Origin: Cupriavidus metallidurans CH34
GTDB lineage: Bacteria; Pseudomonadota; Gammaproteobacteria; Burkholderiales; Burkholderiaceae
NCBI RefSeq assembly: GCF_000196015.1
Contig: NC_007974.2
Span: 2,418,001-2,482,000, forward strand
Length of the DNA stretch: 64,000 bases
Direction: 5' to 3'
Shown here: positions 1 through 64,000 of the stretch, one piece after another
Layout of the letters: each line of letters opens with the position of its first letter
How positions within the stretch are numbered: position 1 is the first letter of the stretch
Notes under the pieces: generated by a model
Seen by the model: the letters and a program-made list of their open reading frames with translations, nothing else
Told to the model about the DNA's origin: nothing
Databases searched by the model: none
Made by a program: the position numbers and the translations under genes

Positions 1-77
1 ATCAGGGATAGTTGGTTGCAGAACGACACGGGGGCGCGAGGGATTCTGTGAGAGCGGCTGACAATGGCTCTGACGAA

Positions 78-611
78 TCAGAACGTGATGTCCGCCGCTG
101 GCACCGCACGTACGCGCGGGCCGAAACTGCTGATACCCGTCAGCGTGAGGTTGTGATGGTGAATGATCTGCCCTGCAGACAAGGCCGCATTCGAAACAGT
201 TGTGTGACCATCTGCGATCAGCCTCACCGGATAGCCCAGCGCCAGCGCACGCCGCGTGGTGGTATCGACGCAGTACTCCGTATGCATGCCGCAGATGACC
301 AGGTGCGTCACCCCGTGCTCCTTCAGCGTCGCCTCGAGTGTCGTCCCGAAGAAAGAATCCGGCGTGGTCTTGCGGACGCGCAGGTCGCTATCCAGCGCGG
401 TCAGCCCATCCGCGAGATGCCAGCGCGCTGAGCCATACGGCAGGTAGTCGTCCGCCGATTCATGCTGGATGAATATAACGGGCACGCGCGCGGTGCGTGC
501 CTTGCCGGCAACATCGTTGATGCGGTCGATGATCTCGTGGTGAGCGAGCGGGACCTCGTCGCCTTCGCACAGGCCTTGCTGGACATCGATGACGAGTAGG
601 GCCGCTGTCAT
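78..611 (-). CDS. isochorismatase-family cysteine hydrolase
   Basis: A 177-residue protein of the isochorismatase/nicotinamidase-like family, which hydrolyses amide or vinyl-ether bonds in small metabolites in the cytosol. The family triad is visible as Asp9 in LLVIDVQ, Lys81 in VRKTTPDSFF and Cys114 in HTEYCVDTT, and the length is typical. The GMHTEYCVDTT segment is the usual nucleophile loop, so the enzyme should be active. The substrate cannot be told from sequence. It stands alone, with the diguanylate-cyclase gene upstream about 155 bases away and on the same strand. The first 77 bases of the window hold no recognisable gene. Confidence 0.88.
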   Translation of the reverse strand: MTAALLVIDVQQGLCEGDEVPLAHHEIIDRINDVAGKARTARVPVIFIQHESADDYLPYGSARWHLADGLTALDSDLRVRKTTPDSFFGTTLEATLKEHGVTHLVICGMHTEYCVDTTTRRALALGYPVRLIADGHTTVSNAALSAGQIIHHHNLTLTGISSFGPRVRAVPAADITF

Positions 612-766
612 GGCAGATAAGTCGGAGACCTTGATCGCTCAATCATGCCATGAAACAACGAACGGGACCGGTGCTGCCCGACCGCCCCCCCACCTTAGTG
701 GGTACCGTCAGTGCGTGCGTCCGTGCGTCCCCGGCAGATCGACGAGCGACGTGGCGGCGCTACAAG

Positions 767-3286
767 TCAGGCACCCGAGGCGATCAACGGATGCGCGGCA
801 TTGCCCAGGGCGGTCAGGGCCTCAGCCGGTCCGGGCCTGGCAAGCAGAAAACCCTGCGCGCGGTCGCAACCGATCTCGCGCAGAAACTGCAGTTGGGCGA
901 TGTTCTCCACGCCCTCGGCCACCACGGTCAGGCCAAGCGCCCGGGCCATGGCAACGATCGCGCGAAGAATCGCGCCGTCGCGCTCCCGCTCGATAACAGC
1001 GGTCAGGAAGGAGCGATCCACCTTGACGGTATCGACCGGCAGCGTCTGCAGATAGGTAAACGAGGAATAGCCCGTTCCGAAGTCGTCGATGGCCAGACCG
1101 ACACCGCGGCGCGCGAGTTCGCCAAGCACCAGCTCGGTCACGCCGTTTCCGGTCATGGCCATGCTCTCCACCAGCTCAAGCTGCAGATGCTCCGGCTGCA
1201 TGCCGGCGTCGCTCAGCACATCGGAGACGTCATGCAGGAAATGCTCGTGGCGGATCTGTCGGGCGGACAGGTTGACCGACATGCGGCCAAATTCGAAGCC
1301 CGACCGGAGCCAGGCCGCGCCCTGCCGGCACGCCTCGCGCAACACCCAGGCGCCAATCGGCACGACCAGCGCCGATTCCTCGGCCACGTCGATGAACGCA
1401 CCGGGCGACAGCAGCCCGCGCGTCGGGTGCTGCCAGCGCAGCAGTGCTTCGACGCTGACGATCCTTCCCGAGCCCAGGTCATAGATCGGTTGATAGTGGA
1501 GGCGGAACTCGCGGCGCGTCAGCGCGCGACGCAGTTCGCATTCGAGCGCCATGCTTTCCATCGCGGACGATGTCATCTGCGTGGCGAAGAAGCGGAACGT
1601 GTTCTTGCCTTCCTGCTTGGCTTCATACATCGCGCGGTCGGCCTGCATCAACAGTTGCTGCTGATCCGTGCCGTCGTCCGGATAAATGCTGATGCCGATG
1701 CTCGGCGTCACGAACACGCTGCGCCCGGCAGCATCGATTGGCTGACCAACCACGTCCAGCAGCACCTGCGCGATATGCGCGACATGACGAATGTCCTCAA
1801 TCTCCTCGACAACGATCGTGAACTCGTCCCCGCCGAGCCGGGCCACCGTGTCGCTCTCGCGCACGGCATGCTTGAGTCGCATGGCAATGACCCGGAGCGC
1901 GTCGTCTCCGGTGCCGTGCCCCATCGTATCGTTGATCATCTTGAAGCGATCGAGATCGAGGAACAACACGCCCACCCGTCTGGACGCACGCCGGGCGCGA
2001 ATGATGGCCTGCTTGAGCCGTTCGCTGAACAGCGTGCGGTTCGGCAGGTCCGTCAGCGGATCGTGCATGGCCAGATGGTTCAGGCGCTCTTCCGCGATAC
2101 GGCGATGCGTGATGTCCGAGAAGATCGCCGCGTAATGCGTGCATTCGCCGGCCTGATTGCAGATGCTGGAGACGGACAGATGCTCGAGGTACAGCTCGCC
2201 GTTCTTTCGGCGATTCCAGATCTCGCCCTTCCAGTGACCTTGCGCGCGCAACTGGCTCCACATTTCCTGGTAGAAGGATGGACCCTGGCGTCCCGAACTC
2301 AGCATCCGCGGCGTCCGGCCGATGGCCTCGTCGAGCGTGTAGCCGGTCAGTTGCGTGAAGGCCGGGTTCACCTGCTCGATCACGCCATTCAGATCGGTCA
2401 CCATCACGCCGTCGAGCGTCGATTCGAACACGCGATCGGCCAGCCGCAGATGGTAGTTGGATCGACGCAGTGCCTCGTCGCGCTCGTGCAGCGCCGTCCG
2501 CAGTTCATGCACATACTCGTGTTCGATACCACAAAGGATGTCCGACAGGCTCAGCAGACCCGTCAGCTCGCCCTGAGCGTCGAGCACGCCAACGTGGCGC
2601 AAACGGTTGTCCGAAAGAAACTTCCGGGCCGAATACAAGCTGTTGGAATGCGCCAGCGAATGCAGGTGACGACTGGCATGATCCGACACGATGCCGCCGA
2701 GCGCGTTGGCGGCGGCCAGCCGCACGACGTCGCGCTCCGTCAGGATGCCGTACTCGTCGCCGGGAAAGCGGACAACCACAGCGCTCAATCCGCCCGAGCG
2801 CATGACACGCATGACCGCAGCCAGTTTCTCTTCCGGGTCGACGATGACCGGAGGCGGAACCTTGACCGAGTGAATCGGGCGAAGGCGCAGGAAATACTCG
2901 GCGCCCTGGTTCATGACGAGGTCGGTCTGAGACAACATGCCGAGCGGACGCCCACTGTCATCCACCACCAGGCAATGGCGAATGCCTTTGCTCTTGAAGT
3001 ACAGCGCGGCATCGCCGAGCCTGGTGCGGCAGTCCAGCGCCAGTACGGGATAACTCATCAACTCGGCGATGGGGCGCGACAGCGCATCACCCATCTCGCC
3101 GAGCGCCAGCGCGTCCCGCTCGGTCCAGATGCCAACGACCTGCCCCTGGTCCACCACGACGATCGAACTGCAACTGCGCTGCGCCATCATCGCGACAACT
3201 TCGCTGACACTGGTGCGCGGGCCGCACTCCAGGATGGATCTCGATATCAGGTGATCGATCTCAAGATCCAGCGTGTGTTGTGGCAT
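767..3286 (-). CDS. CBS-CBS-CBS-CBS-PAS-GGDEF-EAL cyclic-di-GMP signalling protein
   Basis: An 839-residue soluble protein with no membrane segment. Four CBS repeats fill about residues 1-255, a PAS domain lies at about 280-400, a GGDEF domain has its signature RLGGDEF at 485-489, and an EAL domain has EALLRW at 613-618 and DDFGTGYSS further on. GGDEF domains make and EAL domains degrade cyclic-di-GMP; both signatures are intact, so it may do either. CBS tandems usually bind adenine nucleotides, suggesting control by energy state (inference). The start is supported by a GGGGAG ribosome site six bases upstream. The gene stands alone. A long open frame on the opposite strand is a codon-bias shadow. 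Confidence 0.95.
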   Translation of the reverse strand: MPQHTLDLEIDHLISRSILECGPRTSVSEVVAMMAQRSCSSIVVVDQGQVVGIWTERDALALGEMGDALSRPIAELMSYPVLALDCRTRLGDAALYFKSKGIRHCLVVDDSGRPLGMLSQTDLVMNQGAEYFLRLRPIHSVKVPPPVIVDPEEKLAAVMRVMRSGGLSAVVVRFPGDEYGILTERDVVRLAAANALGGIVSDHASRHLHSLAHSNSLYSARKFLSDNRLRHVGVLDAQGELTGLLSLSDILCGIEHEYVHELRTALHERDEALRRSNYHLRLADRVFESTLDGVMVTDLNGVIEQVNPAFTQLTGYTLDEAIGRTPRMLSSGRQGPSFYQEMWSQLRAQGHWKGEIWNRRKNGELYLEHLSVSSICNQAGECTHYAAIFSDITHRRIAEERLNHLAMHDPLTDLPNRTLFSERLKQAIIRARRASRRVGVLFLDLDRFKMINDTMGHGTGDDALRVIAMRLKHAVRESDTVARLGGDEFTIVVEEIEDIRHVAHIAQVLLDVVGQPIDAAGRSVFVTPSIGISIYPDDGTDQQQLLMQADRAMYEAKQEGKNTFRFFATQMTSSAMESMALECELRRALTRREFRLHYQPIYDLGSGRIVSVEALLRWQHPTRGLLSPGAFIDVAEESALVVPIGAWVLREACRQGAAWLRSGFEFGRMSVNLSARQIRHEHFLHDVSDVLSDAGMQPEHLQLELVESMAMTGNGVTELVLGELARRGVGLAIDDFGTGYSSFTYLQTLPVDTVKVDRSFLTAVIERERDGAILRAIVAMARALGLTVVAEGVENIAQLQFLREIGCDRAQGFLLARPGPAEALTALGNAAHPLIASGA

Positions 3287-3460
3287 TTCTCTCCCCGGAA
3301 ACTCTTCTGCCTTGCATGAAAATGCCGGCAGCGTAGCGACGGGAGGGCTGCGAAACCTTGATTAGGGTCAAACTACCCCGGAGCCCAAGCCATGTCCCCT
3401 ACCAAGGTACGGTAAAGGAATCGGCCATCCGGCCGATGTTCGATCTTGGGGGGACTTTCG

Positions 3461-3826
3461 TTATGGCTTGTGAAGGGTGGCAGCCTGGGCTGCGAATGCC
3501 TTCCACTCCCGGAAAACCGCATCCAGGCACGCCGCCGAATCACAGGCGTCCCGCTTCTTGCGGAACGCTGCAACTTCCGACTCGGTGATGGATCCAGTCT
3601 TGAGCTGCCGCTGCTGGTCAGCAAAGATGCGCTGGTAGCCCATCGAGAACAGCGCGGACTCGCAGATCATGCGATGCGCCGGCACCGGCCGGGCAGGCAC
3701 GACGGACGGATCGCAGTCGATGTCAGTGGCATGCGCGTTGCCGAAAGCCAGAAGACCAGTGACGGCCAGACAGCGGAACGCGCAACGGATGCGCGCGAAG
3801 TGGATGGTGCAGAACGTGCGGGTCAT
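3461..3826 (-). CDS. small exported Cys-containing protein, LprI/DUF1311-like
   Basis: The protein is 121 residues when started at 3826. It opens with a signal-like stretch ending in GLLAFGNAHA, followed by a mature part with Cys pairs, including RDACDSAACL near the C-terminus. That C-terminal spacing resembles the LprI/DUF1311 family, some members of which inhibit lysozyme; the match is by eye and weak. The reading frame stays open far upstream, but that part overlaps the divergent cupin gene and has no signal sequence, so the internal start is preferred. Probably periplasmic. Confidence 0.6.
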   Translation of the reverse strand: MTRTFCTIHFARIRCAFRCLAVTGLLAFGNAHATDIDCDPSVVPARPVPAHRMICESALFSMGYQRIFADQQRQLKTGSITESEVAAFRKKRDACDSAACLDAVFREWKAFAAQAATLHKP

Positions 3827-3898
3827 AGTCGATACGGGGAAAGCCTGAAAGCTGCCAGGTGTAGAATCCCGGCCTTCAATCGCCCCTGGAAACTTAGC

Positions 3899-4240
3899 AT
3901 GAAGATGGACGCCTTTCCCTTCGGCACGACCGACTGGTCGCAGATTGAACGCACCGAGCACAAGGGAGATACCGGAGCGGCTTACTGGCGCACGCAGTAC
4001 TTCGGCGAAGGCGACCGCCGGGTGCGTGTGCGCATGGTCGAATACTCGCCGGGATACCTGGCGGACCACTGGTGCAAGAAGGGGCATGTCCTGTTCTGCC
4101 TGCAGGGCGAACTGGAAACGACGCTCGAAGACGGCCGTCAATTCATGCTGCGACCGGGCATGAGCTATCAGGTCGGCGACGACGCCGAGGCCCATCAGTC
4201 CCGTACCTCGACGGGTGCCACGTTGTTCATCGTGGATTGA
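3899..4240 (+). CDS. DHCW-motif cupin family protein
   Basis: A 113-residue single-domain protein. The segment LADHWCKKGHVLFCLQGEL, the later LRPGMSYQVGDD and a C-terminal HQSRTSTGATLFIVD have the spacing of a small cupin barrel; the DHWC element marks the DHCW-motif subfamily. Function within the family is not established. It is divergent from the small exported protein, with start codons about 70 bases apart, so the two may share a control region. The start chosen is the first ATG after the divergent gene's start; an upstream extension in frame would overlap that gene. Confidence 0.8.
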   Translation: MKMDAFPFGTTDWSQIERTEHKGDTGAAYWRTQYFGEGDRRVRVRMVEYSPGYLADHWCKKGHVLFCLQGELETTLEDGRQFMLRPGMSYQVGDDAEAHQSRTSTGATLFIVD

Positions 4241-4289
4241 AGCAGCCGGGACGCCCGGCCATGCGGCCCGGGCATCCCACTGCGAGACA

Positions 4290-5357
4290 TTACTGAGCCT
4301 TGCCTGCGGGCGATGCCATGCTTTGCAGGCCGATGGCCTTGCCGCTGGCATCCGTCACGCGCGCCAGTTCCCGATACGCGTTCGCCTGCACCTGTCCGGG
4401 CAGCGGCACGAACTTCGCTTCGCGGGCGAGCTGGTCGCCGTGGAGATAGCCCCAGGTGACGAACTTCATGGCCTCGAGCGTGCGCTCACCGGCGCGGCTG
4501 ACGGCCGGCACCACGACGAACGTCCCCATGGTGATCGGCCATGCGTCGGCACCGGCCTGATTGACCAGGCTGGCCGTGAAGTCGCCCTTCCGGTTCCAGT
4601 TGCTGTGCACCACCGCATCGCGGAATCCGCCCACCGTGGCGCTGACGAAGTTGCCGTCTGCGTTGCGCAGTTGCACCGGATTCAGACCTTCATCCAGCAC
4701 ATAGTTGTAGTCGACATAGCCGATGGCGCCACGGTTGCTCTGGACCGCCTTCACGACCTCGCCGCTGCCTTTGGCACCGGTGTAGCCGGCCGGCCATGAG
4801 AACGCGGACTTGGTGCCATATGTCGACTTCCACTCGGCACTCACCTCGCTCAGATAGGCGCTGAAGTGATAGGTGGTGCCCGAACCGTCGGCACGCACCA
4901 CGGGGTGGATCTTCAGGTTCGGCAGGGCGAGACCCGGATTCACGGCACGGATCTCCGGCGCATCCCAGCTATCGACCTTGCCCAGGAAAATCTTCGCCAG
5001 CAAATCGCCGGTCAGCTTCAACTGGCCCTTCGGGACGGAAGGAAGGTTGATCACCGGAACAGCAGCAGTAACGACGGCCGGCACGCAGACCAACCCGGAC
5101 TTGCTTGCTTCCTGGGGAGACAGCGGCACATCCGACGCGCCGAAATCGACCTGCCCTTCCCGGATACGACGAATACCTTCGCCCGATCCAACCGCCGCGT
5201 AATTGAGCCGGGTGCCGGTGGCCGCGGCATAGCCGGTCGACCAGACGCGATAGACCGGCGCGGCCGCCGTCGAACCCGCGCCCTGGATATCAGCGGCTAC
5301 GGCAGTGGACATGATGAGCGCTGAGCCAAGAATGGCCAACGCGGTGCGCTTGAGCAT
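4290..5357 (-). CDS. pstS: phosphate ABC transporter substrate-binding protein PstS
   Basis: A 355-residue periplasmic phosphate-binding protein. A signal peptide ends at about residue 22 (TAVAAD), followed by the PstS-typical IQGAGSTAAAPVY, DFGASDVPLS and VRADGSGTTYHFSAYLS segments that line the phosphate site. Length matches the family. In the standard system PstS delivers phosphate to PstCAB, but no pstCAB, phoU or pho regulator follows here, so this is a stand-alone copy that either serves a distant transporter or works under phosphate stress. No PHO-box was identified with confidence. Confidence 0.92.
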   Translation of the reverse strand: MLKRTALAILGSALIMSTAVAADIQGAGSTAAAPVYRVWSTGYAAATGTRLNYAAVGSGEGIRRIREGQVDFGASDVPLSPQEASKSGLVCVPAVVTAAVPVINLPSVPKGQLKLTGDLLAKIFLGKVDSWDAPEIRAVNPGLALPNLKIHPVVRADGSGTTYHFSAYLSEVSAEWKSTYGTKSAFSWPAGYTGAKGSGEVVKAVQSNRGAIGYVDYNYVLDEGLNPVQLRNADGNFVSATVGGFRDAVVHSNWNRKGDFTASLVNQAGADAWPITMGTFVVVPAVSRAGERTLEAMKFVTWGYLHGDQLAREAKFVPLPGQVQANAYRELARVTDASGKAIGLQSMASPAGKAQ

Positions 5358-5462
5358 GATCGTTCATGGAGAGTGGGCAGCCGGCATTGTAGCGGCGCAA
5401 GAGCAAGATCTTTCGGATCGGCTTGCTGTCTGGATCGACCAAATAATCGAGGCATGACATCT

Positions 5463-5505
5463 CCAGAAGCATCCCGGATGTCCCGGATGCCCCGGATGCT
5501 TCTGG
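5463..5505. terminator. 12-bp inverted repeat, possible terminator
   Basis: CCAGAAGCATCC at 5463-5474 pairs perfectly with GGATGCTTCTGG at 5494-5505. The loop holds further copies of the CCCGGATG unit. There is no T-run, so it is at best a Rho-independent-like hairpin or transcript stabiliser downstream of the DUF3761 gene and upstream of pstS. Confidence 0.5.
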
Positions 5506-5547
5506 ACCGTCTGGGCACGGAGCGCTGAGTCCCGTGCCAGTCCCCGC

Positions 5548-6045
5548 TCAGGAACAGGCCTTGCCGTGATCGGGCTTGTAGCCCTTGGCCTTGGCGTCGG
5601 CCTCTGACATGTACGCGCCACTCTTGGTCTTGCCGTAGTAGCGATCGGACGGGCAGTGATAGACCTTGGTCGACGAGTTGGCCCAGACTTGGCCAGGGCC
5701 TCCGCCCGGTGCGGCGGCGGTGGTCTTTTTCTCGGTGGCAGTGGCGGGGGCCGCAGGTGCGGCTGTTGCCGCCGGGGCGGCGGCCTTGGGCGCGGGTGCC
5801 GCGGCAGGCGCCATCGCGGCCGGCGCCATCGCGGCTGGTGCGGATGCTGCTGCGGCGCCGCCATACCAGTCCTTGACGCCCTTGTGCCCTGCGCAGGCGC
5901 CCTTCTTGCTGGCGCCGGAGTAGTAGCTTCCGTCCTTGCAGAGGGCCGTGCTGCCGGCTGGCGCGCCGGCGGGTGCCTGGGCCTGGGCGCCGAGCGACAA
6001 ACCCAGCGCGGCCGCAACGGCCATCGACTTCAGCAAATTCTTCAT
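5548..6045 (-). CDS. DUF3761 exported protein with Ala/Pro-rich linker
   Basis: A 165-residue exported protein. A signal peptide (about residues 1-23, ending GAQAQA) is followed by the conserved DUF3761 element CKDGSYYSGASKKGACAGHK and then KDWYGG. A long Ala/Pro-rich linker of low complexity follows, then a second short Cys-containing piece, YGKTKSGAYMSEADAKAKGY, ending in KACS. The second piece looks like a degenerate repeat of the first with the same K-S-G-A-C/Y pattern. Function unknown; probably periplasmic. The gene stands alone between pstS and an epimerase gene. Confidence 0.78.
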   Translation of the reverse strand: MKNLLKSMAVAAALGLSLGAQAQAPAGAPAGSTALCKDGSYYSGASKKGACAGHKGVKDWYGGAAAASAPAAMAPAAMAPAAAPAPKAAAPAATAAPAAPATATEKKTTAAAPGGGPGQVWANSSTKVYHCPSDRYYGKTKSGAYMSEADAKAKGYKPDHGKACS

Positions 6046-6213
6046 TGGCTGCTCCCGTATCGGGGTGAAACGACGAGAAGAAAAACGCTTGAGCCGAGTG
6101 GGCGATCAGGTACGTTGCAGCGCGACACTGGCGCCGCGCGCATCGCTCTCGCTCGTCCCCAATAACTGTCGCCGGAAGCGTTGCGTTGACAGCACCTCCA
6201 AGTCGGGCATTTT

Positions 6214-7188
6214 TCAGCCGGCCGAAGCGGGTGCCAAGCGTGCATTGGCGCACATGGCCGCAGTCAGCGTCTGGCGAATGCCGTCTTGATAAGACGTCTT
6301 TCGAATCGGACCAATCAGCGCGCGCAGCGCCGAGTCGTCCATGATCACGGGGTCAGTCTGCAGATAGTGCATCTCGACCAGTTCGCGCATTAGCGGATTG
6401 AACAGCCCCAGCAGACGCAGCATTGTCTTGCCCACCACGCGCAGTTTCATCGCGCGGCCGGTCTGGCGCTCCATCTCTTCCACCAGCTCGCGCTGCGTGG
6501 TGACGCCGGCCCCGGCGAGGTGCCAGATCTTGCCGAAGGCAGCCGGAGTATCAACCAGCCGGGCCACCACCGGGCCCACGTCCGGCACGAAGATGAACTC
6601 ATGCGGCGTGTCGATCGGCCCGATCAGGTCGGCCGTGCCGCCGTTCGCAGCCGCCAGCACCGCGCGATGCAGCAGGCTGTTCTCGACGCCGGGACCATAG
6701 AAGTCCGGCAAACGCAGCACGGTGGCACGGATGCGTCCATCGGCATGCGCCTGCATCAGCAGGTCCTCCTGCGACTTGCGCATACGCCCCTTGAAGGTGT
6801 GGGGTTCGCGCGGATGGTCCTCGCTCACGGGTGTCGTCCTTGCCCTGCCATATGGGTACACCGTGCCGATCAGGATGATCTGCTTCACACCGGCCGCCAC
6901 GGCGGCGTCGAGCGTCCGGCGCATCAGCGCGGGGTGCAACTCGAACTGCCAGTAGTTCACGCCGACCAGATAGATCAAGGTCTCCACACCCGTGGCGGCC
7001 GCCTGAATCGCCTCCGGCGAGTCCGGATTCCAGGTCAGGATCTCCGCCAGCGGGTCATCGCCGAAGGCCTGGCGCAGGCTGGCCTCGTGCCGGCCTACCA
7101 CCCGATAGGGCTCACCCCTGCTGCGCAGGGCGGCCGCGATGCTCCGGCCAATGGCGCCTGCCGCGCCAAACAAGGCAACTTTGGACAT
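6214..7188 (-). CDS. NAD(P)-dependent epimerase/dehydratase-family oxidoreductase
   Basis: The protein is 324 residues from the start at 7188, which has an AAAGGAAA ribosome site. The N-terminus reads VALFGAAGAIGRSIAAAL, the GxxGxxG dinucleotide-binding fold of extended or atypical short-chain dehydrogenases. YPYGRARTTPVSEDHP in the middle contains the Tyr expected near the active site. The substrate is unknown. A divergent LysR-type regulator starts about 117 bases away, the usual arrangement for a LysR protein controlling its neighbour. Confidence 0.88.
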   Translation of the reverse strand: MSKVALFGAAGAIGRSIAAALRSRGEPYRVVGRHEASLRQAFGDDPLAEILTWNPDSPEAIQAAATGVETLIYLVGVNYWQFELHPALMRRTLDAAVAAGVKQIILIGTVYPYGRARTTPVSEDHPREPHTFKGRMRKSQEDLLMQAHADGRIRATVLRLPDFYGPGVENSLLHRAVLAAANGGTADLIGPIDTPHEFIFVPDVGPVVARLVDTPAAFGKIWHLAGAGVTTQRELVEEMERQTGRAMKLRVVGKTMLRLLGLFNPLMRELVEMHYLQTDPVIMDDSALRALIGPIRKTSYQDGIRQTLTAAMCANARLAPASAG

Positions 7189-7304
7189 ATCGGATTTCCT
7201 TTCGGTAACGGATTGGGAAGGCAGCGAGCAATTCGCGAAACCGCAGTGTGGCGCACCCGCAATCGAAAGAAAATTGCCTAGAATCGACTGGCTGCTATTT
7301 GAAA

Positions 7305-8225
7305 ATGCATACCATGACGCGAAACGAACCGAGCTGGGAGTGGTACCGGACATTCTTGCAGGTGCTGGAGGTCGGCTCGCTCTCCGCCGCCGGCCGGGCC
7401 CTCGGCATCACGCAGCCCACTGTCGGGCGGCACATCGACAGCCTCGAGTCGGCCCTTGGGCTGAAGCTGTTCACGCGCTCGTTCGACGGCTTCGCCCCCA
7501 CCGAGGCCGCCCATGAACTGAAGCCATACGCGGCGAGCATCGCCGCCACCGCCGCCGCGCTGCGCCGGGTGGCCAGCAGCCACGGCGCGGGCGTCCGGGG
7601 CACCGTACGGCTGACCGCGAGCGAAGTCATCGGCGCCGAGGTACTGCCTCCGATCCTGGCGGCCCTGCGCGACGCGCATCCGGAGCTGGTGGTCGAACTC
7701 GTCCTGTCGAATCAGCCTGACGACCTGTTGCGCCGCGAAGCGGACATCGCCATCCGCATGTTCCGACCGGTCCAGGGAGCCTTGATCGCCCGACATGTCG
7801 GCGGTATTGAAATCGGCTTGCACGCGCACAGTCGCTATCTGCAGGCGCACGGCGTGCCGGGCTCGACGAGCGAGCTCTCGCGCCATGCGCTCATCGGCTT
7901 CGATCAGGAAAACGACTTCATCCGCCGGTTGCAGAGCAAATTCAAACCCTTCTGGCGCGATAGCCTGGCCTTTCGCAGCGACAGCGACCTGGCCCAACTC
8001 GGCGCCATCCGCGCGGGATTTGGCATTGGCGTGTGCCAGGCCGCACTGGCGGCACGGGATCCCCAACTGGTGAGGGTGTTGCCCGAGCAGTTCTCGGTCA
8101 CGCTGGATACCTGGGTAGCCATGCATGAAGACCTGCGTGACAACACACGCTGTGCCGTCACCTTCGCCGCGCTGGTCAATGGGCTGGACGCCTATATCAA
8201 AGGTGTTCCCGGGCGAGGGGCATGA
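7305..8225 (+). CDS. LysR-family transcriptional regulator
   Basis: The protein is 306 residues if started at 7305, or 303 from the in-frame ATG at 7314. The N-terminal winged helix-turn-helix is clear: FLQVLEVGSLSAAGRALGIT, then QPTVGRHIDSLE. The effector-binding domain follows (RGTVRLTASEVIGAEVLPPI onward, with DIAIRMFRPVQ). It is divergent from the epimerase gene and most likely controls it and itself from the shared 116-base gap. The inducer is unknown. No single T-N11-A box could be picked with confidence. Confidence 0.9.
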   Translation: MHTMTRNEPSWEWYRTFLQVLEVGSLSAAGRALGITQPTVGRHIDSLESALGLKLFTRSFDGFAPTEAAHELKPYAASIAATAAALRRVASSHGAGVRGTVRLTASEVIGAEVLPPILAALRDAHPELVVELVLSNQPDDLLRREADIAIRMFRPVQGALIARHVGGIEIGLHAHSRYLQAHGVPGSTSELSRHALIGFDQENDFIRRLQSKFKPFWRDSLAFRSDSDLAQLGAIRAGFGIGVCQAALAARDPQLVRVLPEQFSVTLDTWVAMHEDLRDNTRCAVTFAALVNGLDAYIKGVPGRGA

Positions 8226-8486
8226 CCGCAATGCCCGAACATTCGCAGACGTCGGCCTGAAACGGATGGCACCCGTCGCACTCTGCAAAATCAGGAATCA
8301 TCCCGACAAGAAACTTTCATAACGGTGAAAGTGATTACTTGTCGTCACACCTGCTATACCTAACGAGGTTGTCGCGCCACTGGCCACCTGTATTGCGGCC
8401 GGCGCGCATCGTCTTGCCGCACGAATCGGATTAGCCGATCGCCTTTTCCCTTATCGGGACCATTTTCTTTTCAATGGAGAGCATCA

Positions 8487-8867
8487 ATGGTTATTCAGGA
8501 AGGTTTTTCATTTGGAAACTTCATCATCGACGTTTTTTCCATCTTCCTTTTCATCCTGTGGTTCTGGTTGCTCATCACCATTTCCGGCGATCTGTTCCGG
8601 CGTCATGACGTGTCGGGCTTCGCCAAGGTGCTGTGGGTGATCTTCCTGATCGTGCTGCCCTACATCGGCGTCTTCGCCTACATCCTCACCCAGGGTCGCG
8701 GCATGGCAGAGCGCAATCAGGAACGTGCGCGGGAGGCACGCAACGAACTTCGCCAGGTGGTCGGCTTCAGTGTCGCCGACGAACTGGAAAAGCTCGACCG
8801 CCTGAAAGCGTCCGGCTCCATCTCCGAGGACGAATTCAAACGGCTGCGGGCGAAGCTGGTCGAGTAA
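8487..8867 (+). CDS. PLDc_N/SHOCT-domain small membrane protein
   Basis: A 126-residue protein with two transmembrane helices (about residues 12-32 and 44-68), the second in a phospholipase-D N-terminal-like segment (AKVLWVIFLIVLPYIGVFAYI). A charged stretch follows, then a C-terminal SHOCT motif (ELEKLDRLKASGSISEDEF). Such proteins are common small inner-membrane proteins of unknown role; SHOCT is an oligomerisation element. An upstream GGAGAG-like ribosome site supports the start. It stands alone, with about 260 bases of non-coding sequence before it. Confidence 0.85.
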   Translation: MVIQEGFSFGNFIIDVFSIFLFILWFWLLITISGDLFRRHDVSGFAKVLWVIFLIVLPYIGVFAYILTQGRGMAERNQERAREARNELRQVVGFSVADELEKLDRLKASGSISEDEFKRLRAKLVE

Positions 8868-8897
8868 AGCGTTGCGACCAGAGGCGGCAGCGGTCCA

Positions 8898-9797
8898 TCA
8901 GGGCTCAGGCGATTGCACACCCAGCACGGCAACAATCGCCAGCACCGCCACGCCTAGCAGGGCTTCGATAACGAAGCTCCTGCGCAGCGCCCGCACGGCC
9001 GCGCCACTGTCCGATGCCGTCACCAGCGCCGGGCTCAAGCGATACCGGTTCAGCGCGGCCATCACCAGCATCGCGGCGAATAGCGCCAGCTTGACCAGCA
9101 GAATCCGGCCGTAGGGCGACGTCAGTCGCTCCAGCGTCGGCATGCCGGCGATGAACCAGTAGTTGACTGCCCCGGTCGTCACCAGCGTCCCGACGATCAC
9201 GGTACCGATACTCGCAAACCCGCGCGCGGCGCGATCCAGCACTGCGAGAACGCCCATCCGGGCCAGCATCAGGAATCCAGCCAGCGCGCCAATCCATGCG
9301 CCGCCCGCGAGCAGATGCGCAATATCGACCAGCAGATGCGCGACGCCGGACAGCCCCTCGTTCATCGCGCCGTGGCCACCCCATGCGAGCGTTGCCAGCG
9401 CGATGGCGCCACAGGCGACGAGGACCTGATAGCGCAGCGTCGGCCGATGCGCGAGCGCGAAGCTCGCGAGCAGTCCACCGAGAAGCGCGCTCATGCGCAT
9501 GAAGCAGGCGATGCCGAAGGCTGTCTCGGTCGCGATCATCGCCACCGTATCGCCCCCAAGATCCGCGTACCCTTCCACTCCGGACATGGCCTTGGCCACC
9601 ACGGCCATGTCCACGACGGAAAGCACCAGGCCGATGAGCGCGGCCATCGTGGCGTAGCCGCTATAGCACCGGGCGCTGGCGGCTTCCCGCTCGTCTTTTC
9701 GCAACGCATACAGGGCAAACAGCGGCAAGCCAAACAGCAGCATCAGATCCAGATAGAGCGCGAACCGCACCCACACGTTGAGCCAGTCGACCTCCAT
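8898..9797 (-). CDS. copD: copper resistance protein CopD, inner-membrane
   Basis: A 299-residue polytopic protein with about eight hydrophobic helices. His residues sit in HGAMNEGLSGVAHLLVDIAH and at the start of LLAGGAWIGALAGFLML, as in the CopD/YcnJ family, which moves copper into or across the inner membrane. It is the last gene of the copABCD run, 18 bases downstream of copC. Expected to be co-transcribed with copA under CopR control. Intact. Confidence 0.93.
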   Translation of the reverse strand: MEVDWLNVWVRFALYLDLMLLFGLPLFALYALRKDEREAASARCYSGYATMAALIGLVLSVVDMAVVAKAMSGVEGYADLGGDTVAMIATETAFGIACFMRMSALLGGLLASFALAHRPTLRYQVLVACGAIALATLAWGGHGAMNEGLSGVAHLLVDIAHLLAGGAWIGALAGFLMLARMGVLAVLDRAARGFASIGTVIVGTLVTTGAVNYWFIAGMPTLERLTSPYGRILLVKLALFAAMLVMAALNRYRLSPALVTASDSGAAVRALRRSFVIEALLGVAVLAIVAVLGVQSPEP

Positions 9798-9815
9798 TGG
9801 ATAGCCCTGCCCGCG

Positions 9816-10202
9816 TTACTTCGTCGTGAAGGTGATGCTGCCGTTGACCGGATGGGTGTCCGATGACACCGCCCGCCAGTCCAGGCGATAGGTGCCCGGT
9901 ACCAACGGGCTCTTCGGCGTGATGATCATCGCCTTGGGATCGTCGCCCCCGGACACACTGGCCGCGATCTTCATTGGCGGATGATCGGCCATGCCGGGCA
10001 TCCCGGTCATGACCAGATTCGCGCCGGAGACCTGCTTGACGAGGTTCTCGGAGAACAGCAGTTCGATCCGCGTGGGCGCGGGCCCTTCGGACTTGTCGGC
10101 AGGCGAGGCGCTGACAAGCTTGGGGTGCGCGAGGGCGGCGGCACTGGCCAGAAGTGCGGTGGCGGCAACCAGCGCCTTGGCCGCGGTGTGGATATAAGTC
10201 AT
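9816..10202 (-). CDS. copC: periplasmic copper-binding protein CopC
   Basis: A 128-residue protein of the CopC/YobA fold. A signal peptide ends ALA, leaving His as the first mature residue (HPKLVSASPADKS), the usual N-terminal Cu(II) ligand. PGTYRLDWRAVSSDTHPVNG near the end carries the conserved second His (DTHPVNG). An internal LVMTGMPGMADHPPM adds Met ligands typical of Cu(I) binding. It lies between copB and copD and should pass copper between periplasm and membrane. Confidence 0.95.
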   Translation of the reverse strand: MTYIHTAAKALVAATALLASAAALAHPKLVSASPADKSEGPAPTRIELLFSENLVKQVSGANLVMTGMPGMADHPPMKIAASVSGGDDPKAMIITPKSPLVPGTYRLDWRAVSSDTHPVNGSITFTTK

Positions 10203-10240
10203 GAGATCTCCCTGGGTAAAACGATTGAAGCCGGACGCGA

Positions 10241-11323
10241 TCAGAACCAGGCGCGCACACCGGCAACGAAACGCGTCTCGCCGCTACGGCCGCCGGATGT
10301 GCGAACCATATCGGCGGTGTTGCCGAACGTCTGGTAGCGCTCCACGCCGATGTACGGCGCGAACTGGCGACTGAACTCGTAGCGCAGACGCAATCCCACC
10401 GCGCCGTTCGACAGCCCGCTGCCGGTGCCGGTCGCCGGGTCATTCTTGCCGTACAGGTTCGCTTCGATGCGCGGCTGGAGAATCAGCCGCTGCGTAATCA
10501 GCAACTCATACTCGGCGGACAGGCGCAGCGCGGTGCGCCCCTCGTTGCCCACGTAAGCCGTGGCATCGACCTCGAACCAATATGGCGCCAGCCCCTGCAC
10601 GCCGAAGGCCAGCCAGTTCCGCGCGGGCCGGCCATAGCCGGCATCGTTGCGAAAGCCGACCTGTGTATCCCAAAACGTGGAAATCGCATGGCCCCACAAC
10701 AGCTCGGTGCGGGCGTCGTGCACCCGGCCTTTCTCGGCTTCGCCTTCGGCCTTGATCACAAGCTTGTTATAGGCGCTACCAATCCATGCCTGGGCTTCGT
10801 ACGAGGTCGCATTGCTACCGTTGCCATGCGTCCACTCCAGACGGTCCACCAGCACCGAGGCAAACAGGTGTTCGTCGGCCATGTGAAGCTGGCGATGCTC
10901 GCCCAGCGCGTACTTGCCGACGCCGAGCAAGTAACCGCCCGAATACGCATTCGGATCGCGTGCATCCGGCGGCGCACTACCGCCCTGCATCTTCATGTCG
11001 CCATGATCCATGGCGGGCGGCGCGCTTCCGGCGTTGCCGCCGTCCATGGTCTGGATGTCGCTGCTATCGCCGCTGTCCATGGCCTGGATCTCGCCGCCAT
11101 CCATGCCCTGCATCGATGACATCGAATCCGAAGTGGTCGCGTTGGCCGCGTTGGCCGCGTTGGTCGCGTTGGTCGCGTTGGTCGCGTTGGTCGCGTTGGC
11201 AGTTGGGGCAGCGTGCGACGCATGGTCTGCGTGCGAATGCTGCGCCCATGCGGTGCCCATGCTGACGGAAAGAAGCACCGCCGCGAGCAGCGTCAGTGTG
11301 AGTGGGTTGCGTGCGTTCATCAT
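10241..11323 (-). CDS. copB: outer-membrane copper resistance protein CopB
   Basis: A 360-residue protein. A signal peptide (ending AWAQ) is followed by a His/Met-rich, low-complexity region containing repeated Asn-Ala-Thr triplets and MSSMQGMDGGEIQAMDSGD. A CopB beta-barrel then starts about residue 140 and ends in an aromatic residue (GVRAWF) as outer-membrane proteins do. It overlaps copA by four bases, implying translational coupling. The Asn-Ala-Thr tract is encoded by a 9-bp tandem repeat that could vary in length without a frame change. Confidence 0.94.
   Translation of the reverse strand: MMNARNPLTLTLLAAVLLSVSMGTAWAQHSHADHASHAAPTANATNATNATNATNAANAANATTSDSMSSMQGMDGGEIQAMDSGDSSDIQTMDGGNAGSAPPAMDHGDMKMQGGSAPPDARDPNAYSGGYLLGVGKYALGEHRQLHMADEHLFASVLVDRLEWTHGNGSNATSYEAQAWIGSAYNKLVIKAEGEAEKGRVHDARTELLWGHAISTFWDTQVGFRNDAGYGRPARNWLAFGVQGLAPYWFEVDATAYVGNEGRTALRLSAEYELLITQRLILQPRIEANLYGKNDPATGTGSGLSNGAVGLRLRYEFSRQFAPYIGVERYQTFGNTADMVRTSGGRSGETRFVAGVRAWF
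11141..11194 (-). repeat. 9-bp tandem repeat inside copB
   Basis: Six head-to-tail units of GTTGGYCGC (plus-strand view) encode Asn-Ala-Thr or Asn-Ala-Ala triplets in the mature N-terminal part of CopB. The unit is three codons long, so slippage lengthens or shortens the linker without breaking the frame. Confidence 0.9.
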
Positions 11324-13137
11324 GCCACCACCACTTCACGGAACATGCCCATGTCCATATGCATCATCAAGTGGCAGTGCCATGCCCAGCGCCCGAGCGC
11401 ATCGGCGGTCACGAGGAAGCTGATGCGTTGCGCGGGCTGCACCGGAATCGTATGACGACGGGCCTGGAACGTGCCGTCGGGCGCCTCCAGTTCGCTCCAC
11501 ATGCCATGCATGTGCATCGGGTGGGTCATCATCGTGTCGTTGTGGAGAATCACCCGCAGGCGCTCGCCATGCTTGAAGAACACCGGGGTCGACTTGCCGT
11601 ACTCCACGCCGTCGAACGACCACGTGTAGCGCTCCATATTGCCGGTCAGATGCAATTCCACCTCACGGCCCGGGCCACGGTGGTCCATCGGTCCACCGAC
11701 CGTATGCATGTCCGCCAGTGTCAGCACCCGGCGCCCGTTGTTGCGCAGCCCGATGCCGGGGTCGTCGAGGTTGGTGCGCGCCATGTCCACGCGCATGTCG
11801 GTGCTCGGACCGTACTCAGTACGCGCATGACGGGCCCGCGTGCTGGGTACCTTGAGCGAGTCGCCATGCGACATGGCACTCATCCCAGCCATGCCGGACA
11901 TACCGGACATATCGTGCTGGCTGTGATCCATGGGCATCGCACCGTGATTCATGGCGCCATGGTTCATGCTGCCCATCATGTCACCCATGGTCAGCCACTC
12001 CGCCTTGTCGAGGGCCGGTACCGGTGGCTGCAGGCCCTCGCGCACGGCCAGCGTGCCGCGCGCGAAGCCAGTGCGGTCCATCGACTGGGCGAAGATCGTG
12101 TGCGCGTCGTCGGTCGGCTCCACCAGCACGTCGCAGGTTTCCCCCGGGCCGATGCGGAACTCGTCGACCGTCACGGGCTCGATGTTCTGGCCGTCGACCT
12201 GTATCACCTTGAGCTTCAGGCCCGGAATGCGCACGTCGTAGAACGTGTTGCCTGCGCCGTTGACGAAGCGCAGGCGCACGCGCTCGCCGGGACGGAACAG
12301 CCCGGTCCAGTTGCCGGCAGGGGTGACGCCATTCATCAGGTACGTCAGCGTGGCGCCCGACAGGTCCGCCAGATCGGTCGGGCTCATCCGCATCTGGTTC
12401 CACATCTTTCGCTTCTCCAGCGCGGCGCCAAGCCCATCGTTGGAAACGTCGCGGAAGAAGTCCACCACGGTGGGTTGGTTGTAGTTGTAGTAGTCGCTCT
12501 GGATCTTGAGCTTGGACATGACCCGCATCGGATCCTCGTCCGTCCAGTCGGACAGCAGCACCGCGTAGTCGCGGTCGGCACGCACTGGGTCTTCGTCGCC
12601 GTCGATGATCAGGCTGCCGTAGACACCAGTCATCTCCTGAAAGCCCGAGTGCGAGTGGTACCAGTAGCTACCGGTCTGATCCACCTTGAAGCGGTAGGTG
12701 AACGTCTCGCCGGGCGGAATGCCCGGGAAGCTGATACCGGGCACGCCGTCCATCTGATACGGCAGGATGATGCCGTGCCAGTGAATCGAGGTAGGCTCGT
12801 TCAGGCGATTGGTGACGCGGATCGTCACCGTGTCGCCCTTGCGCCAGCGCAGCGTGGGACCGGGAAGCATGCCGTTGATGGTGGTGGCCATGCCGGGCTT
12901 GCCCGTGAAGTTGACCGCCGACTCGCCAATCACGAGATCGAACTCCGTGCCACGCAAGACCGGTGCAGTGCCATTGCCCGTTGCAGCCTGTCCGCCCCCG
13001 GAACTGGCCCAGCTTCCGGACGACAATCCCCCGAGCGCGCCGAGCACACCCCCGGCGGCAAGACCCTGGACGAAGCGACGCCGGGACAACCCCGCTCGCA
13101 CAGGCAAAATCAGATCGGCCGGAACGTTGGCTCGCAT
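11320..13137 (-). CDS. copA: multicopper oxidase CopA, periplasmic
   Basis: A 605-residue CopA-type multicopper oxidase. The N-terminus carries a twin-arginine signal (SRRRFVQGLAAGG). Type 2/3 copper ligands appear in HWHGIILP and WYHSHSG, and the C-terminal ligands in THPMHMHGMW and WHCHLMMHMDMGMF. A Met-rich insert about residues 385-420 (NHGAMNHGAMPMDHS, MSGMSGMAGM) is typical of CopA and binds Cu(I). It oxidises Cu(I) in the periplasm and sequesters copper. First gene of the copABCD operon, preceded by a palindromic cop box shared with copRS. Confidence 0.97.
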   Translation of the reverse strand: MRANVPADLILPVRAGLSRRRFVQGLAAGGVLGALGGLSSGSWASSGGGQAATGNGTAPVLRGTEFDLVIGESAVNFTGKPGMATTINGMLPGPTLRWRKGDTVTIRVTNRLNEPTSIHWHGIILPYQMDGVPGISFPGIPPGETFTYRFKVDQTGSYWYHSHSGFQEMTGVYGSLIIDGDEDPVRADRDYAVLLSDWTDEDPMRVMSKLKIQSDYYNYNQPTVVDFFRDVSNDGLGAALEKRKMWNQMRMSPTDLADLSGATLTYLMNGVTPAGNWTGLFRPGERVRLRFVNGAGNTFYDVRIPGLKLKVIQVDGQNIEPVTVDEFRIGPGETCDVLVEPTDDAHTIFAQSMDRTGFARGTLAVREGLQPPVPALDKAEWLTMGDMMGSMNHGAMNHGAMPMDHSQHDMSGMSGMAGMSAMSHGDSLKVPSTRARHARTEYGPSTDMRVDMARTNLDDPGIGLRNNGRRVLTLADMHTVGGPMDHRGPGREVELHLTGNMERYTWSFDGVEYGKSTPVFFKHGERLRVILHNDTMMTHPMHMHGMWSELEAPDGTFQARRHTIPVQPAQRISFLVTADALGRWAWHCHLMMHMDMGMFREVVVA

Positions 13138-13231
13138 GCTGTCAATTCCTTCTCATCGTGAAATCGCGCCAGCAAAATGGCGCAGCGAGCACAGAGTAGT
13201 CAGGGCGCGGTAACCACCTAATGACCCAAAA

Positions 13232-13247
13232 ATTACATTCCGGTAAT
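13232..13247. promoter_or_regulatory. putative cop box (CopR operator)
   Basis: ATTAC at 13232-13236 and GTAAT at 13243-13247 form an inverted repeat with a six-base spacer, ATTCCG. It lies in the 195-base gap between divergent copA and copR, where metal-responsive OmpR-family regulators bind similar palindromes. Binding itself is inference. Confidence 0.65.
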
Positions 13248-13332
13248 GTCCGCGTCATGTTCGGACCGCGGCGTACACTTGCGGCGTTTTCCGGGCGCGG
13301 GGCCCGGGTGCATTGGTTTGACGAGGACACGT

Positions 13333-14019
13333 ATGAAGCTCCTGGTGGTCGAGGACGAAACCAAGACTGGCGAATACCTGAGGCAGGGCCTGACCGAGGC
13401 CGGCTTCATCGTGGACCTCGTGCATAGCGGGCTGGACGGCCAGCATATGGCGCTGAACGAGTCCTACGACCTGCTGATCCTCGATGTGATGCTGCCCGAT
13501 ATCGATGGCTGGCGCATCCTGCAGAACATCCGTGCCGCCGGCAATCCCGTGCCGGTGCTGTTCCTGACGGCCCGTGACAGCGTCGCCGACCGCGTGAAGG
13601 GGCTGGAACTCGGCGCGGACGACTACCTCGTCAAGCCGTTCGCGTTCTCCGAACTGCTGGCCCGCGTGCGCACGCTGTTGCGCCGGGGTGCCGCGCAGGC
13701 ACCGGTCGATCGTATCCAGATCGCCGATCTCGTGCTGGACCTGGCCCGACGCAGAGCCACGCGCGCCGGGCGCAGGATCGTGCTGACCGGCAAGGAATTC
13801 GCGCTGCTGGAACTGCTGGCCCGCCGCCGTGGCGAGGTATTGCCGCGTTCGCTGATCGCCTCGCAGGTCTGGGACATGAACTTCGACAGCGACAGCAATG
13901 TGATCGACGTGGCGATCCGCCGCCTGCGCGCGAAGATCGACGATGACTTCGACGATAAGCTGATCCAGACCGTGCGTGGCATGGGATATGTGCTGGAAGC
14001 GCCGGAGGATCTGGCCTGA
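13333..14019 (+). CDS. copR: copper-responsive response regulator CopR
   Basis: A 228-residue OmpR/PhoB-class regulator of the CopR/CusR kind. The receiver domain has the acidic pair in VVEDE, phospho-acceptor Asp51 ([10 protein letters not shown]) and the conserved Lys in YLVKPF. The winged-helix output domain ends with [11 protein letters not shown] and [11 protein letters not shown]. The ATG at 13333 was chosen because the receiver fold begins at MKLLVVEDE; longer in-frame starts run into the cop box. The stop overlaps copS by one base (TGATG). It should activate the divergent copABCD operon. Confidence 0.95.
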
Positions 14020-15407
14020 TGCGCGGCTATTCGCTGACCACGCGGCTGACCGCGCTGTTCTCGCTAACCTCGGCCTGCGTGCTGCTCGGGCTTGGCGTGC
14101 TGATCTTCACGGCGATGGACCGGCACTTCGCGGTGGAGGACTACGCGCTGCTGCGCGACAACATGCGCCTCGTTGAGAAAACCATCGCCGACAACACCGG
14201 CAGCACGTTGCCCACGCGCCTGGCGGACGCCTACCAGCATCACAGCGGACTCCTGGTCTATACGCGCGGCGCCAACGGTCAGGTGCACTACGCCACGCCG
14301 GATTTCGACTTTGCCGCAGCGCTGAAGACGTCGATTGAGGCATCGCGCAAGCATGTCGGCGATGACGACGTCTTCCAATGGACGCAGGACGGCAAGACCT
14401 ATCGCGGCATGCGTGCCACGGTAAACGCGGCGGGAGAACTCACCGACGTGCTGCTGGGGATGGACACCGAGATCCACGAGCATTTCGTCCACGCGTTCCG
14501 CCGATCGCTCGTCTCGTATGTGGCGCTGGCTGTGCTGGCCAGCGGTGTTTTCGGCTGGTGGGCCGCGCGCCGGGGTCTGGCGCCGTTGCGCGCCATGGCC
14601 ACGCGTGCGAAGGTCGTCACGGGAGACAAGCTCCATGAGCGGATGCCGGTGGAAGCTGTTCCCGAGGAAGTGGCCAATCTCGCCGCCAACCTCAATGCGA
14701 TGCTGGAACGCCTGCAGGATGATTTCCGCCGCCTGTCCGAATTCTCGTCCGATCTCGCGCACGAACTGCGCACGCCGCTGACCAATCTGATGACGCAGAC
14801 GCAGGTGGCCTTGTCACAACCCCGGGACGCGGAGAAGTATCGGGAAATCCTGGCCTCCAACGCGGAAGAGCTGCAACGCCTGTCGCGAATGGTTTCGGAC
14901 ATGCTGTATCTGGCCAAGATGGAACACGGGCTCGACCTGCCGCACAAGGAAACCATTTCCATCGCGCAGGAAGCGGGGGCGCTGTTCGAGTTCTATGAGG
15001 CGCTGGCCGAGGACAAACAGGTGGCACTGCGGCTGCAGGGCGACGGCATCGTCGAGGGCGACCGCCTGATGCTGCGGCGCGCGCTGAGCAATCTGCTCTC
15101 CAACGCGCTGCGCCACACTCCGCAGGCCGGCGCGGTGGTTGTCGAGGCGCACGCGGAAGGCGACAGCGTGGTGGTGGCGGTGGAAAACGATGGGCCCGAG
15201 ATTCCGGCCGAGTTGTTGTCTTCGCTGTTCGATCGGTTCTTCCGTGGCGACAAGTCGAGGCGACGGCCCGAGTCGGACAGCGTCGGGCTCGGGCTCTCCA
15301 TCACGCGCGCGATCATGACCGCGCACGGCGGCGGCATCTCGGTCCAGTCGGCGAACGGAAAGACCCGTTTCGTGCTGCGATTCCCGCCGCGGAACGCGCA
15401 AGCCTGA
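14019..15407 (+). CDS. copS: copper-sensing histidine kinase CopS
   Basis: A 462-residue heavy-metal sensor kinase. One transmembrane helix lies near residues 12-32 and another near 165-185, enclosing a periplasmic sensor loop; a HAMP-like linker follows. The phospho-acceptor His is in FSSDLAHELRTPLTNL, and the ATP-binding domain has NLLSNALRHT and a G-box in SVGLGLSITRA. It overlaps copR by one base and forms the CopRS pair. The stop codon directly abuts the convergent YeeE/YedE gene, leaving no room for an intergenic terminator. Confidence 0.94.
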   Translation: MRGYSLTTRLTALFSLTSACVLLGLGVLIFTAMDRHFAVEDYALLRDNMRLVEKTIADNTGSTLPTRLADAYQHHSGLLVYTRGANGQVHYATPDFDFAAALKTSIEASRKHVGDDDVFQWTQDGKTYRGMRATVNAAGELTDVLLGMDTEIHEHFVHAFRRSLVSYVALAVLASGVFGWWAARRGLAPLRAMATRAKVVTGDKLHERMPVEAVPEEVANLAANLNAMLERLQDDFRRLSEFSSDLAHELRTPLTNLMTQTQVALSQPRDAEKYREILASNAEELQRLSRMVSDMLYLAKMEHGLDLPHKETISIAQEAGALFEFYEALAEDKQVALRLQGDGIVEGDRLMLRRALSNLLSNALRHTPQAGAVVVEAHAEGDSVVVAVENDGPEIPAELLSSLFDRFFRGDKSRRRPESDSVGLGLSITRAIMTAHGGGISVQSANGKTRFVLRFPPRNAQA

Positions 15408-15839
15408 TCAGGCGCGCGCGACGCGCGCCTTGCTGCGTTCCAGCACTTCGAAGACCAGCATCCCGGCCGCCATGGCCAGCACGAAGCCGATGGCCTTTGG
15501 ATAGCCCGCGCCCAGCGCCACCAGCGCGGGGCCCGGGCAGAAGCCCGCCGTCCCCCAGCCGATACCGAACAGTGCGCTGCCGATGACGAGCCTTGGCGTG
15601 ATGACAGTATTCGTCGGCAGTTGCATGGGCAACCCGAGCAGCGAACGCTGACGGCGCTTGGCCAGCAGGAACGCCGCCGAGCCAATCGCAATGGCGCCGA
15701 CCATCACGAAGGCGAGCGAGGGGTCCCAACGCCCCGCCAGATCGAGAAAGCCCAGCACCTTGGCCGGATTGGCCATGCCGGAAACCATCAGGCCGATGCC
15801 GAACAGCAGGCCCGCGAGCAGTGCGGTGATGGCGCTCAT
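15408..15839 (-). CDS. YeeE/YedE-family transporter half (DUF6691)
   Basis: A 143-residue integral membrane protein with about four helices. It carries the conserved GIGWGTAGFCPGPALVALG element of YeeE/YedE proteins, whose Cys lies in the substrate path. The family moves thiosulfate or related sulfur compounds. The upstream gene encodes the complementary half just one base away, and the pair resembles two-component versions of a single YeeE transporter. Confidence 0.85.
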   Translation of the reverse strand: MSAITALLAGLLFGIGLMVSGMANPAKVLGFLDLAGRWDPSLAFVMVGAIAIGSAAFLLAKRRQRSLLGLPMQLPTNTVITPRLVIGSALFGIGWGTAGFCPGPALVALGAGYPKAIGFVLAMAAGMLVFEVLERSKARVARA

Positions 15840-15840
15840 A

Positions 15841-16278
15841 TCAGGCTCCGATCAGGTGATGGGTGACGAAAACGGTCAGAAAGCCTGCCGCCATGAAGGT
15901 CAGCGTGGCCACCAGCGAACGGATGGACCCACGCGAGATACCGCAGACGCCGTGGCCGCTGGTGCATCCGCCCGCGTAGCGCGTGCCGATCCCGACCAGA
16001 AAGCCCGCGACGAGCACCTCGCCCCAGCTTGCCTGGATATCGGCCTTGGCCGGCATCCCGAACAGCGCGGCAAGTATCGGTGCGCCGATCAGCCCTATCA
16101 GGAAGGCCACCCGCCACGTCATGTCGCGGCGCGGCAGGCTCAGCAGCCCGCCCAGGATGCCGCTGATGCCAGCGATCCGCCCATTGAACAGCACCAGCAC
16201 GGCTGCGGCCACGCCAATGACGATGCCCCCGGCCAGGGACAGGCCCGGGGTGAAATTGCCAAGATCGATCAGCAGCAT
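15841..16278 (-). CDS. YeeE/YedE-family transporter half with Cys motif
   Basis: A 145-residue membrane protein of the YeeE/YedE family. The conserved motif [20 protein letters not shown] contains the two Cys residues that bind sulfur compounds in characterised YeeE. It precedes its partner half by one base and follows the ArsR-type regulator by nine bases, so all three form an operon. The setting suggests uptake or efflux of a reduced-sulfur species under sulfide or persulfide control (inference). Confidence 0.87.
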
Positions 16279-16287
16279 GTTCGCTCC

Positions 16288-16608
16288 TCAGGAATTCGCG
16301 CAGAACTGTTCGTACAGCACGGCCATGACAGCAAGTGCCTGTTCGCTGGCCACGGCATAGATGATGTTCTTGCCCTCGCGGCGCGTGACTACCAGACCGT
16401 TTTCACGCAGCACGGCAAGCTGCTGGGACAACGTGGGCTGGTGAATGCCGAGCCGCGCCTCCAGTTCGCCCACCGACAGTTCGCCCTGTGAGAGCTGGCA
16501 CATCAGCAGCAGGCGGTCGGGGTTGGCCAGCACCTTGAGCAGCGCGCAGGCGTCCGCGGCTGCACTTTGCAGGCTGACGAGGTCGATGGAGGAATGGGTC
16601 TGGTTCAT
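16288..16608 (-). CDS. ArsR-family regulator, BigR/SqrR-like persulfide sensor
   Basis: A 106-residue winged-helix regulator (SVGELEARLGIHQPTLSQQL recognition region). Cys37 (LLLMCQLS) and Cys103 (YEQFCANS) are 66 residues apart, the same spacing as the sensing pair Cys41/Cys107 of SqrR. BigR/SqrR proteins repress sulfur-handling genes until persulfide links these cysteines. The downstream YeeE/YedE genes fit such a regulon. The likely operator is the AT-rich palindrome just upstream. A metal-sensing ArsR role is less likely because no metal-site signature is seen. Confidence 0.82.
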   Translation of the reverse strand: MNQTHSSIDLVSLQSAAADACALLKVLANPDRLLLMCQLSQGELSVGELEARLGIHQPTLSQQLAVLRENGLVVTRREGKNIIYAVASEQALAVMAVLYEQFCANS

Positions 16609-16675
16609 GGGCCGGTGCCGGTATGCGCCGATATGGGCCCCGGCACGGGCCGGGCAACATTTGCGAGAATTATAG

Positions 16676-16691
16676 TCTATAAAAATATAGA
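16676..16691. promoter_or_regulatory. AT-rich palindrome, likely operator of the BigR/SqrR-like regulator
   Basis: TCTATA (16676-16681) and TATAGA (16686-16691) form a perfect inverted repeat around AAAA, about 68 bases upstream of the regulator gene. The stretch stands out as AT-rich against the GC-rich surroundings and probably contains the promoter as well. Confidence 0.55.
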
Positions 16692-16741
16692 TTGTTAACG
16701 GGTACCCGGCAGACTTGCAGCGTCTGCCGGGGCGTTACCGC

Positions 16742-18001
16742 TCAGTCGTCAAAGTCCCACATGCGATGGAGATCGAGCTTCAGACGGCTATCCGACTCGA
16801 GCACGTCGACATTGGCCAGGCGCTCCGCCAGCATGGCGTCGGCCAGGTTTCGACGCACGACGATCAGCTCCTGCAAGCCAGATTCTCCGGCCCGATACGC
16901 GCGCGTTGCGCGATCCGACGCCGTCCGTTGCAGCGTCGCGGCCTCGGTCTGCGCCGCTGCCGCCGCGCGCTTGCCGGACAGGTTCCGGTACAAGACATCG
17001 AACTCCGCACCCAAACGTTGTTCGATGCCCAGCCGCTTCCGCGCGGCCGCCTCGGCATCTGCCGCTGCCGCCACTGCGTTAGAGCGGCGATACGCCGAGC
17101 CAAGCGGCATCGACACGCTGACCCCGAGAATCCGCTCGGCGCCGCCGCGTTCCACCGTGACGAACATGCCGACGGTCGGGTCCGGCTTGCGGTCCAGATC
17201 CGATCGTTTGGCCTGCTGCAACGCATGGGCTTCTTCCGCCATCGCCAGCAGGTATTCATGGCTGTCCTGCACGTAGATGCCGCGCAACTGCTCGACCGGC
17301 TCCTGCGGAGGCGGCGGCAGCGCGATGCGAACGGGCGCCTGCACCGGTTGACCCAGCATCGGGAAACGCGCGCGCAACTCGGCGAGCGATGCCGACTCAG
17401 TGGCTTGGGCAGTGGCCACCGTCGCGCGCGTGCGCGCCAGTTCCGCCGCTGCCAGCTCCGCGTCGAGACGCGCGGCATCACCCACCTGCACGCGCCGCGT
17501 CGTCATGGCTGCGAGGTCCGCCGCCGCGCGCGCATTGTCCTCGGCGGCCATGCGGGCCTGCCCCGCGCGAATCGCTGCGATCCAGAGACTCAGGATCTGA
17601 CGCGATGTTTCGTGCTTGGCGTCCTTGACCGAGAGGTTGCCGGCCTCGGTCGCGAGATCGGCCAGCACGCCGTCGGCCTCCGCCTTGCCCCAGAGACGCA
17701 GCGGACGCTCGATTGCAATCTGGCCTTCGGGATAGCGCTCGGAGGGCTCGCGCACCTGCCGGCCCTGGCCGATCACCCGGACAACCGTTTCCGCCGTGCC
17801 CGCTCGCGTGCCTGCGGCGCGTGCCGTCGTGGCATCCCGCCGCGCTTCAGCCGTAAGCACGTCAGGCGCCCGCGCAACGGCCTCGCGCACTGCCACCTCG
17901 GCAGGCAGGTACGACTGCGCGTCCTGCGCGAAGACGGCACCATTCGAGAGCAACGCGGCTCCTATCATCGCCAACACGATGTTTCGCATTGCTGGCTTCA
18001 T
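16742..18001 (-). CDS. TolC-like outer-membrane factor of an HME-RND efflux system
   Basis: A 419-residue outer-membrane efflux protein of the CzcC/CusC class. It has a signal peptide (ending AVFAQ), two long helical OEP repeats rich in Ala/Glu/Arg, and the periodic helical residues expected of the coiled-coil tunnel. It overlaps the RND gene by four bases and ends the operon, so gene order is fusion protein, pump, outer factor. With the pump gene broken by an insertion sequence, expression of this gene depends on read-through or an internal promoter. Confidence 0.88.
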   Translation of the reverse strand: MKPAMRNIVLAMIGAALLSNGAVFAQDAQSYLPAEVAVREAVARAPDVLTAEARRDATTARAAGTRAGTAETVVRVIGQGRQVREPSERYPEGQIAIERPLRLWGKAEADGVLADLATEAGNLSVKDAKHETSRQILSLWIAAIRAGQARMAAEDNARAAADLAAMTTRRVQVGDAARLDAELAAAELARTRATVATAQATESASLAELRARFPMLGQPVQAPVRIALPPPPQEPVEQLRGIYVQDSHEYLLAMAEEAHALQQAKRSDLDRKPDPTVGMFVTVERGGAERILGVSVSMPLGSAYRRSNAVAAAADAEAAARKRLGIEQRLGAEFDVLYRNLSGKRAAAAAQTEAATLQRTASDRATRAYRAGESGLQELIVVRRNLADAMLAERLANVDVLESDSRLKLDLHRMWDFDD

Positions 18002-19066
18002 TGCATCTCTCCCTTGGCAGACGGGCGAAGGCCAGGCACGCCGAAGCGTTCGAACAACAGCGGCAGCAGGAGCAGCGTCAGCGCGGTGGACGTCACCAGT
18101 CCGCCGGACACGACAATCGCCAGCGGCCGCTGGATTTCAGAGCCTGGGCCGGAGGCCAGCAGCAGCGGAATCATGCCGAGCGCCGCAATGCACGCGGTCA
18201 TCAACACGGGCCGCAAGCGATCGCGCACACCAACGCGCACGGTGGTGGCCATATCGTGCCCTTCGTCCAGCAGCGCATTGAAGTGCGACACCAGCACCAC
18301 GCCGTTGAGCACCGCGATGCCGAGCAGCGCGATGAAGCCCACCGACGCCGGTACGGACAGGTACTCGCCCGAGATCCGCAATGCGGCAATGCCACCGACC
18401 AGCGCGAACGGAATATTGGCGATGATCAGCACCGCCTGACGCACCGACCGGAACGTCAGCATCAGCAGCAGGAAGATCGCGCCCAGCGCCAGCGGCACCA
18501 CCAGCGCGAGACGGGCCGCCGCGCGTTGCTGGTTCTCGAACTGGCCACCCCATACGATGCGCAGACCCTTGAGCGACGCAAGCTGATTCACCGCGGTTTG
18601 CGCTTCCTGCACGAAGCCGGCCAGATCGCGGCCGCTCACGTTGACCTGGACCACGGCAAAGCGCGCCCCGTCCTCATGGTTGATGCGGACCGGTCCGTCG
18701 ATGCGCTCGATACGCGCGAGCGATGTCAGCGGCCATACCTTTCCATCGGGCGCCGTCACCAGCAGACCCGTGAAGGCATCCGGCACCTGCCGCAGCCCCG
18801 GCCCGCCGCGCAGGATCAGCGGCGTGCGGACGATGCCTTCGGGCACCACGCCGATGCGGTCGCCTTCCACCAACGCGCGCAGTTGCGCCTGCAATGCGTC
18901 GCCGCTGAATCCGGCCTGCCCGGCCGCGGCCCGGTCGATCACTACGTTCATGTATTGCACGCCGCTGTTGCTCGGCGCGATCACCTCGGCCACACCGTTG
19001 ATCTTGCGTACCGTTGCGGCGATGGCGGTGGCGGCGTTGTCGATGGATGCAAGGTCGTTGCCGAAG
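17998..19066 (-). pseudogene. HME-RND efflux pump, C-terminal part (IS-disrupted)
   Basis: The remaining C-terminal third of a heavy-metal RND pump, starting within GNDLASIDNAATAIAATVRK. It contains the second periplasmic half and the last six membrane helices (FALVGGIAALRISGEY, SVGFIALLGIAVLNGVVLVS). It lacks its own start and the N-terminal helices. Removing the IS and one AAG copy joins it in frame to the N-terminal part as DVAIKIF-GNDLAS, giving 1037 codons in all, a normal length for a CzcA/CusA-type pump. Confidence 0.93.
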
Positions 19067-19106
19067 TGACCTTGCCCCTGTTCCACGAATCCCATAACCG
19101 AGGGAA

Positions 19107-20000
19107 TTAGGCAGCCCGGTGTTGCTGAGCTGCGGACCAGTTTTTCTCGAACGTCATGGGGCTGACGTAGCCCAGCGTCGAGTGGAGTCGGCTGGCATTA
19201 TAAAAGCCAAGCCAGTCAATTACCTCGTCCATTGCGGCGCGGCGGGTAGCGAACTGGCGACCGTGCAGGCGAGCGACCTTCAACGACCCCCACAGACTCT
19301 CAGTCGGCGCGTTGTCCCAGCAATCGCCCCTGCGGCTCATTGACGAGCGCATGCCATACGCCTTCAGGGCGTCTTGAAACAGATGGCTGCAATACTGGCT
19401 TCCCCGGTCGGTGTGCACAATCACACCGGCTTCCGGGCGGCGCCGGAACCAGGCCATGCGCAGCGCGTCCGTGACCAATTCGGCCTTCATGTGTGGTTGC
19501 ATCGACCAGCCAACCACCTGCCGGCTGAACAGGTCGATGATGACCACCAGGTAGAGCCAGCCTTCGGCGGTCGCCACATAGGTTATGTCGCTCGTCCAGA
19601 CTTGATTGGGTGCTGCTGGGCTAAAGTCGCGTTGCAGCAGATTGGGGGCCACCGGCAAATCGTGGTTCGAGTTGGTTGTCGCGATGTACTTGCGCTTGTG
19701 GCGGGCACGGATGCCGTGCAGCGCCATCAGCTTGCGAACACGCTCCTTGCCCACCCGCACCCCACGCGCCAGCAGTTCCTTCCACATGCGCGGCCAGCCG
19801 TACTCCCCCTTGACCCCGGCGTGAATCGCCTTGATGTGGGCCAACAAGGCATCGTCACTGAGTCGGCCTCTATCTGGCCTGTCGGTGCTTACTGTGCGTT
19901 GCTTGCGCTGGTGATAGCCGCTGGGGCTGACCCCTAACAGCTCACACAGGACCGAGACCGGCCAGTAACGTCGGTTTCGCTCGATGAACGCATACCTCAC
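19107..20000 (-). CDS. IS3-family transposase OrfB (DDE integrase core)
   Basis: A 297-residue frame opening at GTG. It has an HTH_21-like N-terminal region, then the rve integrase core with the DDE triad: Asp138 (WTSDITYV), Asp198 (HTDRGSQY) and Glu234 (APTESLWGSLK). In IS3 elements this is normally made as an OrfAB fusion by -1 frameshifting. Here orfB overlaps orfA by four bases and a TTAAAAAAAG slippage site lies at 20030-20038 (minus strand) inside orfA. All catalytic residues are intact. Confidence 0.95.
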   Translation of the reverse strand: MRYAFIERNRRYWPVSVLCELLGVSPSGYHQRKQRTVSTDRPDRGRLSDDALLAHIKAIHAGVKGEYGWPRMWKELLARGVRVGKERVRKLMALHGIRARHKRKYIATTNSNHDLPVAPNLLQRDFSPAAPNQVWTSDITYVATAEGWLYLVVIIDLFSRQVVGWSMQPHMKAELVTDALRMAWFRRRPEAGVIVHTDRGSQYCSHLFQDALKAYGMRSSMSRRGDCWDNAPTESLWGSLKVARLHGRQFATRRAAMDEVIDWLGFYNASRLHSTLGYVSPMTFEKNWSAAQQHRAA

Positions 20001-20293
20001 ACCGACTCCTTCGCAAAGTATGCTGCGGCTTTTTTTAAAATATCGCGCTCCATCTTCAAGCGCGCCACCTCCGCCCGAAGCCGGGCCAGCTCCATCTGCT
20101 CCGGGCTGACCGGCTTCATACCCGCACCAGTCAGCTTGCCTTCCCGCTCCGCCTTGACCCAGTTATGCAGCGTCTGCGCTCTGATGCCCAGGGTCGCGCT
20201 AACCACTGCCATGCTCTGCCCGCTCTTCACCAGCCGTACCGCTTCCAGCTTGAATTCCAGCGTGTACTGCGCCCGCTTTGTCTTGCTTGTCAT
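19997..20293 (-). CDS. IS3-family transposase OrfA (helix-turn-helix)
   Basis: A 98-residue protein from the ATG at 20293, with an AAGGAG ribosome site; a GTG one codon earlier is possible. It contains the HTH_Tnp_1 domain (YTLEFKLEAVRLVKSGQS, TLGIRAQTLHNWVKA) and a C-terminal leucine-zipper-like helix (ELARLRAEVARLKMERDILK). It binds the IS ends. Its last codons contain the A7 tract used for frameshifting into orfB. Confidence 0.95.
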   Translation of the reverse strand: MTSKTKRAQYTLEFKLEAVRLVKSGQSMAVVSATLGIRAQTLHNWVKAEREGKLTGAGMKPVSPEQMELARLRAEVARLKMERDILKKAAAYFAKESV

Positions 20294-20354
20294 CACATCT
20301 CTCCTTGCTTCAGTTTAACCTCAGCAAGGGATTCGTTTTGCGGGGGCAAGCTCA

Positions 20355-22399
20355 AAGATCTTGATGGCCACATCGCCACGCGTGCCGGTCAGCATCTCGG
20401 AGACGCGCATCTCGATTGGCTGCGTGAAACCGTAGACCACGCCCGGGAAGCGCTCCATCACCTTGCGGATCGATTCCGCGATATCGTCCTTGGTGCCACG
20501 CCACTCGTCCTTCGGCTTGAGCACCAGGAAGGTGTCGGTCTCGTTCAGCCCCATCGGGTCCAGCCCCAGGTCGTCCGATCCGGAACGCGCCACCACCGAG
20601 CGGATCTCAGGCACTTCCTTGAGCAGCGCCCGCTGGACACGTTGATCCAGCTCGAGCGATGCCGCCAGCGATACGGATGGCGCCTTCTGCAACTGCACGA
20701 TCAGGTCGCCCTCATCCATGCTCGGCATAAACGTCTTGCCAACGGACACATACAGCCCGACCGCCAGCAACAACGCCGCGCCAGCCACCCCGAATACGGC
20801 GCGGCGATGCGCAAAACTCCACTGCTGCAGCCGCGCAAACCCCGCAGCCACCTTGCGCATCATCCACGGCATCTCGTCCGCGTGGGCCTTCAGCACCAGC
20901 GACGCCAGCGCCGGCACCACCGTGAAGGCAATCACAATCGACGACGCCAGCGCCAGCACGATGGTCAGCGCCACCGGCGAGAACAGCTTGCCTTCCAGCC
21001 CCTGCAGCGACAGCAATGGCAGAAACACGATGGCGATGATCGACACTCCGGCCAGCATCGGCGTTGCCACCGAAGTCACGGCGTGCCGGATGGCGGCGCC
21101 GCGCAGATCACTACGCGCCCCATGCTTTTCCTCGCGGGCCAGTGCGGTCTCGATGTTCTCCACCACCACCACGGCAGCGTCCACCAGCATGCCCAGCGCG
21201 ATGGCCAGGCCACCCAGGCTCATCAGGTTGGCGGTGAGCCCGACGTAGCGCATCAGCAGGAAGGTCGCCAGCATCGACAGTGGCAGCGTGGCCGCCACCA
21301 CCAGCGCGGCGCGCACGCCACCGAGAAACAGGTACAGCAGCACCACCACCAGCAAGCTGGCTTCGATCAACGCGCGCACCACCGTGTTGGCCGCACGCGA
21401 TACCAGTTCGCCACGGTTGTAGAACACGTGGGTCGTCATGCCCTTGGGCAAGTCGGGCGCCAGCGCATCGAGACGCGCCTGCACGGCATCCACCAGCTTG
21501 CGGGCATCGGTACCGCGCAGGCCGAGCACGAGGCCCTCGACCACTTCGCCGCGCCCGTCCTGCGTCACCGCGCCGTTACGCGTGGCTTCACCGAGCTTGA
21601 CCGTTGCGACATCTCCGACGGTCACCGCCGCAGCATCCACCATGCCCTGCCCGGACTCGACCACGATCGTGCGCAGATCGTCGACACCACGTACACCGCC
21701 TTCCACCCGCACGACCCAGTGCTCGTCGCCCTGTTCCAGCCGGCCGGCGCCGTCGTTGCGATTATTGGTGTCGAGCGCGTCGCGCAGCTGTTGCAGCGTC
21801 ACACCCCGGGCGCGCAGCCGTGCGGGATCGGGAATCACTTCGTAGCTGCGGACCTCGCCGCCGAGCGAGTTGACATCGGCCACGCCCGGCACAGTACGTA
21901 GCGCGGGGCGGATCACCCAGTCGAGCACGCGCCGCCGGTCCGCCAGGCTGTAGCCATCGCCATCGACGGTGAACATGAACATCTCGCCCAGCGGCGTGGT
22001 GACGGGCGCGAGCCCCCCAACCGCCGATGACGGCAAATCGCGCGCGATACCTGCCATGCGCTCCGACACCTGCTGGCGCGCCCAGTAGACGTCCACCCCT
22101 TCCTCGAAGTCGACCGTGACATCGCTGATGCCGTACTTCGACACCGAGCGGACGATCGTCTTGTGCGGAATGCCCAACAACTCCTGCTCGATCGGCGTGG
22201 AGACGCGCTGCTCTACCTCCTCGGGCGTCATGCCCGGCACCTTCAGCACCACCTTGACCTGCGTGGGCGAGATATCGGGAAACGCGTCGATGGGCAGGTT
22301 CAGATAGGCCCACGCCCCGGCCGCCGCCAGCACGCAGGCGGCGATCAGCACCAGCGGGCGCTGCCGCAGGGAAAAATCGATCAGACGGCCTACCATCAC
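20355..22399 (-). pseudogene. HME-RND efflux pump, N-terminal part (IS-disrupted)
   Basis: The N-terminal two thirds (about 681 codons) of a heavy-metal RND pump, from the first helix (LIDFSLRQRPLVLIAACVLA) through DAFPDISPTQVKV, the first periplasmic half and helices 2-7. In helix 4 the motif reads AIALGMLVDAAVVVVENIE. CzcA-type divalent pumps have DFG at the start of this motif; here the first Asp is absent, closer to the monovalent Cus type, so the metal is uncertain. After the IS junction the frame adds an IS-encoded tail (ELAPAKRIPC) and stops. Non-functional as it stands. Confidence 0.93.
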
Positions 22400-23496
22400 T
22401 GGTCTCCCGTCAGGATGCCCTTGAGCGCCCCAATGCCGGTGACCGCCACGCGAGCGCCGGCAGGCAGCCTGGTCCGGACGACGGCAGTGGCGTCGTCGGT
22501 GCTGTCAATCTCGACGCGGTGGAACGTGAAGCCCTTGTCAGTGGCCAGGAATACGCCGGGCACCCCCTGCCAGTACACCAGCGCAACGGCCGGAATCCGC
22601 ACCCGGCCGGGCGCGCCGGACCCGTCCGTGGCGCCGCGCAGCACCAGCGTGACGTTGATGTTCTCGCCCGCGCGAAGGTTGCCGCGCCGCTCCAGCGACG
22701 CCCGCACGCGCACGCCGGCGGTGCCATCGCCCGTCGGCGCGATACCGATCACCTTGCCGGTGGCGCCGCGCGGCTTGATGTCCACGGTATCGCCCAGTGA
22801 CGGCACGGGAATGTCGCGGCCAACCAGCAGGTCCAGTTCCACCGCATTGGGATCGACGATCCGGAACAGCGGCGCGGCGGCGTCCACGCGCGCGCCGGGA
22901 ACAGCATTGACCTCGGACACCACGCCGGAACGATTGGCTACCAGCTGCGCCTCGCCGCCCGCGCCCGTGAAGGCGATGCCCGCCGATGCCAGCTCGGCGC
23001 GCCGTGCCTTGACCATCGCCGTCGCCTCGGTCGCGCGGGCCTCGGTAGCCTGCAGACGGCTGTTCGCGATGATGCCGTCGTCGAACAGCAGCTTGTCACG
23101 GGCCAGCGATTTCTGGGCGAGGTTGACCTGCGAGTTGGCCTCCGTCAGCGCGCGGCTGGCTTCGAAAAGCTGCGGACTGGCGAACGTCGCCAGAGCCTCC
23201 CCACGCCGCACCGTCTGGCCGACCGCCACGATCACGCGGGGCACGATCCCCGCATAGGGCGCTGCCACGACGTACTGGGCGTCGGGCCGGAAAACGACCC
23301 GCGCGTGCGTGCCAACCTCCAGGTTCGCCGACGCCTGGACAGGACTGAACCGCACGCCCAGCGCCCGCGCCTGGTCGGCGGACAGTGGCACCGGCTGCAT
23401 TGCCGGCGGGTTGGTGGACTGGGCAAGCGATTGCCCGACAAGAAATACGGCCGACGCGATAGCCGCGCCGATCCTGGGGAACCGGGAAAAAACCAT
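22396..23496 (-). CDS. periplasmic membrane-fusion protein of HME-RND system
   Basis: A 366-residue HlyD/CusB/CzcB-type adaptor. It has a signal peptide (ending SLAQ), a lipoyl-like segment split around a helical hairpin (VAVGQTVRRGEALATFASPQ and later GVVSEVNAVPGARVDAAAPL), and beta-barrel and membrane-proximal regions. Its stop overlaps the start of the RND gene by four bases. It would bridge pump and outer factor, but the pump is broken. No long His-rich metal-binding N-terminal extension is present. Confidence 0.9.
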   Translation of the reverse strand: MVFSRFPRIGAAIASAVFLVGQSLAQSTNPPAMQPVPLSADQARALGVRFSPVQASANLEVGTHARVVFRPDAQYVVAAPYAGIVPRVIVAVGQTVRRGEALATFASPQLFEASRALTEANSQVNLAQKSLARDKLLFDDGIIANSRLQATEARATEATAMVKARRAELASAGIAFTGAGGEAQLVANRSGVVSEVNAVPGARVDAAAPLFRIVDPNAVELDLLVGRDIPVPSLGDTVDIKPRGATGKVIGIAPTGDGTAGVRVRASLERRGNLRAGENINVTLVLRGATDGSGAPGRVRIPAVALVYWQGVPGVFLATDKGFTFHRVEIDSTDDATAVVRTRLPAGARVAVTGIGALKGILTGDQ

Positions 23497-23583
23497 ACAT
23501 GACTCCAGAATGCGAAACCCGCGCGGGCCCGCTCTCGAATCAGGGCGCGCGCGAACATGCCGGCGGACTGCCGGCCGGTGACA

Positions 23584-24033
23584 TCAGGAGAAGGTGGGGG
23601 GAGCTTGGGCTGGTGGTGGCCATCCAACACGACTGGACCATCGACCGCGCGGTGATGCTGGCCGCCAGGCACGGCGCGGCGTGATATAGACCGCGAGCGC
23701 TGCCAGCAGGACAAACGTCAGGACAGACGCGCCAAGCACCGCAGCAGCCTGGAGCAACAGGGAAAAGGAAAACGGCCCGATGGCGGTTTCGACATCGACC
23801 TCGAAGGGCTCGCGATGAGAGCCAAAGGCGTGGTGATGATGGTCGCCATGCCCGCTCAAACCCTCGAAACGCGAATGAGAATCGAATGATCTGGACGGCG
23901 ACGTATGCACGTGCAGGCCAGTCTGGTTGGGAGTACCGATATGGCCGTGCAGAAGCGGGGTCAGCAACTGCGCCAATACGATGATCAGCAGCAGCGCGCC
24001 CCGGAGCGGGATGCTCGCGGTCGCACGTGTCAT
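23584..24033 (-). CDS. His-rich small membrane protein upstream of RND operon
   Basis: A 149-residue protein with an N-terminal hydrophobic helix (GALLLIIVLAQLLTPLLHGH), a His-rich stretch (GHGDHHHHAFGSHRE) and a second helix at about residues 88-117. It is the first gene before the fusion protein, about 87 bases away on the same strand. Similar small His-rich proteins sit at the head of czc- and cus-type operons and may buffer or sense metal; this is inference from position and composition. No confident family match. Confidence 0.65.
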   Translation of the reverse strand: MTRATASIPLRGALLLIIVLAQLLTPLLHGHIGTPNQTGLHVHTSPSRSFDSHSRFEGLSGHGDHHHHAFGSHREPFEVDVETAIGPFSFSLLLQAAAVLGASVLTFVLLAALAVYITPRRAWRPASPRGRWSSRVGWPPPAQAPPTFS

Positions 24034-24330
24034 GACGGTGGATTGTAGCCGATGCGGCTTGCATCCACATCGGTGGCAGGCGGTGCGTTTTTACCTCAAT
24101 CAGGTTAGCGGAGATATGGCTCGATGGACTCGCGGTGCCGATCTTAACGCTGACTTAAGACTAGCTTGGTTCTTCGGGCAACAACGGTCCTCGCTGTCGA
24201 TGGCATTTCCACCACAGACATAGGAAGAGTCCTAGAAACGGGTTGACCCTTCCCATGACGAGTCATACACTCGCCGACAGAATTTCATCGGCACCGGGTC
24301 AGCCGAACATATAAAGAAAAAGGAGCACAC
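24034..24330. other. intergenic region before the minor-pilin operon
   Basis: The gap of 297 bases separates the divergent RND and pilin operons. It presumably holds both promoters. A more AT-rich stretch at about 24143-24175 is the likeliest promoter zone, but no element could be assigned with confidence. Confidence 0.4.
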
Positions 24331-24834
24331 ATGGGACAACCCTGCCCCACGGTGCGACATGGTCACGCGCGTACGCGCGGACTGTTTCGGGATATCGGGT
24401 TCACTGGGGACGGCGCGCGCCCGCGCGGGTCGTCGCGTGGCTTCACGCTGATCGAAGTCATGATCACGGTCGCCATTATCGGCATCATCGCCGCCATCGC
24501 GTTTCCCAGCTACCAACGTCACGTCGTCAAGGGCAACCGCGCCGCGGCCGAGGCATTCGTCCTCGAAGCCGCGAGCCTGCAGGAACGCTACCTGGTCGAC
24601 AATCGCGCCTACGCCACAACCCTTTCCGCGCTTGGTTTCGCTGCCTTGCCGGATTCGATCGCGCCCAACTACCAGGTCACGCTCACCGTGACGGCCGCGC
24701 CTCCGGCCTACGTTTTCACCGCGACCCCCATTAATACCCAGCTTGCCCGGGACACGGACTGCGGCGTGCTGACACTGAACAATACCGGCGACAAGACGGC
24801 CGCCGGCGTGGCATCCACCTCCTGCTGGAAATAG
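24331..24834 (+). CDS. pilE: type IV (minor) pilin, PilE-like
   Basis: A 167-residue type IV prepilin. The cleavage motif SRG/FTLIEVMITVAIIGIIAAIA has Gly-1, Phe+1 and Glu+5, followed by the hydrophobic helix and YQRHVVKGNRAAAEAF. The C-terminus contains a disulfide-loop pair (DTDCGVL and TSCWK). The leader is unusually long if translation starts at 24331, so a later start is possible. First gene of the pilE-fimT-pilVWX-pilY1 run; PilE in such clusters is usually a minor pilin that primes assembly. Confidence 0.88.
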   Translation: MGQPCPTVRHGHARTRGLFRDIGFTGDGARPRGSSRGFTLIEVMITVAIIGIIAAIAFPSYQRHVVKGNRAAAEAFVLEAASLQERYLVDNRAYATTLSALGFAALPDSIAPNYQVTLTVTAAPPAYVFTATPINTQLARDTDCGVLTLNNTGDKTAAGVASTSCWK

Positions 24835-24837
24835 GCC

Positions 24838-25332
24838 ATGCCGAACTTCTCGCCAACCTTGCCTGCGACGCAGCGCGCGGCCGGCTTCACGTTGATCGAG
24901 CTGATGATCACCGTGATCGTGCTGGTGATCGTCGTCTCCATGGCCGCGCCGGCCATGAGCCAGTTGATTTCGTCGCAACGCACCCGTAACGCCGCCGCCG
25001 ATCTGGCCTCCGCCTTGACCCTGACGCGCAGCGAAGCGGTCAATCGCAGTGCCACCACAACGATGACGGCATCCGGCACCGGCGGCTCATGGACCGGTGG
25101 CTGGGCCGTGGCGGCGGGCACCGCCCGGATTCGCGGCTATGGCCCGTACGACGGCATCACCATTACCGCAAGCGGCGGAAGCTCGCTGGCCATCGGCAAC
25201 GATGGCCGCCCCACTGCTGGCACCCAGACATTTCAGGTAGCGCCATCCACCAATGCGACCAGCGCCACGACCGTCTGCGTCCAGGTGGGCGGCACGGGGC
25301 GCGTAACCACCGTGAACGGAACCTGCACATGA
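24838..25332 (+). CDS. fimT: FimT/GspH-family minor pseudopilin
   Basis: A 164-residue prepilin-like protein with a cleavage site before FTLIELMITVIVLVIVVSMA and the FimT/GspH element AAPAMSQLISSQRTRNAAADLASAL just after. It starts four bases after pilE ends and shares the prepilin peptidase signal of its neighbours. FimT proteins prime pili and in some species bind DNA for uptake. The GspH-like beta domain ends with a Cys pair (TTVCVQVGG, GTCT). Confidence 0.87.
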   Translation: MPNFSPTLPATQRAAGFTLIELMITVIVLVIVVSMAAPAMSQLISSQRTRNAAADLASALTLTRSEAVNRSATTTMTASGTGGSWTGGWAVAAGTARIRGYGPYDGITITASGGSSLAIGNDGRPTAGTQTFQVAPSTNATSATTVCVQVGGTGRVTTVNGTCT

Positions 25333-25940
25333 TGAACCGCATGAACCGCACACAGCAGTCGCGCCCCCAGCGCCCGGGAATCGGGCTGGCATCGCAGCGT
25401 GGCGCCACCATGATCGAGGTGCTGGTCTCCGTCGTGATCCTGCTGATCGCGCTGCTCGGCACAGCCGGGCTGATCGCGCGCTCGGGACAGAGCGAGATGG
25501 AGTCCTACCAGCGCGCGCAGGCACTCACGCTGCTGAAAGACATGGTGGCGCGCATCAACGCCAACCGTCAGGCTGCCCCCTGCTATGCCAGCGGCAGCAC
25601 CATGACCGTGATGGGTAACGCCACAGTCGCGCCACCGGTGTGCACGGGCGTGAGCAATGCCCAGTTGGGCACGGCGACGGCCGATCTCGCCGCATGGAGC
25701 ACCGCGCTGCAGGGTAGCGCCGAGAGCAGCAGCAGCGGCACGGCGGTCGGTGCCATGATCGGCGCGCTTGGCTGTATCGAATCGATCGATGCCACCAACC
25801 AGATCTACCGCGTCACGGTGGCATGGCAGGGGCTGGCGCAAACCGTGACCTCCTCGTTGCCATGCGGTGCGGGCTCGTTCGGCAACGACGCGAACCGCCG
25901 CGCCATCAGCGTCACGGTCCGCATCGGAGTCCTGTCATGA
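25329..25940 (+). CDS. pilV: minor pilin PilV
   Basis: A 203-residue PilV-type minor pilin. The class III signal reads QRG/ATMIEVLVSVVILLIALLG, with Ala rather than Phe at +1 but Glu+5 retained. YQRAQALTLLKDMVARINAN is the typical PilV helix continuation. The ATG overlaps the fimT stop (ATGA), indicating translational coupling. Ser-rich loops and a Cys-rich C-terminal domain follow. It joins PilWX and PilY1 in the tip complex. Confidence 0.88.
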   Translation: MMNRMNRTQQSRPQRPGIGLASQRGATMIEVLVSVVILLIALLGTAGLIARSGQSEMESYQRAQALTLLKDMVARINANRQAAPCYASGSTMTVMGNATVAPPVCTGVSNAQLGTATADLAAWSTALQGSAESSSSGTAVGAMIGALGCIESIDATNQIYRVTVAWQGLAQTVTSSLPCGAGSFGNDANRRAISVTVRIGVLS

Positions 25941-26980
25941 CGCGGGCGCATCATGCAGCCGTGCTGCACCTGAGGAGCCGGCAACGCGGTTTCTCGCTGG
26001 TCGAGCTGATGGTGGCCATCACGCTCACCCTGATCATCCTGACCGCGCTTTCGGCGCTCTACCTCAATACCAGCACGACGCGCAACGAGTTCGCCAACAG
26101 CGCCGACCAGATGGAAAACGGCCGGTACGTGCTCGACACGATGACCCGCGAGCTCGAGCTTGCAGGCTTCTTCGGCCCGACCAACCTCTCCACCAAGGCG
26201 CTGGTCTCGAGCCCCGACGTCTGCGCCACCGATCCCAGCGCGCTCGGCTTCTCGGGGTCGCCTGTCACGATGCCGCTTGGCGTGCAGGGCTTCGCGCCTG
26301 GCACCATCGCGCCGTGCCTGTCGAATCTGCTGGCAAGTTCCGAGATCCTGGTGGTTCGGCGCGTGTCGACCACGCCGGTCAGCGCCGCGGTAACCGGCAC
26401 ACCGTATCTGCAGGCGTCCTTTTGCGCGAGCGACACGTCGCAGATGGTCTTCGGCGCCAGCGCCGCGCAGTTCACCTTGCGCACCAAGACCTGTGACAAC
26501 ACCGTGCCGTCTGCTCTGCGCCAGGCGACGGTCCGCATCTATTACCTTGCCGGATGCGACCAGTGCGGCGGCAGCGGCGACGGCGTGCCGACGCTGAAAA
26601 TGGCCGAGCTAAGCAACGGCGCATTCCAGATCCAGTCGGTGGCCGTCGGCATCCAGGACATGCATCTGATCTACGGGGTCGATCTGGATAGCAACGGCTC
26701 GCCCGACTGCTATGTGGCGGACCCCGGTAGCAACAATGCCGCGCAATGCACGACAGTGACGACTTACGACTGGAGCGTGCCGCTGACCAACTGGAAGAAC
26801 GTGACCGCCATCCGGATCGGCGTGCTGGCCCGTACCTCGCGCAAGACGAACGGCTGGACGGACACGCGCACCTATGACCTCGGCCGCGCGCAAGCGGCTG
26901 GTCCGTTCAACGACGGCTACAAGCGCCACATCTACGCACAGACGGCCCGCCTGATCAACGTCGCGGGGAACAGGGAATGA
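25937..26980 (+). CDS. pilW: minor pilin PilW
   Basis: A 347-residue PilW-type minor pilin. The prepilin motif is QRG/FSLVELMVAITLTLIILTAL, then the PilW-typical NEFANSADQMENGRYVLDTM and a large C-terminal beta domain with Cys pairs (CDQCGGS). It overlaps pilV by four bases. Longer in-frame starts lie inside pilV and are not needed. Confidence 0.9.
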   Translation: MTRAHHAAVLHLRSRQRGFSLVELMVAITLTLIILTALSALYLNTSTTRNEFANSADQMENGRYVLDTMTRELELAGFFGPTNLSTKALVSSPDVCATDPSALGFSGSPVTMPLGVQGFAPGTIAPCLSNLLASSEILVVRRVSTTPVSAAVTGTPYLQASFCASDTSQMVFGASAAQFTLRTKTCDNTVPSALRQATVRIYYLAGCDQCGGSGDGVPTLKMAELSNGAFQIQSVAVGIQDMHLIYGVDLDSNGSPDCYVADPGSNNAAQCTTVTTYDWSVPLTNWKNVTAIRIGVLARTSRKTNGWTDTRTYDLGRAQAAGPFNDGYKRHIYAQTARLINVAGNRE

Positions 26981-27522
26981 AGATGCACCGGACACGACGC
27001 CGACAATCCGGCGCAACGCTCCTGATCACGATGATCTTCGTCGTGATCTTCCTGCTGCTGGTCATCTCCCTGGTGAGCACCGGCATCGTCAATACCAAGG
27101 TGACGGCCAACCAGCAGCACAACGTCGAAGCGGTCAGCGCGGCGCAGCAAGGCATCGAGCAGGTCATCAGCCAGGACTTCACGTCCGCGCCGGTCGCCAC
27201 CACCGTCCCCGTGGATGTGAATGGCGACGGCAAGGCCGACTACACCGCGCAAGTGGCGACGCCGGTTTGCCAATCGAGCACCACGATCACGAACACGCAG
27301 CTCGACGTCAACAATCCCGACGACGTGGCGTGCTTCGTCGGCAACGGTAACAACAACACCGGCATCATTGATGCCACCGGCGGTAGCGGAGGCAACTCGC
27401 TCTGCAACACCACGCAATGGGATGTCAGCGCCACCGTGAGCGACGCAGCCGCGACGAACGCCAATGCAACGCTTCATCAGGGCATCGCGGTGCGAGTGCC
27501 CTACGGTACCGCCTGTCCCTGA
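26977..27522 (+). CDS. pilX: minor pilin PilX
   Basis: A 181-residue PilX-type protein. The N-terminus RRRQSGATLLITMIFVVIFLLLV is the PilX-like prepilin segment, lacking Glu+5 as is usual for PilX. NTKVTANQQHNVEAVSAAQQ follows in the helix. It overlaps pilW by four bases and lies 45 bases before pilY1. PilX anchors PilY1 to the minor pilin complex. Confidence 0.85.
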   Translation: MKMHRTRRRQSGATLLITMIFVVIFLLLVISLVSTGIVNTKVTANQQHNVEAVSAAQQGIEQVISQDFTSAPVATTVPVDVNGDGKADYTAQVATPVCQSSTTITNTQLDVNNPDDVACFVGNGNNNTGIIDATGGSGGNSLCNTTQWDVSATVSDAAATNANATLHQGIAVRVPYGTACP

Positions 27523-27567
27523 TCAACAACGCAGCTGCCTTTCAATTCGCCGCTCCAGGAACCGCTC

Positions 27568-30500
27568 ATGCGCAAATCCGCCCTTCATCTCGCGCTCGCC
27601 GGCTGCCTCGCGATGGCCGTCGCGCTGCCGGCCTCGGCCGAGGACATCGACCTGTACACGGGTCTCCAGCCGGAGGCTGGCAAGCCCAACGTCCTGATCG
27701 TGCTCGACAACGCGTCAGCCTGGAACGCCTCGGCGAATTTCACGTGTTCCACCTCAGGCGTGGTGTCGAGCAATAACGCGAACACCGACGCGGGTGCCGA
27801 GCAGTGCGCGCTGTACAACGCCGTCAACTCGATTCTGAAAAGCCCAACGCTGCTCGGCAATATCAACCTCGGCATCATGATGTTCGGCGACAGCAAGAAC
27901 TTCGGCGGCATCATGAAGTTCCCGTCCGCGGCCCCGTACAAGCTGCCGCTGATGGACACCACCGGCGTCAACAACCTCCTCACGTACATCAAGACGATCG
28001 ACCGGACTGGCGACAGCGCCGGCAACTCGCAGGTCGCGGGGTCGATGCAGGAAGCCTGGGCCTACTATGCCGGCAAGCAGGGCCTGTCCGGCATCACCTA
28101 TACGTCGCCGATTGACAACCCATGCCAGCGCAACTTCGTCATCTACATCGCCAACTCGGTCAACAACGGCAAACCCGGTGACACCGGACAGAATGCCATC
28201 GACAGGCTGACGAACCAGGCCAAGGCGAGCACCGCGCAACTGCAGCAGATCGTGCTGCCATCGGCCACCGCCAAGTACCAGGCCAACTGGGCTGACGAGT
28301 GGGCCCGGTTCAACTACCAGACCAATCTGTCGGCCAGTTCGACCGACCATCAGAACATCGTCACCTATTCGATCGGGGTGACCGACGGCAGCAACCCCGA
28401 CTACCTGCAACTGGCCAAGAGCATGGCCAGCAACGGTGGGGGCAAGTATTCGGAAGTCAAGCTCGGGGACCCGAACGGGCTGGCCGACGCCCTGATGGCC
28501 ATCTTCAACGAAGTGCAGGCGGTGAACAGCGTCTTCGCCTCGGTCAGTCTTCCGGCTTCGGTCAATGCGCAGGGCCAGTTCCTGAACCAGGTCTACGTCG
28601 GGATGTTCCGCCCCGACGCCACCGCCGCACCGCGCTGGTTGGGGAACCTGAAGCAGTATCAGGTGGGCTATGACACCAACGGCAACCTGGTCCTGCAGGA
28701 TGCCAAGGGTGCCAGCGCCATCAGCAACGCCCAGACCGGTTTCATCTCGCCCAACTCCGTGAGCTTCTGGACGGCGGAGCCACCCCAGTCCTATTCCAGT
28801 GCCGGATACGGTGCCAACATGTCGACCTGGCCGTCTGGTGGCTACTGGCAGAACAGTCCGTCTGGAACTGGCTGGCAGTTCGATTCGCCAGACGGCGAAA
28901 TCGTGGAAAAGGGCGGCGTGGCGGAAATGATGCGCGCGCAATGGCTGGGCGATCAGACTTCCCGCAGGCTGCTTACCTGCAATGGCGTGGGCACGTGTTC
29001 CACGTCGGGTGGCGTTAGCGCCCTGACGAGCTTCGATGCCAACAACAAGTGGTTCACTACCACGGCTGGGCTGGCAGCGCTCAATGTCAACGCCACGACG
29101 GATACCACCAACAAGAACGTGATCCAGGCCCTCCCGTCCACCGAGGTGCCTAACCTGATTGCCTGGGTGCGCGGCCAGGACATGACCCCTGCCAGCACCA
29201 GTACTAGCTCCGGCGGCAGCAGCGGAAATGGGAATGGCAAGAACAACGGCGGCAGCGGTTCCGGCACTACCACGACGGCAACGACCATGGCAGGCGCGGA
29301 AGCGGAACTCGGCCCGGGGGCACCGGTAACCGTCCGCTCGTCGATCCACGCCGACGTGCTCCACTCGCGCCCCGCTGTGGTCAACTATGGCGGCTCCATT
29401 GGTGTCGTGGTCTACTACGGCACGAACGACGGCGTCTTCCACGCCGTCAACGGCAACCGCTCACAGGGCATCGGCGCCACACGCGCCGGCGGCGAAATCT
29501 GGGGCTTCATCGCGCCCGAGTTCTTCGGCAAGCTCAATCGTCTCTACCAGAACACGCCGGAAATCAAGCTCTCGACCACGCCGGCTGGCATCACGCCGAC
29601 GCCGCTGCCGCGCGACTACTTCTTCGATGGCAGCACGACGGTCATGCAGGATCTCCGCGATCCGAACAACCCGCACGTCATGATCTTCCTGACCGCACGA
29701 CGTGGCGGCAGCCTGGTCTACGCACTAGACGTGACCGATCCGACCAACCCGCAGTTTGTCTGGCGGCTCAGCAACACTGACCTCGCCGAGATGGGCCAGA
29801 CCTGGTCGCAGCCCAAGGTGATGCGCGTGCACGGCAATGCGAACCCCGTCATCGTCATGGGCGCGGGCTACGACCCTGCCGAGGATAGCGACCCGTCCCC
29901 GGGCGTCAATACGATGGGGCGCGGCCTGATCATGGTCGACGCCTACAAGGGCAACATCGTCTGGTCCGCGCAGCCGTCCTGTGCTGGCGTCACAACGCCA
30001 TGCCTGGCCGTATCCGGCATGACCCGCGCGATTCCTTCCGATGTCACGCCGCTCGATCGCAACGGCGATGGCTATGTGGAGCGCGTGTACGTGGGCGATG
30101 TAGGCGGCAATGTCTGGCGCGCCGATTTCGAAACCGCAGCCAGCAATGCGCCCACCGCCTGGACGGTCACGAAGCTTGCGGCCCTGGGGGGCGGCGCAGG
30201 TACGAACGATGCTCGCAAGTTCTTCTACCCGCCTGATGTCGTCTCGACGAATGGATACGATGCGATCTCGCTTGGCTCCGGCGACCGCGAGCATCCGCTT
30301 TACTCGGCGTCCACCGCACCCGGCACCGCATACAACGTGGTCAACCGCCTCTACATGCTGAAGGACACCAACACCACTGGCATGTCGACGTCGTGGAGCC
30401 CGATCACGGAAAGCAACCTGTTCGATGCCACGGCCACGACCTACGATGGCAGCAAGTCGGGCTTCTTCATCACGCTGGTCAACCCGGGCGAGAAGGCGGT

Positions 30501-30876
30501 GAACGCACCGCTGACCGTCGCTGGCTATACGAACGTGGGCACCAACACGCCTTCCGTGCCGGTCGCCGGCGCTTGCTATCCGAACCTTGGCACCGCCCGT
30601 AGCTATTCCTACAACTTCCTGACCAGCATCGGCCAGAACACGAACCGCTACATCGTGCTGGATGGCGGCGGCTTCCCGCCTTCCTCGGTGTTTGGCCTGA
30701 TCACAGTCAGTACTGGCGGCAACTCCGTCGTCACGCCAGTGCTGCTGGGCGGTGGCAACCAGACCGCCACCGGTGGCGGTGACTCGAAGTCCGGCCTCGG
30801 CGTACAGAAAGTGAAGCCTGCCGGGCTTGGCAAGCGCAAGCGTGTCTACTGGTACGACGAGATCGACAAGAAGTAG
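27568..30876 (+). CDS. pilY1: PilY1-like pilus tip adhesin
   Basis: A 1102-residue exported PilY1. A signal peptide ends about residue 25 (PASAED). A von Willebrand A-like N-terminal half follows, with a degenerate MIDAS (VLDNASAW). A Gly/Ser-rich linker comes near residues 545-570. A C-terminal beta-propeller carries the calcium site RNGDGYVERVYVGDVGGNVW, which in Pseudomonas regulates pilus extension and retraction. PilY1 caps type IV pili and is involved in adhesion, twitching and surface sensing. It is the last gene of the minor-pilin operon. Confidence 0.95.
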   Translation: MRKSALHLALAGCLAMAVALPASAEDIDLYTGLQPEAGKPNVLIVLDNASAWNASANFTCSTSGVVSSNNANTDAGAEQCALYNAVNSILKSPTLLGNINLGIMMFGDSKNFGGIMKFPSAAPYKLPLMDTTGVNNLLTYIKTIDRTGDSAGNSQVAGSMQEAWAYYAGKQGLSGITYTSPIDNPCQRNFVIYIANSVNNGKPGDTGQNAIDRLTNQAKASTAQLQQIVLPSATAKYQANWADEWARFNYQTNLSASSTDHQNIVTYSIGVTDGSNPDYLQLAKSMASNGGGKYSEVKLGDPNGLADALMAIFNEVQAVNSVFASVSLPASVNAQGQFLNQVYVGMFRPDATAAPRWLGNLKQYQVGYDTNGNLVLQDAKGASAISNAQTGFISPNSVSFWTAEPPQSYSSAGYGANMSTWPSGGYWQNSPSGTGWQFDSPDGEIVEKGGVAEMMRAQWLGDQTSRRLLTCNGVGTCSTSGGVSALTSFDANNKWFTTTAGLAALNVNATTDTTNKNVIQALPSTEVPNLIAWVRGQDMTPASTSTSSGGSSGNGNGKNNGGSGSGTTTTATTMAGAEAELGPGAPVTVRSSIHADVLHSRPAVVNYGGSIGVVVYYGTNDGVFHAVNGNRSQGIGATRAGGEIWGFIAPEFFGKLNRLYQNTPEIKLSTTPAGITPTPLPRDYFFDGSTTVMQDLRDPNNPHVMIFLTARRGGSLVYALDVTDPTNPQFVWRLSNTDLAEMGQTWSQPKVMRVHGNANPVIVMGAGYDPAEDSDPSPGVNTMGRGLIMVDAYKGNIVWSAQPSCAGVTTPCLAVSGMTRAIPSDVTPLDRNGDGYVERVYVGDVGGNVWRADFETAASNAPTAWTVTKLAALGGGAGTNDARKFFYPPDVVSTNGYDAISLGSGDREHPLYSASTAPGTAYNVVNRLYMLKDTNTTGMSTSWSPITESNLFDATATTYDGSKSGFFITLVNPGEKAVNAPLTVAGYTNVGTNTPSVPVAGACYPNLGTARSYSYNFLTSIGQNTNRYIVLDGGGFPPSSVFGLITVSTGGNSVVTPVLLGGGNQTATGGGDSKSGLGVQKVKPAGLGKRKRVYWYDEIDKK

Positions 30877-30981
30877 CCTTGTCGGGGCGCGGCGGCTGTT
30901 ACGAATGGTTGCAATCCCCGGACTCGGTCAATCCACCACCGAGCCTAAGATTCGGGCAACAAGACACGAGGGAGAGCCACC

Positions 30982-32175
30982 ATGAAAACAGTCGCCCGCG
31001 CAGCACTGATTGCCGTACCGTTCGTCTCGATGCTAACCGCTTGCGGCGGTGGCGGAGATGGCGGCAGCGGCAGCAATAGCGGCACCACCGGCAACGGTAC
31101 CTTGCAGGTCTCGATGACCGATGCCCCCTCCTGTGGCTTCGACCATGTCTTCGTCACGGTCAACAAGGTCCGGGTGAACACCAGCAGTTCCGCCGGTGAC
31201 AACGATGCCGGCTGGACCGACATCACGATGGCCTCCCCCCAGAAGATCGACCTGCTCACGCTGACCAATGGCGTGCTGGCCGACCTTGGCCGCGCCCCGC
31301 TTCCCGCGGGTCAGTACCAGCAGATTCGACTGGTGCTGGCAGCCAACCAGGGCAACACGCCCGCCAACTCCGTGGTAGTCACCGGCACCACCACCGAGCA
31401 GCCGCTGGACACGCCAAGCGCCACGCAAAGCGGGTTCAAGATCATCCAGCCGTTCACCGTGCAGCCGAACACGCTGGTGGACCTGGTGCTCGACTTCAAC
31501 GCGTGCAAATCGATCGTCCAGCGCGGCAACGGCACGTTCAGTCTCAAGCCGGTTGTCACCGCGATTCCGATGGTCGTCAGCGGATCGATCACGGGTAACG
31601 TCGCGACGGCGCAGGCCGGCGCGCAGGTCTTCGCCGAACAGAACGGGCAAGTCGTGCGCGGCACGGTGGCCGACGGCAATGGGCAATTCGTGCTGTCGCC
31701 GCTGGTGCAGAGTTCGACCAATGGCACCTACGATGTGGTGATCGTGGATAACCAGGTCCCCACGGGCCATGCCACGGGCATTATCCGCTCGGTGCCGGTG
31801 ACGGCCACGCAGACCACGACGATCTCCACCGCCGGCGCACCGTTCACGCTACCGACTTCGGCCACCAGCACGGCTGCCGGCACGACCACCCCGGCCGCGC
31901 AGGCGTCACTGCGCGCCTTGCAGACGATCGGCTCGGCATCCTACGAGATCACCTCCACCAACGCGAACCTGGACACCGGCGCCTACTCGCTGGCACTCCC
32001 TGCGGCGGCCCCGCTGGTGGGCACGTATGGCACCCCTCTGCCGATCACACTGCAGAGCATCACCGCCGTGGCAGGCAAGTACTCGATTCAGGCAACCTCC
32101 GCGGCGGGCGTCACGCAGAACACCCCGGTGAATGTCTCTTCGGCCAATCAATCGGGCATTGACTTCAACTTCTAG
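30982..32175 (+). CDS. DUF4382-domain lipoprotein
   Basis: A 397-residue lipoprotein. The lipobox is SMLTAC, followed by a Gly-rich linker (CGGGGDGGSGSNSG). The DUF4382 domain begins at GTLQVSMTDAPSCGFDHVFV and KVRVNTSSSAGDNDAGW. The C-terminal half is a carboxypeptidase-regulatory-like repeat (GSITGNVATAQAGAQVFAEQ). Function is unknown; it is probably anchored to the inner leaflet of the outer membrane. It follows pilY1 by about 105 bases and may be co-transcribed. A hairpin terminator lies downstream. Confidence 0.85.
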   Translation: MKTVARAALIAVPFVSMLTACGGGGDGGSGSNSGTTGNGTLQVSMTDAPSCGFDHVFVTVNKVRVNTSSSAGDNDAGWTDITMASPQKIDLLTLTNGVLADLGRAPLPAGQYQQIRLVLAANQGNTPANSVVVTGTTTEQPLDTPSATQSGFKIIQPFTVQPNTLVDLVLDFNACKSIVQRGNGTFSLKPVVTAIPMVVSGSITGNVATAQAGAQVFAEQNGQVVRGTVADGNGQFVLSPLVQSSTNGTYDVVIVDNQVPTGHATGIIRSVPVTATQTTTISTAGAPFTLPTSATSTAAGTTTPAAQASLRALQTIGSASYEITSTNANLDTGAYSLALPAAAPLVGTYGTPLPITLQSITAVAGKYSIQATSAAGVTQNTPVNVSSANQSGIDFNF

Positions 32176-32217
32176 TCGATCCGGATAGTCGTCATTCGCA
32201 CGTCGCCAGTCGCACGG

Positions 32218-32244
32218 CCGGGCCCGCAAACGAGAAGGGCCCGG
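32218..32244. terminator. GC-rich hairpin terminator
   Basis: CCGGGCCC (32218-32225) pairs with GGGCCCGG (32237-32244) over an 11-base loop, followed by only two T residues. It lies between the DUF4382 gene and the convergent DUF899 gene, so it probably terminates both. Confidence 0.6.
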
Positions 32245-32327
32245 TTCATTGCAACCATTCGTAACAAGGCCCAGGTGCGATTGGCACGACATATCACGCC
32301 GTGACATGACATCCGGCCATCAGACGA

Positions 32328-33101
32328 TCACGCCGGTGCCGGATCCGCGTATTCGTCGTGCCGCTTCCACCATGGACCCGCCTCGTTGCGCCCTCTCGGC
32401 GCGCGGTCGAGCCACTGGTACATCCCCCACAAGCCATCCAGCCCTCGCGCGTACGTAGAGTAGGTGTGATAGATGACGTTGTCCTCGATCACGAACGCGC
32501 TCAGGCCTGGCAAGTCTCGCGAGAACGTGGCGGCGTCCGTGCCGCAGGTCGCTGCGAACGTCTTGAGCGGTTCGGGCGGCTGGGCCGTGTCCAGCTTGCG
32601 CCGCCCGCGCTCGTAGTTGTATTCGGCATCGCCGGCACGCTGCTGCGCCTCGGTCATCGAGACATTGAAGTCGAAGTTGAAATCGCTGCTGGACGACGAC
32701 GCCCAGGGAAACGTCCAGCCCATCCGGCGCCGGTATGCCAGCAGCTTGTCGAGCGGCGCGCGCGAAGCCGCCCAGAGCATCACGTCGTGATTGGCCAGGT
32801 GGATCGCAATGCCGTTGAAGCTATCGGCAATCGACGAGCAGGATGGGCACCCGGCCTTGTAGTCGGGGCCGAACATGAAGTGGTAGACCAGCAGTTGCGA
32901 TCGCCCCCAGAACAGGTCCGCCAGCGATGCGCTGCCCTGCTCGGTATCGAACCGGTATGCCTTGTCCACGCGCACCCATGGCAGTGCCTGACGCTGGCGC
33001 GCCAGTTCGTCGCTGCGGCGCGTCAGTTCTTTCTCCGCCTTGAGCAGAGCGAGCCGTGCGGCCAGCCATTGTTCGCGCGTCCCGGTGGAATGTGTGGTCA
33101 T
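32328..33101 (-). CDS. DUF899 thioredoxin-like family protein
   Basis: The protein is 257 residues from the ATG at 33101, which has a GGAGGG ribosome site eight bases upstream; a start five codons earlier lacks one. It opens REQWLAARLALLKAEKELTR and contains DLFWGRSQLLVYHFMFGPDY, then a CPSC pair (AGCPSCSSIAD), marking the DUF899 thioredoxin-like fold. The C-terminus GLWGMYQWLDRAPRG is also typical. The role is probably redox-related but uncharacterised. Divergent from the TPR-HTH gene, with about 90 bases between starts. Confidence 0.9.
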   Translation of the reverse strand: MTTHSTGTREQWLAARLALLKAEKELTRRSDELARQRQALPWVRVDKAYRFDTEQGSASLADLFWGRSQLLVYHFMFGPDYKAGCPSCSSIADSFNGIAIHLANHDVMLWAASRAPLDKLLAYRRRMGWTFPWASSSSSDFNFDFNVSMTEAQQRAGDAEYNYERGRRKLDTAQPPEPLKTFAATCGTDAATFSRDLPGLSAFVIEDNVIYHTYSTYARGLDGLWGMYQWLDRAPRGRNEAGPWWKRHDEYADPAPA

Positions 33102-33190
33102 CGTCGCTCCCTCCAATGCAGTAGGTATCCCTGTGCTAGATTAGGCGCCTCCATCGCCAGTGCGGGAGTGACAAATATGTCGGGATTCGG

Positions 33191-34411
33191 ATGGACTCGC
33201 TGATCACGGCTGCGGCGTTGGCGCTTGCAGCCGGCGACCCACTTGGCGCGCTCAATCGCGTAGCCCTGCGCGACGATCCCCCTGCACTCGCGCTGCGCGG
33301 CATCGCCATGGCGCAGCTTGGCGAATTCGCCCGCGCCAAGGCACTGCTACGCAGCGCCGCACGCGCCTTCGGCGCGAAGGAGGCAGTCTCCCGGGCGCGA
33401 TGTATCGTTGCCGAGGCAGAAGTCGCACTGGCCTCGCGTGACCTGGGCTGGCGGACCAAATGGCTCGACGCGGCGCGCGTCACGCTGGAAGCGCATGGCG
33501 ACCACGCCAACGCCGCATGCGCACGCTATCTGGAGCTTCGCCGTCAGTTGCTGACCGGACAGCTCGACGCGGCCGAGCACGCGCTGGACGCCATCGATCC
33601 CACGGCCTTGCCACCGGCATTGCGCGTCGCCCACGAGCTGGTTGCCGCCGGTGTTGCCATGCGGCGGCTGCGCACACAGGACGCCCGCTTGGCTTTGATC
33701 CGCGCCGAGATCTTCGCGCGGGATGCCGGCATCCCCGCGCTGCTCGCCGAGGTCCAGAGTGCCACCGCGCAACTCGATGCGCCGGCGGCCCGCCTGATCG
33801 CCCGTGGTGACATCCGATCCATTGGGCTCGATGAGGTGGCGTCGCTGCTGGCGTCTCCCACGCTCGTGGCCGACGCGTGCCGCCTGGCCGTGAGCAAGGC
33901 TGGCGCGGTGGTCTCGCTGGCGTCGCGTCCAGTGCTGTTCGCGCTGGCTCGCACGCTGGCGGAGGCATGGCCCGACGATGTCGCGCGCGACACGCTGATC
34001 GCGCACGCCTTCCGCACCCGTCATGCCGACGAAACGCTGCGCGCGCGACTGCGCGTGGAAATCGGCCGATTGCGTACGGTACTAAGTTCGATGGCCGGCA
34101 TCCATGCAACGAAGCGCGGCTTCGCATTGGCGCCACGCCAAGCGACCGAAGTCGCGGTGCTGGCGCAGCCAGTCGAGGATGCGCATGCCATGCTGCTGGC
34201 CTGCCTTGCGGACGGCGAGGCTTGGTCAAGTTCCTCGCTGGCGCTCGCACTTGGCGCCAGCCAGCGCTCGATTCAGCGGGCGCTCGAAACACTGGCAGCC
34301 GCCGGCAAGGTGCAGTCGATCGGGCGCGGGCGCGCCCAGCGCTGGATCACCGCGCCGATGCCTGGATTCACGACAACCTTGTTACTCCACGTGCCGCTGC
34401 CAGGCGATTAG
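33191..34411 (+). CDS. helical-repeat protein with C-terminal helix-turn-helix
   Basis: A 406-residue protein, Ala/Arg/Leu-rich. The first 250 residues form TPR-like helical pairs (ALRGIAMAQLGEFARAKALL). The C-terminal 60 residues hold a winged-helix DNA-binding element (SSSSLALALGASQRSIQRAL, then LAAAGKVQSIGRGRAQRWI). It is likely a transcriptional regulator whose repeat domain senses a ligand or partner. It is divergent from the DUF899 gene and 29 bases upstream of the propeller gene, so it may control both (inference). Confidence 0.75.
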   Translation: MDSLITAAALALAAGDPLGALNRVALRDDPPALALRGIAMAQLGEFARAKALLRSAARAFGAKEAVSRARCIVAEAEVALASRDLGWRTKWLDAARVTLEAHGDHANAACARYLELRRQLLTGQLDAAEHALDAIDPTALPPALRVAHELVAAGVAMRRLRTQDARLALIRAEIFARDAGIPALLAEVQSATAQLDAPAARLIARGDIRSIGLDEVASLLASPTLVADACRLAVSKAGAVVSLASRPVLFALARTLAEAWPDDVARDTLIAHAFRTRHADETLRARLRVEIGRLRTVLSSMAGIHATKRGFALAPRQATEVAVLAQPVEDAHAMLLACLADGEAWSSSSLALALGASQRSIQRALETLAAAGKVQSIGRGRAQRWITAPMPGFTTTLLLHVPLPGD

Positions 34412-34440
34412 CATGAAATCCCGCTCAACGGATAACCATC

Positions 34441-35079
34441 ATGAAACGAACCAACGCAACAATCCTCCGCGAATTCGGCCCCTTCCCTGGCGTCGAGCAA
34501 GTGAATGGCGTGACCTATGACGGCAAGCAGGTCTGGATGGCGGTTGGCAACAATCTGGTCGCGCTCGACCCAGCCACCGGCAAGACCCTGCAGACGATCG
34601 ACGTCGCGGCACACGCCGGCACGGCATTCGATGGCCGGCATATCTTCCAGATCGGCGATGACCGCATCCGGAAAATCGACCCGGTGACGGGCCGCGTGCT
34701 GGCCACGATTCCAGCGCCCGGCGGCGGTGGCGACTCAGGGCTCGCCTGGGCCGAAGGCACGCTGTGGGTCGGCGAGTATCGCGAACGCAAGATCCATCAG
34801 ATTGATCCGGAGACCGGCGCCATCCTGCGCACCATCACCTCTGACCGTTTCGTCACGGGGGTCAGCTGGGTGGACGGCACGCTCTGGCACGGCGCCGGTG
34901 AGGGCGATCAGGGCGCGCTGCGTCGTATCGACGCGGCAACCGGTGAAGTGCTGGAACAGATCGACATGCCTCCCGGCGTGATGGTGTCGGGGCTCGAGTC
35001 TGATGGGAAGGAGCAGTTCTTCTGCGGCGGCGGCGCCAGCAGCAAGCTGCGCGTCGTGCGTCGCCCTGCCCGCGAATGA
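34441..35079 (+). CDS. small beta-propeller protein (SMP-30/Vgb-like)
   Basis: A 212-residue protein built of repeated four-strand units such as NGVTYDGKQVWMAVGNNLVA and GLAWAEGTLWVGEYRERKIH, each with a following DPxTG turn (DPATGKTL, DPVTGRVL, DPETGAIL). The pattern is that of a five-bladed propeller as in virginiamycin B lyase-like or glutamine-cyclotransferase-like proteins. It has no signal peptide, so it is cytosolic. Enzymatic activity is not evident. It follows the TPR-HTH gene by 29 bases and is probably in the same operon. Confidence 0.72.
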   Translation: MKRTNATILREFGPFPGVEQVNGVTYDGKQVWMAVGNNLVALDPATGKTLQTIDVAAHAGTAFDGRHIFQIGDDRIRKIDPVTGRVLATIPAPGGGGDSGLAWAEGTLWVGEYRERKIHQIDPETGAILRTITSDRFVTGVSWVDGTLWHGAGEGDQGALRRIDAATGEVLEQIDMPPGVMVSGLESDGKEQFFCGGGASSKLRVVRRPARE

Positions 35080-35100
35080 TGTGAGGTTTAGCGGAGTGAG

Positions 35101-35130
35101 GGGCTGGAGCCCACGCAAGGGCTCCAGCCC
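35101..35130. terminator. bidirectional hairpin terminator
   Basis: GGGCTGGAGCCC (35101-35112) and GGGCTCCAGCCC (35119-35130) form a perfect 12-bp stem with a six-base loop, midway between convergent genes. No T-run on either side. Confidence 0.75.
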
Positions 35131-35139
35131 GATGCAGGA

Positions 35140-35499
35140 TCAGTAACCGTAGTACGGCTGCGGTGCGTAGTTGACCGGGGCTGCGCCACGGCACGGCACA
35201 TACGCGCCGTCATAGCTGCGATAGCAGTAGCCCGGGGGTACTTGCGGCGCTGCGTAGGCCACGGGCTGCGGCGGCGCGTAAACCGGGGCCGGCGCAGCCA
35301 TCACTGGCTGGCTGCTGGCCACCAGCGCGCCAATCGCCAATCCCGCGACGGCCGCCACGGCCAGCGCCGCGCCTGCCGAACTTCCACCGCCACCGTGGTA
35401 GCCGCCACGATAGTAACGATCATGCGCCGAAGCCGAGCCCGCGACCAGCATGGCGGCGCTCAGGACGGCAATACCGGTATAACGAATCGACTTGCGCAT
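35140..35499 (-). CDS. small exported Gly/Pro/Tyr-rich protein
   Basis: The protein is 119 residues from 35499, with an AAGGAGT ribosome site. A signal peptide ends GSASAHD. A Gly-rich stretch with Tyr/Arg (RYYRGGYHGGG) is followed by a hydrophobic Ala/Gly helix and a Pro-rich tail ending GYCYRSYDGAYVPCRG. The Cys pair and tail resemble small periplasmic proteins common in Burkholderiaceae. Function unknown. Confidence 0.75.
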   Translation of the reverse strand: MRKSIRYTGIAVLSAAMLVAGSASAHDRYYRGGYHGGGGSSAGAALAVAAVAGLAIGALVASSQPVMAAPAPVYAPPQPVAYAAPQVPPGYCYRSYDGAYVPCRGAAPVNYAPQPYYGY

Positions 35500-35823
35500 T
35501 TCAGACTCCTTGACGGCCAATGATTGGCCTCGCTTGTACGACTCCATCATGGACGAGGAACCATTACATTGGGTTACGGGATCGTGAGCAGATGTTAATG
35601 GCGGGGCATTTCTGGGGCGGATGAAATCCGCCGTTGCAATTGCTGCAACTACAGCAACACCTTGCCCCGCCATCAGGCGCCAGTTGACAGCCGGGGCCGC
35701 ACTGCAAATACTGCCGGCACGCAGCGCCTCAGCCCCGATACCCCCGAGACGGTGCAGGCAGTTCGAATCGTCGCAGTTCATTTCCCCTACTCATTGCCCA
35801 ACAGGGCCCAATCAGGGACGACC

Positions 35824-36699
35824 ATGATCAGACGCCGCCTTATCATTGCCGCCGCAGCCGCGACTGCGCTCGCCGCCTGCGCCTCAGGTATTTCGAACGC
35901 CCCCGCCCCGGCGCCGCAGCCGGCCACCACCGGCAGCCATGCCCCTGGCAAGACCGAAGTGCTCTGGCTCGGCCAGGCCGCCACGCGCATCACCACGCCC
36001 GGCGGCAAGGTCATCGTCATCGACCCCTGGCTGACCGGCAATCCGAAGACGCCGCCCGCGTTCAAGCAACTCTCCGCGCTGGGCAAGGTCGACATGATCC
36101 TGCTCACCCACGCCCACGGCGACCATCTCGGGGATGCGCCGGCAATCGCCACGACGCAGCACGTGCCGATCTGGAATGGCGGCGGCATGGGCCCGCAACT
36201 GGTCAGCCTTGGTCTGGTGACCTCGGATCTGGTGCAACCGTTTGGCAAGAGCGGCACTGTCATGCCATTCGGACCTAACGGTCCGAAGATCACCGCCGTC
36301 CACGCCGAGCATTCGTCCGAGCTGGTCTGGAAGAATCCGGCCACGAACAAGAACGAAAGCCACTACGGCGGCGAGCCGGTCGGCTACATCATCGAGATGG
36401 AGAATGGCTTCAAGATCTGGCACATGGGCGATACCGGACTGTTCAGCGATATGAAGCTGATCGCCGAACGCTACAAGCCAGATCTGGCCATGATCCCGAT
36501 CGGCGGGCATTACACGATGGGCCCGCAGGACGCGGCGATAGCCGTGCGCGATTTCATCAAGCCGAGGTATGCCATTCCGATGCACTACGGCACGTCGCCG
36601 ATGCTGCGCGGCACGCCTGACGAGTTCAAGGCCGCGCTCGGGGCCGGAGCCACCACGGCGGTAATCGTGCCCGATCCCGGCCAGCAGGTCGCGTTCTAA
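35824..36699 (+). CDS. metal-dependent hydrolase, MBL-fold lipoprotein (UPF0173-like)
   Basis: A 291-residue protein with a lipobox (TALAAC) and a metallo-beta-lactamase fold. The metal ligands are in LLTHAHGDHLGD, with a second His in VHAEHSSELV, the Asp in MGDTGLFSDM and the last His in IPMHYGT. The fold and ligands match the UPF0173 family of metal-dependent hydrolases, but most members lack a lipoprotein signal. Substrate unknown. The ATG at 35824 is preceded by GGGACG. A terminator hairpin follows one base after the stop. Confidence 0.9.
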   Translation: MIRRRLIIAAAAATALAACASGISNAPAPAPQPATTGSHAPGKTEVLWLGQAATRITTPGGKVIVIDPWLTGNPKTPPAFKQLSALGKVDMILLTHAHGDHLGDAPAIATTQHVPIWNGGGMGPQLVSLGLVTSDLVQPFGKSGTVMPFGPNGPKITAVHAEHSSELVWKNPATNKNESHYGGEPVGYIIEMENGFKIWHMGDTGLFSDMKLIAERYKPDLAMIPIGGHYTMGPQDAAIAVRDFIKPRYAIPMHYGTSPMLRGTPDEFKAALGAGATTAVIVPDPGQQVAF

Positions 36700-36730
36700 G
36701 GAGCGATGCCGCAATCCGTGGCATCGCTCC
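36700..36730 (+). terminator. hairpin terminator after the MBL-fold gene
   Basis: GGAGCGATGCC (36700-36710) and GGCATCGCTCC (36720-36730) form a perfect 11-bp stem with a nine-base loop, immediately after the TAA stop. No strong T-run. Confidence 0.75.
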
Positions 36731-36748
36731 TGCCTTCAGATCGAGATC

Positions 36749-37168
36749 ATGACAGCACAAGCCCAGGACACACCGCACCCGGCACGCACCCAATCACTGC
36801 CGAGCCGCCACGACTTCGCAACGACGGTGGCGCGCCTCAAGGACGCGCTTGCGTCGCGCGGGCTCACGCTGTTCGCGGATATCGATCAGAGCGCTGCCGC
36901 CGAACAGGCCGGCACATCGCTCAGGCCGACGCGGCTGTTTCTCTTCGGCAACCCGAAGGGCGGCACGCCGGCGATGCAGGCCAACCCCCATGCCGCGATA
37001 GAGTTGCCGTTGCGAGCGGCGGTCTGGGAAGACGACGGTGGCGCCACGCATATCGATTATCAGGATGCCGCAGGTGTCCTCAGCAGCGAGTACGGCTTGC
37101 AGCCAGCCCTCGTGGCACCGTTAGCCACGGTACGCGCGTTGCTCGAAGGCGTGGCTGACAACGCGTAA
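36749..37168 (+). CDS. DUF302 domain protein
   Basis: A 139-residue protein with no signal peptide. The DUF302 fold is recognised from HDFATTVARLKDALASRGL, DIDQSAAAEQAGTSL, LFLFGNPKGGTPAMQ and IELPLRAAVWED. Such domains may bind heme or lipid; function is not established. It follows the MBL-fold gene after a hairpin terminator. Confidence 0.88.
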   Translation: MTAQAQDTPHPARTQSLPSRHDFATTVARLKDALASRGLTLFADIDQSAAAEQAGTSLRPTRLFLFGNPKGGTPAMQANPHAAIELPLRAAVWEDDGGATHIDYQDAAGVLSSEYGLQPALVAPLATVRALLEGVADNA

Positions 37169-37247
37169 CACCTGCCACCGCGAGGCGGAGGTCACTCCAC
37201 TCGCGGAATACCTGGGCGTGAGCTGCAGCCCGGCGATGCCAAAGAGG

Positions 37248-37307
37248 CACCTACTGAAACACCTGTTGAGGCACCTGTTGAGGCACCTGTTGAGGCACCT
37301 ACTGGGG
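37248..37307. repeat. five 12-bp tandem repeats at the DUF4148 gene end
   Basis: Three identical units of CACCTGTTGAGG (37260-37295) are flanked by diverged units CACCTACTGAAA (37248) and CACCTACTGGGG (37296). Read on the minus strand, units encode Pro-Gln-Gln-Val; the two outer units have TAG where the inner ones have CAG, so the first TAG is the stop of the DUF4148 gene. Confidence 0.9.
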
Positions 37308-37607
37308 CACGCTGGGCATCGCAGGCTTCTCACTGCCCTGCACCGCCGCGCCCGCTTCGGTCTGGTGCGTTGCCTCCATCGCCTCAAGCTTGCGCAGCGA
37401 TTGCTGCAGCGAGTTGGGGTAGTTCTCGTCGTTGATATCGAAGCCTACCGACTTCAGCGCCTGCAACTCGCGAAGAATGCTCGCGCGAGTGACGGGCGGC
37501 GGAGCGGTTCCCGTCGTCGTTTGCGCGCGGGCATAGCCGCAGACGGCGATCATCGGCAGGACGATGGCGCATGCACGGCACATTGTGGCGAAAGATCCGG
37601 ATTCCAT
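37299..37607 (-). CDS. DUF4148 exported protein
   Basis: A 102-residue protein from the ATG at 37607 (AGGAG ribosome site). A signal peptide ends GYARAQ. The DUF4148 element is TRASILRELQALKSVGFDIN, followed by DENYPNSLQQSLRKLEA. DUF4148 proteins are small periplasmic proteins common in Burkholderiaceae, unknown in function. The coding end falls inside a 12-bp repeat array whose units stay in frame after the stop, so the protein may once have had a longer Pro-Gln-Gln-Val tail. Confidence 0.82.
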   Translation of the reverse strand: MESGSFATMCRACAIVLPMIAVCGYARAQTTTGTAPPPVTRASILRELQALKSVGFDINDENYPNSLQQSLRKLEAMEATHQTEAGAAVQGSEKPAMPSVPQ

Positions 37608-38245
37608 AGCGCACTCCTGATCCTGGAGTTGGGGTCGAACAGGGGTACTCGCGTACTCGACGGCCCAAGAAAAAAGAGCATAGGCGTCCGCGCATCGGCA
37701 TACCGGGTCGGCCCGGCCCATCCGTGGACAGTTTCTTGATAGACCATTTTGCGGGCAAGTCCACCGGAAGCGTCATCCGCGCCAAACATGCCGATCTGAC
37801 CGTGCGGCTGGCATCCGCACATGGCAGTCACACATGGCGGTCACAGGCGCAGGCGACGGTACATTGCGGCCCCTGCGGACACGAGAGGCAATCGATTCGA
37901 GGATTCAATGCGCAGGTTCGGAAGCTTCCCGAAATCGGCACAGGGCGGCTGATGTTTAATCAGGGCGTCCATGCCGCGCGGACATGCGGCATGGACTGGC
38001 ATGGCGACAGGCTGGAGGGTAACCTTCGCACTCCTTCGCTACGTCCTCGAGAGAGAGGCAAGCATGCGGGAGAATCTGTTACCGGCCGTGAGCGGCCATT
38101 GCCACCAAGGGCAGGTTGATGCAATGGCGGACTGATCCTCTGTGGGGCAGATCGAGAACCCCACCACTCTGGCAGCCTGGAAAGACAGGCACTTCAACCG
38201 TCACCTGCCCCTCCTTCCAGTTCGCAAATCTCATCGACGTGCGAC
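37608..38245. other. 638-base stretch without a convincing gene
   Basis: Open frames here are short or have poor composition and no ribosome site. It contains a GGAA-type palindrome at 37916-37929 and an inverted TTACC-rich stretch. A 23-codon frame at 38063-38134 (MRENLLPAVSG start) is too small to call. Confidence 0.4.
37916..37929 (-). promoter_or_regulatory. GGAANNTTCCG palindrome (one mismatch to the 14-mer)
   Basis: On the minus strand it reads GGAAGCTTCCGAAC, differing only in the last base from the consensus found elsewhere in the window. It lies about 310 bases upstream of the DUF4148 start, farther from a gene than the other copies. Confidence 0.45.
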
Positions 38246-38443
38246 TCAGGTAATGACGGTTGCGCTTGCGTCGCACACCATGCACGGTGGATCGGCTGCG
38301 GCATACGCTGCGGATGGCGCCAACAGGGCCGAGCAAAGCACGGCCACCATGCCCAGGGCAACAAGTGTGTGTGATGTCCGAAGGGGTTCTGACGCGCGGC
38401 GCGTCACGCTATCGTCCGCGAATTCTGCTGGTTTGACTGACAT
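38246..38443 (-). CDS. small exported or membrane-anchored protein
   Basis: A 65-residue protein from the ATG at 38443, with GGAG seven bases upstream. It has a positively charged start, a hydrophobic helix (TLVALGMVAVLCSALLAPSA), a likely signal-peptidase site AYAA-AD, and a short mature tail with a CMVC pair (DPPCMVCDASATVIT). The tail may bind metal or form a disulfide. Not recognised. Confidence 0.55.
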   Translation of the reverse strand: MSVKPAEFADDSVTRRASEPLRTSHTLVALGMVAVLCSALLAPSAAYAAADPPCMVCDASATVIT

Positions 38444-38750
38444 GATCAAGCTCCGAAGGTAGTCCTATTTGCCTGAACCGGCAGCGATGCGCCACCCGTT
38501 CCCTGCCTTCGTTATAGGCCACCGCGGCTACGCGCAACTATCCGAAAATTCCCAAAATCCAACAGGAAACTCCGGTCGCGATATCACCGCACGGTGTGGC
38601 GTTTGCGACGCTGATGGGAAAATTCGGAGCCGTCGTCCCGCCGAATGGGCAACATCCGAGCAAAGCGATTGCCTTGGGCAATCACAATGAGGAGTAACGG
38701 TCGACGATCCACGCATCGGTCACTGCATGACACCTCCCGGAGTTCCAACC
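38444..38750. other. intergenic stretch with AT-rich inverted motifs
   Basis: No gene seen. Two similar elements face each other: TCCGAAAATTCCC near 38539 and GGGAAAATTCGGA near 38617. They resemble the GGAA-type palindrome elsewhere in this window but are more divergent. Confidence 0.4.
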
Positions 38751-38969
38751 ATGCATTCCGAACTTCAAGACGAAATCCTGCAACTCAGGGCCAGGAGCGC
38801 GCGCTTTGCCTGCCTGTCGTATCGGCTCAGCGACCTTGAGGATGTGCTTCGCTTCATCAAGTCCGGTCTCCTGAAAGCAACGCCGGCAGCCATTGCGCAG
38901 TACCGGAAAGAGCGCCTTCAACTCATCAGCCAGATCCAGGCAATGCTGCTTGCGTCCAGGACCGCCTGA
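38751..38969 (+). CDS. small helical protein of unknown function
   Basis: A 72-residue protein from the ATG at 38751, preceded by GGAG with suitable spacing. Composition is helical and charged (ELQDEILQLRARSARFACLS, QYRKERLQLISQIQAML). No signal peptide and no recognised family. Confidence 0.55.
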   Translation: MHSELQDEILQLRARSARFACLSYRLSDLEDVLRFIKSGLLKATPAAIAQYRKERLQLISQIQAMLLASRTA

Positions 38970-39092
38970 CGACATTTCGGGGCAGCCACGGCCGCGCTAT
39001 CGCTGGCGCGCCATGCAAAACGCCGCGAAACCCCCAAAGGATCTCGCGGCGCCCATCAGGCAGGACCTGTTTCGTCCCACCACACAGTCTGA

Positions 39093-40436
39093 TTACCAGT
39101 TCGCGTCCGAAGTCGGTGGCCCAAGCTGCGCACTCTTCTTCACCACCTTCCGCCCCCCCTTGGCGGCAGCGGAACTGGCCCCGGCTGGCTCATTGCGCGA
39201 TACCGCTTCGGCCCGCAACTGAAGCTCGCCAGATTTCACTTCGTCAAGGTTGATCTTGACCGACTCCAGGTGACCGTACGACATCGAAGCCGTCACCCGG
39301 TCCACCACCACCGTGCAACACTCCTGCTCGGTGAAGCCCAGCGAACGACCGGTCTGCGGATCGGTCAGCTCCTTGCCGAGACGCACCACCTGATAGGTCG
39401 CGCCCTGACGCACCGATTGCCCACCCTGGCTCAGGACCACGTTGTAGCCGTCGCGCGAAGCAATGCTCACCGGGTAGAGCCGAACCAGAATGTCTGCCAC
39501 CACCTTCCGGACCACAGCCGATTCCATCGCATCGACGCGATCGCCTGACTGCTCGGCGGCGCCGCCATCCACGGTATTGCTGAACAGCACTTCACGCGTG
39601 GTGACATTCACGAACTTCTGCGACACGGACCAGCGACCGGCACGACCAGTTTGATCCGCGTCGGTGGGCCGTCCCGTTTCGAAGGCGTTGACGCTGCCGA
39701 ACCAGATCAAATCGGCACCCAGGCCTTGCCCGATCTTCGAGAATTGGTCGTTCGAAACCTCGCCGCTGGCAATCCGCTCGATCTCGCCATACAGCTCGGG
39801 CGCATCGCCGCGCTCGAGCACCGTGAAGCGCCCGCTTTGGGTCAGGGCATCGGTGATGCGCTGACGCAGCTCGGCGGCGATCCGCTCGGCGTTGTTGCCG
39901 CCCACGTGTCCGATCCGCAGCGGCGCGATGGCAATCCGTAGCTTGCCCGTGTCCGCCGGCGCCTTGAACTTGGCCACGTCGGCTTCGATCGACGCCTTGT
40001 AAACCCGCTCCATCAGCCCCGGCGCATCCAGACTGACCACCTTGAAATTGGTCACCGCGCCGCGGGTAGTCTGGCTGACCAACTCCGCAAAGCCCGCCGA
40101 GGATAGCGTAATGGCTTCGCGACCCACCGCCGCGCCAAGCGCGGTCTTGAACTGGGTGCTAGACAGGTCGATCGTCGTCCCGGTGACCTGCATGATGGCC
40201 TGCCGCAGCGCCTGATCCACGGCCTCCGCCGCTGACGCGCCCACACCCGAAGCGGAGACGTGGACCCGCTCCACGACGCCGACATCGGGCTTGCCGGCTT
40301 GCGCCGTCGGATTGGACGCGGCCCCGTTCTGAGGGGATGCGGCAACGGGCTTGTCGCCCGGAGACTGCTGTCCGCAGGCAACAAGCAGGGCCACGGCGCA
40401 GGTTGCGGCCAAAGTGGCCCTTGCTTGCGAAATCAT
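39093..40436 (-). CDS. FlgT/CsgG-like envelope lipoprotein
   Basis: A 447-residue lipoprotein (lipobox ALLVAC, Cys21). Residues about 50-150 form an N-terminal domain like that of FlgT (VHVSASGVGASAAEAVDQAL, RQAIMQVTGTTI). About 160-270 is a CsgG/TolB-N-like domain (LRIAIAPLRIGHVGGNNAER, RFTVLERGD, GLGADLIWFGSVNAFE). About 345-420 looks like FlgT-C (GGQSVRQGATYQVVRLGKEL, DPQTGRSLGF). Together this is the FlgT order, but no flagellar gene is nearby. It ends a four-gene operon of exported proteins; a GTG nine bases earlier is an alternative start. Confidence 0.72.
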   Translation of the reverse strand: MISQARATLAATCAVALLVACGQQSPGDKPVAASPQNGAASNPTAQAGKPDVGVVERVHVSASGVGASAAEAVDQALRQAIMQVTGTTIDLSSTQFKTALGAAVGREAITLSSAGFAELVSQTTRGAVTNFKVVSLDAPGLMERVYKASIEADVAKFKAPADTGKLRIAIAPLRIGHVGGNNAERIAAELRQRITDALTQSGRFTVLERGDAPELYGEIERIASGEVSNDQFSKIGQGLGADLIWFGSVNAFETGRPTDADQTGRAGRWSVSQKFVNVTTREVLFSNTVDGGAAEQSGDRVDAMESAVVRKVVADILVRLYPVSIASRDGYNVVLSQGGQSVRQGATYQVVRLGKELTDPQTGRSLGFTEQECCTVVVDRVTASMSYGHLESVKINLDEVKSGELQLRAEAVSRNEPAGASSAAAKGGRKVVKKSAQLGPPTSDANW

Positions 40437-40457
40437 GATTGTCACCGTCAGAGACGC

Positions 40458-41138
40458 TTAGAACTTCGACGACAGCGCGGCCGTCGCATCCTTCGGTACG
40501 GGAATGTCATGCGACTTGGCATAGGCCGTAGCGGCCTGCAGCGTGCTGCTCAGACGCGACACATGCCCAGGCAGTTCGGTGGCGATATACGTGCCGGTCG
40601 AGAGCTTGCTGCCCAGCGACATCTTGTCCATGATCGACGCGCTCGTCAGTTGTGCCTGGGCGGCATCCTTGAACGCCATGACGTTGGATCGCAGGCCGAC
40701 GTAGCGCAGCATGCCGAGCCCCAGATGCTTCATGCCATCGGTATAGGCGGCCTTGCCGGCGGCATCCATGCGAGTGTTACCGTCCTTGAGCGCGGCCTCG
40801 ATGGCCTTCGATGCCTCGCTCTGCACCTTGTCCGCTTCCTGCAGGCTGTCCTTGGTGGCACCCGAGGTCAGCGCATCGGCCGTGGCCTGCGCCTGTGCGG
40901 CAACTTCCTTGAGGCCGACAGCCTGCGCCAGATTGACTTGCGCCAGCAGCACTTCCTTGCCGGCCGCGCCATACGCGGCGGAAAGCTGGTCCTGCATGGC
41001 CCCCGTATCGACACTACCGCCCGATGCGCTGCTGGACGGCGTCACGGCATTGGCAATGGCGCCAAGCGAAGGAAGGGCGTGCGCGTGCGCAGCGGCAAGC
41101 GACGAGAGCGCGATGATGGCGAGGTGTTTTTTGATCAT
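40458..41138 (-). CDS. exported Ala-rich helical protein
   Basis: The protein is 226 residues from the ATG at 41138. It has a signal peptide (LAIIALSSLAAAHAHA) and then a mature part rich in Ala, Ser and Gln with long amphipathic helices (LSAAYGAAGKEVLLAQVNLA, KVQSEASKAIEAAL). No family recognised. It sits between the two FlgT-like genes, 21 bases before the lipoprotein gene and 73 bases after the upstream one, and is likely part of the same envelope assembly. Confidence 0.7.
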   Translation of the reverse strand: MIKKHLAIIALSSLAAAHAHALPSLGAIANAVTPSSSASGGSVDTGAMQDQLSAAYGAAGKEVLLAQVNLAQAVGLKEVAAQAQATADALTSGATKDSLQEADKVQSEASKAIEAALKDGNTRMDAAGKAAYTDGMKHLGLGMLRYVGLRSNVMAFKDAAQAQLTSASIMDKMSLGSKLSTGTYIATELPGHVSRLSSTLQAATAYAKSHDIPVPKDATAALSSKF

Positions 41139-41211
41139 GATGTCAATTGGAGAATGTGAAAGAAAGCAGCCAGGCGGCTGCAAGCCGCTATCGCCTGGCC
41201 GGCCAACGGTG

Positions 41212-42285
41212 TCAGCGCACCTTGGCGTTATTCAGTTGCGCGGCCAGCTCACGTGCCGCCGAATCCGCCGCCCGCTTCAGGGCGTTCGACTGGGCGACGC
41301 TGGCGTCCGGGCCCGTGCCCGAGAACTGCACCGGGCCCACCGATGACACCGTGCGCGGGAAGCGCGTCGTCACGTCGATCAGCTTCGCCGTCACCGTCAC
41401 GTAGATCCGGGTCAGGCCCGTTACCGGATCGGTGTCCTGCATGCCGATATCGAGGGTGCCCAGCGCGAGGTACGGCACCTGGGCAGTCTGCAGTCCGAGC
41501 ACCGCTTCGCGCATCGTGGCCGGCTGCAGGTCGTTGCCGGTCTGGAAATCGCTCTCGAGCGCCGAGATCCGCAGATGACCACCCGACGTCGGTTCCACAT
41601 ACCCCGCCTCCACCACCTGGAAGCCAGACTGCGCGAACACGCCAGTGAAGATCGTGTTCAGGTTGCCGGACGGCACCAGCTTCCACTTGATCTCGTCGGC
41701 CTTGCGGGTGCGGCTGCCACCCGTCTCCACCGACACCGACGTGTTCGCGGCATAGCCGCTACGGCTCGATTTCTCCGTGGCACTTTCCTTTATGTCGGCG
41801 CGCTTATACACGCGTGGGTCGTAGGACTTCACACTGTCCTGCTGGCGTGCGACGAACACGAACGTCAGCGGGGACTTCTGGCCATCAGCGGCCATGGCGA
41901 CCGGCGCGCCGCCCTTGACGGCGTTGCGCAGCTTGGCCACGTTGATATCGACGCGCACCACCACCGAGTACTGCTGCGCGTCCTTCTTGTCCTCGTCACT
42001 GATCAGCGTGGCGCCCAGCACGAACTTGTCCAGGTTGGCCGCCACCTTGTCGCGGATGCTGTCGAAGTTCTCGGCCTGGGATTCGCCGCTCTCGGCGTAG
42101 TAGCGCTCGATGGCATTGACCTCGGCGGTCTGGAATGCGCGCTGCTTGTCTTCGGCGGATGCCTTGCTCGAGAACAGCGAGCCGTCGTACTTGACGGTTG
42201 CCATCCCCTTGGATGTCACCACCTGCGCGGATGCAAGACTGCTGGCCAGTACCAGCAGCCACCATAGGTTACGAATTACCTGCAT
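41212..42285 (-). CDS. exported protein with FlgT-N/LPP20-like domain
   Basis: A 357-residue exported protein (signal VLASSLASAQ). The mature N-terminus, VVTSKGMATVKYDGSLFSSK followed by AFQTAEVNAIERYYAESG, resembles the FlgT N-terminal/LPP20 fold. A middle and C-terminal part (HLRISALESDFQTGNDLQPA, YLALGTLDIGM, VTVTAKLIDVTTRFPRTVSS) looks like a CsgG-type domain, and ends with AQSNALKRAADSAARELAAQ. It overlaps the upstream gene by ten bases, so the pair is translationally coupled. Confidence 0.7.
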   Translation of the reverse strand: MQVIRNLWWLLVLASSLASAQVVTSKGMATVKYDGSLFSSKASAEDKQRAFQTAEVNAIERYYAESGESQAENFDSIRDKVAANLDKFVLGATLISDEDKKDAQQYSVVVRVDINVAKLRNAVKGGAPVAMAADGQKSPLTFVFVARQQDSVKSYDPRVYKRADIKESATEKSSRSGYAANTSVSVETGGSRTRKADEIKWKLVPSGNLNTIFTGVFAQSGFQVVEAGYVEPTSGGHLRISALESDFQTGNDLQPATMREAVLGLQTAQVPYLALGTLDIGMQDTDPVTGLTRIYVTVTAKLIDVTTRFPRTVSSVGPVQFSGTGPDASVAQSNALKRAADSAARELAAQLNNAKVR

Positions 42286-43430
42286 GATTTGATCACTCCT
42301 CGTGTGCTTTCGATCTGGCTCTTCACGTTGTCGCCGCTCGCGGCGGCAGCCAACCAGTCACTGTCCTTGCCGCCGACCACATCGGCCAGCTTGGTAAACA
42401 GCCCTCGCAGGGATTCCGCGAATGCCGGGAAGTCGTCGGTGCGAGACTGCGTCACCGGTACCGCCTTGACCTCGCCGTTCTTGAAGTCAGCATCCAGATA
42501 GCGGCGGCCCGACATGGGCTCGGCCATCGAGACGTGGCTGTAGGATGCGTAGATGTAGCTCGTGCCGGCCGCCGAACTACCGTACTCGACCCGCTTGAAG
42601 TCCTTCACGGACAGGTCGATCGTGTAGTCGGGCTTCGGCAGCTGGAGATTGAAGACCTCGCCATCGCTGAAGCGCATCGACATCGCATTGCCGATGGCAT
42701 AGCCCTTGGTGAATGGCAGCATCGGCACTTGCGCCTTGTCGAGCAGCGCTTCGCCGAACATATCGGCCACCCAGCCCTCGGCCACACCATCGCCGCGCAA
42801 CGCCTCCGGCAATTGCGCCCTGGCGCCGGGACTCAGTTCTACGCGTTCGATCTGCAGGTAACGCGTGCCGGAAGACGGCAACTGCGCCAATGACAACGCC
42901 CGCACATAGCGATCGAGCAAACCGGGGCGCTCACCGCCAGCCAGCAGCCGTTTGACCCGGTCGCGCTTCTCGGCATCGCCCGGCATGTGGTCAAGCACAT
43001 CCAGATAGCTGACGTTCAGCGGATACGCACGCACCACCGTCATCGCCTTGAAGTCGAACACCAGCACCTGGCCACGCAGATTCGTCATGACCTTGTAGAT
43101 CGATCCGAAACGTTCGCTGGACACCGATTCGCTGGTCACCACAAGCGCGGTGGCCAGTGCCTGATCGCTGTCCTTGAGACTGGCCATGCCGTCGGTAGTA
43201 ATGGCGAAGTTCGCCGGCGGATTTGCCGCCAGCGACTGCGTGATGAGCTTCGAAGGACTCCGGCCATTGGCGGCCAGCTCGGCTTCCACCTTGCGCGTCA
43301 GCGGAAAGCGCGAATCGATCTGTCGGGCTTCGCCGGCATAGGCGAAGCCGGCGAAGGCTACCTTGTCGGCGGCTTGTGCGACGGTGGCAATCAATGCCAG
43401 TACGCAAAGTGTCAGGCGGGTGACCAGCAT
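42276..43430 (-). CDS. exported protein, first gene of the envelope operon
   Basis: A 384-residue exported protein (signal LALIATVAQAADK). The body is alpha/beta with no recognised family; VAFAGFAYAGEARQIDSRF and LPKPDYTIDLSVKDFKRVEY are typical of its composition. The C-terminal Cys (IKSCR) is single. It heads a four-gene minus-strand operon in which every protein carries an export signal. Probably periplasmic. Confidence 0.72.
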   Translation of the reverse strand: MLVTRLTLCVLALIATVAQAADKVAFAGFAYAGEARQIDSRFPLTRKVEAELAANGRSPSKLITQSLAANPPANFAITTDGMASLKDSDQALATALVVTSESVSSERFGSIYKVMTNLRGQVLVFDFKAMTVVRAYPLNVSYLDVLDHMPGDAEKRDRVKRLLAGGERPGLLDRYVRALSLAQLPSSGTRYLQIERVELSPGARAQLPEALRGDGVAEGWVADMFGEALLDKAQVPMLPFTKGYAIGNAMSMRFSDGEVFNLQLPKPDYTIDLSVKDFKRVEYGSSAAGTSYIYASYSHVSMAEPMSGRRYLDADFKNGEVKAVPVTQSRTDDFPAFAESLRGLFTKLADVVGGKDSDWLAAAASGDNVKSQIESTRGVIKSCR

Positions 43431-43571
43431 GGAGCGAGCTACGGAGAGTCAATCAACGACCGGAAATTCTGCCGTCAGCGCCGTTGCCTGAGATTAGGAA
43501 GCCTCTGAAATTCAATACGGAAGCAGCTTGTGGCGCGGAGAACCTCTCCGTCATGACCCAGCGCCTCCGAT

Positions 43572-44348
43572 TCACGCCGCCTGCCGAGCGTGGGAAACGT
43601 CATCATCCTCGACTACTGACGGAGATATCTTGCCGGCCGGCGCACCTACTTCGAGTCGATAGCCGAAGCCCGACACGGCATGGATCGAAATCGGGCCGCG
43701 TGAACGCATGCCCAACTGCATGCGCAGGGTGGAGATCAGTGTCGACAATGCCCTGGACGAGGCCGGCAGCCTTGCACCCCAGATTTCCTGCTCGATGCTG
43801 GCACGGGTCAGCGTCTTGCCTGCGCTCCGGAACAACATGAGCGCGAGCCGAAACTGCCGACCAGACAGCTTGACGGCCACTCCACGCAGCAACACGCAAT
43901 GCTGCCGCATATCCAGCACATAGTCGCCTAACCGAAAAGTTGCGCCCCTACCTTCACGGGACAGTGAATAGCACTGATGCGCCGCGATCAGCCCGGCGGC
44001 GACGATCTCCGGAGATCGCGGATCAAAAATAAATCCATCGATCCTGTCATGGAATGCATGTGCAATGCCATTGGCATCTGGCGTCGTGACCATAACAACC
44101 AGCGGCGTATCGAAACCGAGCTTTCTCACCTGATCGACAAACGCCAGACCCGGCTCACTGACAGTCGGCAGCATCAGGACCACGAGGTCGAACAGAATGC
44201 TCTGGCCAACCTCTGCAAGGTCAACCAACGACGCAAAGATCGAGTAGTGGAAATCTCTGGCAGCCGGAAGCAGATCGATCGTCGCATCGATGCCGTCCGG
44301 CACCAGAATGCCAACTGCAAGCGGCCTGGGTATGGCGAGGGTATTCAT
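43572..44348 (-). CDS. orphan OmpR-type regulator with degenerate receiver
   Basis: A 258-residue protein. The receiver-like domain (residues about 8-130) reads FDLVVLMLPTVSEPG where a phospho-acceptor Asp is expected, and FIFDPRSP where Lys-Pro is expected, so it probably cannot be phosphorylated in the usual way. The C-terminal winged helix is intact (VKLSGRQFRLALMLFRSAGK, LSTLISTLRMQL, VSGFGYRLEVG). No sensor kinase adjoins it. An exact GGAANNTTCCGAAT palindrome lies about 105 bases upstream. A paralogue starts at 46683. Confidence 0.82.
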   Translation of the reverse strand: MNTLAIPRPLAVGILVPDGIDATIDLLPAARDFHYSIFASLVDLAEVGQSILFDLVVLMLPTVSEPGLAFVDQVRKLGFDTPLVVMVTTPDANGIAHAFHDRIDGFIFDPRSPEIVAAGLIAAHQCYSLSREGRGATFRLGDYVLDMRQHCVLLRGVAVKLSGRQFRLALMLFRSAGKTLTRASIEQEIWGARLPASSRALSTLISTLRMQLGMRSRGPISIHAVSGFGYRLEVGAPAGKISPSVVEDDDVSHARQAA

Positions 44349-44451
44349 GAGACGGTGATGAGAATCATCCTCTCCGGTTAGGTACCGGATTGACCCGCCA
44401 AGGGTATTGCATGTTGTGGCGCGCAAATGCGGAGGGTTCTGAAGACAATCA

Positions 44452-44465
44452 GGAAGCTTCCGAAT
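44452..44465 (+). promoter_or_regulatory. GGAANNTTCCGAAT palindrome (exact)
   Basis: GGAAGCTTCCGAAT, with GGAAGCTTCC a perfect 10-bp palindrome. It lies between the divergent orphan regulator (start 44348) and the small gene at 44572, roughly 105 bases from each. Confidence 0.55.
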
Positions 44466-44571
44466 CCGCGCATTCCAGTCGGCCATTACGCTTGCCGTAA
44501 CGACTTGCCGAGCCGGTTCTAGAACATTGGTGCCGTGTCGCCAACATCAAACACTGTCACCCGAAGCGCCT

Positions 44572-44847
44572 ATGAACAGCAAGATCCACCTGACAGGATT
44601 CCACCGCGAACTATGGGAGCTTAGGTCTCGTGGCACAGGCTTCTGTGGTCTGGGCGGCATCTTGCCAAGTTCGCTGTTCAAGGACTGGGCAACGATCAAG
44701 CCTCTCTTGCCCGCGCGTGACCGTTACTCGCAGGCCAAGCTTGCGCTAGTCTTCTACGCATACCTTGCCGTCCGCGACCCGGCCATTGTCACCAGGAGCC
44801 ACGGTGGGACCGGCGTACATTTCACCTATCGGCCATGGCAATCATGA
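44572..44847 (+). CDS. small protein of unknown function
   Basis: A 91-residue protein with no signal peptide and no recognised family. It reads as helical and aromatic-rich in its N-terminal two thirds (GFHRELWELRSRGTGFCGLG, SLFKDWATIKPLL). The stop codon overlaps the ATG of a possible lipoprotein (ATGA). It lies downstream of a GGAA-type palindrome. Confidence 0.5.
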   Translation: MNSKIHLTGFHRELWELRSRGTGFCGLGGILPSSLFKDWATIKPLLPARDRYSQAKLALVFYAYLAVRDPAIVTRSHGGTGVHFTYRPWQS

Positions 44848-45019
44848 TCCGCCCCCCCCTTTTCCGTCGTTTCCTGACTTCGTAAGGAACCGTGCCTTCC
44901 GTGCGGCAACTGTGCTGACCGCTGTTACCTTGCTTGGAGGCTGCGGGATCTTTGGTTGCGCGGCAGGAGGCGGGAATGGCCACGCCGCCGGAGGTTGTGC
45001 CACAGGCATGCGCTTCTAA
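44844..45019 (+). CDS. possible small lipoprotein with out-of-frame start (poly-C)
   Basis: An open frame reading RNRAFRAATVLTAVTLLGGC ends in a lipobox (LLGGC, Cys codon at 44942) and a Gly/Ala-rich, Cys-containing tail (GIFGCAAGGGNGHAAGG). Its only in-frame ATG is at 44765, inside the previous gene. The natural coupled start, the ATG at 44844 overlapping the previous stop, is separated from it by a run of eight C residues; nine would bring it into frame. As read, that start gives 13 codons and stops. It may be phase-variable or broken. Confidence 0.4.
44852..44859 (+). repeat. poly-C tract (C8) after a coupled start codon
   Basis: Eight consecutive C residues two codons after the ATG at 44844. 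Adding one C joins that ATG to the downstream lipoprotein frame. Confidence 0.8.
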
Positions 45020-45180
45020 TGGGACGTTCGGAACGTTCGCGTCGAAAAGGGAATTCGCCTGTGGCGACGCAGGAAGTGTCTTAGCCTCGTCGTATATCGG
45101 CATATCGAAAATGGCGACCGGCGAGCGGTGGTCGCACCGCGCACGCCCCCTTTTCGATACTCGACGGCATACGTTACAAC

Positions 45181-45885
45181 ATGAATATTGGCAAACGATT
45201 CACGGCCGAATGGCTGGGCACTTTCTGGCTGGTCTTCGGCGGATGCGGCGCCGCGGTTTTCGCAGCCGCCTTCCCTAACGTTGGTATCGGTCTGCTCGGC
45301 GTATCCCTCGCGTTCGGTCTGACGGTCGTCACCATGGCCTATGCCATCGGCCCGGTCTCCGGCTGCCACCTCAACCCGGCCGTCACCGTTGGCCTTGCCG
45401 TGGCCGGACGCTTCCCGGTCGCCGAAGCACCGCTGTACATCCTGGCCCAGTTGCTCGGCGCGATCTGCGCCGCCGGCACGCTGCTATACCTGGCAAGCGC
45501 CAATCCCGGCTTCGACCTGATGGCCAATGGCCTGGCAACCAATGGCTACGGCGCGGCGTCGCCGGGCGGTTATGGGCTGCGAGCGGTGGTAACGACCGAG
45601 ACACTGATGACCGCGTTCTTCCTGATCATCATCATCGGCGCCACCAGCTACAGGCGCACGCGCGCAGCAGCACCGGTGGCAATTGGCCTGGCGCTGACGC
45701 TGATTCACCTGATCTCGATCCCAATCTCAAACACGTCGGTCAATCCCGCACGCTCGACGGGTCCGGCGATCATCGTTGGCGGGGTAGCGATTCAGCAGTT
45801 GTGGGTTTTCTGGGTCGCACCAATCTGCGGCGCGATCCTGGCCGGCCTGCTCGGTCGTCTGCTGTTCGTCAACGAAGCGGACTGA
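45181..45885 (+). CDS. aqpZ: aquaporin Z
   Basis: A 234-residue inner-membrane water channel with six helices plus two half-helices. Both NPA boxes are present: [13 protein letters not shown] and [15 protein letters not shown]. The selectivity filter has Phe in helix 1 ([11 protein letters not shown]), His in helix 5 ([10 protein letters not shown]) and Arg after the second NPA, the AqpZ rather than glycerol-facilitator pattern. The Cys in NTSVNP is replaced by Ser. No obvious ribosome site precedes the ATG. It lies between the two orphan OmpR-type regulators. Confidence 0.95.
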
Positions 45886-45901
45886 GAGGCTGATCTCCGC
45901 C

Positions 45902-46282
45902 ATGCAGATCCTGTCTCCTTCCGCGCCCGCCCCGCTGGCGGCCAGGCCGGGGCGCAATCGATTCCTGATTCTGGCAGCGGTGGCCGTGGTTGCCGTGATC
46001 ATCGCCAGCGCCACCCTCTCCTCGATCCTGTCTGACCCTGCAGCCGGACAGGCCGCTTCCGCGAAGGTCGCGCCAGGCTACTCGGATGCATTGCCGCGCA
46101 TCGTCGGTCAGCATTGCGGTGACCACTGCGCCGAAATGCTGGAGGGCTATCAGTGGGCTCAGCTCAACGACATCCGCTTGCCCCTTTCCTGCCGCCGATA
46201 TACCGGCGCGTTCGCCGACGGTTGCCTGGCATACCTTGAGTATCGCGATGAGACCCGCCGCGGCGCGCGTGCGGGCCGTTGA
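45902..46282 (+). CDS. membrane-anchored small protein with Cys pairs
   Basis: A 126-residue protein starting 16 bases after aqpZ and probably co-transcribed. One transmembrane helix (FLILAAVAVVAVIIASATL) is followed by a periplasmic part with QHCGDHCAEMLEGYQWAQLN and SCRRYTGAFADGCLAYLEYR. Four Cys suggest disulfides. Not recognised. Confidence 0.65.
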   Translation: MQILSPSAPAPLAARPGRNRFLILAAVAVVAVIIASATLSSILSDPAAGQAASAKVAPGYSDALPRIVGQHCGDHCAEMLEGYQWAQLNDIRLPLSCRRYTGAFADGCLAYLEYRDETRRGARAGR

Positions 46283-46682
46283 ACCACGGCAGCCGTCACA
46301 GCGGTGGATTCCGACCATCGGTCCGGTCGGACCTTCCTTTGGCATCCAACAACCCGCTGCGCGCTAGTCGAGACCATCGCCCAGTTCAACGCAATGCGTG
46401 AACTGGGCTGCGCCTTCGGGCAAGCTCAACTCGGGGCGCCAGCCCTGCCGGCAGCTGAGTTCCTCGCGCTCGCGCTGCAGCGCTGAGAGCCTGGTCCGAC
46501 GCCTGCCGAACGCCCGCGATCCGCGTGCGCATCACTTGCTCCCAAGTACTCAACCCATTCCGATGGATCACTCCTTTCATCGGAAATTTCCGAATCGCCC
46601 TGCTGAATGGCTTTGCTACTCTCAATCGATTCAGCATGAATGCGCCCCCATAGCCGGGGCGCCTGGCTTTCGGAAGTTGAAA
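46283..46682. other. 400-base gap with regulatory palindrome
   Basis: No convincing gene; a 60-codon frame at 46304-46486 has no ribosome site or family features. The gap holds the promoter of the second orphan regulator and the GGAA-type palindrome at 46582-46595. Confidence 0.45.
46582..46595 (+). promoter_or_regulatory. GGAANNTTCCGAAT palindrome (exact)
   Basis: GGAAATTTCCGAAT; the surrounding TCGGAAATTTCCGA (46580-46593) is a perfect 14-bp palindrome. It ends 87 bases before the start of the orphan OmpR-type gene, the same relative place as the copy before its paralogue. Confidence 0.55.
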
Positions 46683-47396
46683 GTGAACTCGATCAAGATC
46701 GCACTGCTTGACGCGGAGCCATCGTCCGCGACCGGCATCAGCAAAGTGCTGGAAGCCGGCGGTGTTGTATCGTCCCGCTTTACCAGTTCCGAAAGGTTGT
46801 TTCGGGAGCTCCGGCGTTCTGTATTCGATGTGGTACTGGTGTCGGACAACCTGCCCGACGACGCGGCCACCGATGTCGTCCAGGCACTCCGGCGTGCCAC
46901 CACGTTCCAGATGCCGATCCTGATCATCGCTCACCACGCGTCCCAGGTGAATCTGATCGACGCTTTCGACGCCGGTGCGGACGACTATGTCATGTTCGCC
47001 AGCGACCCGAACAGCCTGTTGCCACGGATCATCGGCCACCATCGGCGCGCCCGCCGGCGCGGAGGATCGGGCGGCAGGCAGCTCAGTGCAGGCGACTACA
47101 CGCTTGACCTCGATGCCTGCTGCGTGAGGTTCCGCGCAGAGACCATCCGTCTGACGCCCAAGGAGTTTGCGCTGGCCAAGCTGATGTTCTCTTCCCCCGC
47201 CGTGACCTTGCCACGTGATCACATCGAGATCGTCGTCTGGGGCAGCACCCTGCCACCGCTATCGCGCGCGCTGGCTGCCATGGTAGCCCGGCTTCGACGC
47301 GTGCTTCGGCTCCGCCCGGAGCACGGCGTGACACTGCGGGGCGTGCATTCGATGGGCTACCGGCTCGATATCGCCGCTCCTGAGTCCAGAGTCTAG
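46683..47396 (+). CDS. orphan OmpR-type regulator, paralogue of the gene at 43572
   Basis: The protein is 237 residues from the GTG at 46683, which has GGAAG six bases upstream. The receiver-like domain reads FDVVLVSDNLPDDA; at the phospho-acceptor position stands Ser rather than Asp, with Asp one residue later, and MFASDPN replaces the usual Lys-Pro. The winged helix is intact (IRLTPKEFALAKLMFSSPAV, LRLRPEHGVTL, VHSMGYRLDIA). No kinase adjoins. A perfect terminator lies about 80 bases after the stop. Confidence 0.83.
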   Translation: MNSIKIALLDAEPSSATGISKVLEAGGVVSSRFTSSERLFRELRRSVFDVVLVSDNLPDDAATDVVQALRRATTFQMPILIIAHHASQVNLIDAFDAGADDYVMFASDPNSLLPRIIGHHRRARRRGGSGGRQLSAGDYTLDLDACCVRFRAETIRLTPKEFALAKLMFSSPAVTLPRDHIEIVVWGSTLPPLSRALAAMVARLRRVLRLRPEHGVTLRGVHSMGYRLDIAAPESRV

Positions 47397-47474
47397 AGAA
47401 CCATGCCCGCCCTGCGGGCATGGCACCATCCCGCACCAGGGCATGCTCGCGAGCGCCCAAGCGAACATGCAAAA

Positions 47475-47506
47475 GGCCGTTACCCGATATGGGTAACGGC
47501 CTTTTT
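47475..47506. terminator. bidirectional Rho-independent terminator
   Basis: GGCCGTTACCC (47475-47485) pairs perfectly with GGGTAACGGCC (47491-47501) over GATAT, with four A before and five T after. It separates the orphan regulator from the convergent OmpA-like remnant. Confidence 0.93.
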
Positions 47507-47590
47507 GTTTGTCTGACTCTTGTCGGACTTGTTGGATGCATGACCGCCCGTCCCCCTCCTCCAGAAGAGGACTGACGGCAGTCGCACCTC

Positions 47591-48267
47591 TTACTTCATA
47601 CCCAGTATGCGAATCTCCACGCGACGGTCCGGCGCCAGGCATTCGATCAACTTCGCGCGCGACAGGGTACCGCACTGCGTACCCGATTCAGACTTGCCGC
47701 GACCCTCCGCCTGCGGCCGTCGTTGGTCAGATCACCTGGGCCCGAGCCGTTGAACCGGAAGAGCGTATCGCCTAACAGCGTTGCGTTGCGCAGCACCGTT
47801 GGCACGTTGGCGACAACCGGCGGCAGAACCACTCGTTGCACTTCAGGAGCCGGCTTGTTCAGGAAACCAGCACAGGATTCCGGCTTCCAGTAGTACGCAC
47901 GTGTCTTCTCGTTCTTGTCGAAAACGACCTTCATCTGGCACTGGACGACATCGTTCGGCGCGGCGCGGCCCGTGCGGAAGTTGAACAGGTAGTCCCATTC
48001 GCGCACGCCAAGGAAGCCTTCATTGAAATGCGGCCGGTCCAGCAGCGGATAGCGCTGAGACTTCGTCATGCCGGGTGCCAGCATGCGCAGGTTGTCGATA
48101 TTCGGGAACGTACCGTCCTTCGGCCACGACGAAGCCGGGTCCGGAAATACGATTTGGTCAGACTGACCGTCATCCGAGAGGCGACTCGACGTGGTCGAGC
48201 ACCCCTGCAGTGCTGCAGCGGCGACCAGTACGGTCGCGACAGCGATCCAGGTAGATTTGGCTTTCAT
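47591..48267 (-). pseudogene. BamE/OmpA-type lipoprotein with deleted OmpA core
   Basis: From the ATG at 48267 it has a lipobox (AALQGC), then a BamE/SmpA-like domain (NLRMLAPGMTKSQRYPLLDR, EWDYLFNFRTG). An OmpA-like domain then begins with GDTLFRFNGSGPGDLTNDGR and abruptly goes out of frame, stopping near 47647. The end of the same domain reappears in another frame: AEGRGKSESGTQCGTLSRAK, then LIECLAPDRRVEIRI, to the stop at 47591. An internal deletion has thus removed most of the peptidoglycan-binding core and shifted the frame. The remaining frame could give a truncated lipoprotein. Confidence 0.85.
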
Positions 48268-48300
48268 TTCTTGGATTCGGATTCTGTTAGGTTCGGGACA

Positions 48301-48327
48301 CGCGGCGGCGTGCCTGACGCCGCCGCG
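48301..48327. terminator. GC-rich hairpin between two gene remnants
   Basis: CGCGGCGGCGT (48301-48311) and ACGCCGCCGCG (48317-48327) form a perfect 11-bp stem with loop GCCTG. It sits 22 bases after the stop of the remnant at 48349 and 34 bases before the BamE/OmpA gene, where a terminator belongs. Confidence 0.6.
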
Positions 48328-48348
48328 GTACACCATCGTCGCGATCAA

Positions 48349-48519
48349 TTACCAGTGGAAGCCCGCGCCGGCCGCTACGCCCACGGTGCCACGGGTAGTG
48401 CCGGTTGGCTCGGTTGACGGATACAGGTCTGGATCGCCAACCAACGACCCTCGCAAGCTGACCTTCACGTGTAGCAAGCTAGCCGTTGCCAAAGCGCAGT
48501 AACCGGATCTCCAAAGTCC
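48349..48519 (-). pseudogene. C-terminal remnant of an outer-membrane-type protein
   Basis: A 57-codon open stretch without a start. It reads VKVSLRGSLVGDPDLYPST followed by TGTTRGTVGVAAGAGFHW and a stop. The alternating pattern and terminal aromatic residue are those of a beta-barrel's last strand. A stop codon in all upstream phases of this frame and the hairpin just downstream suggest the 3' end of a lost gene. Family not identified. Confidence 0.45.
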
Positions 48520-48764
48520 TCACACAAATCTTCCAGATGCATCGAGGCATGGAGGCATCGCTCCGGCGCGCATTGCGACGCAATCCGACGCTGGTCTCCG
48601 TGAATCGATGATTCGAACTTCGCTGCCAGCGCGCCTGACTCTCGTCACGGCGCGCCACAAGCCTGCTCCCAGAGCCTGAAGGCCACATCTACTCTCGCTC
48701 AAGCTGGTCTCCGACAGCCACGACGCGGCAGCGTTGCGGGAGACGCTGTGCGTCATTTTTTTGC

Positions 48765-48778
48765 ATTCGGAACTTTCC
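48765..48778 (-). promoter_or_regulatory. GGAANNTTCCGAAT palindrome (exact, minus strand)
   Basis: Minus-strand reading GGAAAGTTCCGAAT. It ends about 165 bases before the hybrid sensor kinase start and follows a run of seven T residues. Confidence 0.55.
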
Positions 48779-48943
48779 ACATTGATTTGCGGACATGTCT
48801 GTCACCGGCGTAGCAATGGGGTTCCTAGACTTCGGTCGTCAGCATCCCAATACATTGGGGCCACATGCCGACCGACGCCAGGCGTACCCAGTCGCCAATC
48901 CCAGAAGCCTCAAGCATGCCCGGCGTTGTTATCGAGAAGCGCC

Positions 48944-51900
48944 ATGTCAAACCCGATTTCCCCTTCACCAGCTGTACGCCAGGCCGTCTTTGTAAAGACG
49001 GCGCACTCCCTTTGGCAAAACATCTGGCGGACAATCGGCACGATGCTCGCACTCGTCTTCCTGGCGCTTGGCACCGCCCATCCCGCGCAGGCAGAATTCC
49101 GGCGTGATCCGACCGTGCCCTCTCATGCGGTGACATTAAAGACAAGCATCCGGGTCAACGGCACGTCTTCACCCGCTCCAGGGTCATCGACACTCCAGGA
49201 ACCAAATGACCCGATGCTGCTGCGCATCGGCGTGATGGCAAACGGATTACCACCGTTCGATCTCGTTGGCATCGATGGCAACTACGAGGGCATCTCCGCC
49301 GACTATCTCGCGATGATCGCCAGCACGCTGCACGCAAAGGTCGAAGTCCGCGCGTACGCCACCCGAGATGCCGCGCTCCACGACCTTTCCCGCGATGCCA
49401 TTGACGTGGTCGCAACCGACCCGGGCCAGACGGAGCCGGCACAAGGCGCCATTGGATTCACGCCGAACCAGATCATCGAGATCGCAACCCGCACCACTGC
49501 GCACAAGCTGGTTGGGAATCAGACGCTTGGATATGTGAATGGCCAGCTGGATCCTCAAGCCATCCTGGCAGCCTACCCTGGGCGCAAACTGCAAGCCTAT
49601 GCCACCCTGCTGGACGCACTGACGCAGCTGTCGCTTGGCGCGGACGTCGTACTGTTGTCAAACGCCACGGCTGCCAGCTATATCACCGCGCAGTATGGCA
49701 TTCCGAACCTGGTCGCGGTGAATGTCTCACGACTCTCCGTCGGTGACCTGTCGTTCCTCGTCCGGGACCCAGCGCTGCGCGCGCGGTTCGACGCGGCGAT
49801 CCGCGCGATCCCAAAGCCCACGCGTCTGGCGATCTCCACCCACTGGGTGCCGACGGCATTGATGCCGCACTTCGACAAGGCGCTGAACCTCACGACGGAA
49901 GAAAGCGCCTGGATCGCCGCGCATCCCGTGGCTCGATACCGTGCTACCAATGACCGGGTTCCGTTCGTGTTTTCCGACGAGCATGGCGAATCGGTGGGAC
50001 TCAGCGTGCAGGTACTCGGCAAGATCGAAGAGCGCACGGGGCTGCGATTCGAGCCCGTCAGCGCCGATGGCAATAGCGACCCCGACCACGCAACCACACC
50101 CACGATTCAGCCAATCGTGCCAGTTGATGGTCCCTCCGAGCGTACCGACGGTCTGACCATCACAGAGCCCTACTTCCAGGGGTACTGGGCCATCGTGGCG
50201 CACGTTCGGCAACACGGGATCAACAACATCCTGGATCTTGCCGGCAAGCGCGTTGCCGTCGTGTTGCCCAACCCTATCATTGACCGGCTTCGCGCAACCG
50301 TGCCGCTCCAGGTTGTCAAGGCCGCGTCCTATCGTGACGCCTACCGCATGGTTGCCACGGGCATCGCCGATGCGACGCTGGGCAACATGATGACCGCCAA
50401 TTACTTGATACGCGAGTCCTATCCCGAAGCGCTTCGGATTGTCGCGCCCATCAGTGGCACGCCACTCAATGTTGGCATTGGCGTTCCCGCAGACGAGCCG
50501 ATGCTGCTGGCCATTCTGAACAAGGCGTTGCTCAGCCTGTCGCGGGAGGACATCAACGCCTTGCGTCTGCGCTGGTCCGAGCCCAGCAGCATTGCAGGTA
50601 GTACGGAGACCTTGCCCTCCTGGGCGTGGTTCAGCCTGAGCGCCGGCCTGGTGCTGCTGGCGATATCGCTGCTGTGGTCGCAGTCACTGCGACAGCAGAT
50701 CCAGCGCCGCCGCCGCATGGAGGCCGTCCTCCATGAGCAGCTTGCCTTTCAGACTTCCATCCTCGACGCCATTCCGCAACCTATCTATCTGCGCGATATC
50801 GACCTCAGACTCATGACCTGCAATGCGGCATTCGAGCGTGCCCTCGGCTGTGGCCGCAAGCAGATGCGTGGGCGCACGATTGACCAGATGCCGCTGAAGC
50901 TTGGCGACGTCCCATTGAGCATGCAGACCTATCGCAAGGTCCTGGCTACTGGCGAGGCGGCCACGCTCGACCGAACCCTCATGATTGAGGGCAAGGAACG
51001 CATCGTGCTGAACTGGGTGGAACCGCTGCGCAATGCCACGGGCGGCGTGGTGGGCATCATCGGCGGATGGATCGACATGACCGAACGCCAGCAAATGGTC
51101 ACTGAACTGGCTTCCGCCAAGGACCGCGCCGAGGCCGCCAATCGTGCAAAGAGTGCATTCCTGGCGTCCATCAGCCACGAAATCCGCACACCGATGAACG
51201 CCATCCTGGGCATGCTGGAACTCACGCTTCAGGACAAGCGCCTGCCTGACGATGACCGCCTTCAGGTGGAAACCGCGCAGGAGTCCGCAAAATCGCTGAT
51301 CGGGCTGATCGATGACATCCTTGACGCGTCGAAGATGGAAGCCGGCAAGTTCGTGTTGACGCCTCAGCCAGCGCCACTGCGCCAGCTCATCGGCGACGTC
51401 ACGAGTCTCTTCGGGCTGGCAGCGTCGCGCAAGGGCGTCCAGCTTGAAGCCATCGTCGATGATGCCGTGGCCCCTTGCCACATGGTTGACCCGCTTCGTT
51501 TCAAGCAAGTTCTCAATAACCTCGTGTCGAACGCGGTGCGCTTCACCGACCGTGGCTCGGTGGTGATCCGACTCGGCGCCACCAATCTCACGCCAGATTG
51601 TCAAAGCCTGACGTTCTCGGTCAGCGATACCGGCACCGGGATTCCCGAAGATGGATTGAAGAAACTGTTCCAGCCATTCACGCAGATCGGCGACACCAAG
51701 CGTTCCGCCGGAGGTACGGGATTGGGTCTGTCCATTTGCCAACGGCTGGTGACCAAGATGCACGGCACGATTGGCATTACCAGCGAGGTAGGCAAAGGCA
51801 CGACGGTCACCGCGACAATCGAGTTGCCGATTGCCGCCGAAATCGCGCCGGTCCTGCAATCGGAACAGCAAAATCAGCCCGCCTCCAAGCCCGGCAAGGC

Positions 51901-52336
51901 ACTGCGCGTCCTCATCGTCGATGATCATGCGCCAAACCGCATCCTGCTGCAGCGGCAGCTTGAAAAACTCGGCCACCGCGCGTTCACCGCAAGTGACGGA
52001 TGCGAGGCGCTTGAAAAGCTGACGGACGCTACCTTCGATCTGATCATCTGCGACTACTCCATGCCAAACATGGATGGCCCCACGCTGACGCGAACGATCC
52101 GCTCGAGCGATCTGCCGTATCGCACGCTGCCTATCCTGGGCTATACGGCCAGCGCACAACCAGAGATCCGCGCGCACGCAATCGAATGTGGGATGGATGC
52201 CGTGATGATCAAGCCTGTCGACATGGCCACGCTGGAGACAACGCTGGCGGCGAACGTCAACCGCCGCGCGCACCCTGGGTTGCCTGGGCTCGCACTTGCG
52301 CTTGCGCCTTGCGGAAAATCGGCACTCACGGCGTGA
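48944..52336 (+). CDS. EvgS/BvgS-like unorthodox hybrid sensor kinase
   Basis: The protein is 1130 residues from the ATG at 48944 (GAGAAG upstream). A cleavable-type signal anchor (LALVFLALGTAHPAQAE) precedes two periplasmic solute-binding Venus-flytrap domains (about 80-310 and 320-545). A membrane helix lies at about 557-580, PAS at 600-712, HisKA with His744 (SISHEIRTPMNA), HATPase at 845-960 (NNLVSNAVRFT, GTGLGLSICQR) and a receiver at 986-1105 with phospho-Asp1037 (IICDYSMPNMDG). Unlike BvgS it has no C-terminal Hpt domain; a separate Hpt protein is encoded at 54279. Confidence 0.94.
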   Translation: MSNPISPSPAVRQAVFVKTAHSLWQNIWRTIGTMLALVFLALGTAHPAQAEFRRDPTVPSHAVTLKTSIRVNGTSSPAPGSSTLQEPNDPMLLRIGVMANGLPPFDLVGIDGNYEGISADYLAMIASTLHAKVEVRAYATRDAALHDLSRDAIDVVATDPGQTEPAQGAIGFTPNQIIEIATRTTAHKLVGNQTLGYVNGQLDPQAILAAYPGRKLQAYATLLDALTQLSLGADVVLLSNATAASYITAQYGIPNLVAVNVSRLSVGDLSFLVRDPALRARFDAAIRAIPKPTRLAISTHWVPTALMPHFDKALNLTTEESAWIAAHPVARYRATNDRVPFVFSDEHGESVGLSVQVLGKIEERTGLRFEPVSADGNSDPDHATTPTIQPIVPVDGPSERTDGLTITEPYFQGYWAIVAHVRQHGINNILDLAGKRVAVVLPNPIIDRLRATVPLQVVKAASYRDAYRMVATGIADATLGNMMTANYLIRESYPEALRIVAPISGTPLNVGIGVPADEPMLLAILNKALLSLSREDINALRLRWSEPSSIAGSTETLPSWAWFSLSAGLVLLAISLLWSQSLRQQIQRRRRMEAVLHEQLAFQTSILDAIPQPIYLRDIDLRLMTCNAAFERALGCGRKQMRGRTIDQMPLKLGDVPLSMQTYRKVLATGEAATLDRTLMIEGKERIVLNWVEPLRNATGGVVGIIGGWIDMTERQQMVTELASAKDRAEAANRAKSAFLASISHEIRTPMNAILGMLELTLQDKRLPDDDRLQVETAQESAKSLIGLIDDILDASKMEAGKFVLTPQPAPLRQLIGDVTSLFGLAASRKGVQLEAIVDDAVAPCHMVDPLRFKQVLNNLVSNAVRFTDRGSVVIRLGATNLTPDCQSLTFSVSDTGTGIPEDGLKKLFQPFTQIGDTKRSAGGTGLGLSICQRLVTKMHGTIGITSEVGKGTTVTATIELPIAAEIAPVLQSEQQNQPASKPGKALRVLIVDDHAPNRILLQRQLEKLGHRAFTASDGCEALEKLTDATFDLIICDYSMPNMDGPTLTRTIRSSDLPYRTLPILGYTASAQPEIRAHAIECGMDAVMIKPVDMATLETTLAANVNRRAHPGLPGLALALAPCGKSALTA

Positions 52337-52419
52337 TTCCAGTGATCATTCGCGCGCCCCGGTCATTGAAAATCCGACCCGGCTTGCTGGCCAACATCGA
52401 ACGAGTCACTTCTTGTTCA

Positions 52420-54243
52420 ATGGCATCCCCGGCACAGGAAGTCCCCCGTCCCGGGCACGACCCCCTAGGGAAGATTCACACATGGCTTCGCGAAGGGGCG
52501 CTGCTGCAGCGCCGCGCATTTGATACGAGACTGGCGGAAGAGAACGCCGGAATCCGTAGATGCGATCGTTGCGCAGGCCGCGCTGGACGTGGAACTCGGC
52601 GACACGGCAAGCGCAAGAACCGCTCTTGAACAGGTACTTGCCACAGTCCCGAATCACCCGCGGGCGCTGGCAGGCTTGGCTCATCTGGCCCTGTGCGCCG
52701 GGGATGCGAAATCGGCCGTGGACTGGTTTCAGCAAACCGGCCCGGAAGCACTTGATGAAGCTGAATTGTCCGATTGGTGCGAAGCACTTACGGCTACGGG
52801 CGACCTGACGCACGGCGCGGACATTGCCAGGCATCTTTGCGAACGCGCACCCAAAGCCGCGACGTCCTGGTTTCAACTCGGGCTCACCCTGCATCACAGC
52901 GGCTTCCACGAGCAGGCACTGGATGCCTATCCCAAAGCACATGCGCTAGACCCTGACCTCGACAATCTCTGCAACAACATCGGCGCCGCATATCTGCAAT
53001 CAGGCCGGACCGAAGAAGCCATGACACCGATCCGTCGGGCCATCGAGCTGAAGCCTTCCAATCCCCTGGCGTGGATCAACCTGTCGGATGCCTTGCTGAA
53101 ACTGCGTCGCCCGGATGACGCCGCGTTGGCGGCCCGGCGCGCCTGCGCCCTGGCCCCAACGATGCCGCTCGCCTTGCAAGCGCAATCCAATGCGCTCAAG
53201 GACCTTGGCCAATGGGCAGATGCGCTGGCCCTGATGGAGAAGGCAGCGATGCAGGCGCCAGTTTCGGGCGGCATCATCTGGAATCTCGCCATGCTACAAA
53301 TGCTGCACGGCGACTATCGCAATGGCCTGATCAATTTCGAACACCGCTGGGCTTCGCCAGAACTGGCGGGAACATTCCCGGATCTGAAGGCACCGATCCG
53401 GCGTGGCGAATCCCTCGCTGGCAAGACGCTGTTTCTGTGGGGCGAACAGGGCTTCGGTGACGCGATGCAGTTTGTCCGCTTCGTTCCCGGGATTGCGGAG
53501 TTCGTCAGACAGCAAGGTGGACAGTTGTACTACTGCTGCTTCTCGAAGCTTCATACCTTGTTCTCGCGCGGTCTTGCGGACGTGACCCCGGAGGTCATCC
53601 CGCATGACACTCCCAGTCTGCCCCGCTTCGGCTATCACCTGCCGCTTTGTAGCGCGCCTCTAAGACTTGGCACCGAACTGGATACGTTGCCCGCCGATGT
53701 GCCATATCTGCGTGCGGATGCTGCCGCCGCAAGCGCGTGGGCGCAACGCCTGTCGGCGTCTGGCAAGCTCAACGTCGGCGTGGTCTGGAGCGGCAGCCGT
53801 GGCCACCAGCGCAATCCGCTTCGCGCGGTGCCTGTCGCTGAGCTGGCCGGGGCGCTCAGCGACCTTCCCGGCATCGAGTTCCACAGCATGCAGATCGATG
53901 GGGGGCGGAACTGGCAAGCGTCCCCGATTTCGATATCCGTGATCACACTGCGGAACTGCGAAGCTACGACGACACCGCCGCACTGATTTCCAGTCTTGAT
54001 CTCGTGATAACAGTGTGCACGTCCGTCGCACACCTTGCGGGCGCCCTCGGCAAACCGACCTGGGTGATGCTCGACGTGAACGCTTCCTGGCAATGGCTGC
54101 TCGGTCGATCGGACAGCCCGTGGTATCCAACCACCAGACTCTATCGGCAGGTAACGTATCGCGACTGGCAACCTGTCTTGGAACAGGTGCGTGCCGACCC
54201 GCTAGAGCTGGCTGGCGGCATTCCGGCGGCGGGCGCCAACTGA
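52420..54243 (+). pseudogene. TPR-repeat glycosyltransferase, frameshifted
   Basis: A tetratricopeptide protein with a C-terminal GT-B glycosyltransferase-like half (family 9-like). TPR units fill the first half (NNIGAAYLQSGRTEEAMTPI); LFLWGEQGFGDAMQFVRFVP and LNVGVVWSGSRGHQRNPL mark the transferase. After MQIDGG the frame is lost at a run of six G (53900-53905) and the expected continuation, AELASVPDFDIRDHTAELRS through DLVITVCTSVAHLAGALGKP, is read in another frame to 54243. A seventh G would restore it. The start is also irregular: the main frame opens only at a TTG (52520), while a plausible N-terminus starting at 52420 is in another frame. Confidence 0.8.
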
Positions 54244-54278
54244 GTCGCTGCCCCGTCAGCTTGGCCGCGTGGTACGGC

Positions 54279-54953
54279 TCAGTCCGGTACAGCGCCTAAC
54301 GCCGCAAGAAGGCGTTGAATCGCCTGTGTCAGCAATGGCACCAAGGCAGTGACCGTATCACCGTCTTGCCGGATCGAGGCGGTTTCAATCGCCTGGCAGA
54401 CCGCCACCGTCGCTTGGCAATCCAGCATCCGGGCGGTTCCCTTGATCCGGTGCGCCATTGCCCGCGCCTGATCCCAATCGAGAGCGTGGCAAGCGGCCGA
54501 AAGTGCCACGAGGTCCTCGGTATTGGTGAGGACAAGGCTTTGCACCAGCTCCATACGAATATCGGCGTCGCCCCCGGTCAGGGCATCGAGTGCTGGCCAC
54601 AGGCGTTCTCCATCGGCCGCCGAGAATGGCACAAAGCCAAGACCAGCGAACGTTTCCGCGATCACCACCGTGCCTGCGTGGAGGGGAAGCATCGCATCGA
54701 TAGATAGGGGCAACTCCGAAGGCAGACTGCCGGCATCACCCATCAGCAGTCGCAAACAGGGAGGTGAATGAACGGAAAGGCAAGCCTGCGATGCCACTGA
54801 TAGTGGCCACCGAACGACGACGACGTCCGCGGCATCGGTGGATGCCGCAGCGCTTGCCTCTTCTGTGAATAGCCCCAGTGACGTCAGACTTGCAGCGAGT
54901 TCATCGCGCTCCGCGCCACTCCATTCCTCACCTGAGATGATCACCCGTGACAT
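54279..54953 (-). CDS. Hpt-domain phosphotransfer protein
   Basis: A 224-residue protein. The C-terminal 100 residues form an Hpt domain with the phospho-acceptor His168 in ARAMAHRIKGTARMLDCQ. The first 110 residues look like a vestigial receiver or unknown alpha/beta domain (DAADVVVVRWPLSVASQACL). It ends convergently with the glycosyltransferase gene and is followed on the same strand, 14 bases upstream, by the NarL-type regulator. It likely carries phosphate from the hybrid kinase at 48944 to that regulator, replacing the missing Hpt domain. Confidence 0.85.
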   Translation of the reverse strand: MSRVIISGEEWSGAERDELAASLTSLGLFTEEASAAASTDAADVVVVRWPLSVASQACLSVHSPPCLRLLMGDAGSLPSELPLSIDAMLPLHAGTVVIAETFAGLGFVPFSAADGERLWPALDALTGGDADIRMELVQSLVLTNTEDLVALSAACHALDWDQARAMAHRIKGTARMLDCQATVAVCQAIETASIRQDGDTVTALVPLLTQAIQRLLAALGAVPD

Positions 54954-54967
54954 AGCGACACCTCATC

Positions 54968-55600
54968 TCAAGGTGCAATATTGCAGCGCCGCGCAAAATC
55001 GATCAGTTCCAGCAACGTCGTGACGTGTAACTTTTCCATGATGCGCGTTTTGTGGCTACTCACGGTCTTGTTACTGATGAAGAGCGAGTCTCCAATGGCC
55101 TTGTTCGACATTCCCTTGCTCAGCATCTGCATGATCTGAATCTCCTTGTCAGTCAGTTGCTGCAGCAGTTCGCTATCTTCGCGGGCCTTGCCGGGCACGG
55201 CACCGGATTCAACCACCTCGGCGGGAAAGAGCGTATAGCCTGCCAGGACAGATTCCACACAGCGCATGATGTCCGTCATGTCCTGCATCTTGCTGACGAA
55301 GCCCTTTGCGCCCACCTGCATGGCGCGAGGAGCAAAGGTCATCGGATCCTGCCCCGAAATCACGAGCACCCGGATATTGGGCTGGATGGCCTTCAGGCGG
55401 GGGATCACCTCAAGCCCATTGATCTTTGGAATATCGAGATCTAGGATAACCAGATCGGGCTTGCACTGCCGCACAACGTCGATCGCCGCCTGGCCGTTGT
55501 CGGCTTCCAGCACGGATGAAACGCCGAGCACTTGCGATAGCTGCGTTTTGATAACGAGTCGGACTGCTGGGTGATCGTCGACAATGAGGACGGTAATCAT
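54968..55600 (-). CDS. NarL/FixJ-family response regulator (BvgA/EvgA-like)
   Basis: The protein is 210 residues from the ATG at 55600 (GGAGAAG upstream; an in-frame ATG five codons earlier is weaker). The receiver has Asp8/Asp9 (IVDDHPAVR), phospho-acceptor Asp54 (LVILDLDIPKINGLE) and Lys104 (GFVSKMQDM). The LuxR-type helix-turn-helix is at about 145-205 (LTDKEIQIMQMLSKGMSNKA, ISNKTVSSHKTRIMEKL). It is close in layout to BvgA/EvgA and is the natural output partner of the nearby hybrid kinase and Hpt protein. Confidence 0.93.
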   Translation of the reverse strand: MITVLIVDDHPAVRLVIKTQLSQVLGVSSVLEADNGQAAIDVVRQCKPDLVILDLDIPKINGLEVIPRLKAIQPNIRVLVISGQDPMTFAPRAMQVGAKGFVSKMQDMTDIMRCVESVLAGYTLFPAEVVESGAVPGKAREDSELLQQLTDKEIQIMQMLSKGMSNKAIGDSLFISNKTVSSHKTRIMEKLHVTTLLELIDFARRCNIAP

Positions 55601-56397
55601 CTTTGACTTCTCCATACCTGTAAGGCGGTTCAATGACTGATCGAACCACGGGAAAATTCGTAGCTTCCCCATGGATTATTGTCATTGCCATACGCTAGGA
55701 CCGCATCGAGAAGATTCCGCATTTGCACTAGGATAACTCCGAGTTTTCGATTCATGTGCGTTGCTGCAACGCAGCATCTCATCTTCGTGCGCCTCGAAAG
55801 GCGGAGTGATGGCCAGCGCAAGGGGGGCGTCTATTGGAGAGAACAGACAAGAGGGCGTAAGCAGCCACCCCGTGGAACAGTCCGAACCACCGGACTTAGT
55901 CGTATGACACCAATAGAAAGATGCAGGCAACAAAAACGACGAGGCTGATTGCGGCGATGAAACAGGAAGCGATGAAAACCATGACGACGTGCAGTGATAT
56001 GACGCCATGATTCAATAAACACCAATTCTCTGTCGAGACGGTATGGCTCGCCGAACGATCCGATCGTTCTTGAAATCCTGCCCGAATTCTCTGCAGCGAG
56101 ATTTCGTCCCTTCGCAAGATAGGTGCCCTCCACAACCAGTGGCGCAACCCCATGCTATATGTCCCATAAAGCACATACATCACGCCTGATAAACGGCAGC
56201 TTACTCGCGACAATGGCGCACCCGCCGCGTGCGCCGAGCAGTTTCATTTAGGAATATTCCGCTCTTATTTTCCGAAATTTCCCTTCCCAGTCGATCATGG
56301 CGAGCGTCGATACTTGCCCTGCACTCACCTGTCCGGCGACAGGTGCGTGGTCTGGCATTTGCATTTGAATCAACGGGCAACGAAGGGGGAAAGACGC
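55601..56397. other. 797-base gap without an assigned gene
   Basis: No convincing long gene. A possible tiny membrane peptide of 28 residues lies on the minus strand at 55896-55982 (MVFIASCFIAAISLVVFVAC start), without a ribosome site. GGGAAAATTCG near 55646 and GGAATATTCCG at 56251 are related to the recurrent palindrome. Confidence 0.4.
56251..56282. promoter_or_regulatory. GGAANNTTCCG core and a second divergent copy
   Basis: GGAATATTCCG at 56251-56261 matches the core exactly; GGAAATTTCGGAAA follows on the minus strand at 56269-56282 with two mismatches to the 14-mer. The pair lies about 115-145 bases before the gene at 56398. Confidence 0.45.
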
Positions 56398-57189
56398 ATG
56401 GCCACTGGAATCAAGCAGCTTCATTCCACTCCAGGCAACCCAACGACGCCCAGCCTAGGTACAGGCACAGACACCCAGGGCACAGCGCGGATGATCCGCC
56501 CGAGCAACGTGAACTACGATCTCGAAGAGCTTTCCGCCGCGCTGCACTATAACGACGAATGGCTTGGGCGCGCGAAGGTGGCGATCGAGGTTCTGGACCA
56601 ATCAAATGCCCATACCGCCTATGCAAGAGTGATCTTCTTCGACAAGGAACGCGCCGCACTTTGCTTCCACCTCGCGGCGGACATCTTCCGGTGCGCACAA
56701 TTGACACGCGTCGTACACCGCGCACTAGGCGCCAGCTTCGAGCGGGTCGTGCCGCCGTCGCTGCTGATCGATGTGGGCCCAATTGCCCATCCCGACGCTG
56801 CGCTTGCCGGATCACCAACAGTGCTGGCCGATCTGACCGCTTCCGTGTCAATGCTCGCCAACTCCACAACCGAAGCGAGCTGGCGACAGGCAGCGGTTTG
56901 TGCCTATGTAGTGGCGTTCAGGCTTGCCCGTAAGCTCATCGCCGCGATCTGCCCGCCAACGCCCAATGTATTGGACAGTCCATTGGACACCGCGATCTGG
57001 CAGTTACGGATGCACCGGTCGCCGAAAGCCCGGGCACTAGCCGAAGCGTTGGCTTCCATGCAGGTCACCTACAGCACAGCAGCCTTCGATTTCGATACCC
57101 CCTTTCCGCAAGACCAAGCCTTGCTCCAGAGCGAGGCCATGAAAGCATTTCAGGCGGATCTAGCCGCATTCCAGGCGACCGCTGCCTAA
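56398..57189 (+). CDS. uncharacterised protein, cytosolic
   Basis: The protein is 263 residues from the ATG at 56398, with AGGGGGAAAG upstream. The first 35 residues are Thr/Gly-rich and probably disordered; then a mixed fold begins at NVNYDLEELSAALHYNDEWL. The rest is helical (FRCAQLTRVVHRALGASFER, VCAYVVAFRLARKLIAAICP). No signal peptide, no recognised family. It lies downstream of a double GGAA-type palindrome and convergent to the protease remnant. Confidence 0.62.
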   Translation: MATGIKQLHSTPGNPTTPSLGTGTDTQGTARMIRPSNVNYDLEELSAALHYNDEWLGRAKVAIEVLDQSNAHTAYARVIFFDKERAALCFHLAADIFRCAQLTRVVHRALGASFERVVPPSLLIDVGPIAHPDAALAGSPTVLADLTASVSMLANSTTEASWRQAAVCAYVVAFRLARKLIAAICPPTPNVLDSPLDTAIWQLRMHRSPKARALAEALASMQVTYSTAAFDFDTPFPQDQALLQSEAMKAFQADLAAFQATAA

Positions 57190-57244
57190 CGCACCCCCGG
57201 CGTGTTCCGTGCCTGACAGGCTCCGGACCGGTTCTAGAGCCACG

Positions 57245-57775
57245 CTATGCGCTTAGGCTCTTCCTTAGTCCATAGCCCAGGCCGCCAGCGAACAACAGCA
57301 GCAATGCCAAGATCGGGGAGATCGCACCGCCGCCGCCTGAACCTCCGGCCTGGGAAGCCGTGCCACCCGTGCCCCCACCCGCCGTCGGCGGAGAGCCACC
57401 AGAATCGCTCCCACCTGGCGAGACGCTGCTGGTTCCACCACTGCCCGACAACACTGATGCAGGGTCGGTCGCGGCAACAGTCACCGTATCGGTCGCCACA
57501 CTACCCGCGTCACTGCGGATCGTCGCGACAAAGCTGTACGTACCGGCAGTTGGCAATACTGCTGTCGCGCCGCTGCTATCCGAAGTCACTGGCGTGATTG
57601 ACACTGCCGGGCCCGCCGTTTGCGACCACTGGATAGTGGCCCCACTCACTTTGAAGCCTGGTGCTCCCTTCGCGAAAAGGGTAAGTGTTGCTCCGGGTTG
57701 CACAGTGTCAGCACTTGCCGCGACATGCACGACGGGCTGCCCAGACAACAGCGCCAGCGCGGAGTCCACATCGAG
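57245..57775 (-). pseudogene. C-terminal remnant of S8 protease: PKD-like domain and membrane anchor
   Basis: The frame continues the protease across the IS: it begins LDVDSALALLSGQ, the usual end of an S8 catalytic domain, then an Ig/PKD-like domain (VHVAASADTVQPGATLTLFA, ATIQWSQTAGPAVSIT). A Gly/Ser-rich linker leads to a C-terminal tail GGGGAISPILALLLLFAGG ending YGLRKSLSA. Gly-run, hydrophobic helix and basic end resemble a GlyGly-CTERM sorting signal. It lacks a start and is cut off from its promoter by the IS30 element. Confidence 0.88.
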
Positions 57776-57777
57776 CA

Positions 57778-58881
57778 GGGCGGCCTCAATTCCGAAGTGC
57801 AACACCGAGAATTGAGGCCAAGATGACCAAGAAAAATTACCAGCAGTTGAGTGAGACCGAACGCCATGCGATAGCCCTGGGGCTGCAGCAAAAGCAAAGC
57901 CTCAGCGCCATAGCCAGGGCCCTGGGGCGTGACAAGAGCACTATCAGCCGCGAGTGCAATCGCAATGCAGGCGGCAAGGGCTACGCCTCCAAGTTCGCCC
58001 AGCAGCGCAGTGACAATCGCAAACGCCAAGCCCGTCCCAGCCCCAAGCTGCACCGCCAAGGGCCCTTGTTCCCGCTGGTTTGCGACTACCTGCGCCACAA
58101 GTGGTCGCCCCAGCAAATCGCCAACGAACTCCAGCGTCTTCACCCACAGGATCGCCGCTTGCAAGCCTCACACGAAAGCATCTACACCTGCATCTACGCC
58201 CAGCCCCGGGGAGAGCTCAAGAAGGAGCTGGTGTCCTGCCTGCGCATGGCCCACGCCAAACGTTGGCCCCGCTCCAGGGGAAAGGATCGCCGCAAGGAGA
58301 CGCAAGACTTGCTGAGCATCCATGTGCGAGCACCCGAGATCGAGGATCGCCAGTTGCCCGGCCACTGGGAGGGTGATCTGATCAAAGGCAAGGCTAACGC
58401 CAGTGCGATTGGCACGCTGGTCGAGCGCACCACCCGTCTGGTGGTGCTGGTCAAGCTGCCACACCCCAACCCCGCCACAGCGGCGCATGTACTGCAAGCC
58501 TTCAGCGACAAGCTCAAGACAATAGCCCAGCCGATGCGCCAGACCCTGACCTACGACCGGGGCAGCGAGATGGCCGAGCACCGCCAGCTCAGCGAGAACA
58601 CAGGCATGAAGGTGTACTTCTGCGACCCCTACAGTCCCTGGCAAAGGGGGAGCAACGAGAACACCAATGGGCTCTTGCGCCAGTACTTCCCCAAGGGGAC
58701 TGATCTGAGTGGCTACAGCCAGGAGCAGTTGGACGCTGTGGCCGATGAGCTCAATGGACGGCCCAGGATGACTCTGGGGTGGCGCAAGCCCATCGAGGTC
58801 TATGCCGAGCATTTGGCGCGGCTGGCCCAGCAGCCGGATTTAGTGCATTGAGTTTTTGTTGCACTTGGACTTGAAACCGCC
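57778..58881. mobile_element. IS30-family insertion sequence, about 1104 bp
   Basis: It carries one transposase gene. Ends start GGGCGGCCTCAA at 57778 and, on the other strand, GGCGGTTTCAAG at 58881, both leading to AAGTGCAACA; end positions may be off by one or two bases. The flanks share CA at 57776-57777 and 58882-58883. Removing the element and one CA restores the protease frame (CGAGM-LDVDSALAL), so it inserted in a formerly continuous gene. Confidence 0.88.
57823..58851 (+). CDS. IS30-family transposase
   Basis: A 342-residue transposase starting at the ATG just inside the left end. The N-terminal helix-turn-helix is LSAIARALGRDKSTISREC. The DDE triad is Asp185 (HWEGDLIKG), Asp245 (TYDRGSEM) and Glu279 (RGSNENTNGLLRQYFP), the IS30 pattern. 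All residues are intact, so the element may still be active. Confidence 0.96.
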   Translation: MTKKNYQQLSETERHAIALGLQQKQSLSAIARALGRDKSTISRECNRNAGGKGYASKFAQQRSDNRKRQARPSPKLHRQGPLFPLVCDYLRHKWSPQQIANELQRLHPQDRRLQASHESIYTCIYAQPRGELKKELVSCLRMAHAKRWPRSRGKDRRKETQDLLSIHVRAPEIEDRQLPGHWEGDLIKGKANASAIGTLVERTTRLVVLVKLPHPNPATAAHVLQAFSDKLKTIAQPMRQTLTYDRGSEMAEHRQLSENTGMKVYFCDPYSPWQRGSNENTNGLLRQYFPKGTDLSGYSQEQLDAVADELNGRPRMTLGWRKPIEVYAEHLARLAQQPDLVH

Positions 58882-60408
58882 CATGCCTGCTCCGCACGTA
58901 CCTGGACGGCTCTGGCACCAGGATGCAGCAGGAAACGGGCGTGCCGATTGCGTGAGCAATGATGCGATGTCGTCCGGCGTCAACGAAGCATTCTCCGACA
59001 GCAGCATTGCGGCAACGCCGGTCACATGAGGTGCCGCGATGCTGGTGCCAGTTTTGAGCCCATATCCCGATCCGGTTGGTGTCGTCATGCCCAGATTCAC
59101 GGTCGACAATACACTCAACTGACTGCCCGTCATCAGCACGCCCCTCCCCCCGCCCGGCGCGCTCAGCGTTGTTCCGGTACCGACGTTGGCATAGTCCGCG
59201 CTATCGCCCTCGGGCGTGTGCGCGGTCACCCCAATGACCCCAGAGCAATTCGCGGGAGCACCTGCGCCCATGGCCGCATCGTTTCCCGTTGCCGCCACGA
59301 TCACCACGCCGCGCGCGCGAACATCGTTGACTGCCTGCCGCAACGCCGGACCGCATGGGCTGTAACCACCCAGGCTCAGGTTGATGACCTTCGCTGGCTC
59401 GGCATTCAGTGGCACGCCGGGGACCGCGATACCCGCTGCCCAGCGCATTGCGTCAATGAGATCCGAAGTCACGCCACCGCATCGGCCCAGCGCCCGCGCA
59501 TTCGAGATTCTGGCAAACGGGGCAATACCTGCGATGCCCAAGCCAATACCACGCGTGGCGGCGATGATGCCGCTCACATAGGTGCCATGCCAATTGCTTG
59601 GAACGGCAGCACCACAAAGATCGGGGTAGTTTGTCGCATCGTCCGCGCTGACCCAGTCTCCCGGATCGGAGGGGTCGGTATCCCGGTCAGCGATGCCATC
59701 GTTCTTCACGAAGCCTGTCGGCAGGAATTTTCCGGTTTTTGCATCGGCTATCGTCGTCAATGTCTCAGCAGTCAGGAAATCGTAGCCTGCGGCAAGACGA
59801 GAGGCGTCCAGATCCTCGTGAGCAGTAATACCGGTGTCGACGACAGCCACCGTCACACTGACACCGGTCGGCATGCGCTGCCACGCAGCGAAGACATCCG
59901 CCCCGTCGCGCGACGAGGTGGTTGGCGACAGGTTCCATTACTGCAACAGGTATGTGTCGTTGGCTGCCACGCCAGCCACGTGAATGCGGTAGTCGACGTC
60001 GACATAATCGAACGCACCCGTGGCCCTGAGCCGCTGCGCCACTGCGGCGGCGTCACTTGCCGTCAGCGGCGTGCTCAACCGAAGTATGCGTGCCCCTCCG
60101 CTCATGACCCGTTTGGATGTCAACGGTTGCAGCGCCGCTGCCGACCACTGCTGGACGCGTCGCATCTCATCGCCGCTACCGTTAATGGCCGCGGCTGATC
60201 TGATCGCGCCGGACTCCTTGACGATCAACTGCACAACTGGCGCCGATGGCACCTCGGACGGGTTCCGTTTCTGCGCATGGGCAGGTGGGGCGGCGCCGAG
60301 CATGACGGCACCCAAAGGGAGCGCCATCGCCATTGCCAACGACCACCGCTTCCGCGCGACCCACGCTCGCGGCGGTCCGAACTCGGATTCAGGGGCTGCG
60401 GTTGGCAT
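58882..60408 (-). pseudogene. S8 (subtilisin-like) exported protease, nonsense codon and IS-truncated
   Basis: From 60408 the frame encodes a signal peptide (LPLGAVMLGAAPPAHAQ) and a propeptide-like region, then meets TAA (codon 157, at 59938-59940) after NDTYLLQ. The same frame continues at once with WNLSPTTSSRDGADVF and the catalytic domain: Asp191 (VAVVDTGI), His274 (NWHGTYVSG) and Ser456 (GTSIAAPHVTG) are all present. The gene is then cut at CGAGM by the IS30 element. Joined to 57245-57775 it makes 686 codons, with one in-frame stop. Likely a secreted serine protease that is no longer made. Confidence 0.92.
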
Positions 60409-60410
60409 AG

Positions 60411-60440
60411 GGAAGTTTCCGAATTAGGATTTTTCCGAAT
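60411..60440. promoter_or_regulatory. tandem GGAANNTTCCGAAT sites at the protease start
   Basis: GGAAGTTTCCGAAT (60411-60424, exact) and GGATTTTTCCGAAT (60427-60440, one mismatch) lie 16 bases apart in the same orientation. The first begins two bases upstream of the assigned start codon. ATTAGGATT/AATCCTAAT (60423-60446) is an overlapping inverted repeat. Confidence 0.6.
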
Positions 60441-60522
60441 CCTAATGCAGACATGTCCGAATGCGCGCCGCAATATCACAATTTATTGCTATGGAGCCTA
60501 TTCACGGGTATCCATGCAAAAA

Positions 60523-60548
60523 GGCCACGGCATATGCCGTGGCCTTTT
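60523..60548. terminator. bidirectional terminator downstream of the porin
   Basis: GGCCACGGCAT/ATGCCGTGGCC (60523-60544) is a perfect 22-base palindrome, flanked by five A and four T. It lies 63 bases beyond the porin stop and also between the porin and the protease promoter. Confidence 0.88.
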
Positions 60549-60611
60549 CGATCTGGTAGATGCGGAGTACCCGTCCAGGCACTCCACGATCTTCAGGACA
60601 CAATCAGGTCA

Positions 60612-61670
60612 TCAGAACTTGTGACGGATGCCGACAACGGCGCCGAACTGGTTCTGTCCATTGATTGGCTGATCAGCATTGCTCACGCCAACTACCGACA
60701 CGATGCCCCGGTCGCTATCCTTCTTGTTAATGGCATAGGCCATGTTCAGATAGAGATCAGTACGCTTGGACAACGCGTAGTCAGCCGAAGCCACCAGCGT
60801 CCAAGGATCAGCCGAAGTCTGGTGGAAGGCCTGATAGTAAACCGCGCCGGTCAACGACAGAGCCGGTGTCACCTGATAGCCCAGGCCCGTCCACCACAGG
60901 TTCGAACGTACGTGGTTGTCGGCCATCGTCTGGTTTGCCCAACGCCAGCCACCGAACACCTTGGCCGGACCAAACATATAGGTGCCAGCAATCGTTGCAC
61001 GCTGGATCTTCGCACCCGTGTCGGCAACACCTGCCGTCAAACCCAGGCGCACCTGGTCATACACAGCGCCAACCGACAGCGGGCCAGTAGCGTAGTTCAG
61101 GCCGGCCGAGTACTCAGCGCCGCGGCTGGTCTGGCCAGGGACTTCTTGGCCGTTGTAGCGGAAGCTATACAGTGCGGAAGCCGTGACGCCTCCAAACGTA
61201 CCGACATACTTGATCGCATTGTCGGCACGGCTTGCAAACGCACCGTCCTGTCCGATGATCGAGTAACGCGTCGCAATGGCCATCGGATCATAGTTCAAAC
61301 CGAAGTCATACAGCAGCGTCTGTTGGCGACCCAGCGTCAGGGTGCCGATGCCATCCTTCTGCAAGCCGACGAAGGCCTGACGATTGAACATGCGGCTCGA
61401 GTCGGCACCGCTGCCGGTGTCGATGTTGATGCCACTTTCCAGCGTGAAGATGCCTTTCAGGCCGCCACCCAGATCTTCGGTGCCACGCAGGCCCCAACGC
61501 GATCCTGAGAGATTGCCTGACGACATGCGAACCGTGCTGTTGTCGCCACCAGCATGGGTCAGATATTCGATACCGACGTCCGCCACGCCGTACATTGTCA
61601 CGCTCGATTGTGCAAAGGCACCTGTCGACGCCAAGGCAACGACCGCAGCGGTGAGCATCTTGATTTTCAT
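60612..61670 (-). CDS. Gram-negative general porin (beta-proteobacterial type)
   Basis: A 352-residue porin with a signal peptide (LASTGAFAQ). The mature start SSVTMYGVADVGIEYLTHAG and the following SRWGLRGTEDLGGGLKGIFT are hallmarks of Burkholderiaceae porins, and the protein ends with a terminal Phe (AVVGIRHKF) needed for barrel assembly. LTLGRQQTLLYDFG is the usual constriction-loop region. A passive outer-membrane diffusion channel. It has its own terminator and a long AT-rich upstream region, consistent with strong regulation. Confidence 0.95.
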   Translation of the reverse strand: MKIKMLTAAVVALASTGAFAQSSVTMYGVADVGIEYLTHAGGDNSTVRMSSGNLSGSRWGLRGTEDLGGGLKGIFTLESGINIDTGSGADSSRMFNRQAFVGLQKDGIGTLTLGRQQTLLYDFGLNYDPMAIATRYSIIGQDGAFASRADNAIKYVGTFGGVTASALYSFRYNGQEVPGQTSRGAEYSAGLNYATGPLSVGAVYDQVRLGLTAGVADTGAKIQRATIAGTYMFGPAKVFGGWRWANQTMADNHVRSNLWWTGLGYQVTPALSLTGAVYYQAFHQTSADPWTLVASADYALSKRTDLYLNMAYAINKKDSDRGIVSVVGVSNADQPINGQNQFGAVVGIRHKF

Positions 61671-62241
61671 ACTGAATTCCTCTTCCGTGGATTAACGTCA
61701 CAAGGTGAACATGCAACGATGCGAATTATCTTTGGATCGAGATTGACAAGAAATAGCCATCAGCCCAGCTCTACACTTAATGATCCGTTCCATTGACTTC
61801 CATTTTTCTCTTTTAAAACAGCCACATATGATCATGTAGAGAATGGACTACGAGATTTCCTGTGGCCTTATAAGAATCTTCCCGGAATTTTTCTGAAATT
61901 CTCGTTATGCTGGCGAGACCACGGAAAGCCAATAGTGTTGCGAACTGAGTACGGTTTCTATCCAGAAACAAAATTCTCAGAGATCACAATTGACCCAGCA
62001 TGAACAGGCTTCTTCATCCATCGCGCGATGTCTTCACGCACACGCGATCGCTCATCCACGCCTTCGGTGCTTGTCGCGCTGAAATCGGAAATTTCCGATG
62101 ATGAATCGGTCTTTCTCCTAGATCAGCGTTCGTTATGGTCGTTAGACTTAATCGATGCTTAATGATCGGCTCTTCTTTGGGACAACTATCCCAGCCGAAA
62201 CTCCACGTGAGCTGATCAAGGTGATAAGTGCTTCGTAAAAA
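61671..62241. other. AT-rich 571-base gap between porin and HTH gene
   Basis: No gene seen. The region is markedly more AT-rich than the window and should hold the porin promoter. TTGTCA at about 61746 (minus strand) is a candidate -35, but spacing to a -10 is poor. It also contains the palindrome at 62084-62099. Confidence 0.45.
62084..62099. promoter_or_regulatory. 16-bp perfect palindrome ATCGGAAATTTCCGAT
   Basis: ATCGGAAATTTCCGAT includes the GGAANNTTCCG core. It lies about 143 bases before the HTH gene at 62242. Confidence 0.5.
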
Positions 62242-62667
62242 ATGGGCGGGTCCATGGAACGCGACGCCTGCGATGAATCGGAGTTCTCGCCGCGTCCACG
62301 GGCTACATTGTCGATAGCAATGGATACGTGGAATCTCCTCCAGATCATTGATGACCATTGTGATCATCCAGTCTTCGTCGTCATCCCCTACGCCAGCCAT
62401 GTGGTCCAGTTGGGAATCGACCGGAATCTGGTGCCCGACGTGGCATCCCGAAGGGTGCTCGCGGATGACATCACTCCGGTTCGCGCGTGGCGCGAGTATT
62501 TTGGCCACACACAGAAGGTGGTTGCGGAACGCCTGGGAATAAGCCAGCAGAGCTACGCCCAACTCGCGAACAGCGAAGCGTTGCGCAGATCGTCGATCGA
62601 GAAGCTGGCGACTGCGCTTGGCATCGCGCCTGATCAGATTTCCAGTCTGGATCGCTTTGGCGCATGA
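62242..62667 (+). CDS. XRE-family helix-turn-helix protein
   Basis: Up to 141 residues. The C-terminal half has a Cro/CI-type helix-turn-helix (RAWREYFGHTQKVVAERLGI, SQQSYAQLANSEALRRSSIE, KLATALGIAPDQI). The first half contains HPVFVVIPYASHVVQLG, a short antitoxin-like or dimerisation segment. Later starts at 62254 or 62320 are possible; none has a strong ribosome site. It may be an antitoxin or a stand-alone regulator; no toxin-like partner is adjacent. Confidence 0.75.
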   Translation: MGGSMERDACDESEFSPRPRATLSIAMDTWNLLQIIDDHCDHPVFVVIPYASHVVQLGIDRNLVPDVASRRVLADDITPVRAWREYFGHTQKVVAERLGISQQSYAQLANSEALRRSSIEKLATALGIAPDQISSLDRFGA

Positions 62668-62728
62668 CCCGCTCGCGACGCATTCCTTCTCAACCTCGCC
62701 GCATCACCGTGTCTCAACCGGAATTTCC

Positions 62729-63094
62729 ATGACTTCGCGAATAGAAGCGCTCGAGCATCGAATTGCCGCCCTTGAATCCGAGATTGATCGCCTGAATCAG
62801 ACTCAGAAGACCGGTCCTAACTCGGACGATCTGGAGCTCGTCATCGGTTTTGTCCAGGGCCTGAGCTGGATGCTTGAAACCCATGTCCGCGTGCAGGCGG
62901 AGTATGACCAGAATGTGATCAACAATTTCGCCGCAGTACTCCTGTATGAGTCCGAGCGATTGCACCCCCATGTTCCGCATCGCGACAGCATTGCGATGAC
63001 ACTGCGCTTGATGGCCCATAGCTTGACGGATTCGAGAGCGGAGTCCGGCGCGTTCCTACGGGGCATGCCTGCGCCTGGTCAGTCACATCACTGA
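62729..63094 (+). CDS. coiled-coil protein of unknown function
   Basis: The protein is 121 residues from the ATG at 62729. It begins with a coiled coil (RIEALEHRIAALESEIDRLN) and continues as helices (DDLELVIGFVQGLSWMLETH, NNFAAVLLYESERLHPH). No signal peptide. It starts 62 bases after the HTH gene on the same strand and may be in its operon. Not recognised. Confidence 0.6.
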   Translation: MTSRIEALEHRIAALESEIDRLNQTQKTGPNSDDLELVIGFVQGLSWMLETHVRVQAEYDQNVINNFAAVLLYESERLHPHVPHRDSIAMTLRLMAHSLTDSRAESGAFLRGMPAPGQSHH

Positions 63095-63278
63095 GTTGCG
63101 GCCCGCTCTGACCGTGTCGGAAGACAGAAGCACGTGGCATGCCCGTCAACTCGCGAGCATGTTGCATATCTATCACTTCTGCAATTCTTGATTTTCAACT
63201 AGCATCATGGAGTGCCGCCTCCAATCGTCGGGGACGGTGGTTGTCGTATTGACACTGCCTGGGACTTCGTGACGCACC

Positions 63279-64000
63279 ATGCTCCATCTTTCGGCGGCCT
63301 ATTTCGTGACTCCGTTTGCCCTGCTCGCTGCAATGATGCTCGTAGTGGCACGTTGCTGGCGCAACGCCAGACAGGCAAGCGCCAAGATGGCAGAACTCAA
63401 GGCCGAGCGCACCCTTTTCCAGTCGTTGCTGGACTCCTCGCCCAATGCGGTACTGGTGGTGAGCCACGAGCACCGCATCCTCAAAGTCAGCGAACCTTAC
63501 GCAAGGCTGTGCGGCGTCAGTACCGAAGATCTCATCGGGAAGCCATTGGTCCACAGCCACACGACAAGCCGCTTTCTCGATCTGGGTGGTCTACTGGAAC
63601 TCACCCTGCTCAGAATGGACGGCAATGAACGCTCCGATCTAATCACTCTCGGAATTCCGGAGCAATCTGTACGCACATTCAGGGTGAACGCCACACAATG
63701 CAGATCGGAAGATGGCGTGTTCTCGGGTACCGCGATAGTGCTGACGGATATCAGCGAACAGGTGGCAGCGCAGCATCGCGTCGATCAGACTTCCGCAGCC
63801 ATGGATGACATCACTGATGCGCTATCGGTGACGTTCTTCCAGCTCTGTCGCGAATCAAACGGCCATATCTGGCTTCCCTGGGTGAAGGGGATGCAAAACA
63901 CCACGCTGAACTGGTCAGCCGAGAGAATGATGCGCGACGGCGGTGGCATCCTTCCGAATCTTGATGCCTCCGAAAAGACACTATTCATCGGGGCAGTAGA
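63279..64000 (+). CDS. PAS-domain sensor protein, N-terminal part (runs off the window)
   Basis: The frame is open from the ATG at 63279 to the end of the window, at least 240 codons. A single N-terminal membrane helix (YFVTPFALLAAMMLVVARCW) is followed by a linker and a PAS domain (ERTLFQSLLDSSPNAVLVVS, CGVSTEDLIGKP, TAIVLTDISEQ). What follows (SAAMDDITDALSVTFFQLCR) may be the start of a second sensor domain. It is most likely a histidine kinase or hybrid kinase; the catalytic part lies beyond 64000. Confidence 0.75.
   Translation, partial: MLHLSAAYFVTPFALLAAMMLVVARCWRNARQASAKMAELKAERTLFQSLLDSSPNAVLVVSHEHRILKVSEPYARLCGVSTEDLIGKPLVHSHTTSRFLDLGGLLELTLLRMDGNERSDLITLGIPEQSVRTFRVNATQCRSEDGVFSGTAIVLTDISEQVAAQHRVDQTSAAMDDITDALSVTFFQLCRESNGHIWLPWVKGMQNTTLNWSAERMMRDGGGILPNLDASEKTLFIGAV

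Follow-up and report, generated by a model that had tools for sequence, protein, structure and literature searches.

A predicted palindromic operator of a BvgA/EvgA-type regulator in Cupriavidus metallidurans CH34

The palindrome GGAANNTTCC probably serves as operator for a response regulator of the BvgA/EvgA type. The best candidate is the BvgA homologue encoded at 54968-55615, for which a regulon is predicted. From the sequence, position, spacing and recurrence of the sites we infer binding, the order of the phosphorelay, activation rather than repression and the identities of the targets. The window, i.e. the whole 64,000-nt stretch of DNA that was analysed, lies on chromosome 2 of Cupriavidus metallidurans CH34, at the published bvgSA locus (PMC2864759), and the CH34 Bvg system is therefore already known. 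In the available part of that publication its role is described through parallels with Bordetella, E. coli and P. aeruginosa, and no BvgA operator is given for CH34. The predicted regulon would be of the known (Bvg) kind, and the literature searched holds no earlier description of it. The original prediction had proposed a candidate undescribed regulon and pointed to a NarL/RcsB-type regulator at 54968. A regulon under this regulator, of the NarL/FixJ type, remains the best-supported reading, although the regulator itself is already annotated as BvgA (Rmet_5714; available part of PMC2864759). Recurrence of the palindrome upstream of its homologues supports the assignment, and a BvgA-like 22-bp phasing also favours it.

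Copies, clustering and phasing of the palindrome

In the window, a pattern search finds exact copies of a 14-nucleotide form at 44452, 46582, 48765 (minus strand) and 60411, and one-mismatch copies at 37916 (minus strand) and 60427. The core of the palindrome, GGAANNTTCCG, also occurs at 56251 and 62087. All these copies had been predicted and each was confirmed at its position. Their excess over chance was borne out as well: a first-order Markov model gives 0.0041 expected exact 14-mers in the window against four observed. With up to two mismatches, 22 matches are found, compared with a shuffle mean of 3.15 and a maximum of 8. An additional core copy lies at 59724, within a fragment of a broken protease gene, and an additional GGAANNTTCC at 53369, within a TPR gene. 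The claim that all copies lie between genes holds for those originally listed but not for every GGAANNTTCC of the window, where seven of nine are intergenic.

The exact 14-mer has five copies in the 6.91-Mb genome, all within 38 kb; the fifth, at C4:2500217, lies 18 kb past the window end. The shorter GGAANNTTCC is similarly concentrated, with 11 of its 66 genomic copies in 47.7 kb (0.46 expected). A genome-wide check of intergenic enrichment, suggested at the outset, was favourable within the clusters: 12 of the 14 matches in two clusters are intergenic, compared with 13 of 52 elsewhere (Fisher 6e-5).

The recognised unit was first taken to be the 14-mer. A palindrome it does appear to be, but from the sequences it looks like GGAANNTTCC, often in tandem with a weaker partner 22 bp away. 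For the cluster sites, none of 5000 shuffles matched the cluster value of this partner at any offset from 12 to 45, and the 52 outside sites have no peak for a 22-bp partner. Over 164 kb, nine pairs occur at spacing 22, all called intergenic, while each other spacing from 12 to 45 gives zero to five. The tandem pattern occurs at 15 places in the CH34 genome (5 for the control). Six of these are in the chromosome-2 cluster, which holds both perfect pairs, and six, a number close to that of the control, are not part of the predicted set.

It is extremely unlikely that the copies arise from chance or composition, or that they are a dispersed repeat with no function in regulation. The reversed-pattern control for the 10-mer does yield 39 matches, and 39 of the 52 matches outside the clusters are intragenic. 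Against this stand the clustering, the intergenic placement, the recurrence upstream of bvgA and the phasing, for which 22 bp emerges as the best offset whether the sites of CH34, of relatives or of Pseudomonas are taken. A dispersed repeat is further opposed by the flanks of the seven intergenic window sites: no pair exceeds 42% identity in register, and thus no longer repeat was seen around them in this comparison.

The Bvg proteins and related systems

The predicted reader of the palindrome (54968-55615, minus strand; start from a codon model made for this analysis) carries the Pfam domains Response_reg and GerE and corresponds by gene order to bvgA (PMC2864759). Next to it is encoded a separate HPt phosphotransfer protein (54279-54953, minus strand; Pfam Hpt; Rmet_5713 by order). 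The hybrid kinase (48944-52336, plus strand; start read from the sequence) is BvgS/EvgS-like, with Pfam matches to a periplasmic VFT (SBP_bac_3, two stretches), PAS, HisKA, HATPase and a receiver. The start of a second kinase, bvgS2 (Rmet_5724 by order; PMC2864759), was placed by the codon model at 63279-64000 (plus strand), the gene running past the window.

This set resembles Bordetella BvgAS, in which, according to the available part of PMC7250471, a VFT-PAS hybrid kinase acts with a NarL/FixJ-type regulator on adhesin-type targets; in CH34 too, a receiver and GerE HTH regulator is encoded near such a kinase. The likeness extends to the operator. In the same source, the primary BvgA site of Pfha is TAAGAAATTTCCTA, with inverted half-sites around GAAATTTC and BvgA dimers spaced 22 bp. 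The inverted half-sites of CH34 match the core of the Pfha site (GGAAATTTCC versus AGAAATTTCC). Both the 22-bp spacing, which does not occur at every site, and a site at the regulator's own gene, the weak pair at 55709, are found in CH34 as far as sequence can tell. The systems also differ. The HPt of CH34 is a separate protein, and Pfam finds no Hpt domain in the hybrid kinase, whereas in pathogenic Bordetella it is fused to the kinase. The edges of the CH34 palindrome are GG..CC instead of the AG..CC of Pfha, and OmpR-type regulators as well as an island fimbrial locus are among the targets predicted for CH34.

An independent HPt protein and two kinases are shared with Bordetella petrii, whose kinases, however, are described as being without a large periplasmic domain (available part of PMC2572626), whereas CH34 bvgS1 has its two SBP_bac_3 stretches. 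Both this periplasmic part and the split HPt had already been noted for CH34 (PMC2864759). E. coli EvgAS is another relative. The nearest solved chain to the regulator is EvgA (E 7e-36), and the best NCBIfam match of the kinase is EvgS, at 387.5 of 1995 bits far below the cut-off; the regulator likewise misses the equivalog cut-offs of FimZ (176.4 of 271 bits) and EvgA (161.4 of 251). For comparison with RocSA of P. aeruginosa, 55 loci of Pseudomonas homologues (one labelled Pantoea) were scanned; 11 carry GGAANNTTCC upstream, and the Pseudomonas sites favour TAGGAA edges, unlike those of CH34.

Recurrence in relatives and candidate readers

The regulator is present in 27 of 35 same-genus relatives. 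Among 28 same-genus regulator loci, this palindrome leads an exhaustive scan and the exact site precedes the bvgA homologue in 18. In a set of 30 regulator loci, 19 have the exact palindrome upstream and 11 are without, eight of these having a one-mismatch form. Across 16 stretches of 20 kb from relatives, 14 of 19 sites lie at most 700 bp upstream of bvgA, where 0.67 would be expected. Among 12 named beta-proteobacterial loci, a site with at most one mismatch is absent within 500 bp in nine (Paraburkholderia L077-L082, Cupriavidus L083-L084 and Variovorax L085). Exact 14-mers of relatives precede FHA-like and fimbrial genes; of 23 examined, eight are intragenic, and the 15 intergenic ones include four at bvgA/bvgS and six that have an adhesin- or pilin-type gene no more than 300 bp away.

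Counts of the exact 14-mer were rejected as a presence/absence test. They amount to 33 (control 4) in the 35 same-genus relatives and 9 (control 1) in 24 genomes from other families of the order, where the regulator finds a match at E <= 1e-40 in G042 alone. They are not relied on because the reversed pattern controls poorly for dinucleotide content. The perfect tandem pattern is found 23 times in the genus, CH34 included (control 5), and three times in the other 24 genomes (control 3). Six of the 23 tandems come from genomes where this regulator finds no match, and two of these six loci (L279, L280) precede other regulators.

A bvgA-like paralogue is preceded by this type of site too, which makes BvgA the probable rather than the certain binder. 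In front of this paralogue (C4:145458-146081, 59% identical), at a distance of about 117 bp, stands GGAAAATTCC together with a partner at 22 bp, and it is conceivable, if rather unlikely, that the paralogue is the main reader of the palindrome or that several BvgA-family regulators read it jointly as a shared operator network. In relatives, 8 of 16 loci examined contain a tandem pair that precedes another response-regulator gene by 66-131 bp; four of these eight regulators were tested, three having receiver and GerE domains and one, on a short ORF, a receiver only. The motif therefore does not single out the regulator at 54968, other NarL-type regulators having the same tandem upstream. Two observations nevertheless speak for that regulator: its gene and that of its kinase sit inside the cluster, and, in relatives as in CH34, the gaps separating bvgA from adjoining genes contain sites.

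Both OmpR-type genes of the window are preceded by a site, as autoregulated genes may be, but binding by either of these orphan regulators is very unlikely. OmpR-family proteins usually bind direct repeats, and the sites recur upstream of BvgA homologues. Moreover, among 22 OmpR-family loci (CH34 and 21 relatives, most of the latter only 33-39% identical and probably another paralogue) the exact site is found only in CH34 and G021.

Predicted operators and targets

With the BvgA homologue as reader, the hybrid kinase would pass phosphate via its own receiver and then the separate HPt to BvgA. Phosphorylated BvgA dimers would bind the palindromes, often at least two in a row at 22-bp intervals, and thereby switch transcription on. 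The putative regulon comprises the Bvg system's own genes bvgA and bvgS, both orphan OmpR-type regulators (as second-tier factors), a porin, two paralogous subtilases (one broken), lipoproteins, an HTH gene and, at a distance, genes on chromosome 1 that belong to an unlinked fimbrial island. A match between an island gene (L011:14005) and a G021 gene (L272:1560) was dropped, as a two-sequence comparison gave 12 residues at E 0.008.

We tentatively consider a broader picture, in which an environmental, non-Bordetella Bvg system runs a two-tier surface programme via one palindromic code common to several BvgA-family regulators. bvgA, the paralogue and other NarL-type regulators would each have the same 22-bp-phased operator, and the acquired fimbrial island may have been wired in by gaining one. 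The predicted operators and targets make Bvg control testable in a free-living, metal-tolerant model strain. If right, they suggest that a BvgA operator with 22-bp phasing, tied to adhesins, fimbriae and its own regulator gene, predates pathogenic Bordetella.

Near CH34 bvgA the sites are weak only. The pair at 55709-55740 (22-bp spacing; 7 and 6 of 8 positions match) is made up of palindromes centred roughly 99 and 121 bp ahead of the start of bvgA, in the same zone as the sites of many homologues. Between bvgA and a gene of unknown function (56398-57189, plus strand; no Pfam or NCBIfam match) lies one of the two perfect genomic tandem pairs, at 56251-56282 with 22-bp spacing. Homologues of this gene occur in exactly the nine of the genomes G001-G022 with the 65-70% bvgA group. 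Site conservation there was rejected as support: over a range of 900 bp all nine lack an exact site and a one-mismatch form occurs in G021 alone, although the true upstream region may have been missed because the starts of these matches are truncated.

Palindromes are centred about 109 bp upstream of OmpR-type regulator 1 (site 44452-44461; gene 43572-44348, minus strand; Pfam Trans_reg_C only) and about 97 bp upstream of OmpR-type regulator 2 (site 46582-46591, also upstream of the G021 homologue; gene 46683-47396, plus strand; Response_reg and Trans_reg_C). Palindromes with a weaker 22-bp partner precede the hybrid kinase by about 170 bp (48769-48800) and a secreted-protein-like ORF (minus strand) by about 320 bp (37898-37929). 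A small gene at 38751 has a weak tandem pair (38543-38574) about 205 bp in front of it.

The broken subtilase gene (pieces 58840-60408, minus strand; Peptidase_S8 on 58840-59874) is interrupted by an insertion sequence at about 57824-58851; IS1088 within a defective serine protease gene is reported in PMC2864759. Just upstream, the palindrome and a one-mismatch copy 16 bp on, rather than 22, occupy 60411-60436. The longest protease reading frame (minus strand) has its ATG at 60408, and the 60411 site ends 3 bp before it. The HTH gene (62242-62667, plus strand; HTH_3) has a palindrome without a good 22-bp partner centred about 150 bp upstream (62087-62096). Finally, the porin-like protein (60612-61670, minus strand), labelled from its sequence and with a homologue in G021, is preceded by a weak tandem pair at 61851-61882, with 22-bp spacing and about 186 and 208 bp upstream.

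Copies of the palindrome across the genome

The genome of strain CH34 consists of four contigs (3,928,089, 2,580,084, 233,720 and 171,459 bases), which we take to be its replicons. The coordinates of the palindrome copies in the original prediction were confirmed on the window sequence, as was the excess of the exact 14-mer over chance (four copies versus 0.0041 expected). Genome-wide, five exact copies were found, all within C4:2462452-2500230 (C4 being chromosome 2). With up to one mismatch the number rises to 30, compared with 8 for a reversed control pattern. These relaxed matches include a second group at C3:1790233-1804667 on chromosome 1, adjoining a chaperone-usher locus.

The recognised unit appears to be a palindrome shorter than the 14-mer, GGAANNTTCC. 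It occurs 66 times in the genome versus 39 times for the reversed control, and 11 of the 66 copies fall inside 47.7 kb where 0.46 would be expected. All 66 sites were fetched with their flanks and genes were called by a simple codon model with approximate starts. Since this model calls just 75% of 479 kb coding, genes are missed. Overall, 25/66 sites were called intergenic. The predicted intergenic enrichment holds for the two clusters (12/14 sites) and fails elsewhere (13/52; Fisher 6e-5). Over 204 kb, other palindromes with this composition are intergenic in 76 of 273 cases, or 88 of 287 once GGAA (12/14) is added. Two of the 13 intergenic sites outside the clusters look real: C4:146200, at a bvgA paralogue, and C4:1365238, at a lipoprotein-like ORF.

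Paired palindromes at 22 bp

A weaker second palindrome tends to sit 22 bp from the 12 intergenic cluster sites, with a mean of 4.75 of 8 matching positions versus 2.69 over offsets 12-45, a value matched at any offset by none of 5000 shuffles. The partner is not universal, as five of the 12 sites score just 3 or 4 of 8. For the 52 sites outside the clusters, the value at 22 was matched by 990 of 5000 shuffles. When offsets were scored with a matrix derived from sites of CH34 and its relatives, 22 ranked top in each of three sets taken separately: 14 sites of CH34, 20 of relatives and 11 of Pseudomonas-type loci.

Pairs were defined by a summed score of at least 13/16, with at least 5 for each member. 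At spacing 22, a 164-kb stretch of chromosome 2 yielded nine such pairs, each of them called intergenic, and every other spacing gave 0-5. Three were absent from the original prediction: 55709 upstream of bvgA, 61851 upstream of a porin gene and 38543 before a small gene. Two further pairs lie in 40 kb at the chromosome-1 island, and another four were found across 275 kb from elsewhere in CH34, the latter including the paralogue and C4:1365238. When one mismatch is allowed, a genome-wide search for the tandem pattern gives 15 places versus 5 for the control. Six of them are in the chromosome-2 cluster, while the island, the paralogue and C4:1365239 have one apiece; the remaining six are at about control level. 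About 80 bp downstream of the strong palindrome C4:1365238, which has a 22-bp partner, lies the Tyr/Gly-rich lipoprotein-like ORF (L015:3641-4157, C4, minus strand), missed by the codon model and without a Pfam match.

In Bordetella pertussis, BvgA is described as binding in head-to-head dimers at 22 bp spacing, with TAAGAAATTTCCTA as the primary Pfha site (PMC7250471). BvgA ChIP-seq promoter peaks are reported to have yielded a 10-bp motif resembling an earlier one (PMC7253368).

Regulator genes and candidate readers of the site

Homologues of the bvgA regulator (window 54968-55615, minus strand; E <= 1e-40) are present in 27 of 35 same-genus relatives. Across 30 regulator loci, from CH34 and relatives and including one from another family, exact GGAANNTTCC lies within 900 bp upstream in 19, the one-mismatch form only in eight and neither in three. 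A scan of 256 half-sites with gaps of 0-6 over 28 same-genus loci, CH34 left out, placed GAAATTTC (23/28) and GGAANNTTCC (18/28) at the top. Of 19 sites in 16 stretches of 20 kb from relatives, 14 lie no more than 700 bp upstream of bvgA (0.67 expected), although the relatives' loci are akin to one another, so that such probabilities overstate independence. Of the other five, two sit in the interval separating two kinase-like genes, one precedes an OmpR-type regulator gene in relative G021 and two are elsewhere. At 55 Pseudomonas-type loci GGAANNTTCC ranks first at gap 2 (11/55), and 9 of 12 named beta-proteobacterial loci lack a match inside 500 bp even when one mismatch is allowed. TTCG-N5-CGAA (TTCG at gap 5) occurs upstream of 24 of the 55 BvgA/RocA-like regulator genes at the Pseudomonas-type loci (among L088-L154), possibly as a second operator or RNA element.

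In CH34, a putative BvgAS-like phosphorelay is supported by the domain content of the kinase, the HPt protein and the regulator. The transfer order, the binding of the regulator to the palindromes and the activation of transcription are presumed steps of this scheme. The nearest solved relative of the regulator is EvgA. A live rival is that the operators may form a network common to several BvgA-family proteins and not serve bvgA alone, because the paralogue at C4:145458-146081 has its own 22-bp palindrome pair and tandems precede other response-regulator genes. Perfect tandems occur at 21 places in same-genus relatives; at 8 of the 16 loci looked at, another response-regulator gene follows the tandem at a distance of 66-131 bp (4/8 tested by Pfam, the others named by eye). 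All 16 loci were classed as intergenic by the codon-model caller, probably an overestimate. In seven relatives (L277, L279, L280, L281, L283, L286, L287), perfect 22-bp tandems separate a response-regulator gene from a divergent short protein that looks, by eye, like a universal stress protein.

Published locus and predicted targets

For CH34, bvgS1, an HPt protein, bvgA, IS1088 inside a defective serine protease gene, bvgS2 and kps are described in PMC2864759. The window gene order agrees with this account; the two-component system is thus already published. In the main text of that paper, none of the 12 passages on BvgA, binding sites or binding motifs describes a BvgA operator, and the string 'palindrom' does not occur. 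A literature search for a Cupriavidus or C. metallidurans Bvg regulon, with coverage mostly outside subscription papers, found no title on the regulon.

PMC2864759 also assigns a fimbrial operon to island CMGI-11; we infer this operon to be the C3 chaperone-usher locus. Relative G021 ties fimbriae to the bvg locus, as homologues of usher, chaperone, fimbrial subunit, an unknown gene, bvgA, HPt, porin, OmpR-type regulator and kinase share a single 20-kb stretch; identities of the fimbrial parts are just 32-38%. From the CH34 island sites it is ~300 bp to a short secreted-protein ORF (L011:14005) and ~735 bp to the start of the fimbrial subunit, distances which make the link to the fimbrial operon loose.

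Exact 14-mers in same-genus relatives gave 33 matches. Of 23 loci looked at, 15 were called intergenic and eight lay within genes. Among the intergenic copies, four sit at bvgA/bvgS and another six have an adhesin- or pilin-type gene within 300 bp; these genes encode TPS domains (L047, L074), a Fimbrial/MrkDrd protein (L054), a MrkDrd match slightly under the cut-off (L061), a type IV pilin (L062) and a Pfam-negative protein likened to this type by eye (L049). In addition, CH34 has a second subtilase, intact (L008:2-1453, C4 about 2501.8-2503.4 kb, by Pfam), with a Gly-rich tail and 43% identity over 320 residues to the broken window protease. It also has a palindrome array upstream.

The window gene at 56398-57189 has no Pfam or NCBIfam match. 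Homologues of this gene are found in 9 of 22 relatives, precisely those with the 65-70% bvgA group, mostly at positions not adjacent to bvgA.
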